Assembly (NCBI GenBank): GCA_026874595.1
Contig: CM049317.1
Location: forward strand, 76,699,891-76,763,890
Direction of reading: 5' to 3'
Source of the DNA: Sipunculus nudus
Lineage: Eukaryota; Annelida; Sipuncula; Golfingiida; Sipunculidae
DNA: 64,000 nt
The position numbers and the translations under genes are program-made. The notes beneath the pieces were generated by a model. That model saw only the letters and a program-made list of their open reading frames with translations, ran no database searches and had not been told where the DNA came from. Of the stretch, positions 1 to 64,000 are shown piece by piece (position 1 is the first letter of the stretch; each line of letters starts with the position of its first letter).

Positions 1-38
1 TCTGTGACATGTTCCAACGACACTAAGAAGACATGTCA

Positions 39-3000
39 GAATACGTGCCCTGCTCTCTTAGTTCTGTGACATGTTTCAACGACACTAAGAAGACATGTCA
101 GAAATAACGTGCGCTGCTCTCTCAGTTCTGTGGCATGTTTCAACGACACAAAGAAGACATGTCAGAAATAACGTGCCCTGCTCTTTCAGTTATGTAACAT
201 GTTTCAACGACACTAAGAAGACATGTCAGAAATAACGTGCCCTGCTCTCTCAGTTCTGTGACATGTTTCAACGACACTAAGAAGACATGTCAGAAATAAC
301 GTGCCCTGCTCTCTCAGTTCTGTGACATGTTTCAAGGACAATAAGAAGACATGTCAGAAATAACGTGCCCTGCTCTCTCAGTTCTGTGACATGTTTCAAC
401 GACACTAAGAAGACATGTCAGAAATAACGTGCCCTGCTCTCTCAGTTCTGTGACATGTTTCAAGGACAATAAGAAGACATGTCAGAAATAACGTGCCCTG
501 CTCTCTCAGTTCTGTGACATGTTTCAACGACACTAAGAAGACATGTCAGAAATAACGTGCCCTGCTCTCTCAGTTCTGTGACATGTTCCAACGACACTAA
601 GAAGACATGTCAGAATACGTGCCCTGCTCTCTTAGTTCTGTGACATGTTTCAACGACACTAAGAAGACATGTCAGAAATAACGTGCCCTGCTCTCTCAGT
701 TCTGTGGCATGTTTCAACGACACAAAGAAGACATGTCAGCAATAACGTGCCCTGCTCTTTCAGTTATGTAACATGTTTCAACGACACTAAGAAGACATGT
801 CAGAAATAACGTGCCCTGCTCTCTCAGTTCTGTGACATGTTTCAACGACACTAAGAAGACATGTCAGAAATAACGTGCCCTGCTCTTTCAGTTCTGTGAC
901 ATGTTTCAAGGACAATAAGAAGACATGTCAGAAATAACGTGCCCTGCTCTCTCAGTTATGTGACATGTTTCAACGACACTAAGAAGACATGTCAGAAATA
1001 ACGTGCCCTGCTCTCTCAGTTCTGTGACATGTTTCAACGACACTAAGAAGACATGTCAGAAATAACGTGCCCTGATCTCTCAGTTCTGTGACATGTTTCA
1101 AGGACACTAAGAAGACATGTCAGAAATAACGTGCCCTGCTCTCTCAGTTCTGTGACATGTTTCAACGACACTAAGAAGACATGTCAGAAATAACGTGCCC
1201 TGCTCTCTCAGTTCTGTGACATGTTCCAACGACACTAAGAAGACATGTCAGAAATAACGTGCCCTGCTCTCTCAGTTCTGTGACATGTTCCAACGACACT
1301 AAGAAGACTTGTCAGAAATAACGTGCCCTGCTCTCTCAGTTCTGTGACATGTTCCAACGACACTAAGAAGACATGTCAGAATACGTGCCCTGCTCTCTTA
1401 GTTCTGTGACATGTTTCAACGACACTAAGAAGACATGTCAGAAATAACGTGCCCTGCTCTCTCAGTTCTGTGGCATGTTTCAACAACACTAAGAAGACAT
1501 GTCAGAAATAACGTGCCCTGCTCTCTCAGTTCTGTGACATGTTTCAACGACACTAAGAAGACATGTCAGAAATAACGTGCCCTGCTCTCTCAGTTCTGTG
1601 ACATGTTTCAAGGACAATAAGAAGACATGTCAGAAATAACGTGCCCTGCTCTCTCAGTTATGTAACATGTTTCAACGACACTAAGAAGACATGTCAGAAA
1701 TAACGTGCCCTGCTCTCTCAGTTCTGTGACATGTTTCAAGGACAATAAGAAGACATGTCAGAAATAACGTGCCCTGCTCTCTCAGTTATGTGACATGTTT
1801 CAACGACACTAAGAAGACATGTCAGAAATAACGTGCCCTGCTCTCTCAGTTCTGTGACATGTTTCAACGACACTAAGAAGACATGTCAGAAATAACGTGC
1901 CCTGATCTCTCAGTTCTGTGACATGTTTCAACGACACTAAGAAGACATGTCAGAATACGTGCCCTGCTCTCTCAGTTCTGTGACATGTTTCAACGACACT
2001 AAGAAGACATGTCAGAAATAACGTGCCCTGCTCTCTCAGTTCTGTGGCATGTTTCAACAACACTAAGAAGACATGTCAGAAATAACGTGCCCTGCTCTCT
2101 CAGTTCTGTGACATGTTTCAACGACACTAAGAAGACATGTCAGAAATAACGTGCCCTGCTCTCTCAGTTCTGTGACATGTTTCAAGGACAATAAGAAGAC
2201 ATGTCAGAAATAACGTGCCCTGCTCTCTCAGTTATGTAACATGTTTCAACGACACTAAGAAGACATGTCAGAAATAACGTGCCCTGCTCTCTCAGTTCTG
2301 TGACATGTTTCAACGACACTAAGAAGACATGTCAGAAATAACGTGCCCTGCTCTTTCAGTTCTGTGACATGTTTCAAGGACAATAAGAAGACATGTCAGA
2401 AATAACGTGCCCTGCTCTCTCAGTTATGTGACATGTTTCAACGACACTAAGAAGACATGTCAGAAATAACGTGCCCTGCTCTCTCAGTTCTGTGACATGT
2501 TTCAACGACACTAAGAAGACATGTCAGAAATAACGTGCCCTGATCTCTCAGTTCTGTGACATGTTTCAACGACACTAAGAAGACATGTCAGAAATAACGT
2601 GCCCTGCTCTCTCAGTTCTGTGACATGTTTCAACGACAATAAGAAGACATGTCAGAAATAACGTGCCCTGCTCTCTCAGTTCTGTGACATGTTCAAACGA
2701 CACTAAGAAGACATGTCAGAAATTACGTGCCCTGCTCTCTCAGTTCTGTGACATGTTTCAACGACACTAAGAAGACTTGTCAGAAATAACGTGCCCTGCT
2801 CTCTCAGTTCTGTGACATGTTCCAACGACACTAAGAAGACATGTCAGAAATAACGTGCCCTGCTCTATCAGTTCTGTGACATGTTCCAACGACACTAAGA
2901 AGACATGTCAGAAATTACGTGCCCTGCTCTCTCAGTTCTGTGACATGTTTCAACGACACTAAGAAGACTTGTCAGAAATAACGTGCCCTGCTCTCTCAGT

Positions 3001-4385
3001 TCTGTGACATATTCCAACGACACTAAGAAGACATGTCAGAATACGTGCCCTGCTCTCTTAGTTCTGTGACATGTTTCAACGACACTAAGAAGACTTGTCA
3101 GAAATAACGTGCCCTGCTCTCTCAGTTCTGTGACATGTTTCAACGACACTAAGAAGACATGTCAGAAATAACGTGCCCTGCTCTCTCAGTTCTGTGGCAT
3201 GTTTCAGCAACACTAAGAAGACATGTCAGAAATAACGTGCCCTGCTCTCTCAGTTCTGTGACATGTTTCAACGACACTAAGAAGACATGTCAGAAATAAC
3301 GTGCCCTGCTCTCTCAGTTCTGTGACATGTTTCAAGGACAATAAGAAGACATGTCAGAAATAACGTGCGCTGCTCTCTCAGTTATGTGACATGTTTCAAC
3401 GACACTAAGAAGACATGTCAGAAATAACGTGCCCTGCTCTATCAGTTCTGTGACATGTTCCAACGACACAAAGAAGACATGTCAGAAATTACGTGCCCTG
3501 CTCTCTCAGTTCTGTGACATGTTTCAACGACACTAAGAAGACTTGTCAGAAATAACGTGCCCTGCTCTCTCAGTTCTGTGACATATTCCAACGACACTAA
3601 GAAGACATGTCAGAATACGTGCCCTGCTCTCTTAGTTCTGTGACATGTTTCAACGACACTAAGAAGACATGTCAGAAATAACGTGCCCTGCTCTCTCAGT
3701 TCTGTGGCATGTTTCAACAACACTAAGAAGACATGTCAGAAATAACGTGCCCTGCTCTCTCAGTTCTGTGACATGTTTCAACGACACTAAGAAGACATGT
3801 CAGAAATAACGTGCCCTGCTCTCTCAGTTCTGTGGCATGTTTCAGCAACACTAAGAAGACATGTCAGAAATAACGTGCCCTGCTCTCTCAGTTCTGTGAC
3901 ATGTTTCAACAACACTAAGAAGACATGTCAGAAATAACGTGCCCTGCTCTCTCACTTCTGTGACATGTTTCAAGGACACTAAGAAGACATGTCAGAAATA
4001 ACGTGCGCTGCTCTCTCAGTTATGTGACATGTTTCAACGACACTAAGAAGACATGTCAGAAATAACGTGCCCTGCTCTCTCAGTTCTGTGACATGTTTCA
4101 AGGACAATAAGAAGACATGTCAGAAATAACGTGCGCTGCTCTCTCAGTTATGTGACATGTTTCAACGACACTAAGAAGACATGTCAGAAATAACGTGCCC
4201 TGCTCTATCAGTTCTGTGACATGTTCCAACGACACTAAGAAGACATGTCAGAAATTACGTGCCCTGCTCTCTCAGTTCTGTGACATGTTTCAACGACACT
4301 AAGAAGACTTGTCAGAAATAACGTGCCCTGCTCTCTCAGTTCTGTGACATATTCCAACGACACTAAGAAGACATTTCAGAATACG
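39..4385 (+). repeat. Satellite sub-block with 574/766-bp (9- and 12-monomer) sub-periods
   Basis: The 62-bp monomer variant, marked by GAATACG, occurs at 39, 613, 1379, 1953, 3039, 3613 and 4379. The distances are 574, 766, 574, 1086, 574 and 766 bp, which equal 9, 12, 9, 17, 9 and 12 monomers of 64 bp minus 2 bp. The 574+766 pair gives a 1340-bp composite seen at 39-1379 and again at 3039-4379. This is a smaller repeat level nested within the larger blocks further right. Block edges are approximate because they are set by marker variants only. Confidence 0.75.
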
Positions 4386-7300
4386 TGCCCTGCTCTCTTA
4401 GTTCTGTGACATGTTTCAACGACACTAAGAAGACATGTCAGAAATAACGTGCCCTGCTCTCTCAGTTCTGTGGCATGTTTCAACAACACTAAGAAGACAT
4501 GTCAGAAATAACGTGCCCTGCTCTCTCAGTTCTGTGACATGTTTCAACGACACTAAGAAGACATGTCAGAAATAACGTGCCCTGCTCTCTCAGTTCTGTG
4601 GCATGTTTCAGCAACACTAAGAAGACATGTCAGAAATAACGTGCCCTGCTCTCTCAGTTCTGTGACATGTTTCAACAACACTAAGAAGACATGTCAGAAA
4701 TAACGTGCCCTGCTCTCTCACTTCTGTGACATGTTTCAAGGACAATAAGAAGACATGTCAGAAATAACGTGCGCTGCTCTCTCAGTTATGTGACATGTTT
4801 CAACGACACTAAGAAGACATGTCAGAAATAACGTGCCCTGCTCTCTCAGTTATGTAACATGTTTCAACGACACTAAGAAGACATGTCAGAAATAACGTGC
4901 CCTGCTCTCTCAGTTCTGTGACATGTTCCAACGACACTAAGAAGACATGTCAGAAATAACGTGCCCTGCTCTCTCAGTTCTGTGACATGTTTCAAGGACA
5001 ATAAGAAGACATGTCAGAAATAACGTGCCCTGCTCTCTCAGTTATGTGACATGTTTCAACGACACTAAGAAGACATGTCAGAAATAACGTGCCCTGCTCT
5101 CTCAGTTCGGTGACATGTTTCAACGACACTAAGAAGACATGTCAGAAATAACGTGCACTGCACTCTCAGTTCTGTGACAAGTTTCAACGACACTAAGAAG
5201 ACATGTCAGAAATAACGTGCCCTGCTCTCTCAGTTCTGTGACATGTTTCAACGACACTAAGAAGACATGTCAGAAATTACGTGCCCTGCTCTCTCAGTTC
5301 AGTGACATGTTTCAACGACACTAAGAAGACTTGTCAGAAATAACGTGCCCTGCTCTCTCAGTTCTGTGACATGTTTCAACGACACTAAGAAGACTTTTCA
5401 GAATACGTGCCCTGCTCTTAGTTCTGTGACATGTTTCAACGACACTAAGAAGACATGTCAGAAATAACGTGCCCTGCTCTCTCAGTTCTGTGGCATGTTT
5501 CAACAACACTAAGAAGACATGTCAGAAATAACGTGCCCTGCTCTCTCAGTTCTGTGACATGTTTCAACGACACTAAGAAGACATGTCAGAAATAACGTGC
5601 CCTGATCTCTCAGTTCTGTGACATGTTTCAACGACACTAAGAAGACATGTCAGAAATAACGTGCCCTGCTCTATCAGTTCTGTGACATGTTTCAACGACA
5701 ATAAGAAGACATGTCAGAAATAACGTGCCCTGCTCTCTCAGTTCTGTGACATGTTCCAACGACACTAAGAAGACATGTCAGAAATAACGTGCCCTGCTCT
5801 CTCAGTTCTGTGACATGTTCCAACGACACTAAGAAGACATGTCAGAAATAACGTGCCCTGCTCTCTCAGTTCTGTGACATGTTCCAACGACACTAAGAAG
5901 ACTTGTCAGAAATAACGTGCCCTGCTCTCTCAGTTCTGTGACATGTTCCAACGACACTAAGAAGACATGTCAGAATACGTGCCCTGCTCTCTTAGTTCTG
6001 TGACATGTTTCAACGACACTAAGAAGACATGTCAGAAATAACGTGCCCTGCTCTCTCAGTTCTGTAGCATTTTTCAACAACACTAAGAAGACATGTCAGA
6101 AATAACGTGCCCTGCTCTCTCAGTTCTGTGACATGTTTCAACGACACTAAGAAGACATGTCAGAAATAACGTGCCCTGCTCTCTCAGTTCTCTGACATGT
6201 TTCAAGGACAATAAGAAGACATGTCAGAAATAACGTGCCCTGCTCTCTCAGTTATGTAACATGTTTCAACGACACTAAGAAGACATGTCAGAAATAACGT
6301 GCCCTGCTCTCTCAGTTCTGTGACATGTTTCAACGACACTAAGAAGACATGTCAGAAATAACGTGCCCTGCTCTCTCAGTTCTGTGACATGTTTCAAGGA
6401 CAATAAGAAGACATGTCAGAAATAACGTGCCCTGCTCTCTCAGTTATGTGACATGTTTCAACGACACTAAGAAGACATGTCAGAAATAACGTGCCCTGCT
6501 CTCTCAGTTCTGAGACATGTTTCAACGACACTAAGAAGACATGTCAGAAATAACGTGCCCTGATCTCTCAGTTCTGTGACATGTTTCAACGACACTAAGA
6601 AGACATGTCAGAAATAACGTGCCCTGCTCTCTTAGTTCTGTGACATGTTTCAACGACACTAAGAAGACATGTCAGAAATAACGTGCCCTGCTCTCTCAGT
6701 TCTGTGGCATGTTTCAACAACACTAAGAAGACATGTCAGAAATAACGTGCCCTGCTCTCTCAGTTCTGTGACATGTTTCAACAACACTAAGAAGACATGT
6801 CAGAAATAACGTGCCCTGCTCTCTCAGTTCTGTGACATGTTTCAACGACACTAAGAAGACATGTCAGAAATAACGTGCCCTGATCTCTCAGTTCTGTGAC
6901 ATGTTTCAACGACACTAAGAAGACATGTCAGAAATAACGTGCCCTGCTCTATCAGTTCTGTGACATGTTTCAACGACAATAAGAAGACATGTCAGAAATA
7001 ACGTGCCCTGCTCTCTCAGTTCTGTGACATGTTCCAACGACACTAAGAAGACATGTCAGAAATTACGTGCCCTGCTCTCTCAGTTCTGTGACATGTTCCA
7101 ACGACACTAAGAAGACATGTCAGAAATAACGTGCCCTGCTCTCTCAGTTCTGTGATATGTTCCAACGACACTAAGAAGACATGTCAGAATACGTGCCCTG
7201 CTCTCTTAGTTCTGTGACATGTTTCAACGACACTAAGAAGACATGTCAGAAATAACGTGCCCTGCTCTCTCAGTTCTGTGACATGTTTCAACGACACTAA

Positions 7301-10300
7301 GAAGACATGTCAGAAATAACGTGCCCTGATCTCTCAGTTCTGTGACATGTTTCAACGACACTAAGAAGAAATGTCAGAAATAACGTGCCCTGCTCTCTCA
7401 GTTCTGTGACATGTTTCAAGGACAATAAGAAGACATGTCAGAAAAAACGTGCCCTGCTCTCTCAGTTCTGTGACATGTTTCAACGACACTAAGAAGACAT
7501 GTCAGAAATAACGTGCCCTGCTCTCTCAGTTCTGTGACATGTTCCAACGACACTAAGAAGACATGTCAGAAATAACGTGCCCTGCTCTCTCAGTTCTGTG
7601 ACATGTTCCAACGACACTAAGAAGACTTGTCAGAAATAACGTGCCCTGCTCTCTCAGTTCTGTGACATGTTCCAACGACACTAAGAAGACATGTCAGAAT
7701 ACGTGCCCTGCTCTCTTAGTTCTGTGACATGTTTCAACGACACTAAGAAGACATGTCAGAAATAACGTGCCCTGCTCTCTCAGTTCTGTGGCATGTTTCA
7801 ACAACACTAAGAAGACATGTCAGAAATAACGTGCCCTGCTCTCTCAGTTCTGTGACATGTTTCAACGACACTAAGAAGACATGTCAGAAATAACGTGCCC
7901 TGCTCTCTCAGTTCTGTGACATGTTTCAAGGACAATAAGAAGACATGTCAGAAATAACGTGCCCTGCTCTCTCAGTTATGTAACATGTTTCAACGACACT
8001 AAGAAGACATGTCAGAAATAACGTGCACTGCTCTCTCAGTTCTGTGACATGTTTCAACGACACTAAGAAGACATGTCAGAAATAACGTGCCCTGCTCTCT
8101 CAGTTCTGTGACATGTTCCAACGACACTAAGAAGACATGTCAGAATACGTGCCCTGCTCTCTTAGTTCTGTGACATGTTTCAACGACACTAAGAAGACAT
8201 GTCAGAAATAACGTGCCCTGCTCTCTCAGTTCTGTGACATGTTCCAACGACACTAAGAAGACATGTCAGAATACGTGCCCTGCTCTCTTAGTTCTGTGAC
8301 ATGTTTCAACGACACTAAGAAGACATGTCAGAAATAACGTGCCCTGCTCTCTCAGTTCTGTGACATGTTTCAAGGACAATAAGAAGACATGTCAGAAATA
8401 ACGTGCCCTGCTATCTCAGTTATGTAACATGTTTCAACGACACTAAGAAGACATGTCAGAAATAACGTGCCCTGCTCTCTCAGTTCTGTGATATGTTTCA
8501 ACGACACTAAGAAGACATGTCAGAAATAACGTGCCCTGCTCTCTCAGTTCTGTGACATGTTTCAAGGACAATAAGAAGACATGTCAGAAATAACGTGCCC
8601 TGCTCTCTCAGTTATGTGACATGTTTCAACGACACTAAGAAGACATGTCAGAAATAACGTGCCCTGCTCTCTCAGTTCTGTGACATGTTTCAACGACACT
8701 AAGAAGACATGTCAGAAATAACGTGCCCTGCTCTCTCAGTTCTGTGACATGTTTCAACGACACTAAGAAGACATGTCAGAAATAACATGCCCTGATCTCT
8801 CAGTTCTGTGACATGTTTCAACGACACTAAGAAGACATGTCAGAAATAACGTGCCCTGCTCTCTTAGTTCTGTGACATGTTTCAACGACACTAAGAAGAC
8901 ATGTCAGAAATAACGTGCCCTGCTCTCTCAGTTCTGTGGCATGTTTCAACAACACTAAGAAGACATGTCAGAAATAACGTGCCCTGCTCTCTCAGTTCTG
9001 TGACATGTTTCAACAACACTAAGAAGACATGTCAGAAATAACGTGCCCTGCTCTCTCAGTTCTGTGACATGTTTCAACGACACTAAGAAGACATGTCAGA
9101 AATAACGTGCCCTGATCTCTCAGTTCTGTGACATGTTTCAACGACACTAAGAAGACATGTCAGAAATAACGTGCCCTGCTCTATCAGTTCTGTGACATGT
9201 TTCAACGACAATAAGAAGACTTGTCAGAAATAACGTGCCCTGCTCTCTCAGTTCTGTGACATGTTCCAACGACACTAAGAAGACATGTCAGAAATTACGT
9301 GCCCTGCTCTCTCAGTTCTGTGACATGTTCCAACGACACTAAGAAGACATGTCAGAAATAACGTGCCCTGCTCTCTCAGTTCTGTGATATGTTCCAACGA
9401 CACTAAGAAGACATGTCAGAATACGTGCCCTGCTCTCTTAGTTCTGTGACATGTTTCAACGACACTAAGAAAACATGTCAGAAATAACGTGCCCTGCTCT
9501 CTCAGTTCTGTGGCATATTTCAACAACACTAAGAAGACATGTCAGAAATAACGTGCCCTGCTCTCTCAGTTCTGTGACATGTTTCAACGACACTAAGAAG
9601 ACATGTCAGAAAAAACGTGCCCTGCTCTCTCAGTTCTGTGACATGTTTCAAGGACAATAAGAAGACATGTCAGAAAAAACGTGCCCTGCTCTCTCAGTTC
9701 TGTGACATATTTCAACGACACTAAGAAGACATGTCAGAAATAACGTGCCCTGCTCTCTCAGTTCTGTGACATGTTCCAACGACACTAAGAAGACATGTCA
9801 GAAATAACGTGCCCTGCTCTCTCAGTTCTGTGACATGTTCCAACGACACTAAGAAGACTTGTCAGAAATAACGTGCCCTGCTCTCTCAGTTCTGTGACAT
9901 GTTCCAACGACACTAAGAAGACATGTCAGAATACGTGCCCTGCTCTCTTAGTTCTGTGACATGTTTCAACGACACTAAGAAGACATGTCAGAAATAACGT
10001 GCCCTGCTCTCTCAGTTCTGTGGCATGTTTCAACAACACTAAGAAGACATGTCAGAAATAACGTGCCCTGCTCTCTCAGTTCTGTGACATGTTTCAACGA
10101 CACTAAGAAGACATGTCAGAAATAACGTGCCCTGCTCTCTCAGTTCTGTGACATGTTTCAAGGACAATAAGAAGACATGTCAGAAATAACTTGCCCTGCT
10201 CTCTCAGTTATGTAACATGTTTCAACGACACTAAGAAGACATGTCAGAAATAACGTGCACTGCTCTCTCAGTTCTGTGACATGTTTCAACGACACTAAGA

Positions 10301-10343
10301 AGACATGTCAGAAATAACGTGCCCTGCTCTTTCAGTTCTGTGA

Positions 10344-13300
10344 CATGTTTCAAGGACAATAAGAAGGCATGTCAGAAATAACGTGCCCTGCTCTCTCAGT
10401 TATGTGACATGTTTCAACGACACTAAGAAGACATGTCAGAAATAACGTGCCCTGCTCTCTCAGTTCTGTGACATGTTTCAACGACACTAAGAAGACATGT
10501 CAGAAATAACGTGCCCTGATCTCTCAGTTCTGTGACATGTTTCAACGACACTAAGAAGACATGTCAGAAATAACGTGCCCTGCTCTCTCAGTTCTGTGAC
10601 ATGTTTCAACGACAATAAGAAGACATGTCAGAAATAACGTGCCCTGCTCTCTCAGTTCTGTGACATGTTCCAACGACACTAAGAAGACATGTCAGAAATT
10701 ACGTGCCCTGCTCTCTCAGTTCTGTGACATGTTTCAACGACACTAAGAAGACTTGTCAGAAATAACGTGCCCTGCTCTCTTAGTTCTGTGACATGTTCCA
10801 ACGACACAAAGAAGACATGTCAGAATACGTGCCCTGCTCTCTTAGTTCTGTGACATGTTTCAACGACACTAAGAAGACATGTCAGAATACGTGCCCTGCT
10901 CTCTTAGTTCTGTGACATGTTTCAACGACACTAAGAAAACATGTCAGAAATAACGTGCCCTGCTCTCTCAGTTCTGTGGCATATTTCAACAACACTAAGA
11001 AGACATGTCAGAAATAACGTGCCCTGCTCTCTCAGTTCTGTGACATGTTTCAACGACACTAAGAAGACATGTCAGAAAAAACGTGCCCTGCTCTCTCAGT
11101 TCTGTGACATGTTTCAAGGACAATAAGAAGACATGTCAGAAAAAACGTGCCCTGCTCTCTCAGTTCTGTGACATGTTTCAACGACACTAAGAAGACATGT
11201 CAGAAATAACGTGCCCTGCTCTCTCAGTTCTGTGACATGTTCCAACGACACTAAGAAGACATGTCAGAAATAACGTGCCCTGCTCTCTCAGTTCTGTGAC
11301 ATGTTCCAACGACACTAAGAAGACTTGTCAGAAATAACGTGCCCTGCTCTCTCAGTTCTGTGACATGTTCCAACGACACTAAGAAGACATGTCAGAATAC
11401 GTGCCCTGCTCTCTTAGTTCTGTGACATGTTTCAACGACACTAAGAAGACATGTCAGAAATAACGTGCCCTGCTCTCTCAGTTCTGTGGCATGTTTCAAC
11501 AACACTAAGAAGACATGTCAGAAATAACGTGCCCTGCTCTCTCACTTCTGTGACATGTTTCAAGGACAATAAGAAGACATGTCAGAAATAACGTGCGCTG
11601 CTCTCTCAGTTATGTGACATGTTTCAACGACACTAAGAAGACATGTCAGAAATAACGTGCCCTGCTCTCTCAGTTATGTGACATGTTTCAACGACACTAA
11701 GAAGACATGTCAGAAATAACGTGCCCTGCTCTCTCAGTTCTGTGACATGTTCCAACGACACTAAGAAGACATGTCAGAAATAACGTGCCCTGCTCTCTCA
11801 GTTCTGTGACATGTTTCAAGGACAATAAGAAGACATGTCAGAAATAACGTGCCCTGCTCTCTCAGTTATGTGACATGTTTCAACGACACTAAGAAGACAT
11901 GTCAGAAATAACGTGCCCTGCTCTCTCAGTTCGGTGACATGTTTCAACGACACTAAGAAGACATGTCAGAAATAACGTGCACTGCACTCTCAGTTCTGTG
12001 ACAAGTTTCAACGACACTAAGAAGACATGTCAGAAATAACGTGCCCTGCTCTCTCAGTTCTGTGACATGTTTCAACGACACTAAGAAGACATGTCAGAAA
12101 TTACGTGCCCTGCTCTCTCAGTTCAGTGACATGTTTCAACGACACTAAGAAGACTTGTCAGAAATAACGTGCCCTGCTCTCTCAGTTCTGTGACATGTTT
12201 CAACGACACTAAGAAGACTTTTCAGAATACGTGCCCTGCTCTTAGTTCTGTGACATGTTTCAACGACACTAAGAAGACATGTCAGAAATAACGTGCCCTG
12301 CTCTCTCAGTTCTGTGGCATGTTTCAACAACACTAAGAAGACATGTCAGAAATAACGTGCCCTGCTCTCTCAGTTCTGTGACATGTTTCAACAACACTAA
12401 GAAGACATGTCAGAAATAACGTGCCCTGCTCTCTCAGTTCTGTGACATGTTTCAACGACACTAAGAAGACATGTCAGAAATAACGTGCCCTGATCTCTCA
12501 GTTCTGTGACATGTTTCAACGACACTAAGAAGACATGTCAGAAATAACGTGCCCTGCTCTATCAGTTCTGTGACATGTTTCAACGACAATAAGAAGACAT
12601 GTCAGAAATAACGTGCCCTGCTCTCTCAGTTCTGTGACATGTTCCAACGACACTAAGAAGACATGTCAGAAATAACGTGCCCTGCTCTCTCAGTTCTGTG
12701 ACATGTTCCAACGACACTAAGAAGACATGTCAGAAATAACGTGCCCTGCTCTCTCAGTTCTGTGACATGTTCCAACGACACTAAGAAGACTTGTCAGAAA
12801 TAACGTGCCCTGCTCTCTCAGTTCTGTGACATGTTCCAACGACACTAAGAAGACATGTCAGAATACGTGCCCTGCTCTCTTAGTTCTGTGACATGTTTCA
12901 ACGACACTAAGAAGACATGTCAGAAATAACGTGCCCTGCTCTCTCAGTTCTGTAGCATTTTTCAACAACACTAAGAAGACATGTCAGAAATAACGTGCCC
13001 TGCTCTCTCAGTTCTGTGACATGTTTCAACGACACTAAGAAGACATGTCAGAAATAACGTGCCCTGCTCTCTCAGTTCTGTGACATGTTTCAAGGACAAT
13101 AAGAAGACATGTCAGAAATAACGTGCCCTGCTCTCTCAGTTATGTAACATGTTTCAACGACACTAAGAAGACATGTCAGAAATAACGTGCCCTGCTCTCT
13201 CAGTTCTGTGACATGTTTCAACGACACTAAGAAGACATGTCAGAAATAACGTGCCCTGCTCTCTCAGTTCTGTGACATGTTTCAAGGACAATAAGAAGAC

Positions 13301-16087
13301 ATGTCAGAAATAACGTGCCCTGCTCTCTCAGTTATGTGACATGTTTCAACGACACTAAGAAGACATGTCAGAAATAACGTGCCCTGCTCTCTCAGTTCTG
13401 AGACATGTTTCAACGACACTAAGAAGACATGTCAGAAATAACGTGCCCTGATCTCTCAGTTCTGTGACATGTTTCAACGACACTAAGAAGACATGTCAGA
13501 AATAACGTGCCCTGCTCTCTTAGTTCTGTGACATGTTTCAACGACACTAAGAAGACATGTCAGAAATAACGTGCCCTGCTCTCTCAGTTCTGTGGCATGT
13601 TTCAACAACACTAAGAAGACATGTCAGAAATAACGTGCCCTGCTCTCTCAGTTCTGTGACATGTTTCAACAACACTAAGAAGACATGTCAGAAATAACGT
13701 GCCCTGCTCTCTCAGTTCTGTGACATGTTTCAACGACACTAAGAAGACATGTCAGAAATAACGTGCCCTGATCTCTCAGTTCTGTGACATGTTTCAACGA
13801 CACTAAGAAGACATGTCAGAAATAACGTGCCCTGCTCTATCAGTTCTGTGACATGTTTCAACGACAATAAGAAGACATGTCAGAAATAACGTGCCCTGCT
13901 CTCTCAGTTCTGTGACATGTTCCAACGACACTAAGAAGACATGTCAGAAATTACGTGCCCTGCTCTCTCAGTTCTGTGACATGTTCCAACGACACTAAGA
14001 AGACATGTCAGAAATAACGTGCCCTGCTCTCTCAGTTCTGTGACATGTTCCAACGACACTAAGAAGACATGTCAGAAATAACGTGCCCTGCTCTCTCAGT
14101 TCTGTGACATGTTTCAACGACACTAAGAAGACATGTCAGAAATAACGTGCCCTGATCTCTCAGTTCTGTGACATGTTTCAACGACACTAAGAAGAAATGT
14201 CAGAAATAACGTGCCCTGCTCTCTCAGTTCTGTGACATGTTTCAAGGACAATAAGAAGACATGTCAGAAAAAACGTGCCCTGCTCTCTCAGTTCTGTGAC
14301 ATGTTTCAACGACACTAAGAAGACATGTCAGAAATAACGTGCCCTGCTCTCTCAGTTCTGTGACATGTTCCAACGACACTAAGAAGACATGTCAGAAATA
14401 ACGTGCCCTGCTCTCTCAGTTCTGTGACATGTTCCAACGACACTAAGAAGACTTGTCAGAAATAACGTGCCCTGCTCTCTCAGTTCTGTGACATGTTCCA
14501 ACGACACTAAGAAGACATGTCAGAATACGTGCCCTGCTCTCTTAGTTCTGTGACATGTTTCAACGACACTAAGAAGACATGTCAGAAATAACATGCCCTG
14601 CTCTCTCAGTTCTGTGGCATGTTTCAACAACACTAAGAAGACATGTCAGAAATAACGTGCCCTGCTCTCTCAGTTCTGTGACATGTTTCAACGACACTAA
14701 GAAGACATGTCAGAAATAACGTGCCCTGCTCTCTCAGTTCTGTGACATGTTTCAAGGACAATAAGAAGACATGTCAGAAATAACGTGCCCTGCTCTCTCA
14801 GTTATGTAACATGTTTCAACGACACTAAGAAGACATGTCAGAAATAACGTGCACTGCTCTCTCAGTTCTGTGACATGTTTCAACGACACTAAGAAGACAT
14901 GTCAGAAATAACGTGCCCTGCTCTCTCAGTTCTGTGACATGTTCCAACGACACTAAGAAGACATGTCAGAATACGTGCCCTGCTCTCTTAGTTCTGTGAC
15001 ATGTTTCAACGACACTAAGAAGACATGTCAGAAATAACGTGCCCTGCTCTCTCAGTTCTGTGGCATTTTTCAACAACACTAAGAAGACATGTCAGAAATA
15101 ACGTGCCCTGCTCTCTCAGTTCTGTGACATGTTTCAACGACACTAAGAAGACATGTCAGAAATAACGTGCCCTGCTCTCTCAGTTCTGTGACATGTTTCA
15201 AGGACAATAAGAAGACATGTCAGAAATAACGTGCCCTGCTATCTCAGTTATGTAACATGTTTCAACGACACTAAGAAGACATGTCAGAAATAACGTGCCC
15301 TGCTCTCTCAGTTCTGTGACATGTTTCAACGACACTAAGAAGACATGTCAGAAATAACGTGCCCTGCTCTCTCAGTTCTGTGACATGTTTCAAGGACAAT
15401 AAGAAGACATGTCAGAAATAACGTGCCCTGCTCTCTCAGTTATGTGACATGTTTCAACGACACTAAGAAGACATGTCAGAAATAACGTGCCCTGCTCTCT
15501 CAGTTCTGTGACATGTTTCAACGACACTAAGAAGACATGTCAGAAATAACGTGCCCTGATCTCTCAGTTCTGTGACATGTTTCAACGACACTAAGAAGAC
15601 ATGTCAGAAATAACGTGCCCTGCTCTCTTAGTTCTGTGACATGTTTCAACGACACTAAGAAGACATGTCAGAAATAACGTGCCCTGCTCTCTCAGTTCTG
15701 TGGCATGTTTCAACAACACTAAGAAGACATGTCAGAAATAACGTGCCCTGCTCTCTCAGTTCTGTGACATGTTTCAACAACACTAAGAAGACATGTCAGA
15801 AATAACGTGCCCTGCTCTCTCAGTTCTGTGACATGTTTCAACGACACTAAGAAGACATGTCAGAAATAACGTGCCCTGATCTCTCAGTTCTGTGACATGT
15901 TTCAACGACACTAAGAAGACATGTCAGAAATAACGTGCCCTGCTCTATCAGTTCTGTGACATGTTTCAACGACAATAAGAAGACTTGTCAGAAATAACGT
16001 GCCCTGCTCTCTCAGTTCTGTGACATGTTCCAACGACACTAAGAAGACATGTCAGAAATTACGTGCCCTGCTCTCTCAGTTCTGTGA
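10344..16087 (+). repeat. 5744-bp higher-order repeat, copy 1
   Basis: Rare monomer variants here recur 5744 bp downstream. Examples are GAAGGCATG (10363 and 16107), ACGACACAAAG (10801 and 16545), the 60-bp monomer region (12145 and 17889) and TCTGTAGCATTTTTC (12949 and 18693). The length equals 90 monomers less 16 bp, the loss expected from the short monomers it contains. A related but longer interval (6824-6888 bp) links 5321 and 6061 to the same markers, so an older relative lies to the left with a different monomer number. Confidence 0.8.
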
Positions 16088-19000
16088 CATGTTTCAAGGA
16101 CAATAAGAAGGCATGTCAGAAATAACGTGCCCTGCTCTCTCAGTTATGTGACATGTTTCAACGACACTAAGAAGACATGTCAGAAATAACGTGCCCTGCT
16201 CTCTCAGTTCTGTGACATGTTTCAACGACACTAAGAAGACATGTCAGAAATAACGTGCCCTGATCTCTCAGTTCTGTGACATGTTTCAACGACACTAAGA
16301 AGACATGTCAGAAATAACGTGCCCTGCTCTCTCAGTTCTGTGACATGTTTCAACGACAATAAGAAGACATGTCAGAAATAACGTGCCCTGCTCTCTCAGT
16401 TCTGTGACATGTTCCAACGACACTAAGAAGACATGTCAGAAATTACGTGCCCTGCTCTCTCAGTTCTGTGACATGTTTCAACGACACTAAGAAGACTTGT
16501 CAGAAATAACGTGCCCTGCTCTCTTAGTTCTGTGACATGTTCCAACGACACAAAGAAGACATGTCAGAATACGTGCCCTGCTCTCTTAGTTCTGTGACAT
16601 GTTTCAACGACACTAAGAAGACATGTCAGAATACGTGCCCTGCTCTCTTAGTTCTGTGACATGTTTCAACGACACTAAGAAAACATGTCAGAAATAACGT
16701 GCCCTGCTCTCTCAGTTCTGTGGCATATTTCAACAACACTAAGAAGACATGTCAGAAATAACGTGCCCTGCTCTCTCAGTTCTGTGACATGTTTCAACGA
16801 CACTAAGAAGACATGTCAGAAAAAACGTGCCCTGCTCTCTCAGTTCTGTGACATGTTTCAAGGACAATAAGAAGACATGTCAGAAAAAACGTGCCCTGCT
16901 CTCTCAGTTCTGTGACATGTTTCAACGACACTAAGAAGACATGTCAGAAATAACGTGCCCTGCTCTCTCAGTTCTGTGACATGTTCCAACGACACTAAGA
17001 AGACATGTCAGAAATAACGTGCCCTGCTCTCTCAGTTCTGTGACATGTTCCAACGACACTAAGAAGACTTGTCAGAAATAACGTGCCCTGCTCTCTCAGT
17101 TCTGTGACATGTTCCAACGACACTAAGAAGACATGTCAGAATACGTGCCCTGCTCTCTTAGTTATGTGACATGTTTCAACGACACTAAGAAGACATGTCA
17201 GAAATAACGTGCCCTGCTCTCTCAGTTCTGTGGCATGTTTCAACAACACTAAGAAGACATGTCAGAAATAACGTGCCCTGCTCTCTCACTTCTGTGACAT
17301 GTTTCAAGGACAATAAGAAGACATGTCAGAAATAACGTGCGCTGCTCTCTCAGTTATGTGACATGTTTCAACGACACTAAGAAGACATGTCAGAAATAAC
17401 GTGCCCTGCTCTCTCAGTTATGTAACATGTTTCAACGACACTAAGAAGACATGTCAGAAATAACTTGCCCTGCTCTCTCAGTTCTGTGACATGTTCCAAC
17501 GACACTAAGAAGACATGTCAGAAATAACGTGCCCTGCTCTCTCAGTTCTGTGACATGTTTCAAGGACAATAAGAAGACATGTCAGAAATAACGTGCCCTG
17601 CTCTCTCAGTTATGTGACATGTTTCAACGACACTAAGAAGACATGTCAGAAATAACGTGCCCTGCTCTCTCAGTTCGGTGACATGTTTCAACGACACTAA
17701 GAAGACATGTCAGAAATAACGTGCACTGCACTCTCAGTTCTGTGACAAGTTTCAACGACACTAAGAAGACATGTCAGAAATAACGTGCCCTGCTCTCTCA
17801 GTTCTGTGACATGTTTCAACGACACTAAGAAGACATGTCAGAAATTACGTGCCCTGCTCTCTCAGTTCAGTGACATGTTTCAACGACACTAAGAAGACTT
17901 GTCAGAAATAACGTGCCCTGCTCTCTCAGTTCTGTGACATGTTTCAACGACACTAAGAAGACTTTTCAGAATACGTGCCCTGCTCTTAGTTCTGTGACAT
18001 GTTTCAACGACACTAAGAAGACATGTCAGAAATAACGTGTCCTGCTCTCTCAGTTCTGTGGCATGTTTCAACAACACTAAGAAGACATGTCAGAAATAAC
18101 GTGCCCTGCTCTCTCAGTTCTGTGACATGTTTCAACAACACTAAGAAGACATGTCAGAAATAACGTGCCCTGCTCTCTCAGTTCTGTGACATGTTTCAAC
18201 GACACTAAGAAGACATGTCAGAAATAACGTGCCCTGATCTCTCAGTTCTGTGACATGTTTCAACGACACTAAGAAGACATGTCAGAAATAACGTGCCCTG
18301 CTCTATCAGTTCTGTGACATGTTTCAACGACAATAAGAAGACATGTCAGAAATAACGTGCCCTGCTCTCTCAGTTCTGTGACATGTTCCAACGACACTAA
18401 GAAGACATGTCAGAAATAACGTGCCCTGCTCTCTCAGTTCTGTGACATGTTCCAACGACACTAAGAAGACATGTCAGAAATAACGTGCCCTGCTCTCTCA
18501 GTTCTGTGACATGTTCCAACGACACTAAGAAGACTTGTCAGAAATAACGTGCCCTGCTCTCTCAGTTCTGTGACATGTTCCAACGACACTAAGAAGACAT
18601 GTCAGAATACGTGCCCTGCTCTCTTAGTTCTGTGACATGTTTCAACGACACTAAGAAGACATGTCAGAAATAACGTGCCCTGCTCTCTCAGTTCTGTAGC
18701 ATTTTTCAACAACACTAAGAAGACATGTCAGAAATAACGTGCCCTGCTCTCTCAGTTCTGTGACATGTTTCAACGACACTAAGAAGACATGTCAGAAATA
18801 ACGTGCCCTGCTCTCTCAGTTCTGTGACATGTTTCAAGGACAATAAGAAGACATGTCAGAAATAACGTGCCCTGCTCTCTCAGTTATGTAACATGTTTCA
18901 ACGACACTAAGAAGACATGTCAGAAATAACGTGCCCTGCTCTCTCAGTTCTGTGACATGTTTCAACGACACTAAGAAGACATGTCAGAAATAACGTGCCC

Positions 19001-21563
19001 TGCTCTCTCAGTTCTGTGACATGTTTCAAGGACAATAAGAAGACATGTCAGAAATAACGTGCCCTGCTCTCTCAGTTATGTGACATGTTTCAACGACACT
19101 AAGAAGACATGTCAGAAATAACGTGCCCTGCTCTCTCAGTTCTGAGACATGTTTCAACGACACTAAGAAGACATGTCAGAAATAACGTGCCCTGATCTCT
19201 CAGTTCTGTGACATGTTTCAACGACACTAAGAAGACATGTCAGAAATAACGTGCCCTGCTCTCTTAGTTCTGTGACATGTTTCAACGACACTAAGAAGAC
19301 ATGTCAGAAATAACGTGCCCTGCTCTCTCAGTTCTGTGGCATGTTTCAACAACACTAAGAAGACATGTCAGAAATAACGTGCCCTGCTCTCTCAGTTCTG
19401 TGACATGTTTCAACAACACTAAGAAGACATGTCAGAAATAACGTGCCCTGCTCTCTCAGTTCTGTGACATGTTTCAACGACACTAAGAAGACATGTCAGA
19501 AATAACGTGCCCTGATCTCTCAGTTCTGTGACATGTTTCAACGACACTAAGAAGACATGTCAGAAATAACGTGCCCTGCTCTATCAGTTCTGTGACATGT
19601 TTCAACGACAATAAGAAGACATGTCAGAAATAACGTGCCCTGCTCTCTCAGTTCTGTGACATGTTCCAACGACACTAAGAAGACATGTCAGAAATTACGT
19701 GCCCTGCTCTCTCAGTTCTGTGACATGTTCCAACGACACTAAGAAGACATGTCAGAAATAACGTGCCCTGCTCTCTCAGTTCTGTGACATGTTCCAACGA
19801 CACTAAGAAGACATGTCAGAATACGTGCCCTGCTCTCTTAGTTCTGTGACATGTTTCAACGACACTAAGAAGACATGTCAGAAATAACGTGCCCTGCTCT
19901 CTCAGTTCTGTGACATGTTTCAACGACACTAAGAAGACATGTCAGAAATAACGTGCCCTGATCTCTCAGTTCTGTGACATGTTTCAACGACACTAAGAAG
20001 AAATGTCAGAAATAACGTGCCCTGCTCTCTCAGTTCTGTGACATGTTTCAAGGACAATAAGAAGACATGTCAGAAAAAACGTGCCCTGCTCTCTCAGTTC
20101 TGTGACATGTTTCAACGACACTAAGAAGACATGTCAGAAATAACGTGCCCTGCTCTCTCAGTTCTGTGACATGTTCCAACGACACTAAGAAGACATGTCA
20201 GAAATAACGTGCCCTGCTCTCTCAGTTCTGTGACATGTTCCAACGACACTAAGAAGACTTGTCAGAAATAACGTGCCCTGCTCTCTCAGTTCTGTGACAT
20301 GTTCCAACGACACTAAGAAGACATGTCAGAATACGTGCCCTGCTCTCTTAGTTCTGTGACATGTTTCAACGACACTAAGAAGACATGTCAGAAATAACGT
20401 GCCCTGCTCTCTCAGTTCTGTGGCATGTTTCAACAACACTAAGAAGACATGTCAGAAATAACGTGCCCTGCTCTCTCAGTTCTGTGACATGTTTCAACGA
20501 CACTAAGAAGACATGTCAGAAATAACGTGCCCTGCTCTCTCAGTTCTGTGACATGTTTCAAGGACAATAAGAAGACATGTCAGAAATAACGTGCCCTGCT
20601 CTCTCAGTTATGTAACATGTTTCAACGACACTAAGAAGACATGTCAGAAATAACGTGCACTGCTCTCTCAGTTCTGTGACATGTTTCAAGGACAATAAGA
20701 AGACATGTCAGAAATAACGTGCCCTGCTATCTCAGTTATGTAACATGTTTCAACGACACTAAGAAGACATGTCAGAAATAACGTGCCCTGCTCTCTCAGT
20801 TCTGTGACATGTTTCAACGACACTAAGAAGACATGTCAGAAATAACGTGCCCTGCTCTCTCAGTTCTGTGACATGTTTCAAGGACAATAAGAAGAAATGT
20901 CAGAAATAACGTGCCCTGCTCTCTCAGTTATGTGACATGTTTCAACGACACTAAGAAGACATGTCAGAAATAACGTGCCCTGCTCTCTCAGTTCTGTGAC
21001 ATGTTTCAACGACACTAAGAAGACATGTCAGAAATAACGTGCCCTGATCTCTCAGTTCTGTGACATGTTTCAACGACACTAAGAAGACATGTCAGAAATA
21101 ACGTGCCCTGCTCTCTTAGTTCTGTGACATGTTTCAACGACACTAAGAAGACATGTCAGAAATAACGTGCCCTGCTCTCTCAGTTCTGTGGCATGTTTCA
21201 ACAACACTAAGAAGACATGTCAGAAATAACGTGCCCTGCTCTCTCAGTTCTGTGACATGTTTCAACAACACTAAGAAGACATGTCAGAAATAACGTGCCC
21301 TGCTCTCTCAGTTCTGTGACATGTTTCAACGACACTAAGAAGACATGTCAGAAATAACGTGCCCTGATCTCTCAGTTCTGTGACATGTTTCAACGACACT
21401 AAGAAGACATGTCAGAAATAACGTGCCCTGCTCTATCAGTTCTGTGACATGTTTCAACGACAATAAGAAGACTTGTCAGAAATAACGTGCCCTGCTCTCT
21501 CAGTTCTGTGACATGTTCCAACGACACTAAGAAGACATGTCAGAAATTACGTGTCCTGCTCTC
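16088..21563 (+). repeat. 5744-bp-family higher-order repeat, copy 2 (net 256 bp shorter at its end)
   Basis: This is the tandem neighbour of copy 1. The markers stay in step at 5744 bp through about 18.7 kb. The lag then becomes about 5806 bp at the GAAGAAATG variant (14191 and 19998), a gain of one short monomer. At the end of the unit it falls to 5488 bp (15972 and 21460), a net loss of four monomers. Whole-monomer steps like these are what unequal exchange between aligned repeats produces. Confidence 0.75.
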
Positions 21564-21601
21564 TCAGTTCTGTGACATGTTCCAACGACACTAAGAAGAC
21601 A

Positions 21602-24600
21602 TGTCAGAAATAACGTGCCCTGCTCTCTCAGTTCTGTGACATGTTCCAACGACACTAAGAAGACATGTCAGAATACGTGCCCTGCTCTCTTAGTTCTGTG
21701 ACATGTTTCAACGACACTAAGAAAACATGTCAGAAATAACGTGCCCTGCTCTCTCAGTTCTGTGGCATATTTCAACAACACTAAGAAGACATGTCAGAAA
21801 TAACGTGCCCTGCTCTCTCAGTTCTGTGACATGTTTCAACGACACTAAGAAGACATGTCAGAAAAAACGTGCCCTGCTCTCTCAGTTCTGTGACATGTTT
21901 CAAGGACAATAAGAAGACATGTCAGAAAAAACGTGCCCTGCTCTCTCAGTTCTGTGACATGTTCCAACGACACTAAGAAGACATGTCAGAAAAAACGTGC
22001 CCTGCTCTCTCAGTTCTGTGACATGTTCCAACGACACTAAGAAGACATGTCAGAAATAACGTGCCCTGCTCTCTCAGTTCTGTGACATGTTCCAACGACA
22101 CTAAGAAGACTTGTCAGAAATAACGTGCCCTGCTCTCTCAGTTCTGTGACATGTTCCAACGACACTAAGAAGACATGTCAGAATACGTGCCCTGCTCTCT
22201 TAGTTCTGTGACATGTTTCAACGACACTAAGAAGACATGTCAGAAATAACGTGCCCTGCTCTCTCAGTTCTGTGGCATGTTTCAACAACACTAAGAAGAC
22301 ATGTCAGAAATAACGTGCCCTGCTCTCTCAGTTCTGTGACATGTTTCAACGACACTAAGAAGACATGTCAGAAATAACGTGCCCTGCTCTCTCAGTTCTG
22401 TGACATGTTTCAAGGACAATAAGAAGACATGTCAGAAATAACGTGCCCTGCTCTCTCAGTTATGTAACATGTTTCAACGACATTAAGAAGACATGTCAGA
22501 AATAACGTGCACTGCTCTCTCAGTTCTGTGACATGTTTCAACGACACTAAGAAGACATGTCAGAAATAACGTGCCCTGCTCTTTCAGTTCTGTGACATGT
22601 TTCAAGGACAATAAGAAGGCATGTCAGAAATAACGTGCCCTGCTCTCTCAGTTATGTGACATGTTTCAACGACACTAAGAAGACATGTCAGAAATAACGT
22701 GCCCTGCTCTCTCAGTTCTGTGACATGTTTCAACGACACTAAGAAGACATGTCAGAAATAACGTGCCCTGATCTCTCAGTTCTGTGACATGTTTCAACGA
22801 CACTAAGAAGACATGTCAGAAATAACGTGCCCTGCTCTCTCAGTTCTGTGACATGTTTCAACGACAATAAGAAGACATGTCAGAAATAACGTGCCCTGCT
22901 CTCTCAGTTCTGTGACATGTTCCAACGACACTAAGAAGACTTGTCAGAAATAACGTGCCCTGCTCTCTTAGTTCTGTGACATGTTCCAACGACACAAAGA
23001 AGACATGTCAGAATACGTGCCCTGCTCTCTTAGTTCTGTGACATGTTTCAACGACACTAAGAAGACATGTCAGAAATAACGTGCCCTGCTCTCTCAGTTC
23101 TGTGGCATGTTTCAACAACACTAAGAAGACATGTCAGAAATAACGTGCCCTGCTCTCTCAGTTCTGTGACATGTTTCAACGACACTAAGAAGACATATCA
23201 GAAATAACGTGCCCTGCTCTCTCAGTTCTGTGACATGTTTCAAGGACAATAAGAAGACATGTCAGAAATAACGTGCGCTGCTCTCTCAGTTATGTGACAT
23301 GTTTCAACGACACTAAGAAGACATGTCAGAAATAACGTGCCCTGCTCTATCAGTTCTGTGACATGTTCCAACGACACTAAGAAGACATGTCAGAAATTAC
23401 GTGCCCTGCTCTCTCAGTTCTGTGACATGTTTCAACGACACTAAGAAGACTTGTCAGAAATAACATGCCCTGCTCTCTCAGTTCTGTGACATATTCCAAC
23501 GACACTAAGAAGACATGTCAGAATACGTGCCCTGCTCTCTTAGTTCTGTGACATGTTTCAACGACACTAAGAAGACATGTCAGAAATAACGTGCCCTGCT
23601 CTCTCAGTTCTGTGGCATGTTTCAACAACACTAAGAAGACATGTCAGAAATAACGTGCCCTGCTCTCTCAGTTCTGTGACATGTTTCAACAACACTAAGA
23701 AGACATGTCAGAAATAACGTGCCCTGCTCTCTCACTTCTGTGACATGTTTCAAGGACAATAAGAAGACATGTCAGAAATAACGTGCGCTGCTCTCTCAGT
23801 TATGTGACATGTTTCAACGACACTAAGAAGACATGTCAGAAATAACGTGCCCTGCTCTCTCAGTTCTGTGACATGTTTCAACGACACTAAGAAGACATGT
23901 CAGAAATAACGTGCCCTGCTCTCTCAGTTCTGTGACATGTTTCAACGACACTAAGAAGACATGACAGAAATAACGTGCCCTGCTCTCTCAGTTCTGTGAC
24001 ATGTTTCAACGACACTAAGAAGACATGTCAGAAATAACGTGCCCTGCTCTCTCAGTTCTGTGACATGTTTCAACGACACTAAGAAGACATGTCAGAAATA
24101 ACGTGCCCTGATCTCTCAGTTCTGTGACATGTTTCAACGACACTAAGAAGACATGACAGAAATAACGTGCCCTGCTCTCTCAGTTCTGTGACATGTTTCA
24201 ACGACACTAAGAAGACATGTCAGAAATAACGTGCCCTGCTCTCTCAGTTCTGTGACATGTTTCAACGACACTAAGAAGACATGTCAGAAATAACGTGCCC
24301 TGCTCTCTCAGTTCTGTGACATGTTCCAACGACACTAAGAAGACATGTCAGAAATAACGTGCCCTGCTCTCTCAGTTCTGTGACATGTTTCAACGTCACT
24401 AAGAAAACATGTCAGAAATAACGTGCCCTGCTCTCTCAGTTCTGTGACATGTTCGAACAACACTAAGAAGACATGTCAGAAATAACGTGCACTGCTCTCT
24501 CAGTTCTGTGACATGTTTCAACGACACTAAGAAGACATGTCAGAAATAACGTGCCCTGCTCTCTCAATTCTATGACATGTTTCAACGACACTAAGAAGAC

Positions 24601-27479
24601 ATGTCAGAAATAACGTGCCCTGCTCTCTCAGTTCTGTGGCATGTTTCAACGACACTAAGAAGACATGTCAGAAATAACGTGCCCTGCTCTCTCAGTTCTG
24701 TGGCATGTTTCAACAACACTAAGAAGACATGTCAGAAATAACGTGCCCTGCTCTCTCAGTTCTGTGGCATGTTTCAACAACACTAAGAAGACATATCAGA
24801 AATAACGTGCCCTGCTTTATCAGTTCTGTGGCATGTTTCAACAACACTAAGAAGACATGTCAGAAATAACGTGCCCTGCTCTCTCAGTTCTGTGACTTGT
24901 TCCAACGACACTAAGAAGACATGTCAGAAATAACGTGCCCTGCTCTCTCAGTTCTGTGACATGTTTCAACGACACTAAGAAGACATGTCAGAAATAACGT
25001 GCCCTGCTCTCTCAGTTCTGTGACATGTTTCAACGACACTAAGAAGACATGTCAGAAATAACGTGCCCTGCTCTCTCCGTTCCGTGACATTTTTCAACGA
25101 CACTAAGAAGACATGTTAGAAATAACGTGCCCTGCTCTCTCAGTTCTGTGACATGTTTCAACGACACTAAGAAGACATGTCAGAAATAACGTGCCCTGCT
25201 CTCTCACTTCTGTGACATGTTTCAACGACACTAAGAAGACAAGTCAGGAATAACGTGCACTGCTCTCTCAGTTTTGTGACATGTTTCAACAACAGCAAGA
25301 AGACATGTCAGAAATAACGTGCCCTGATCTCTCAGTTCTGTGACATGTTTCAACGACACTAAGAAGACATGTCAGAAATAACGTGCCCTGCTCTCTCAGT
25401 TCTGTGACATGTTCCAACAACACTAAGAAGACATGTCAGAAATAACGTGCACTGCTCTCTCAGTTCTGTGACATGTTTCAACGACACTAAGAAGACATGT
25501 CAGAAATAACGTGCCCTGCTCTCTCAGTTCTGTGACATGTTTCAACGACACTAAGAAGACATGTCAGAAATAACGTGCCCTGCTCTCTCAGTTCTGTGGC
25601 ATGTTTCAACAACACTAAGAAGACATGTCAGAAATAACGTGCCCTGCTCTCTCAGTTCTGTGGCATGTTTCAACAAAACTAAGAAGACATGTCAGAAATA
25701 ACGTGCCCTGCTTTCTCAGTTCTGTGAAATGTTTCAACAACACTAAGAAGACATGTCAGAAATAACGTGCCCTGCTCTCTCCGTTCTGCTGCATGTTTCA
25801 ACAACACTAAGAAGACATGTCAGAAATAACGTGCCCTGCTCTCTCCGTTCTGTGGCATGTTTCAAGGACAATAAGAAGACATGTCAGAAATAACGTGCCC
25901 TGCTCTCTCCGTTCTGTGACATGTTTCAACGACACTAAGAAGACATGTCAGAAATAACGTGCCCTGCTCTCTCAGTTCTGTGACATGTTTCAACGACACT
26001 AAGAAGACATATCAGAAATAACGTGCCCTGCTCTCTCAGTTCTGTGACATGTTTCAAGGACAATAAGAAGACATGTCAGAAATAACGTGCGCTGCTCTCT
26101 CAGTTATGTGACATGTTTCAACGACACTAAGAAGACATGTCAGAAATAACGTGCCCTGCTCTATCAGTTCTGTGACATGTTCCAACGACACTAAGAAGAC
26201 ATGTCAGAAATTACGTGCCCTGCTCTCTCAGTTCTGTGACATGTTTCAACGACACTAAGAAGACTTGTCAGAAATAACATGCCCTGCTCTCTCAGTTCTG
26301 TGACATATTCCAACGACACTAAGAAGACATGTCAGAATACGTGCCCTGCTCTCTTAGTTCTGTGACATGTTTCAACGACACTAAGAAGACATGTCAGAAA
26401 TAACGTGCCCTGCTCTCTCAGTTCTGTGGCATGTTTCAACAACACTAAGAAGACATGTCAGAAATAACGTGCCCTGCTCTCTCAGTTCTGTGACATGTTT
26501 CAACAACACTAAGAAGACATGTCAGAAATAACGTGCCCTGCTCTCTCACTTCTGTGACATGTTTCAAGGACAATAAGAAGACATGTCAGAAATAACGTGC
26601 GCTGCTCTCTCAGTTATGTGACATGTTTCAACGACACTAAGAAGACATGTCAGAAATAACGTGCCCTGCTCTCTCAGTTCTGTGACATGTTTCAACGACA
26701 CTAAGAAGACATGTCAGAAATAACGTGCCCTGCTCTCTCAGTTCTGTGACATGTTTCAACGACACTAAGAAGACATGACAGAAATAACGTGCCCTGCTCT
26801 CTCAGTTCTGTGACATGTTTCAACGACACTAAGAAGACATGTCAGAAATAACGTGCCCTGCTCTCTCAGTTCTGTGACATGTTTCAACGACACTAAGAAG
26901 ACATGTCAGAAATAACGTGCCCTGCTCTCTCAGTTCTGTGACATGTTTCAACGACACTAAGAAGACATGTCAGAAATAACGTGCCCTGCTCTCTCAGTTC
27001 TGTGGCATGTTTCAACGACACTAAGAAGACATGTCAGAAATAACGTGCCCTGCTCTCTCAGTTCTGTGGCATGTTTCAACAACACTAAGAAGACATGTCA
27101 GAAATAACGTGCCCTGCTCTCTCAGTTCTGTGGCATGTTTCAACAACACTAAGAAGACATATCAGAAATAACGTGCCCTGCTTTATCAGTTCTGTGGCAT
27201 GTTTCAACAACACTAAGAAGACATGTCAGAAATAACGTGCCCTGCTCTCTCAGTTCTGTGACTTGTTCCAACGACACTAAGAAGACATGTCAGAAATAAC
27301 GTGCCCTGCTCTCTCAGTTCTGTGACATGTTTCAACGACACTAAGAAGACATGTCAGAAATAACGTGCCCTGCTCTCTCAGTTCTGTGACATGTTTCAAC
27401 GACACTAAGAAGACATGTCAGAAATAACGTGCCCTGCTCTCTCCGTTCCGTGACATTTTTCAACGACACTAAGAAGACA
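21602..27479 (+). repeat. 5878-bp higher-order repeat, copy 1
   Basis: Rare variants recur exactly 5878 bp downstream: GAATACG (21671 and 27549), CACTTCTGTG (23733 and 29611; 26547 and 32425), GTTCGAACAAC (24451 and 30329), CCGTTCCGTGAC (25077 and 30955; 27443 and 33321) and CCGTTCTGCTGC (25781 and 31659). The length is 92 monomers minus 10 bp, consistent with five 62-bp monomers. Single rare substitutions are preserved between the copies, so the duplication is recent relative to monomer divergence. Confidence 0.85.
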
Positions 27480-30400
27480 TGTCAGAAATAACGTGCCCTG
27501 CTCTCTCAGTTCTGTGACATGTTCCAACGACACTAAGAAGACATGTCAGAATACGTGCCCTGCTCTCTTAGTTCTGTGACATGTTTCAACGACACTAAGA
27601 AAACATGTCAGAAATAACGTGCCCTGCTCTCTCAGTTCTGTGGCATATTTCAACAACACTAAGAAGACATGTCAGAAATAACGTGCCCTGCTCTCTCAGT
27701 TCTGTGACATGTTTCAACGACACTAAGAAGACATGTCAGAAAAAACGTGCCCTGCTCTCTCAGTTCTGTGACATGTTTCAAGGACAATAAGAAGACATGT
27801 CAGAAAAAACGTGCCCTGCTCTCTCAGTTCTGTGACATGTTCCAACGACACTAAGAAGACATGTCAGAAAAAACGTGCCCTGCTCTCTCAGTTCTGTGAC
27901 ATGTTCCAACGACACTAAGAAGACATGTCAGAAATAACGTGCCCTGCTCTCTCAGTTCTGTGACATGTTCCAACGACACTAAGAAGACTTGTCAGAAATA
28001 ACGTGCCCTGCTCTCTCAGTTCTGTGACATGTTCCAACGACACTAAGAAGACATGTCAGAATACGTGCCCTGCTCTCTTAGTTCTGTGACATGTTTCAAC
28101 GACACTAAGAAGACATGTCAGAAATAACGTGCCCTGCTCTCTCAGTTCTGTGGCATGTTTCAACAACACTAAGAAGACATGTCAGAAATAACGTGCCCTG
28201 CTCTCTCAGTTCTGTGACATGTTTCAACGACACTAAGAAGACATGTCAGAAATAACGTGCCCTGCTCTCTCAGTTCTGTGACATGTTTCAAGGACAATAA
28301 GAAGACATGTCAGAAATAACGTGCCCTGCTCTCTCAGTTATGTAACATGTTTCAACGACATTAAGAAGACATGTCAGAAATAACGTGCACTGCTCTCTCA
28401 GTTCTGTGACATGTTTCAACGACACTAAGAAGACATGTCAGAAATAACGTGCCCTGCTCTTTCAGTTCTGTGACATGTTTCAAGGACAATAAGAAGGCAT
28501 GTCAGAAATAACGTGCCCTGCTCTCTCAGTTATGTGACATGTTTCAAGGACAATAAGAAGACATGTCAGAAATAACGTGCCCTGCTCTCTCAGTTCTGTG
28601 ACATGTTTCAACGACACTAAGAAGACATGTCAGAAATAACGTGCCCTGATCTCTCAGTTCTGTGACATGTTTCAACGACACTAAGAAGACATGTCAGAAA
28701 TAACGTGCCCTGCTCTCTCAGTTCTGTGACATGTTTCAACGACAATAAGAAGACATGTCAGAAATAACGTGCCCTGCTCTCTCAGTTCTGTGACATGTTC
28801 CAACGACACTAAGAAGACTTGTCAGAAATAACGTGCCCTGCTCTCTTAGTTCTGTGACATGTTCCAACGACACAAAGAAGACATGTCAGAATACGTGCCC
28901 TGCTCTCTTAGTTCTGTGACATGTTTCAACGACACTAAGAAGACATGTCAGAAATAACGTGCCCTGCTCTCTCAGTTCTGTGGCATGTTTCAACAACACT
29001 AAGAAGACATGTCAGAAATAACGTGCCCTGCTCTCTCAGTTCTGTGACATGTTTCAACGACACTAAGAAGACATATCAGAAATAACGTGCCCTGCTCTCT
29101 CAGTTCTGTGACATGTTTCAAGGACAATAAGAAGACATGTCAGAAATAACGTGCGCTGCTCTCTCAGTTATGTGACATGTTTCAACGACACTAAGAAGAC
29201 ATGTCAGAAATAACGTGCCCTGCTCTATCAGTTCTGTGACATGTTCCAACGACACTAAGAAGACATGTCAGAAATTACGTGCCCTGCTCTCTCAGTTCTG
29301 TGACATGTTTCAACGACACTAAGAAGACTTGTCAGAAATAACATGCCCTGCTCTCTCAGTTCTGTGACATATTCCAACGACACTAAGAAGACATGTCAGA
29401 ATACGTGCCCTGCTCTCTTAGTTCTGTGACATGTTTCAACGACACTAAGAAGACATGTCAGAAATAACGTGCCCTGCTCTCTCAGTTCTGTGGCATGTTT
29501 CAACAACACTAAGAAGACATGTCAGAAATAACGTGCCCTGCTCTCTCAGTTCTGTGACATGTTTCAACAACACTAAGAAGACATGTCAGAAATAACGTGC
29601 CCTGCTCTCTCACTTCTGTGACATGTTTCAAGGACAATAAGAAGACATGTCAGAAATAACGTGCGCTGCTCTCTCAGTTATGTGACATGTTTCAACGACA
29701 CTAAGAAGACATGTCAGAAATAACGTGCCCTGCTCTCTCAGTTCTGTGACATGTTTCAACGACACTAAGAAGACATGTCAGAAATAACGTGCCCTGCTCT
29801 CTCAGTTCTGTGACATGTTTCAACGACACTAAGAAGACATGACAGAAATAACGTGCCCTGCTCTCTCAGTTCTGTGACATGTTTCAACGACACTAAGAAG
29901 ACATGTCAGAAATAACGTGCCCTGCTCTCTCAGTTCTGTGACATGTTTCAACGACACTAAGAAGACATGTCAGAAATAACGTGCCCTGATCTCTCAGTTC
30001 TGTGACATGTTTCAACGACACTAAGAAGACATGACAGAAATAACGTGCCCTGCTCTCTCAGTTCTGTGACATGTTTCAACGACACTAAGAAGACATGTCA
30101 GAAATAACGTGCCCTGCTCTCTCAGTTCTGTGACATGTTTCAACGACACTAAGAAGACATGTCAGAAATAACGTGCCCTGCTCTCTCAGTTCTGTGACAT
30201 GTTCCAACGACACTAAGAAGACATGTCAGAAATAACGTGCCCTGCTCTCTCAGTTCTGTGACATGTTTCAACGTCACTAAGAAAACATGTCAGAAATAAC
30301 GTGCCCTGCTCTCTCAGTTCTGTGACATGTTCGAACAACACTAAGAAGACATGTCAGAAATAACGTGCACTGCTCTCTCAGTTCTGTGACATGTTTCAAC

Positions 30401-33357
30401 GACACTAAGAAGACATGTCAGAAATAACGTGCCCTGCTCTCTCAATTCTATGACATGTTTCAACGACACTAAGAAGACATGTCAGAAATAACGTGCCCTG
30501 CTCTCTCAGTTCTGTGGCATGTTTCAACGACACTAAGAAGACATGTCAGAAATAACGTGCCCTGCTCTCTCAGTTCTGTGGCATGTTTCAACAACACTAA
30601 GAAGACATGTCAGAAATAACGTGCCCTGCTCTCTCAGTTCTGTGGCATGTTTCAACAACACTAAGAAGACATATCAGAAATAACGTGCCCTGCTTTATCA
30701 GTTCTGTGGCATGTTTCAACAACACTAAGAAGACATGTCAGAAATAACGTGCCCTGCTCTCTCAGTTCTGTGACTTGTTCCAACGACACTAAGAAGACAT
30801 GTCAGAAATAACGTGCCCTGCTCTCTCAGTTCTGTGACATGTTTCAACGACACTAAGAAGACATGTCAGAAATAACGTGCCCTGCTCTCTCAGTTCTGTG
30901 ACATGTTTCAACGACACTAAGAAGACATGTCAGAAATAACGTGCCCTGCTCTCTCCGTTCCGTGACATTTTTCAACGACACTAAGAAGACATGTTAGAAA
31001 TAACGTGCCCTGCTCTCTCAGTTCTGTGACATGTTTCAACGACACTAAGAAGACATGTCAGAAATAACGTGCCCTGCTCTCTCACTTCTGTGACATGTTT
31101 CAACGACACTAAGAAGACAAGTCAGGAATAACGTGCACTGCTCTCTCAGTTTTGTGACATGTTTCAACAACAGCAAGAAGACATGTCAGAAATAACGTGC
31201 CCTGATCTCTCAGTTCTGTGACATGTTTCAACGACACTAAGAAGACATGTCAGAAATAACGTGCCCTGCTCTCTCAGTTCTGTGACATGTTCCAACAACA
31301 CTAAGAAGACATGTCAGAAATAACGTGCACTGCTCTCTCAGTTCTGTGACATGTTTCAACGACACTAAGAAGACATGTCAGAAATAACGTGCCCTGCTCT
31401 CTCAGTTCTGTGACATGTTTCAACGACACTAAGAAGACATGTCAGAAATAACGTGCCCTGCTCTCTCAGTTCTGTGGCATGTTTCAACAACACTAAGAAG
31501 ACATGTCAGAAATAACGTGCCCTGCTCTCTCAGTTCTGTGGCATGTTTCAACAAAACTAAGAAGACATGTCAGAAATAACGTGCCCTGCTTTCTCAGTTC
31601 TGTGAAATGTTTCAACAACACTAAGAAGACATGTCAGAAATAACGTGCCCTGCTCTCTCCGTTCTGCTGCATGTTTCAACAACACTAAGAAGACATGTCA
31701 GAAATAACGTGCCCTGCTCTCTCCGTTCTGTGGCATGTTTCAAGGACAATAAGAAGACATGTCAGAAATAACGTGCCCTGCTCTCTCCGTTCTGTGACAT
31801 GTTTCAACGACACTAAGAAGACATGTCAGAAATAACGTGCCCTGCTCTCTCAGTTCTGTGACATGTTTCAACGACACTAAGAAGACATATCAGAAATAAC
31901 GTGCCCTGCTCTCTCAGTTCTGTGACATGTTTCAAGGACAATAAGAAGACATGTCAGAAATAACGTGCGCTGCTCTCTCAGTTATGTGACATGTTTCAAC
32001 GACACTAAGAAGACATGTCAGAAATAACGTGCCCTGCTCTATCAGTTCTGTGACATGTTCCAACGACACTAAGAAGACATGTCAGAAATTACATGCCCTG
32101 CTCTCTCAGTTCTGTGACATGTTTCAACGACACTAAGAAGACTTGTCAGAAATAACATGCCCTGCTCTCTCAGTTCTGTGACATATTCCAACGACACTAA
32201 GAAGACATGTCAGAATACGTGCCCTGCTCTCTTAGTTCTGTGACATGTTTCAACGACACTAAGAAGACATGTCAGAAATAACGTGCCCTGCTCTCTCAGT
32301 TCTGTGGCATGTTTCAACAACACTAAGAAGACATGTCAGAAATAACGTGCCCTGCTCTCTCAGTTCTGTGACATGTTTCAACAACACTAAGAAGACATGT
32401 CAGAAATAACGTGCCCTGCTCTCTCACTTCTGTGACATGTTTCAAGGACAATAAGAAGACATGTCAGAAATAACGTGCGCTGCTCTCTCAGTTATGTGAC
32501 ATGTTTCAACGACACTAAGAAGACATGTCAGAAATAACGTGCCCTGCTCTCTCAGTTCTGTGACATGTTTCAACGACACTAAGAAGACATGTCAGAAATA
32601 ACGTGCCCTGCTCTCTCAGTTCTGTGACATGTTTCAACGACACTAAGAAGACATGACAGAAATAACGTGCCCTGCTCTCTCAGTTCTGTGACATGTTTCA
32701 ACGACACTAAGAAGACATGTCAGAAATAACGTGCCCTGCTCTCTCAGTTCTGTGACATGTTTCAACGACACTAAGAAGACATGTCAGAAATAACGTGCCC
32801 TGCTCTCTCAGTTCTGTGACATGTTTCAACGACACTAAGAAGACATGTCAGAAATAACGTGCCCTGCTCTCTCAGTTCTGTGGCATGTTTCAACGACACT
32901 AAGAAGACATGTCAGAAATAACGTGCCCTGCTCTCTCAGTTCTGTGGCATGTTTCAACAACACTAAGAAGACATGTCAGAAATAACGTGCCCTGCTCTCT
33001 CAGTTCTGTGGCATGTTTCAACAACACTAAGAAGACATATCAGAAATAACGTGCCCTGCTTTATCAGTTCTGTGGCATGTTTCAACAACACTAAGAAGAC
33101 ATGTCAGAAATAACGTGCCCTGCTCTCTCAGTTCTGTGACTTGTTCCAACGACACTAAGAAGACATGTCAGAAATAACGTGCCCTGCTCTCTCAGTTCTG
33201 TGACATGTTTCAACGACACTAAGAAGACATGTCAGAAATAACGTGCCCTGCTCTCTCAGTTCTGTGACATGTTTCAACGACACTAAGAAGACATGTCAGA
33301 AATAACGTGCCCTGCTCTCTCCGTTCCGTGACATTTTTCAACGACACTAAGAAGACA
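27480..33357 (+). repeat. 5878-bp higher-order repeat, copy 2
   Basis: This is the direct tandem copy of the preceding block. Within it the CCGTTCCGTGAC marker appears at 30955 and 33321, 2366 bp apart. The same 2366-bp spacing separates 25077 and 27443 in copy 1, and 31659 and 34025 for CCGTTCTGCTGC. A 37-monomer unit is therefore nested inside the 92-monomer unit. Beyond 33.4 kb the match continues at a different lag (5180 bp, for example 29611 to 34791 and 30329 to 35509). Confidence 0.85.
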
Positions 33358-36300
33358 TGTTAGAAATAACGTGCCCTGCTCTCTCAGTTCTGTGACATGT
33401 TTCAACGACACTAAGAAGACATGTCAGAAATAACGTGCCCTGCTCTCTCACTTCTGTGACATGTTTCAACGACACTAAGAAGACAAGTCAGGAATAACGT
33501 GCACTGCTCTCTCAGTTTTGTGACATGTTTCAACAACAGCAAGAAGACATGTCAGAAATAACGTGCCCTGATCTCTCAGTTCTGTGACATGTTTCAACGA
33601 CACTAAGAAGACATGTCAGAAATAACGTGCCCTGCTCTCTCAGTTCTGTGACATGTTCCAACAACACTAAGAAGACATGTCAGAAATAACGTGCACTGCT
33701 CTCTCAGTTCTGTGACATGTTTCAACGACACTAAGAAGACATGTCAGAAATAACGTGCCCTGCTCTCTCAGTTCTGTGACATGTTTCAACGACACTAAGA
33801 AGACATGTCAGAAATAACGTGCCCTGCTCTCTCAGTTCTGTGGCATGTTTCAACAACACTAAGAAGACATGTCAGAAATAACGTGCCCTGCTCTCTCAGT
33901 TCTGTGGCATGTTTCAACAAAACTAAGAAGACATGTCAGAAATAACGTGCCCTGCTTTCTCAGTTCTGTGAAATGTTTCAACAACACTAAGAAGACATGT
34001 CAGAAATAACGTGCCCTGCTCTCTCCGTTCTGCTGCATGTTTCAACAACACTAAGAAGACATGTCAGAAATAACGTGCCCTGCTCTCTCCGTTCTGTGGC
34101 ATGTTTCAAGGACAATAAGAAGACATGTCAGAAATAACGTGCCCTGCTCTCTCCGTTCTGTGACATGTTTCAACGACACTAAGAAGACATGTCAGAAATA
34201 ACGTGCCCTGCTCTCTCAGTTCTGTGACATGTTTCAACGACACTAAGAAGACATATCAGAAATAACGTGCCCTGCTCTCTCAGTTCTGTGACATGTTTCA
34301 AGGACAATAAGAAGACATGTCAGAAATAACGTGCGCTGCTCTCTCAGTTATGTGACATGTTTCAACGACACTAAGAAGACATGTCAGAAATAACGTGCCC
34401 TGCTCTATCAGTTCTGTGACATGTTCCAACGACACTAAGAAGACATGTCAGAAATTACGTGCCCTGCTCTCTCAGTTCTGTGACATGTTTCAACGACACT
34501 AAGAAGACTTGTCAGAAATAACATGCCCTGCTCTCTCAGTTCTGTGACATATTCCAACGACACTAAGAAGACATGTCAGAATACGTGCCCTGCTCTCTTA
34601 GTTCTGTGACATGTTTCAACGACACTAAGAAGACATGTCAGAAATAACGTGCCCTGCTCTCTCAGTTCTGTGGCATGTTTCAACAACACTAAGAAGACAT
34701 GTCAGAAATAACGTGCCCTGCTCTCTCAGTTCTGTGACATGTTTCAACAACACTAAGAAGACATGTCAGAAATAACGTGCCCTGCTCTCTCACTTCTGTG
34801 ACATGTTTCAAGGACAATAAGAAGACATGTCAGAAATAACGTGCGCTGCTCTCTCAGTTATGTGACATGTTTCAACGACACTAAGAAGACATGTCAGAAA
34901 TAACGTGCTCTGCTCTCTCAGTTCTGTGACATGTTTCAACGACACTAAGAAGACATGTCAGAAATAACGTGCCCTGCTCTCTCAGTTCTGTGACATGTTT
35001 CAACGACACTAAGAAGACATGACAGAAATAACGTGCCCTGCTCTCTCAGTTCTGTGACATGTTTCAACGACACTAAGAAGACATGTCAGAAATAACGTGC
35101 CCTGCTCTCTCAGTTCTGTGACATGTTTCAACGACACTAAGAAGACATGTCAGAAATAACGTGCCCTGATCTCTCAGTTCTGTGACATGTTTCAACGACA
35201 CTAAGAAGACATGACAGAAATAACGTGCCCTGCTCTCTCAGTTCTGTGACATGTTTCAACGACACTAAGAAGACATGTCAGAAATAACGTGCCCTGCTCT
35301 CTCAGTTCTGTGACATGTTTCAACGACACTAAGAAGACATGTCAGAAATAACGTGCCCTGCTCTCTCAGTTCTGTGACATGTTCCAACGACACTAAGAAG
35401 ACATGTCAGAAATAACGTGCCCTGCTCTCTCAGTTCTGTGACATGTTTCAACGTCACTAAGAAAACATGTCAGAAATAACGTGCCCTGCTCTCTCAGTTC
35501 TGTGACATGTTCGAACAACACTAAGAAGACATGTCAGAAATAACGTGCACTGCTCTCTCAGTTCTGTGACATGTTTCAACGACACTAAGAAGACATGTCA
35601 GAAATAACGTGCCCTGCTCTCTCAATTCTATGACATGTTTCAACGACACTAAGAAGACATGTCAGAAATAACGTGCCCTGCTCTCTCAGTTCTGTGGCAT
35701 GTTTCAACGACACTAAGAAGACATGTCAGAAATAACGTGCCCTGCTCTCTCAGTTCTGTGGCATGTTTCAACAACACTAAGAAGACATGTCAGAAATAAC
35801 GTGCCCTGCTCTCTCAGTTCTGTGGCATGTTTCAACAACACTAAGAAGACATATCAGAAATAACGTGCCCTGCTTTATCAGTTCTGTGGCATGTTTCAAC
35901 AACACTAAGAAGACATGTCAGAAATAACGTGCCCTGCTCTCTCAGTTCTGTGACTTGTTCCAACGACACTAAGAAGACATGTCAGAAATAACGTGCCCTG
36001 CTCTCTCAGTTCTGTGACATGTTTCAACGACACTAAGAAGACATGTCAGAAATAACGTGCCCTGCTCTCTCAGTTCTGTGACATGTTTCAACGACACTAA
36101 GAAGACATGTCAGAAATAACGTGCCCTGCTCTCTCCGTTCCGTGACATTTTTCAACGACACTAAGAAGACATGTTAGAAATAACGTGCCCTGCTCTCTCA
36201 GTTCTGTGACATGTTTCAACGACACTAAGAAGACATGTCAGAAATAACGTGCCCTGCTCTCTCAGTTCGGTGACATGTTTCAACGACACTAAGAAGACAA

Positions 36301-36649
36301 GTCAGGAATAACGTGCACTGCTCTCTCAGTTTTGTGACATGTTTCAACAACAGCAAGAAGACATGTCAGAAATAACGTGCCCTGATCTCTCAGTTCTGTG
36401 ACATGTTTCAACGACACTAAGAAGACATGTCAGAAATAACGTGCCCTGCTCTCTCAGTTCTGTGACATGTTCCAACAACACTAAGAAGACATGTCAGAAA
36501 TAACGTGCACTGCTCTCTCAGTTCTGTGACATGTTTCAACGACACTAAGAAGACATGTCAGAAATAACGTGCACTGCTCTCTCAGTTTTGTGACATGTTT
36601 CAACAACAGCAAGAAGACATGTCAGAAATAACGTGCACTGCTCTCTCAG

Positions 36650-39600
36650 TTCTGTGACATGTTTCAACGACACTAAGAAGACATGTCAGAAATAACGTGC
36701 CCTGCTCTCTCAGTTCTGTGACATGTTTCAACGACACTAAGAAGACATGTCAGAAATAACGTGCCCTGCTCTCTCAGTTCTGTGGCATGTTTCAACAACA
36801 CTAAGAAGACATGTCAGAAATAACGTGCCCTGCTCTCTCAGTTCTGTGACATGTTTCAACAAAACTAAGAAGACATGTCAGAAATAACGTGCCCTGCTTT
36901 CTCAGTTCTGTGAAATGTTTCAACAACACTAAGAAGACATGTCAGAAATAACGTGCCCTGCTCTCTCCGTTCTGCTGCATGTTTCAACAACACTAAGAAG
37001 ACATGTCAGAAATAACGTGCCCTGCTCTCTCCGTTCTGTGGCATGTTTCAAGGACAATAAGAAGACATGTCAGAAATAACGTGCCCTGCTCTCTCCGTTC
37101 TGTGACATGTTTCAACGACACTAAGAAGACATGTCAGAAATAACGTGCCCTGCTCTCTCAGTTCTGTGACATGTTTCAACGACACTAAGAAGACATGTCA
37201 GAAATAACGTGCCCTGCTCTCTCAGTTCTGTGACATGTTTCAACGACACTAAAAAGACATGTCAGAAATAACGTGCCCTGCTCTCTCAGTTCTGTGACAT
37301 GTTTCAACGACACTGAGAGGACATGTCAGAAATAACGTGCCCTGCTCTCTCCGTTCTGTGACATGTTTCAAGGACAATAAGAAGACATGTCAGAAATAAC
37401 GAGCCCTGCTCTCTCCTTTCTGTGACATTTTTCAACGACACTAAGAAGACATGTCAGAAATAACGTACCCTGCTCTCTCAGTTCTGTGACATGTTTCAAC
37501 CACACTAAGAAGACATGTCAGAAATAACCTGCACTGCTCTCTCAGTTCTGTGACATGTTTCAACAACACTAAGAAGACACTTCAGAAATAACGTGCACTG
37601 CTCTCTCAGTTCTGTGACATGTTTCACACAATAAGAAATAACGTGCACTGCTCTCTCAGTTCTGTGACATGTTTCAACAACACTAAGAAGACATGTCAGA
37701 AATAACGTGCCCTGCTCTCTCAGTTCTGTGACATGTTTCAACGACACTAAGAAGACTTGTCAGAATACGTGCCCTGCTCTCTTAGTTCTGTGACATGTTT
37801 CAACGACACTAAGAAGACATGTCAGAAATAACGTGCCCTGCTCTCTCAGTTCTGTGGCATGTTTCAACGACACTAAGAAGACATGTCAGAAATAACGTGC
37901 CCTGCTCTCTCAGTTCTGTGACATGTTTCAACGACACTAAGAAGACATGTCAGAAATAACGTGCCCTGCTCTCTCAGTTCTGTGACATGTTTCATCGACA
38001 CTAAGAAGACATGTCAGAAATAACGTGCCCTGATCTCTCAGTTCTGTGACATGTTTCAACGACACTAAGAAGACATGTCAGAAATAACGTGCCCTGCTCT
38101 ATCAGTTCTGTGACATGTTTCAACGACAATAAGAAGACATGTCAGAAATAACGTGCCCTGCTCTCTCAGTTCTGTGACATGTTCCAACGACACTAAGAAG
38201 ACATGTCAGAAATTACGTGCCCTGCTCTCTCAGTTCTGTGACATGTTCCAACGACACTAAGAAGACATGTCAGAATACCTGCCCTGCTCTCTTAGTTCTG
38301 TGACATGTTTCAACGACACTAGGAAAACATGTCAGAAATAACGTGCCCTGCTCTCTCAGTTCTGTGGCATGTTTCAACAACACTAAGAAGACATGTCAGA
38401 AATAACGTGCCCTGCTCTCTCAGTTCTGTGACATGTTTCAACGACACTAAGAAGACATGTCAGAAATAACGTGCCCTGCTCTCTCAGTTCTGTGACATGT
38501 TTCAAGGACAATAAGAAGACATGTCAGAAATAACGTGCCCTGCTCTCTCAGTTCTGTGACATGTTTCAACGACACTAAGAAGACATGTCAGAAATAACGT
38601 GCCCTGCTCTCTCAGTTCTGTGACATGTTTCAACGACACTAAGAAGACATGTCAGAAATAACGTGCCCTGCTCTCTCAGTTCTGTGGCATGTTTCAACAA
38701 CACTAAGAAGACATGTCAGAAATAACGTGCCCTGCTCTCTCAGTTCTGTGACATGTTTCAACAAAACTAAGAAGACATGTCAGAAATAACGTGCCCTGCT
38801 TTCTCAGTTCTGTGAAATGTTTCAACAACACTAAGAAGACATGTCAGAAATAACGTGCCCTGCTCTCTCCGTTCTGCTGCATGTTTCAACAACACTAAGA
38901 AGACATGTCAGAAATAACGTGCCCTGCTCTCTCCGTTCTGTGGCATGTTTCAAGGACAATAAGAAGACATGTCAGAAATAACGTGCCCTGCTCTCTCCGT
39001 TCTGTGACATGTTTCAACGACACTAAGAAGACATGTCAGAAATAACGTGCCCTGCTCTCTCAGTTCTGTGACATGTTTCAACGACACTAAGAAGACATGT
39101 CAGAAATAACGTGCCCTGCTCTCTCAGTTCTGTGACATGTTTCAACGACACTAAAAAGACATGTCAGAAATAACGTGCCCTGCTCTCTCAGTTCTGTGAC
39201 ATGTTTCAACGACACTGAGAGGACATGTCAGAAATAACGTGCCCTGCTCTCTCCGTTCTGTGACATGTTTCAAGGACAATAAGAAGACATGTCAGAAATA
39301 ACGAGCCCTGCTCTCTCCTTTCTGTGACATTTTTCAACGACACTAAGAAGACATGTCAGAAATAACGTACCCTGCTCTCTCAGTTCTGTGACATGTTTCA
39401 ACCACACTAAGAAGACATGTCAGAAATAACCTGCACTGCTCTCTCAGTTCTGTGACATGTTTCAACAACACTAAGAAGACACTTCAGAAATAACGTGCAC
39501 TGCTCTCTCAGTTCTGTGACATGTTTCACACAATAAGAAATAACGTGCACTGCTCTCTCAGTTCTGTGACATGTTTCAACAACACTAAGAAGACATGTCA

Positions 39601-40453
39601 GAAATAACGTGCCCTGCTCTCTCAGTTCTGTGACATGTTTCAACGACACTAAGAAGACTTGTCAGAATACGTGCCCTGCTCTCTTAGTTCTGTGACATGT
39701 TTCAACGACACTAAGAAGACATGTCAGAAATAACGTGCCCTGCTCTCTCAGTTCTGTGGCATGTTTCAACGACACTAAGAAGACATGTCAGAAATAACGT
39801 GCCCTGCTCTCTCAGTTCTGTGACATGTTTCAACGACACTAAGAAGACATGTCAGAAATAACGTGCCCTGCTCTCTCAGTTCTGTGACATGTTTCATCGA
39901 CACTAAGAAGACATGTCAGAAATAACGTGCCCTGATCTCTCAGTTCTGTGACATGTTTCAACGACACTAAGAAGACATGTCAGAAATAACGTGCCCTGCT
40001 CTATCAGTTCTGTGACATGTTTCAACGACAATAAGAAGACATGTCAGAAATAACGTGCCCTGCTCTCTCAGTTCTGTGACATGTTCCAACGACACTAAGA
40101 AGACATGTCAGAAATTACGTGCCCTGCTCTCTCAGTTCTGTGACATGTTCCAACGACACTAAGAAGACATGTCAGAATACCTGCCCTGCTCTCTTAGTTC
40201 TGTGACATGTTTCAACGACACTAGGAAAACATGTCAGAAATAACGTGCCCTGCTCTCTCAGTTCTGTGGCATGTTTCAACAACACTAAGAAGACATGTCA
40301 GAAATAACGTGCCCTGCTCTCTCAGTTCTGTGACATGTTTCAACGACACTAAGAAGACATGTCAGAAATAACGTGCCCTGCTCTCTCAGTTCTGTGACAT
40401 GTTTCAAGGACAATAAGAAGACATGTCAGAAATAACGTGCCCTGCTCTCTCAG
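36650..40453 (+). repeat. Two tandem 1902-bp higher-order repeats containing a truncated 50-bp monomer
   Basis: Markers recur at 1902 bp: CCGTTCTGCTGC (36967 and 38869), CAACAAAACTAAG (near 36855 and 38757) and the truncated monomer (near 37625 and 39527). In that monomer, TTTCACACAATAAG replaces the normal central part, 14 bp shorter than usual. Thirty monomers minus 14 bp for the 50-mer and minus 4 bp for two 62-mers gives exactly 1902. Edges at 36650, about 38552 and about 40453 were set where neighbouring variants stop matching. Confidence 0.8.
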
Positions 40454-41499
40454 TTCTGTGACATGTTTCAACGACACTAAGAAGACATGTCAGAAATAAC
40501 GTGCCCTGCTCTCTCAGTTCTGTGACATGTTCCAACGACACTAAGAAGACATGTCAGAAATAACGTGCCCTGCTCTCTCAGTTCTGTGACATGTTCCAAC
40601 GACACTAAGAAGACATGTCAGAAATAACGTGCCCTGCTCTCTCAGTTCTGTGGCATGTTTCAACGACACTAAGAAGACATGTCAGAAATAACGTGCCCTG
40701 CTCTCTCAGTTCTGTGGCATGTTTCAACAACACTAAGAAGACATATCAGAAATAACGTGCCCTGCTTTATCAGTTCTGTGGCATGTTTCAACAACACTAA
40801 GAAGACATGTCAGAAATAACGTGCCCTGCTCTCTCAGTTCTGTGACTTGTTCCAACGACACTAAGAAGACATGTCAGAAATAACGTGCCCTGCTCTCTCA
40901 GTTCTGTGACATGTTTCAACGACACTAAGAAGACATGTCAGAAATAACGTGCCCTGCTCTCTCAGTTCTGTGACATGTTTCAACGACACTAAGAAGACAT
41001 GTCAGAAATAACGTGCCCTGCTCTCTCCGTTCCGTGACATTTTTCAACGACACTAACAAGACATGTTAGAAATAACGTGCCCTGCTCGCTCAGTTCTGTG
41101 ACATGTTTCAACGACACTAAGAAGACATGTCAGAAATAGCGTGCCCTGCTCTCTCAGTTCGGTGACATGTTTCAACGACACTAAGAAGACAAGTCAGGAA
41201 TAACGTGCACTGCTCTCTCAGTTTTGTGACATGTTTCAACAACAGCAAGAAGACATGTCAGAAATAACGTGCCCTGATCTCTCAGTTCTGTGACATGTTT
41301 CAACGACACTAAGAAGACATGTCAGAAATAACGTGCCCTGCTCTCTCAGTTCTGTGACATGTTCCAACAACACTAAGAAGACATGTCAGAAATAACGTGC
41401 ACTGCTCTCTCAGTTCTGTGACATGTTTCAACGACACTAAGAAGACATGTCAGAAATAACGTGCCCTGCTCTCTCAGTTCTGTGACATGTTTCAACGAC

Positions 41500-43040
41500 A
41501 CTAAGAAGACATGTCAGAAATAACGTGCCCTGCTCTCTCAGTTCTGTGGCATGTTTCAACAACACTAAGAAGACATGTCAGAAATAACGTGCCCTGCTCT
41601 CTCAGTTCTGTGGCATGTTTCAACAAAACTAAGAAGACATGTCAGAAATAACGTGCCCTGCTTTCTCAGTTCTGTGAAATGTTTCAACAACACTAAGAAG
41701 ACATGTCAGAAATAACGTGCCCTGCTCTCTCCGTTCTGCTGCATGTTTCAACAACACTAAGAAGACATGTCAGAAATAACGTGCCCTGCTCTCTCCGTTC
41801 TGTGGCATGTTTCAAGGACAATAAGAAGACATGTCAGAAATAACGTGCCCTGCTCTCTCCGTTCTGTGACATGTTTCAACGACACTAAGAAGACATGTCA
41901 GAAATAACGTGCCCTGCTCTCTCAGTTCTGTGACATGTTTCAACGACACTAAGAAGACATGTCAGAAATAACGTGCCTTGCTCTCTCAGTTCTGTGACAT
42001 GTTTCAACGACACTAAAAAGACATGTCAGAAATAACGTGCCCTGCTCTCTCAGTTCTGTGACATGTTTCAACGACACTGAGAGGACATGTCAGAAATAAC
42101 GTGCCCTGCTCTCTCCGTTCTGTGACATGTTTCAAGGACAATAAGAAGACATGTCAGAAATAACGTGCCCTGCTCTCTCCTTTCTGTGACATTTTTCAAC
42201 GACACTAAGAGGACATGTCAGAAATAACGTACCCTGCTCTCTCAGTTCTGTGACATGTTTCAACCACACTAAGAAGACATGTCAGAAATAACCTGCACTG
42301 CTCTCTCAGTTCTGTGACATGTTTCAACAACACTAAGAAGACACTTCAGAAATAACGTGCACTGCTCTCTCAGTTCTGTGACATGTTTCACACAATAAGA
42401 AATAACGTGCACTGCTCTCTCAGTTCTGTGACATGTTTCAACAACACTAAGAAGACATGTCAGAAATAACGTGCCCTGCTCTCTCAGTTCTGTGACATGT
42501 TTCAACGACACTAAGAAGACTTGTCAGAATACGTGCCCTGCTCTCTTAGTTCTGTGACATGTTTCAACGACACTAAGAAGACATGTCAGAAATAACGTGC
42601 CCTGCTCTCTCAGTTCTGTGGCATGTTTCAACGACACTAAGAAGACATGTCAGAAATAACGTGCCCTGCTCTCTCAGTTCTGTGACATGTTTCAACGACA
42701 CTAAGAAGACATGTCAGAAATAACGTGCCCTGCTCTCTCAGTTCTGTGACATGTTTCATCGACACTAAGAAGACATGTCAGAAATAACGTGCCCTGATCT
42801 CTCAGTTCTGTGACATGTTTCAACGACACTAAGAAGACATGTCAGAAATAACGTGCCCTGCTCTATCAGTTCTGTGACATGTTTCAACGACAATAAGAAG
42901 ACATGTCAGAAATAACGTGCCCTGCTCTCTCAGTTCTGTGACATGTTCCAACGACACTAAGAAGACATGTCAGAAATTACGTGCCCTGCTCTCTCAGTTC
43001 TGTGACATGTTTCAACGACACTAAGAAGACTTGTCAGAAA
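41500..43040 (+). repeat. Partial third copy of the 1902-bp family, offset by 2862 bp
   Basis: The same ordered set of variants follows 2862 bp after the second 1902-bp unit. Examples are CCGTTCTGCTGC at 41731 against 38869 and the truncated-monomer region starting 42269 against 39407. The offset equals 45 monomers minus 18 bp, so 15 extra monomers (40.5-41.4 kb) sit between the copies. Those 15 carry the CCGTTCCGTGAC marker at 41027, which belongs to the 5878-bp family. This region is a mosaic of two repeat families. Confidence 0.7.
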
Positions 43041-43619
43041 TAACGTGCCCTGCTCTCTCAGTTCTGTGACATGTTCCAACGACACAAAGAAGACATGTCA
43101 GAATACGTGCCCTGCTCTCTTAGTTCTGTGGCATGTTTCAACGACACTAAGAAGACATGTCAGAAATAACGTGCCCTGCTCTCTCAGTTCTGTGACATGT
43201 TTCAACAACACTAAGAAGACATGTCAGAAATAACGTGCCCTGCTCTCTCAGTTCTGTGACATGTTTCAAGGACAATAAGAAGACATGTCAGAAATAACGT
43301 GCGCTGCTCTCTCAGTTATGTGACATGTTTCAACGACACTAAGAAGACATGTCAGAAATAACGTGCCCTGCTCTCTCAGTTCTGTGACATGTTTCAACGA
43401 CACTAAGAAGACATGTCAGAAATAACGTGCCCTGATCTCTCAGTTCTGTGACATGCTTCAACGACACTAAGAAGACATGACAAAAATAACGTGCCCTGCT
43501 CTCTCAGTTCTGTGACATGTTTCAACGACACTAAGAAGACATGTCAGAAATAACGTGCCCTGCTCTCTCAGTTCTGTGACATGTTTCAAGGACAATAAGA
43601 AGACATGTCAGAAATAACG

Positions 43620-44640
43620 TGCCCTGCTCTCTCAGTTCTGTGACATGTTTCAACGACACTAAGAAGACATGTCAGAAATAACGTGCCCTGCTCTCTCAGT
43701 TCTGTGACATGTTCCAACGACACTAAGAAGACATGTCAGAAATAACGTGCCCTGCTCTCTCAGTTCTGTGACATGTTCCAACGACACTAAGAAGACTTGT
43801 CAGAAATAACGTGCCCTGCTCTCTCAGTTCTGTGACATGTTCCAACGACACTAAGAAGACATGTCAGAATACGTGCCCTGCTCTCTTAGTTCTGTGACAT
43901 GTTTCAACGACACTAAGAAGACATGTCAGAAATAACGTGCCCTGCTCTCTCAGTTCTGTGGCATGTTTCAACAACACTAAGAAGACATGTCAGAAATAAC
44001 GTGCACTGCTCTCTCAGTTCTGTGACATGTTTCAACGACACTAAGAAGACATGTCAGAAATAACGTGCACTGCTCTCTCAGTTCTGTGACATGTTTCAAG
44101 GACAATAAGAAGACATGTCAGAAATAACGTGCCCTGCTCTCTCAGTTCTGTGACATGTTTCAACGACACTAAGAAGACATGTCAGAAATAACGTGCCCTG
44201 CTCTCTCAGTTCTGTGACATGTTCCAACGACACTAAGAAGACATGTCAGAAATAACGTGCCCTGCTCTCTCAGTTCTGTGACATGTTCCAACGACACTAA
44301 GAAGACTTGTCAGAAATAACGTGCCCTGCTCTCTCAGTTCTGTGACATGTTCCAACGACACTAAGAAGACATGTCAGAATACGTGCCCTGCTCTCTTAGT
44401 TCTGTGACATGTTTCAACGACACTAAGAAGACATGTCAGAAATAACGTGCCCTGCTCTCTCAGTTCTGTGGCATGTTTCAACAACACTAAGAAGACATGT
44501 CAGAAATAACGTGCACTGCTCTCTCAGTTCTGTGACATGTTTCAACGACACTAAGAAGACATGTCAGAAATAACGTGCACTGCTCTCTCAGTTCTGTGAC
44601 ATGTTTCAAGGACAATAAGAAGACATGTCAGAAATAACGT
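43620..44640 (+). repeat. Two tandem 510-bp (8-monomer) sub-repeats
   Basis: The GAATACG short-monomer marker occurs at 43867 and 44377, 510 bp apart (8 monomers minus 2 bp). The monomers around it match in order: three GTTCCAACG monomers, one with AAGACTTGTC, then the short monomer, a CAACAACAC monomer and GTGCACTG monomers. Edges are approximate. Confidence 0.65.
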
Positions 44641-44649
44641 GCCCTGCTC

Positions 44650-47450
44650 TCTCAGTTATGTGACATGTTTCAACGACACTAAGAAGACATGTCAGAAATA
44701 ACGTGCCCTGCTCTCTCAGTTCTGTGACATGTTTCAACGACACTAAGAAGACATGTCAGAAATAACATGCCCTGCTCTCTCAGTTCTGTGACATGTTTCA
44801 AGGACAATAAGAAGACATGTCAGAAATAACGTGCCCTGCTCTCTCAGTTATGTGACATGTTTCAACGACACTAAGAAGACATGTCAGAAATAACGTGCCC
44901 TGCTCTCTCAGTTCTGTGACATGTTTCAACGACACTAAGAAGACATGTCAGAAATAACGTGCCCTGATCTCTCAGTTCTGTGACATGTTTCAACGACACT
45001 AAGAAGACTTGTCAGAAATAACGTGCCCTGCTCTCTCAGTTCTGTGACATGTTCCAACGACACAAAGAAGACATGTCAGAATACGTGCCCTGCTCTCTTA
45101 GTTCTGTGGCATGTTTCAACGACACTAAGAAGACATGTCAGAAATAACGTGCCCTGCTCTCTCAGTTCTGTGACATGTTTCAACAACACTAAGAAGACAT
45201 GTCAGAAATAACGTGCCCTGCTCTCTCAGTTCTGTGACATGTTTCAAGGACAATAAGAAGACATGTCAGAAATAACGTGCGCTGCTCTCTCAGTTATGTG
45301 ACATGTTTCAACGACACTAAGAAGACATGTCAGAAATAACGTGCCCTGCTCTCTCAGTTCTGTGACATGTTTCAACGACACTAAGAAGACATGTCAGAAA
45401 TAACGTGCCCTGATCTCTCAGTTCTGTGACATGCTTCAACGACACTAAGAAGACATGACAAAAATAACGTGCCCTGCTCTCTCAGTTCTGTGACATGTTT
45501 CAACGACACTAAGAAGACATGTCAGAAATAACGTGCCCTGCTCTCTCAGTTCTGTGACATGTTTCAACGACACTAAGAAGACATGTCAGAAATAACGTGC
45601 CCTGATCTCTCAGTTCTGTGACATGTTTCAACGACACTAAGAAGACATGACAGAAATAACGTGCCCTGCTCTCTCAGTTCTGTGACATGTTTCAACGACA
45701 CTAAGAAGACATGTCAGAAATAACGTGCCCTGCTCTCTCAGTTCTGTGACATGTTTCAACGACACTAAGAAGACATGTCAGAAATAACGTGCCCTGCTCT
45801 CTCAGTTCTGTGACATGTTCCAACGACACTAAGAAGACATGTCAGAAATAACGTGCCCTGCTCTCTCAGTTCTGTGACATGTTTCAACGACACTAAGAAG
45901 ACATGTCAGAAATAACGTGCCCTGCTCTCTCAGTTCTGTGACATGTTCGAACAACACTAAGAAGACATGTCAGAAATAACGTGCCCTGCTCTCTCAGTTC
46001 TGTGACATGTTTCAACGACACTAAGAAAACATGTCAGAAATAACGTGCCCTGCTCTCTCAGTTATGTGACATGTTTCAACGACACTAAGAAGACATGTCA
46101 GAAATAACGTGCCCTGCTCTCTCAGTTCTGTGACATGTTTCAACGACACTAAGAAGACATGTCAGAAATAACATGCCCTGCTCTCTCAGTTCTGTGACAT
46201 GTTTCAAGGACAATAAGAAGACATGTCAGAAATAACGTGCCCTGCTCTCTCAGTTATGTGACATGTTTCAACGACACGAAGAAGACATGTCAGAAATAAC
46301 GTGCCCTGCTCTCTCAGTTCTGTGACATGTTTCAACGACACTAAGAAGACATGTCAGAAATAACGTGCCCTGATCTCTCAGTTCTGTGACATGTTTCAAC
46401 GACACTAAGAAGACTTGTCAGAAATAACGTGCCCTGCTCTCTCAGTTCTGTGACATGTTCCAACGACACAAAGAAGACATGTCAGAATACGTGCCCTGCT
46501 CTCTTAGTTCTGTGGCATGTTTCAACGACACTAAGAAGACATGTCAGAAATAACGTGCCCTGCTCTCTCAGTTCTGTGACATGTTTCAACAACACTAAGA
46601 AGACATGTCAGAAATAACGTGCCCTGCTCTCTCAGTTCTGTGACATGTTTCAAGGACAATAAGAAGACATGTCAGAAATAACGTGCGCTGCTCTCTCAGT
46701 TATGTGACATGTTTCAACGACACTAAGAAGACATGTCAGAAATAACGTGCCCTGCTCTCTCAGTTCTGTGACATGTTTCAACGACACTAAGAAGACATGT
46801 CAAAAATAACGTGCCCTGATCTCTCAGTTCTGTGACATGTTTCAACGACACTAAGAAGACATGACAGAAATAACGTGCCCTGCTCTCTCAGTTCTGTGAC
46901 ATGTTTCAACAACACTAAGAAGACATGTCAGAAATAACGTGCCCTGCTCTCTCAGTTCTGTGACATGTTTCAACGACACTAAGAAGACATGTCAGAAATA
47001 ACGTGCCCTGATCTCTCAGTTCTGTGACATGTTTCAACGACACTAAGAAGACATGACAGAAATAACGTGCCCTGCTCTCTCAGTTCTGTGACATGTTTCA
47101 ACGACACTAAGAAGACATGTCAGAAATAACGTGCCCTGCTCTCTCAGTTCTGTGACATGTTTCAACGACACTAAGAAGACATGTCAGAAATAACGTGCCC
47201 TGCTCTCTCAGTTCTGTGACATGTTCCAACGACACTAAGAAGACATGTCAGAAATAACGTGCCCTGCTCTCTCAGTTCTGTGACATGTTTCAACGACACG
47301 AAGAAGACATGTCAGAAATAACGTGCCCTGCTCTCTCAGTTCTGTGACATGTTCGAACAACACTAAGAAGACATGTCAGAAATAACGTGCACTGCTCTCT
47401 CAGTTCTGTGACATGTTTCAACGACACTAAGAAGACATGTCAGAAATAAC
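44650..47450 (+). repeat. Two tandem 1406-bp (22-monomer) higher-order repeats
   Basis: Markers recur at 1406 bp: AATAACATGCCC (44761 and 46167), a 62-bp monomer block (starting 45023 and 46429) and GTTCGAACAAC (45945 and 47351). A related block starts 1978 bp before the first (43045 to 45023), so the two distances differ by nine monomers. The end near 47.45 kb is where private variants of the array edge begin. Confidence 0.75.
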
Positions 47451-49436
47451 GTGCCCTGCTCTCTCAGTTCTGTGACATGTTTCAACGACACTAAGAAGAC
47501 ATGTCACAAATAACGTGCCCTGCTCTCACAGTTCTGTAACATGTTTCAATAACAGTAAGAAGACATGTCAGAAATAACGAGCCCTGCTCTCTCAGTTCTG
47601 TGACATGTTTCAACGACACTAAGAAGACATGTCAGAAATAACGTGCCCTGCTCTCTCAGTTCTGTGACATGTTTCAACGACACTAAGAAGACATGTCAGA
47701 AATAACGTGCCCTGCTCTCTCAGTTCTGTGACATGTTTCAACGACACTAAGAAGACATGTCAGAAATAACGTGCACTGCTCTCTCAGTTCTGTGACATGT
47801 TTCAACAACACTTAGAAGACATGTCAGAAATAACGTGCACTGCTCTCTCAGTTCTGTGACATGTTTCAACAACACTAAGAAGACACTTCAGAAATAACGT
47901 GTACTGCTCTCTCAGTTTTGTGACATGTTTCACACAATAAGAAATAACGTGCACTGCTCTCTCAGTTCTGTGACATGTTTCAACAACAGTAAGAAGACAT
48001 GTCAGAAATAACGTTCCCTGCTCTCTCAGTTCTGTGACATGTTTCAACAACAGTAAAAAGGCATGTCAGAAATAACGTGCCCTGATCTCTCAGTTCTGTG
48101 ACATGTTTCAACGACACTAAGAAGACATGTCAGAAATAACGTGCCCTGCTCTCTCAGTTCTGTGACATGTTTCAATAACAGTAAGAAGACATGTCAGAAA
48201 AAACGTGCCCTGCTCTCTCAGTTCTGTGACATGTTTCAACGACACTTAGAAAACATGTCAGAAATAACGTGCCCTGCTCTCTCAGTTCTGTGACATGTTT
48301 CAACGACACTAAGAAGACATGTCAGAAATAACGTGCCCTGCTCTCTCAGTTCTGTGACATGTTTCAAGAACAGTAAGAAGACATTTCAGGAATAACGTGC
48401 CCTGCTCTCTCAGTTCTGTGACATGTTTCAACAACAGTAAGAAGACATGTCAGAAATAACGTGCCCTGCTCTCTCAGTTCTGTGACATGTTTCAACGACA
48501 CTAAGAAGACATGTCAGAAATAACGTGCCTTGCTCTCTCAGTTCTGTGACATGTTTCAAGGACACTAAGAGGACATGTCAGAAATAACGTGCCCTGCTCT
48601 CTCAGTTCTGTGACATGTTTCAACGACACTAAGAAGACATGTCAGAAATAAAGTGCCCTGCTCTCTCAGTTCTGTGACATGTTTCACACAATAAGAAATA
48701 ACCTGCCCTGCTCTCTCAGTTCTGTGACATGTTTCAACAACAGTAAGAAGACATGTAAGAAATAACGTGCACTGCTATCTCAGTCCTGTGACATGTTTCA
48801 AACAACACTAAGAAGACATGTCAGAAATAACGTGCACTGCTCTCTCAGTTCTGTGACATGTTTCAACAACACTAAGAAGACATGTCAGAAATAACGTGCA
48901 CTGCTCTCACAGTTCTGTGACATGTTTCAACAACACTAAGAAGACATGTCAGAAATAACGTGCCCTGCTCTCAGTTCTGTGACATGTTTCACACAATAAG
49001 AAATAACCTGCACTGCTCTCTCAGTTCTGTGACATGTTTCAACAACAGTAAGAAGACATGTAAGAAATAACGTGCACTGCTATCTCAGTCCTGTGACATG
49101 TTTCAAACAACACTAAGAAGACATGTCAGAAATAACGTGCACTGCTCTCTCAGTTCTGTGACATGTTTCAACAACACTAAGAAGACATGTCAGAAATAAC
49201 GTGCACTGCTCTCACAGTTCTGTGACATGTTTCAACAACACTAAGAAGACATGTCAGAAATAACGTGCACTGCTCTCTCAGTTCTGTGACATGTTTCAAC
49301 TACACTAAGAAGACATGTCAGAAATAACGTGCCCTGCTCTCTCAGTTCTGTGACATGTTTCAACGACACTAAGAAGACATGTCAGAAATAACGTGCCCTG
49401 CTCTCTCAGTTCTGAGTCATGTTTCAACAACACTAT
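47450..49436 (+). repeat. Divergent right edge of the satellite array with a 305-bp duplication
   Basis: Monomers here carry many variants not seen elsewhere, such as CAATAACAGTAAG, GACATGTAAG, CAGTCCTGTG and a 65-bp form with CAAACAACAC. A segment with the truncated CACACAATAAG monomer and the 65-bp monomer is duplicated at a 305-bp lag (48685 and 48990; 48799 and 49104). The final monomer loses its match after CAACAACACTATG near 49436. Higher divergence at the edge of an array than in its core is the usual pattern, attributed to less homogenisation there. Confidence 0.85.
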
Positions 49437-49460
49437 GTGGGAATGCCTTCATCCTCGTTC

Positions 49461-49504
49461 GTGTGTGTGTGTGTGTTTATGTGTGTGTGTGTGTGCGTGT
49501 ATGT

Positions 49505-49571
<67 letters not shown>
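49461..49571 (+). repeat. (GT)n microsatellite
   Basis: This is about 110 bp of nearly pure GT dinucleotides with scattered TTT and GCGT interruptions. It begins 25 bp after the last satellite monomer. Open frames across it are dinucleotide artefacts. Confidence 0.95.
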
Positions 49572-49573
<2 letters not shown>

Positions 49574-50337
49574 ACGCAATCGTGAACTCAATTCCATGAA
49601 ATTTTTCGGGAATGAGCAAGGGAAGAATCGATTAGATATTGGTGTGGATCCAGAAAATGACACGGATCAAGTAATATTCTCAATTGCACAGTCACTTATG
49701 TACGAATGAACCTGGGAATATGGACCGAATAAGTGAATGCATACACTTGACGGAGGTTTACATTGATCACTCAGTGGCATGTGTAGCATCAGCTCTGTTA
49801 TTTTTAGTAAACCCCATGTCAATCATCAGTTATATTCCTGTCCACGTAATAATTCATATATCTGAAATAAAGTGCCCTTATGGCAACTCCGTCGTGTGTA
49901 GTAAGTAGCAATAGGGTTACATTCATGTAAACTCCTTGGCAGAAGTAACACTACACCCATATGTCAGTCGTAACAATGTATAATAATTAATTCATAACAA
50001 TGTATCATAAATATAGCGTCCCATGCAAAATTTCAGTATTAAGGTAGCTAGAAAATGATATAGGTAAATAGAAAAGTTTTTGAGATATTGTCATGTAGAT
50101 AAATATTAGTCCATAAAAAAGTGGCTTATTGTTACTGATTGCTTAAAATAGTGTACCTGTAATTTCTTTTTCAAATGCTACAAAATCATGTGAAAGTGGA
50201 TAAAAACTTTAAAAAATATTTTTACCATCACGAAGATCGGGGTACCAGGTTTAAAATAATGTACATTTTATGGGGTCTAACATGAATTTAAAGCAATTTT
50301 GAATTGAAATTAGATATAGGGGGTTCAAACAATGATG
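49572..50337. other. AT-rich intergenic stretch, no gene seen
   Basis: No family-like coding segment, RNA gene or clear repeat was recognised. A short direct repeat around ACAATGTAT lies near 49973 and 49996. The stretch lies downstream of the receptor relic on the minus strand and could hold its old 3' untranslated region, but I saw no clear polyadenylation signal. Confidence 0.5.
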
Positions 50338-52644
50338 CTACCTTGAACACCTTTCGAGCATTTCGAGTAAATTTTCTCCATTACAGATTTCCTGATGTTT
50401 GATGTACAAAGCGAACCAATGGTAAGCAGGAACCCCTGTGAGGCATTTAAAAATCACGTATATATAATCAACAACTTCAGATCTAACAATCTCTGTTACT
50501 AAACCCAAGCCCCAGGTTACCCCCATCAACACGCAGAGATTTAGATAGAGGACTACATTATAACTAACTCTGCCTTCGACCACTCTCGTTTGAGACCTGG
50601 ACCTGCACAAGAGAATCAGCGATAATATGGACATAACCATGTTAATGAGAATTGCCAAAGAGACTGGTACTATAGATTATGAGGGCATATCTCTGGTTGA
50701 ACCAACAAAATTTCTGGCCGTACTGTGGTCGGAAACGTTCATCTGTCGAGGTGTGATTTACCGCGATAGATAGAATCACTAAAACCGTCGGAGCCAGCCA
50801 CGCGAACATGGAAAGGTACAGAAATAGCCTGGGTCTATAACGAACCTTTGAAAATTTGGAACTCTGCCAGAGCATGCGCATGATGTCAATTGATATTACG
50901 GACATCCAAAAAAACATGGCTAAGAACGCCCAGTGCATGAACATACCAGCCATATAACATATTGGATAAATGAATGCCGACGTCATTAAAGGTATGATAC
51001 TACTCACTAAGAAACTGAGCAAAGCTTAAAGAATAGATACAGCTAGACTTGTTTTTACACGGCCTATTGGATTTTGAAATTCCTTCAACAGGAAGTGGAA
51101 GAGTATGCGCACGCACAATGCACCCAAAGAGAGTAAGATTAAAACCCATGATAACCAATCAAGTGGGACCAAGGTAGCACGATCAGGAGGTTCGTATACA
51201 GAGAGACATATAAATACAAAAACATTTACGAAACGAAAATCTGTGATCACCATACCTGTCCGTCTCAGTATCAAAGTTCCATTATCTATTATGAACACCT
51301 CGGATATATGGAACTGGATATATGTACAATTTCTGATATCTGTCGACAGATCAAAATTCTTAATAGTTCTGTATTCCTGGAGAGTCGCATTGACCAGTCC
51401 ATGTATAACCTGGAGTATATTCTGTGGGCCTGGAAGACGAAAATCGTTGTTCAACGAAATTCTAATCGCAATTGATAAGTAACTTCCTGTGCAGTTCTTT
51501 AAAGAGACCGTGGTCTCATGACTCGTGACATTGCGAATAATTCCTTCTAGACGTTTCATCAGATGTCGATATTCTACACAAAACCATAAAGGCATCGGTG
51601 CAATATTTGCTTCGTTGTTTGTCCGTTGTAGCGTCTTATGACACTGATAGTGGAGCCAGTGATGACCAGCTGGACACGGTGGTCTTCTGCTCCTGACACT
51701 CCCGAGTTTAAGTCCGTCTATAGGGTTAAAATCAAATAATAGAGGGAATGAAATTGGTATCCAAGCTCTGTTCATTATTTTCTTTTCTATGATTCCACAA
51801 TGGGATGATTTATCGATAATCGATAATTTATCATTTTCATTGCAATGGGCGCAGTACGGATTTTTATATAGATTAAGTCTAACGTGCACATATGCCGCGT
51901 AGGGTTCAATACATTTCTGTTTTAACTCTGTATTTCTACATGATTCTGGACAAGCAGATATGATGTAACGAGGAAAATAGTCATCAGGATTATAGTAGCA
52001 GTATCTTGTGTGCTTAGCGGCATCTAGGGGGATGAATTCAAAGTGACATTTATCCGTTGGGAGCGATTCGCTCTTCAAAACCTCTTGCATGAAGGCTCGT
52101 TTGTCATACCCAAAACTAATAGGCGTGTACGCGCAGTTGATACGCCACGGAGCCATGTTTGCTAGCCGGACACCTTTGCATGAAGCACACTTAAAGTTAC
52201 TATAGTTAATACCAGTTCCGTTGTCAAATATGGGAACGTAGCTGTTGAGATCTTCTGAAGTACGTTTACATACTTGATCATGAAGTTTGCATGAAGACAC
52301 CAATGAAAACTGTTTTGACTCACTGTTTTGAAAATAACGCATTTCGGGAGGTCGGGTAATCCCTGCTTCATGGATGCTTTCCATCTTTCATATTTTGTCA
52401 CCTCTGCCGGACATTTCTCAGTGAAATCATAACAACAGTTCTGGAAGAAGTAACAAAGGTAATCACAGGAACATCTTGTGGCATAAAATGATGACTGGTC
52501 CCATATTTTACCACAGCTTCCTTCACAACTGTGACATTTAGGAGTCCTAAGATTACTTACGTTAGGTTGATCACACGGAGGTACAAACGAAAATGTTCTT
52601 GATGCGATAACAACCAATACAAAGAGCTGACGTGGCAAAGTCAT
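50338..52644 (-). pseudogene. Broken somatomedin-B-domain family-B (adhesion/Methuselah-like) seven-transmembrane receptor
   Basis: Read on the minus strand from ATG at 52644. Residues 1-20 form a hydrophobic signal peptide. Residues 37-78 form a somatomedin-B domain, with cysteines at 40, 44, 58, 60, 64, 70, 71 and 78 and the adjacent CC pair and CD typical of the fold. A cysteine-rich ectodomain with several N-glycosylation sites (NGT, NYS, NVT, NCT) follows. Seven membrane segments come next: TM1 ends in HFLLKEF, TM3 holds FFWMSVISIDIMR, CWF lies in the second outer loop, and TM6 holds GVTWGLG, a family-B signature. The frame is broken three times. A shift lies near 52385, just after the somatomedin-B domain. 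An in-frame TAA at 51026-51028 falls in TM2. A shift near 50660-50672 falls in TM5. The intact protein would be about 765 residues, without introns. No autoproteolysis (GPS) motif was seen before TM1. Ligand and function are unknown. Assembly error could explain single-base shifts, but three breaks favour a pseudogene. Confidence 0.8.
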
Positions 52645-53740
52645 GTTTGTTCGGATTAGTGACTTATCTTCGGTTATTCAAGCTAACGCAATGTCAGTCA
52701 CTAATACATAGTCGTTCCAAAATATCGTGTTACTGACCACCACTTTTAGTCCACATGACTATTCACCAAATATCCTTGCAGATATCAAATGACTAAATCA
52801 ACAGGAAAACTTGTCAAAGTTCGTAATATGCTTCAAACGGCGATATAAGTTTACATCCGTGCAAAAAAGTTACATATAGCAATGTGCAACCATGTTACTG
52901 GGAACATAACAAGGCTCAGTCAGTCGGATCTCTCATCTATATGTATATTTGAACATATATACCGGATGTTACTTGCAATGTATCGCGTGGGACAAAAGTG
53001 AAAGGTTTAAAATTGTATAATAGTATGTTTGTAATTATTGATAGAAACTTTAGATAGGTCAAGAACACCCTAAAAAATGTAATTTAACAGTAGGAGGGCC
53101 GACCTATGGAACCATACACCCGCACCAAAATATATACATTTGGCATCCTACATCAATTTGTTCCCTATGTCCTACCATTAATGACACCAGCTGATGCCAA
53201 GCTGAAATATGCGGGCGTTTTTTTATACAGAGTGGCCTGAAACTGCCAATGCTGAACTGATAGTACAGGGGCAATTGTCAAAAATCTGACATCGGATGTT
53301 AATTTTCTATACTCTGTTGATTCATAATCCTTTAGGCAAACACTTTCTAAAAAAGTTTGATGGACATTTTTCTAATGACCTTCAAGGCCATTTCATAAAT
53401 TAGCTCGAAAAAATGGTATTTCAGTATGTTTGTCAGTATCTTTTCCTAGATTTTTCTGAAATGAAAAATAAACACTGTGCTTTGGAAGGGCAATCAACAT
53501 TTCACTTCAAAATATTGTTGTGTAATATCTGAGGTTTCAGTATTTTGGTTCCAGTAGCTGCCATTTAGCATATATAAGTAACAATCCAACAGATAATCCA
53601 ACAAATGTGTGAATATAAAAGCCTGTATGTTTGACACATAAATTCTAAGTTTTCTTTCCAAAAATTTCATTTCTCAACATAAAAAAGTGAATATAGTCAA
53701 TACTGCCTCTATATTACAGGAACGCCTTGCAGCGAAAGTA
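52645..53740. other. Intergenic, 5' side of the receptor relic
   Basis: AT-rich DNA with stops in all frames and no recognisable gene. The first few hundred bases would hold the promoter of the receptor. No convincing TATA box or initiator could be chosen. TGACCTTCAAGGCCA at 53376-53390 is a degenerate relative of the motif at 53746. Confidence 0.5.
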
Positions 53741-53745
53741 GCATT

Positions 53746-53794
53746 TGACCTTCAAGGTCAAATTTAAAGGTCAAATGTGGTCAAATTTGGTCAA
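53746..53794 (+). other. Cluster of AGGTCA/GGTCA motifs with a perfect TGACCT-TCA-AGGTCA palindrome
   Basis: TGACCTTCAAGGTCA at 53746-53760 is a perfect everted pair of AGGTCA half-sites with a 3-bp gap. AAGGTCA follows at 53767-53773, then GGTCAAAT and GGTCAATT units near 53779 and 53789. AGGTCA is the core half-site of nuclear receptors, and TCAAGGTCA is the extended form bound by monomeric receptors such as the ERR/SF-1 types. The motif is seen directly. Any regulatory role is inference, since repeats of this kind can also arise by local slippage. Confidence 0.35.
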
Positions 53795-53879
53795 TTTTTA
53801 TTTTTATTTACATGTTTAAATAATGTTAAGATTCTTTCATAAAAATTGAGAATTAATGAGATATATCGTTTTCTATACA

Positions 53880-55100
53880 TGGAATAAATGGAAATTTTGA
53901 AGGATTTCGTGAAAATATACGGCAATTACTCCTTTATTATTGGGTTTTTGCTTAACTATGGACGCATTTCATTGTCATTTGACATTAGGTTCTTGCCTTG
54001 GGTAAAGTGGGTTAAAAGAGTATATGCATGCTGCTATAGAGGTGGAGTTATTAGGATGAAGCATGTTTGTCTGCCTGTCTGTCTGCCCATTAACAAAGTA
54101 TAAAAAAGCATACATAAGACCCAGGGAACTGACCTATATGTTCAGTGTGACCCATATTCTCTGGGTTTTAGTAGAAAAACGTGTTTCAGTCCCTGGGACA
54201 CTATGTTTCCAGAATTAAAGATTCATACAGAAGCCAAGATTTAATTCTCAGGAACGGCAGGATATACTGCCATGAAATCCGAATTATTAATTCACCATGA
54301 AGGACCTTAACTGGTTGCGCCACCTGTAGTATTCCTGGTAGTTGGAGGATGAATGATTACAGCCATCAGGCAAAACTTCAGCAGGACACAATTTGTAACC
54401 ATAAGACCCAGGAAGGTCAGATTTCACATGTTGCAGGTATTCATAAGTCCTCTATGAAAACTGGAAATCTTGTAAATGCTCCAGGTATATTCACCTATAT
54501 TCTCATCCAGCGTCCGTATGTTAACCCATACTATCTCAAAAACGGCATGATCTAGCATCAACAAATGTGTTGAAAAAAAAACAGACATCTGAAAAACTCT
54601 ATCAGAATTTGCTTTTTTTCTATCTTTATTTTAGTTTTTATAGGTACATTCGCATTTCAGTGATAATAAATATGATCATATACATAAGAACAACAAGAAG
54701 CTTTGTGCATATATGTTAATCTCTACCCCTAAAATATGAGGTAGTCTGCACCATAAACTTCCAAGACCATGGGCCGGAGAAGCCTATAGCGCTCAAGAAA
54801 TGTTTATTCATTGAAACGTACACATATATCTTGATATCGGGTGGCAAAATGAAGTCATTCTAATCAGTGCCTTTGCATTTGAAAAACATGTTCACTTGAT
54901 TTGTTTGAAGCATAGCATCTAAATGCATTTATTGGCTTAGATTTTCCATATTTTACATTTGTTTATACATGTATATCCATATGTTTCTTTCATAAAATAT
55001 AATCCGTTTTATAAAAATATTCAAAATCAATTTGTCCGTGCTGGCAACATGTCGTGTACTTTACTACATTCACGACTACTGCTAAATGAGTCGAACAATT
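53880..55100. other. Intergenic stretch, possibly old dispersed repeats
   Basis: No gene was recognised. A GTCTGCCTGTCTGTCTGCCC run near 54069 and the sequence CATAAGACCCAGG, present at about 54113 and 54400, suggest degenerate dispersed repeat copies. No ends or target duplications could be defined. Confidence 0.35.
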
Positions 55101-55113
55101 TGTAATACATATG

Positions 55114-55199
<86 letters not shown>
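55114..55199 (+). repeat. (TA)n microsatellite
   Basis: About 85 bp of TA dinucleotides with one short interruption (AAATATACA) in the middle. The open frame through it, rich in Tyr and Ile, is an artefact. Confidence 0.95.
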
Positions 55200-55201
<2 letters not shown>

Positions 55202-55399
55202 TAGTGTGGTATGTGTGCTCTGCATGACATAAAACATGAGTCACTGATAAATGAGATCAACTATAAAACTTCCTCGTCTATATTTATTCCATGGATTTGT
55301 TGAAAGGTTATTTTCATCGCACTGTGTTCACCTCCTAGATGACACACGCAAACCAATACAAGCACCTACAGCTAATACACCCACACACGCGGATAATCA

Positions 55400-55985
55400 A
55401 ACCCGCGAGGACCAGCCGTACCGCTGCAGTGAGGAAAAAGTGCTACTGAGATGAAAAAAAAACAGTAAAAGACGCATGTATCTTCATACACTTTTTTTAA
55501 AGATAAAAGCTGGTTTGACGTGAGAACGATGAATTGACTGCGCAAAACTTGCGAGGACGTTCATGTACTTATTGTACTTTTATGTCATGTCTTCATGTCG
55601 TAGCGAGGACATACTGATTAGCATATCAAGCACACATGGATAACTATATTTAACATATTATCGAGGACCGGCTTACATCCCACACACACTTCTCCAACCA
55701 TCGCGCAAAGCTCTCAATAAATGGCGCTGTCACACACACACACACACACAAACAAATTTCAAACGAAACGTTCCTTATGAGGATTTGCAAGAAACTTCCC
55801 CCAGCATATTATTCCCGGCTTTTTCAATGCTTTAACAGCTTTTACTTTGTGAGGACCCGTGTGCAAGTCATCACAGGAAGAAAAGTCCTCGCGCGTTTGG
55901 TGTGCAGTCAATATCGTGTCCTCTTAACTTCGGTTATATATATTCACACACACACCATATCACACACAATCACACACGCACACGA
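55400..55985 (+). repeat. Cluster of GCGAGGAC motifs with CA tracts, possible relic of a DNA transposon
   Basis: The octamer GCGAGGAC occurs at 55405, 55551 and 55603. Near matches lie at 55662 (CGAGGAC) and 55849 (GTGAGGAC), and one copy is inverted, GTCCTCGC at 55885. CA-rich tracts lie at 55727-55750 and 55945-55981. Repeated short motifs in both orientations resemble the subterminal repeats of some cut-and-paste transposons. No transposase or clear terminal inverted repeats were found, so the assignment is tentative. Confidence 0.4.
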
Positions 55986-56070
55986 ACAGGAGTGAAGGTA
56001 TACCTACTTAGCGGAAGCAATAACCAATAAAACAGAAAACAATTTGCAAATTGGCAGTAGTCCCCGATAA

Positions 56071-56866
56071 TGCTGTAAGAGACCTTTGAAAAGGGCCATA
56101 TTTAGGGAGATAGTAATTGTGAGAGCTATTATATTATATTATTTATGGTAATTGAGGCAGAGCCACTGGTGACTAAGGTCAAGGTTGTAAACCCTTTAAT
56201 TTTTATGGTAAAGACAGGAAGCTCAGCCATTTTTGAAACTTGAAGTAGGCAGCCATGGTTTTTCAAGTAGTGATTTGGACAAAATACCAAGTTTTGGTAA
56301 GAATATTTACACTTTTATATGAACCATGATGTAAAGACTGTTCACTGTGTTTAATTGATTATTTAAAGACAAAGGGTCAGTTATTTAGTCAGTTTAAACT
56401 TGAGAGTTTGTTGATGCTAAAGTTTGACCACCTTGAGATTATGTAAACTCCTATCATAAATTATACCATTCAGAACTTTTATTTAAGATGCTCATTCCTT
56501 GCATAATAATTTTAGAGACTAGGGTTGATTAGCCAAACCTTACTTATTTGGGACTTATTTAGTTCACACTGTATTTCTAATTATATCATGGTGTGGCATG
56601 AAGCTTTTCCCTTATGATAGAGGTGCCTTTATTGATATCCATGCTTGTACATTGGCACTTATATAGTAACTATTATGTCACTTATGAAGGCACTTATCAC
56701 TACTTTGTTACTTAAGGCCCTGCTACAGGAATTATTAGTAATGCCTTTTCTTTGTTTGTTTCATTAAATCGTCATGGACGCATTTACAGTTTTTGTCATT
56801 ATTGGAGCCACTACATTATTTACAAAACTTGTGAGCAAGAAAACTTGGACCCAGTGTCAACATATC
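56071..56866 (+). other. Possible 5' LTR and leader of the BEL/Pao-like element
   Basis: This AT-rich non-coding stretch lies directly upstream of the gag relic, where an LTR element carries its 5' LTR, primer-binding site and leader. It could begin at TGTAAGAGACC near 56074. TTGGAGCCAC at about 56802 has the TGG start expected of a tRNA primer site. With no second LTR in the window the boundaries cannot be verified, so this rests on position and weak motifs. Confidence 0.25.
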
Positions 56867-58423
56867 ATGGCTGATAGTAGGTGAACTCTCTCTGATAGTG
56901 AGGCCCAAATCAGGAAAAGTGCTATGACACATAAAATGTCTAGTAAAGGCCTTCAGTAGGAACTTGAACTTAGATTCAAGAAAAGAGAACATAGTTATCG
57001 GACTGTGTTACAGATAACTGATGAAATACGGCAGGGAATTAAAGAAAATACTGAAATTCCATTGCTCCATTCCAAGTACTCTACCTGGCTCCAAAAGTAT
57101 GAAGACTTTTTAGCCATCCATGAACGTGGTATTGAATTAATGGATGAGGAGCAAAGACAGATAGATGATAGAGAGTACTTTAGGGTGAGAGACACTGAAT
57201 GTAGAAATTTGAACACTGAAGTTGAAAAGTGTATTAGTGCCACAAAGAGTGTAAAGGCAGATAGTATTAGAAGTTGCAGCAGTCGGTCATCACACAGTTC
57301 AAGGAGATCCAGATTATCAAAATTTGACTACTCTAGATGCGAGGAGCAGCAGAAAAAGGCGGAGCTAACACCTAAAGTGAATGCATTACAACAGCAAAGA
57401 GAAATATAGCAGGCGAAACTTTACTTAAAATTGAAAGAGCAGGAGCTGCAGTTAAAGACTGAATTAGCAATAGCAAAAGCTAAATCTGATGGGCTCAATG
57501 ATTTTGAAGAAAGACTATCATTCAAACCTGTTCATTCCAGTGTGATAGTACATGCTCAAAAGGCCGCTGCTCAACCTTTAACTGAACACTTAGATCCAAA
57601 TGCCAGTGAGTTTGTACCACAACAAAAGATTATCATGTCTAAAGAAACTGTAACAGACAGTCCTGAACTCTTGTCTGTAGCTAGAGAACTAAGAAAGCCT
57701 GTATCTGATATTCAGTAATTTTGTGGTGGTCCTATAGACTACAAACGTTTCATGAGACAATTTGATGCTAGAATTGTAGCAAACACAGGCTCTTTTGATG
57801 AGAGAATGAATTATTTAGGCCAGTCCACTGTTGGTGAGGCTAACAGAATAGTAAAAGGCTATGCACATTTAGACTCAAAGGTTGGCTATTTTGCAGTTAT
57901 GGAGGATTTAAAAGTAGATATGGAGATCCGGATGTTATTGCTCATGCTTATGTCAAGAGGGCACTGGACTGGCCAGTTATCAAACCGGAAAATGCAAATT
58001 GACTTGATGAGTTTTCTATATTCCTTCGTGAATGAGTGTTGAAGCAGCAAATGTGCTGGAATACTCAGAGAACTTGAAATTGTTGGTCAGCAAATTACCA
58101 TACTATTTACATGATAGGTGGAGAACAATTGTCCAGGATACCATAGAACGTAATCACATTCTCAGATTCTCCAAGTTAGTTGACTTTGTTCGGAAAGAGG
58201 CCAAGAAAGCTAATGATCCTACATTTGGCAAAAGCTCCTTAGTCACAAAACAGACTGTAAAGCCAGGGTCTCATACAAATACCAAAAGAAGCTTTGCAAT
58301 TGATGTTGCAGTGACAGGACCAAGGAATGAGGTGACTTATGACAAAGTCTAATAAAGGACTAGCATTCCAGAAACCTTGTATATATTGTCATTCACCACA
58401 ACACACTATGACTGTTGCTTAAG
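56867..58423 (+). pseudogene. gag: BEL/Pao-like retrotransposon gag (DUF1759-type), decayed and cut by a LINE
   Basis: The relic starts at ATG 56867 (MADSR). It has an N-terminal charged and coiled region (57005-57500) rich in Glu, Lys and Gln with a Ser/Arg stretch. A capsid-like DUF1759-type region follows from about 57720, with DYKRFMRQFDARIV, ERMNYLGQ and GEANRIVKGYAHLD. Next come GDPDVIAHAYVKRALDWP in a shifted frame and then LVSKLPYYLHDRWR and FVRKEAKKANDPTFG (58080-58230). A zinc-knuckle start, CIYC with QH, lies near 58379-58405. Gag packages element RNA into particles. In-frame stops lie at 56882, 56957, 57407, 57716 and 58000. Frame changes lie near 57915 and 58033. The last knuckle position is disrupted and the sequence ends at the LINE's poly(T). 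Protease, reverse transcriptase and integrase of this element were not found in the window. Confidence 0.75.
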
Positions 58424-58804
58424 TTTTTTTTTTTTTTTTTTTTTTTATTAATTCAACAAAAATTACATATCTTCACATATAACAAAACAACACTTGTCAC
58501 AAACATTATGTACCTGTACAGTTACATATACCTGAACAAACACATACAACACCTACAAGAAGAGGCAACAAATATGTGAATGGTACCCAAACTGAAGTAT
58601 ATAGAATTCCCAAACCTGTACACATATACATACGTGCACATATATATATACATATATGTATACATATACACACACATATACATATTATATACATACACAA
58701 ACACACACATACACATGAACATAAACATGTACATTATGTATTTTATCCAGTTAAGTCTAACTGCAATTTATTCCACTTTTTGTCATGCGTGTCTTTCTTT
58801 CCTC

Positions 58805-60208
58805 TTATGTTTGAAATATTTTCTTCAATAAGGTATATTTGCTTAACATAACACTTAAAAGAATGAAATATTGGCAAATTGTTTTTACATCTACACATCC
58901 ATATATATTTTTTAACAACAGTATTATCATATCTGTGAGTGGCATTCCAGTAACGTTAAACAGCACTGTTGACATGGTAAGGTTACAATTCTCTATATTG
59001 ACTTCTTTTAGTTCTAACCATTCTTTAAATTCCTTCAGTAATTTTTTAATTATTTCGCATTCAAAAAATATATGACCATAGGTTTCTTTGGTTTTGGAAC
59101 ATAATGAACATTTTTCAGAATCACTTTTTTTTATTTTATACAAGAATGGATTTAGAGGCAAAATTCTATGTATTAATTTAAATTGAAAATCTCTCAGTTT
59201 CTCTGAAATTGTGATTTTTTCTATGTGTCTAAATGCTTTAAATACCTGTTCATGACAATCAAATTCTAAGTCCTGACTCCATTTCTGAATTATATTTTCA
59301 GGTTCTTTGAATACTTTTAGAATCAATTCCCCATAAATTTCTTGTGAGATCTTTTTCATCTTTATAAGTTGTTCTTCCTTATTTTCTACTACGCTTAAAT
59401 CTTCATTTGTTGTTTTTATAATCCGTTTCCATGTTGCAGGAATAGAGTCTATTAAACTTAAATATTCTAAATAATTTAAATGTAATCTCTTTTCTTTGAT
59501 TAATTCAGCATATGTCAAAAAGGTGTATTTATTTCTTTGTTTCTTTGTAATGTCATTTATTCTTATAATTCCAGCTTCATGTAATGTTTTATTGTATATT
59601 ACCTCTTTGTTTATTTTAATATTAGAATTTAACCAGAGAGATTGAGAAAAAATATCTGAAGGTGATTTGATACATTGGTAGTTATATTTACACCAGGCCT
59701 CTAATACTTCCATCCAAAAGTGGCTGCATGAATGCATAAAGTACCTTATGTCATGCGTGTTCAAGTTACCTTTAAATAAAATGCCCCCCTTCCCTTCAAA
59801 CTGAACATTAGTCACCTGTCTCCATCCCTCACTCAGAGAACCATTTAAAAATCTCCTAACCCAACTTATTTTTAATGATTCTATTTTTGACTTAAGATGG
59901 ACCATGCTTAACCCACCTTTCATTTTAGGGCCTACTAGTGTATTTCTTTTAATTTTATCTGGTTTCTTTCCCCATAAAAATGCGAACAGAATTCTTTCTA
60001 ATTCTTTTATGTAATTAGGTGGTGGGCTTGGTAGAACCTGTAGTAAGTATATTAGCTGAGTTAGTATAAAATTTTTTATAATTGTAATCCTACCAGACAG
60101 AGTTGATGTTCTTCCAGTCCATATATTAACAATCACTTTAATTTTACTAAGGATCTCTTTGTAATTTATTTCTATCACTTTTCTCCAATTAGGATGTATA
60201 TTAATTCC
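58805..60208 (-). pseudogene. ORF2: LINE ORF2, thumb and C-terminal zinc-finger segment
   Basis: The same frame continues after the third stop for about 457 codons from ATG 60178. It holds the post-RT region with LSGRITIIKNFILTQLIYLL and FLWGKKPDKIKR, a block common to L1/Tx1 proteins. Near the C-terminus is a CCHC finger, CSLCSKTKETYGHIFFEC, of the zf-RVT type. The natural stop is at 58805-58807, followed by the 3' UTR. This part contributes RNA binding and target-primed reverse transcription in related elements. Confidence 0.8.
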
Positions 60209-61171
60209 TTAAATTTTAATTGGTTCTGTGCACCATTGCAAACCTGAGTTTTTAATACTTTCATGTTGTTTTGTATCCTCTGTTATTGGCATTATAATTG
60301 TTTTCTCAAGATTTACTTTGAGACCAGATATTTCTTTGAAATTAGTAAAAGTTAACAATGCTTCATTAATAGACTGATGGCCTCCAGTATGAATCAGTGC
60401 TGTGTCATCTGCATATTGTACTATTTTGTGTTCTGTATCATTTATTATTACTCCTTTGATTTTCTTGTTCTGTCGAATATTTGTTGCAAGGATTTCAGCT
60501 GATAAAATAAATAAATAAGGAGACAATGGACAGCCTTGTCTCACACCCCTTGTAATTGGAAAATATTTTGTAATCCAACCTCTATTAGTAACACAACTTG
60601 TTATGTTAAAATAAATTATGTTAATCCATTTCTTAAATTTTGGGCCAAAGTTAAATGATTGTAAAGTATTTTATATATGATGCCATTCTAAATAATCAAA
60701 AGCTTTTTCAAAATCGATTGAAATAAGATAACTCGAAATATTTTTCTTTTTCAAATGGTAAAGTAGATCACTGATTTTTATTATGTTTTCCCCTATATAT
60801 CTATTTTTAATGAATCCTGTTTGATCTTGGTGTATGACTTTGGGTAGAACAGATTTTAATTTAAAAGCCAATGTCTTTGATATGATTTTATAATCCGTAT
60901 TAAGTAATGAAATTGGACGCCAGTTTTTCAAGTTTAAGCTATTTTTCCCTTTCTTTGGTATTAGACATATCATCCCTTGCCTCATAGTCAGTGGAAGTGT
61001 ACCAATGTCAAATGAATATTTAATAACAGAGATAAAGTAATATTTCAAGTCTTCCCAAAAAGTTTTATAGAACTCAGCTGGTAACCCATCTGGTCCTGGC
61101 GATTTATTTAATTTTAATGACTTTATAGTTTTAAAAAATTCAGATTCTGTCAGATCCATTTCACATTTATA
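60209..61171 (-). pseudogene. ORF2: LINE ORF2, reverse transcriptase segment (two further stops)
   Basis: This stretch is in the same frame as the endonuclease. RT motifs appear in order: SPGPDGLPAEFYK, LIPKKGKN, NWRPISLLN, then SIDFEKAFD (motif A with a catalytic Asp). An in-frame TAA at 60671-60673 follows. The frame stays open afterwards (FGPKFKKWI), with RQGCPLSP (motif B), QYADD (motif C, catalytic Asp pair) and GLKVNLEKT (motif D). A third stop, TAA at 60209-60211, falls where RT sequences usually carry a conserved Leu-Gly block. There are no frameshifts, so the damage is limited to point mutations. The residues needed for catalysis remain, but the stops make the copy inactive. Confidence 0.85.
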
Positions 61172-62503
61172 CTAATCATCTTCTTCTAATGTTGTTGTAC
61201 AATGTTTAAAGAAATTTTCAGCTTTATCCAAGTTATTTTCATTTGTAGAGGTATACAATGATCCATAATAACATGTCATTTCATTTAAAATGTCATTTGG
61301 TTTTGTTAATAAATTATTGTCTTTATCTAGTAATCTATTTATCGCTTTCATTTCAGAATTTCTTTTTTCTAGGTTGAGGAAATATTTTGTAGGTTTGTCT
61401 CCTTCTAAATACCATTTGGTTCGGCATCTGACAACTGCACCTTTAGTTCTCAATTCAATAAACTGTCTGTGTCTTTTCAATGCTTCTTCCCATTTATTTT
61501 TATCGTCTTCTTTTTTGGTGTCATTATAAATACATTGTAATTTATAAATTTCTTTTTCACATTCTGTAACTTTTTTATCCTGTTTTTTCTTTTTCCAAGT
61601 TGCAAAGGCTATGGTTTGACCACGAACCTGAAGTTTAATAGTGTCCCATAAAAGATTTGGATTGGCATCTTTATTATTATCAACTGTGTGTTTAATACAT
61701 TCTTTTATTTCCTTAATGTAATCTTGATCTTCAAGAAGACTGCAGTTTAATTTCCAGATGCCTTTACCATGTTTCCCCTCAGACAAGGTTAAAGATAAAA
61801 AAATTAAAGAATGATCACTTTTGTATCCAGACTGTATATCGGAGTTCTGTACACTGTTACACAGGCAGTCACTTATCAAAAAGAAATCTAGCCTACAAAA
61901 AACAGATTTTGGGTTGTATCTATGCCATGTGTATCTTGACTCAGTAGGATGCTGTTGTCTCCATATATCTGTAAGATTTGCTAATTCTATCCAGTTTTTT
62001 ATTATTTCGCTAGACTTTGGATGACTGCAGCCAGTAGCTCCTTTTTTATCAATAACTGGGTCTAAGATTAAATTGAAATCTCCTCCGATTATCAATTTTC
62101 CTGGATTCCTGTTACATAAAATATTAATTAAAGTTTGAAAGAAAATTGGGTCATCCACATTGGGTGCATAAACATTTACTAATGTTATCCTTTGTTGTAA
62201 TATAATAGTGTCAAGTATCAAATATCTTCCTTGTGTATCACTTACCATTTCAATTATTTTTACATCTGCTTTGTTCTTTATAAGAACACAAACCCCCCTT
62301 GCCTGACTAGAACCATGGCTAAAGAAAATTTGGTTTCCCCATTCTGATTTCCATCTGGATTCACTGTTTGGTACACTATGTGTTTCTTGTAAAAATATAA
62401 CTGAAAATGGTTTTCTATTTAACCAATGAAATACTTCTCTTCTTTTTGTATGTCCTGCTATACCCCTAACATTAAAAGATGCAATATTGATTGTATTTAT
62501 CAC
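61172..62503 (-). pseudogene. ORF2: LINE ORF2, endonuclease segment (443 codons to first stop)
   Basis: The segment starts at ATG 62503, a typical ORF2 start because FNVRG follows within ten residues. Endonuclease/exonuclease/phosphatase motifs are in order: FNVRG (10-14), LQETH with the catalytic Glu at 40, VYAPN (111-115), GGDFN (140-144), RLDF (204-207) and SDH (229-231). All expected catalytic residues are present. This enzyme nicks target DNA to prime reverse transcription. From about residue 300 the sequence is Lys/Glu-rich and leads to the linker with CRTKWYLEGDKPTKYFLNLE, a conserved pre-RT block. It ends at TAG 61172-61174, after which the same frame continues into the reverse transcriptase. 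Confidence 0.85.
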
Positions 62504-63180
62504 TTTGAACAGTATATGAAAAACAAATTAAGGTAAGTACCTAAAGTATATCTCATATGAAGATTATGAATTGCCTCCAACATTACATATACCTTACACA
62601 CAACAACTCTATAACAAAATATATAAAACATATAATCTATGATCTTAATGATCTCTTACTTCCTAGTTCCGACAAGTAGTAAGTATTGCTGTTTAAGACA
62701 ACAAAAAGAGTACCTGTCTGCAATAAAGTGGCTAACGTAACTATAAATTGGCTCAATCACCTACACTTATTAATCGCAGTATTATTAACGGGACTTTTCT
62801 ACTAAACATTGTTGTTCAAACAAATTACAAACCATCTCCTTTACAGATTTTGTATATTACTTACAAAACATATAAAGTGGTCATTGGGTATTACAACATA
62901 TAAATAAGGCCCAAAGGACAGATCCCTTATACTTATTAATATAAAATATTGAATAATATAATCTAGTAAACACAAATACACAATGAGTGTTGAAATATTT
63001 CCAGTCAAATATGGATAAATGTATAAATATTTCATTAAAAATAATATCAGTGAATATTGTTCCTGGATGTTATTCTACTCAATCAGGTGTCAGAGCTACA
63101 TGTAATAAAATATTAATTAGAAAACAAATGTAATATTTGAGCTGTCAAGTGTACTGCGAAGTACAAATAATGTTAACAAG
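62504..63180. other. AT-rich flank of the LINE, no gene seen
   Basis: No ORF1 and no other coding family was recognised. ATTGCTGTTTAAG near 62685 loosely resembles the bases left of the poly(T), TGTTGCTTAAG at 58412-58423. It could be the other half of a degraded target duplication, which would place the LINE's 5' end near 62690. The match is imperfect. Confidence 0.35.
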
Positions 63181-63640
63181 AGCACTGCTAAAGTGCATAA
63201 TATGCCCATGGTGCATCTGGTGACCTCTGACCTCATTAAATATGTGCAAATGATGAGAACGTAATTCAGGTGAGGACTTAATTAGAAAATAATAAACAAT
63301 GAGTTCCATGAAAATCCATAGGACCTGGCAAGTCACCAAAGTGTAGTCAGAGGGTGACCTCTGACCTCATTAATCATGTACAGATTTTGCTGGAAAATGA
63401 ACTTAGGCAAGATATTTTATGAATTAATATTTCTGATGAGTTTTATCAAAATGCTTCATATTCTTTGAGAGTTATCCGGGAAACACCACAAAGTAGCCTA
63501 TTACCCTGTAGCCTCATTTTATATGAATCTTATAAAATATGCATGGATTTTGCTCATAATTGAACTCAGCTGAAATAATCCATTGGTAAGCAGTTATAAT
63601 GAATCCGGTAAAAATCCCACAAAGTACCGGTAAGTTATTG
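63180..63640 (+). repeat. Degenerate ~134-148 bp repeated unit, at least three copies
   Basis: GGTGACCTCTGACCTCATTA occurs at about 63219 and 63353 (134 bp apart). A weaker relative, CCCTGTAGCCTCATTTTA, lies near 63503. Between them the copies share a middle part around AATGA and ACTTA. They also share an end with CACCAAAGT or CACCACAAAGTA (about 63335 and 63485) and CCCACAAAGTACC (about 63616). The copies are too diverged to be a recent array. They look like internal repeats of an older non-autonomous element. Confidence 0.6.
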
Positions 63641-63732
63641 CGGCGGCACCAAAACCAACAGACGGTTGGGCAGACTAACAGATGTGTATATAGTGGGTAT
63701 ACCATAATACTCCATCATTATGACGGGTGTAT
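63600..63732 (+). repeat. Likely dispersed molluscan repeat ending in an imperfect hairpin
   Basis: The run of GACGGTTGGGCAGACTAACA, then GTGGGTATACCATAATAC, then a short inverted repeat matches in style a repeat I recall as scattered through bivalve genomes, often next to unit arrays like the one just before it. The hairpin at 63707-63731 pairs ATACTCCATC with GACGGGTGTAT around an ATTAT-type loop, with a few mismatches. The family assignment is from memory and not searched. Confidence 0.45.
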
Positions 63733-64000
63733 AGAAACTGATAAAGACAAAAGGTTAACTTTAAACTGTATTGTAAATTTACCTCATTTAGGGTGAGGAA
63801 AACAAAAATTTCCAAGATCAGAGCAACACAACTGGCTAGTAGAATAAACGGGTGCAGATTGCTGTAACTTTAATCCACTAATGGCATTACACCGTATATA
63901 TTACAGTATAATTTAATACAGACTCATTATTACAGACTATAAATAGTATATGGTATGAAATTACCCGATATTATCGACCCTTACGTTTACATGTGACGTT
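63733..64000. other. No feature seen to the right edge
   Basis: AT-rich sequence with no recognisable gene, RNA or repeat unit. Confidence 0.5.

Follow-up and report, generated by a model that had tools for sequence, protein, structure and literature searches.

The stretch of Sipunculus nudus DNA analysed here, a window of 64,000 nucleotides at C12:76,699,891-76,763,890 (contig C12 has 78,550,287 bases, and the assembly 1,426,538,692 bases in 153 contigs), opens inside a tandem repeat with a 64-bp unit of 43% G+C, which runs gaplessly and on one strand to position 49435 (775.4 copies, 94% matches in TRF). The array of at least 49 kb described in an earlier, sequence-only reading is thus borne out, and proved to be the right-hand part of a longer one. 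Adding 200 kb to the left of the window placed the array start ~42 kb to the left of the window's first base, giving a whole array of ~91.3 kb at C12:~76,658,060-76,749,325, with ~1,430 monomers of 194 types; the parse counts 1,433 monomers, a few of which are flank, and takes in ~70 bases of left flank, inflating the divergence of the first monomers. To the right of the array lie remnants of a receptor gene of the secretin family that carries a somatomedin B domain, a LINE-like element, and a dispersed ~330-bp repeat. As far as can be judged from its letters, the array is noncoding; Rfam gave no match within the window, and viral contigs gave no exact match to a 52-base stretch. The features of the array in the window, all on the forward strand and in window coordinates, are as follows.

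1..49435 (+): right-hand part of the 64-bp array (TRF, monomer parse, overlap with the left extension)
3210..4851 (+): 12-monomer (766-bp) tandem pair; 876-bp self-match, 5 mismatches; passes the 0.5% test
10260..19821 (+): 90-monomer (5744-bp) spaced block pair (10260-14077 and 16004-19821); 3,818 bp, 7 mismatches
21583..33429 (+): 92-monomer (5878-bp) tandem pair; 5,969-bp self-match, 5 mismatches; 91-monomer run; clean mosaic seam monomer
30338..35376 (+): 37-monomer (2366-bp) tandem pair, its first copy in the second 92-monomer copy; 2,673-bp self-match, 10 mismatches
36611..40652 (+): 30-monomer (1902-bp) tandem pair with 50-bp short monomers; 2,140-bp self-match, 5 mismatches; 31 monomers identical
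43496..44797 (+): 8-monomer (510-bp) tandem pair; 792-bp self-match, 4 mismatches
44623..47774 (+): 22-monomer (1406-bp) diverged block pair; 1,746-bp self-match, 21 mismatches
47300..49435 (+): decayed right array edge (divergence from consensus)

The window parses into 776 monomers of 138 distinct types: 716 of 64 bp, 48 of 62 bp, six of 50 bp, three of 60 bp, two of 65 bp and one partial monomer of 25 bp. Mean identity between array monomers is ~94.6%, and the commonest type has a 0.19 share of the array. Divergence from the consensus is 2.1-4.3% in interior blocks of 40 monomers, and 5.9%, 5.8% and 12.3% in the successive tens of the last 30 monomers; such a homogeneous interior with a decayed right edge is expected where exchange acts inside an array.

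All nine of the block shifts named in the sequence-only reading gave in-register self-matches, each a whole number of monomers minus the bases absent from the 62-, 60- and 50-bp variants. Thus, 510, 574, 766, 1340, 1406, 1902, 2366, 5744 and 5878 bp correspond to 8, 9, 12, 21, 22, 30, 37, 90 and 92 monomers, the readings of 12 and 21 for shifts 766 and 1340 being by arithmetic. Near-exact full-length tandem pairs were found in the window at shifts 5878, 2366, 1902, 766 and 510, with 5, 10, 5, 5 and 4 mismatches, respectively, over the extents found. Shift 5744 is not a full tandem copy; its pair is spaced and partial, covering 58 of the 90 monomers. Shifts 574, 1340 and 1406 correspond to weak, diverged pairs with 24, 59 and 21 mismatches. 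Monomer runs confirmed that the 37-monomer block is nested in the 92-monomer block, as had been proposed; the companion claim, that 9- and 12-monomer blocks lie together inside larger ones, found no confirmation at any single place, the best matches at 574, 766 and 1340 standing apart. Within the 92-monomer pair, 14-monomer segments also recur at lags of 44 and 48, which add up to 92. The window holds 99 block matches of at least six monomers; 100 shuffles of monomer order gave 0.04 on average and never more than 1. In the whole array there are 280 such runs, and none of 20 order shuffles gave more than 1; because the matches vanish when the order is shuffled, chance is excluded. Repeated runs of at least six monomers take in 1,317 of the 1,433 parsed monomers, and exact runs cover 0.674 of the array.

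These blocks had been put forward as multi-level higher-order repeats (HORs), a description that holds insofar as nested, in-register blocks are duplicated array-wide, and fails insofar as it implies regular HORs of the primate type. A search of the whole array at shifts of 400-9000 bp returned 12 full-length tandem pairs with ≤0.5% difference, of 12 different sizes from 510 to 5878 bp, and no third consecutive copy at ≤1.5% difference. At 1-2% difference, 19 shifts had two full copies; the sole three-copy case, 510 bp at C12:76,688,041, lies outside the window and appears at 2% only. The most iterated block family is at the left array end, likewise outside the window, where marker monomer types 26 and 27 occur nine times each; its spacings, followed with one marker type, are irregular (26, 27, 15, 26, 27, 23, 24 and 80 monomers). 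A 68-monomer block (26+27+15) is itself duplicated there, with shift 4334 and zero mismatches over 4,344 bp, so that a block made of these three parts was then copied whole, implying at least two nested generations of duplication. At no shift in this 400-9000-bp range is one multi-monomer unit iterated many times in near-identical form, as in alpha satellite. The array is a patchwork of nested duplications of 8-92-monomer blocks, with no unit regularly amplified.

The locus has the features of a minisatellite: a 64-bp head-to-tail unit, one location, and interspersed variants with internal block duplications. It is very probable, in our judgment, that it is a single-locus, satellite-sized minisatellite in which in-register blocks have been duplicated and deleted at random by out-of-register exchange. 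The exchange mechanism, the timing of the exchanges, and variation in array length between individuals are points that we infer. The block lengths hold the 64-bp register, which indicates homologous pairing, and mispaired exchange is the most likely means by which the blocks were copied. Sister chromatids or homologues, each bearing a long homologous array, would pair out of register there and then exchange, or a broken fork would restart out of register; either way, blocks of 8-92 monomers would be gained or lost in register at random positions. With the monomers labelled by point mutations, each exchange would duplicate one labelled block once, and later exchanges would duplicate portions of earlier blocks to give nested shifts. 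Unequal crossover, sister-strand conversion and break-induced replication have each been proposed as the origin of block duplications or HORs in such arrays (PMC8997354, PMC2897807), and cannot be told apart from one haplotype.

Unequal homologous exchange predicts an excess of hybrid monomers at the seams between copies, each seam monomer taking its left part from the monomer that lies a period downstream and its right part from the one a period upstream. Three of the 12 seams were uninformative, and six of the nine informative ones (five of eight if the seam that lags 68 and 15 have in common is not counted twice) were clean 5'/3' hybrids in the predicted order, against about 5% by chance (774 of 13,970 trios taken at the same lags, and 723 of 14,843 taken at random). 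All nine informative seams contained parental bases only, as did 2,695 of the 13,970 control trios. The three seams that ran against the prediction were that of lag 37, which had the reverse order, and those of lags 10 and 9, which fitted neither order cleanly. Eleven of the 12 tandem pairs at ≤0.5% difference had just 8 mismatches over their best-placed 21,688 bp, and must therefore be recent or recently homogenised. A neutral model in which blocks were duplicated and deleted at random, and monomers mutated, produced 0-13 tandem pairs per run and a third copy in none of 48 runs. It fell short in exact-run coverage (maximum 0.61, observed 0.674) and in the share of the commonest type (maximum 0.08, observed 0.19), and so left arrays less homogeneous than the real one; we take the settings not as a fit but as a sign that nested pairs can arise with no special mechanism.

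The rival that survives best, though we think it unlikely, is that the block duplications were made or scrambled by the assembler, or that two haplotypes were joined in tandem. Judged from the assembly alone, copies identical over kilobases, such as the 4,344-bp pair above, are what this would produce. However, neither the window nor the 20 10-kb pieces fetched to its left, which overlap it exactly, contain any N, and the array occurs on no second contig. Moreover, 12 pairs of different sizes, hybrid seams inside monomers, and older pairs nested with younger ones fit biological exchange better than joined haplotypes.

A lower probability still attaches to the proposal of the sequence-only reading that the array is a centromeric satellite with multi-level HORs, and its designation as a centromere candidate found no support. 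The homogeneity of the array, its single direction, its nested block duplications and its decayed edge would suit a centromere, as would the 8-bp inverted repeat within the unit. But the unit is restricted to this one array of ~91 kb, which has no regular unit and none with three near-identical copies. All 884 exact genome matches to a 30-base stretch of the unit lie on one strand and in this array, as do all 1,413 genome matches to a 34-base stretch at ≤3 mismatches (control 0). At this threshold, which would miss more diverged relatives, the unit is thus confined to C12, one of at least 16 large contigs, and absent from the other chromosomes, on all or most of which a centromeric satellite would be present. 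The search itself can detect a satellite shared among chromosomes: a pattern search for a different, 169-bp satellite, into which the right end of C12 runs, found 825 matches (319 + 506; control 0), those listed lying on C3, C4 and C5, mostly in the first 71 kb of a contig or at 97.4-97.5 Mb of C4, and serves as a positive control. This satellite, of nucleosome length, was seen at L051:1290-3000, running off the contig end; we infer that it is subtelomeric, and C12 probably ends in a true subtelomere. That end is 1.80 Mb away from the 64-bp array, which sits 97.6% of the way along C12. C12 could be strongly acrocentric and have a centromere satellite of its own, but this is unlikely.

The unit was also examined for a CENP-B box and a conserved dyad, and both were rejected as chance-level. 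The best match to the CENP-B core has 5 of 9 fixed positions, which 99.9% of shuffles also reach; the arms of the 8-bp inverted repeat show no significant excess of conservation (permutation p 0.21), and an inverted repeat as long turns up in 26% of shuffled monomers, a lax count that admits palindromes and so inflates the chance rate. Arabidopsis centromeres also have "HORs", in the form of blocks duplicated locally and irregularly within an array that is nearly homogeneous. Local block duplication is thus common to both systems, but the Arabidopsis array is the main centromere satellite of all chromosomes, in contrast to the single locus here. The centromere reading is not supported for this array. 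We give very little credence to its narrower form, in which a young satellite peculiar to C12 serves as the centromere of that chromosome or has some other function there, with HORs just beginning to grow.

Equally improbable is a location within a Helentron or similar transposable element: bivalve satellites often lie in such elements, as many do in oyster (PMC8268682), and a (GT)n tract follows the array at window positions 49461-49570, but there are zero unit copies elsewhere at ≤3 mismatches, and a right-flank probe (window 49650-50440) matched elsewhere, among the matches listed, only over ~50023-50356, its array-proximal part matching only itself, so that neither the unit nor the array-proximal right flank shows the many dispersed copies with shared flanks of a Helentron.

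A single-locus minisatellite rearranged by exchange has close parallels. Minisatellites of the MS32, CEB1 and MSY1 type have units of 9-100 bp and variant monomers arranged in blocks, with duplications ascribed to unequal exchange or sister-strand gene conversion (PMC2897807, PMC2599865); the present array shares their unit size and their blocks of variant monomers. Unlike the 77-repeat allele in the MSY1 study, it has ~1,430 units over 91 kb, and blocks of up to 92 units were copied at once, whereas the mutants seen in MSY1 changed by 1-3 units (PMC2599865). Its G+C content also differs from that of human-type minisatellites, and the array is read here from one haplotype.

In primate alpha satellite, by comparison, the monomers that make up a unit share 50-70% identity, and the unit copies are nearly identical and fill the arrays (PMC8997354). 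Sets of distinct monomers duplicated together and disordered edges are common to alpha satellite and the array described here; the latter differs in its far more similar monomers, its near-identical blocks that come in pairs, and its single locus. Its monomers are ~5% apart and its block pairs mostly differ by <0.5%, a contrast in the same direction as in alpha satellite but far smaller. In the Pacific oyster, 25 of 52 satellites are on all chromosomes and others on some or even a single one, and the longest arrays of most inspected satellite families have 9-48 monomers (PMC8268682); restriction to certain chromosomes is therefore a point of likeness, whereas the oyster arrays are far shorter.

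The array is a good specimen of an already known kind of DNA, the single-locus minisatellite, here of great length and with a history of duplication that is unusually easy to read. Its record of block duplications is gapless, so that their order, sizes and seams can be followed from one monomer to the next. HORs are thought to start via unequal exchange or break-induced replication (PMC8997354), and this locus shows the reach of random exchange alone: nested blocks and many shifts, with no regular unit. It also counsels caution, for shifts that form nested multiples of the monomer length do not on their own amount to evidence for a centromere.

The array is set in mixed gene- and transposon-bearing DNA that is rich in minisatellites. 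On its right, matches to a secretin-family 7tm_2 domain (E 3.9e-8) and to somatomedin B are spread across several frames of the reverse strand at window positions 50338-52677, as remains of either a decayed gene or a gene with small introns. Copies of the dispersed ~330-bp repeat at ~50023-50356 are 76-86% identical and occur on many contigs, at several places with a second piece nearby in opposite orientation. On the left, tandem repeats make up 12.6% of 158 kb of flank, which includes several other arrays with units of 32-50 bp, and retroelement frames. One of these arrays, at C12:76,534,658-76,538,542 (L004), has 91 copies of a 42-bp unit and is a more regular HOR than the 64-bp array, TRF periods of 129 and 171 bp scoring equally well or better. 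About 10 kb to the left of the 64-bp array, on the reverse strand at L015:3937-8169, an unbroken frame of 1,411 aa with reverse transcriptase, RNase H and integrase domains is seemingly a young LTR-type retroelement. Further left, a 494-aa open frame on the reverse strand at C12:76,632,464-76,633,948 (L014:2464-3948) matches a RING finger at E 1.4e-5, which falls below the curated cutoff, and RAG1 importin-binding at E 2.1e-5, which lies above it; the frame resembles the N-terminal part of RAG1. A transposon consisting only of RAG1 N-terminal-type sequence, N-RAG-TP, has been described in the sea slug Aplysia (PMC8355894).
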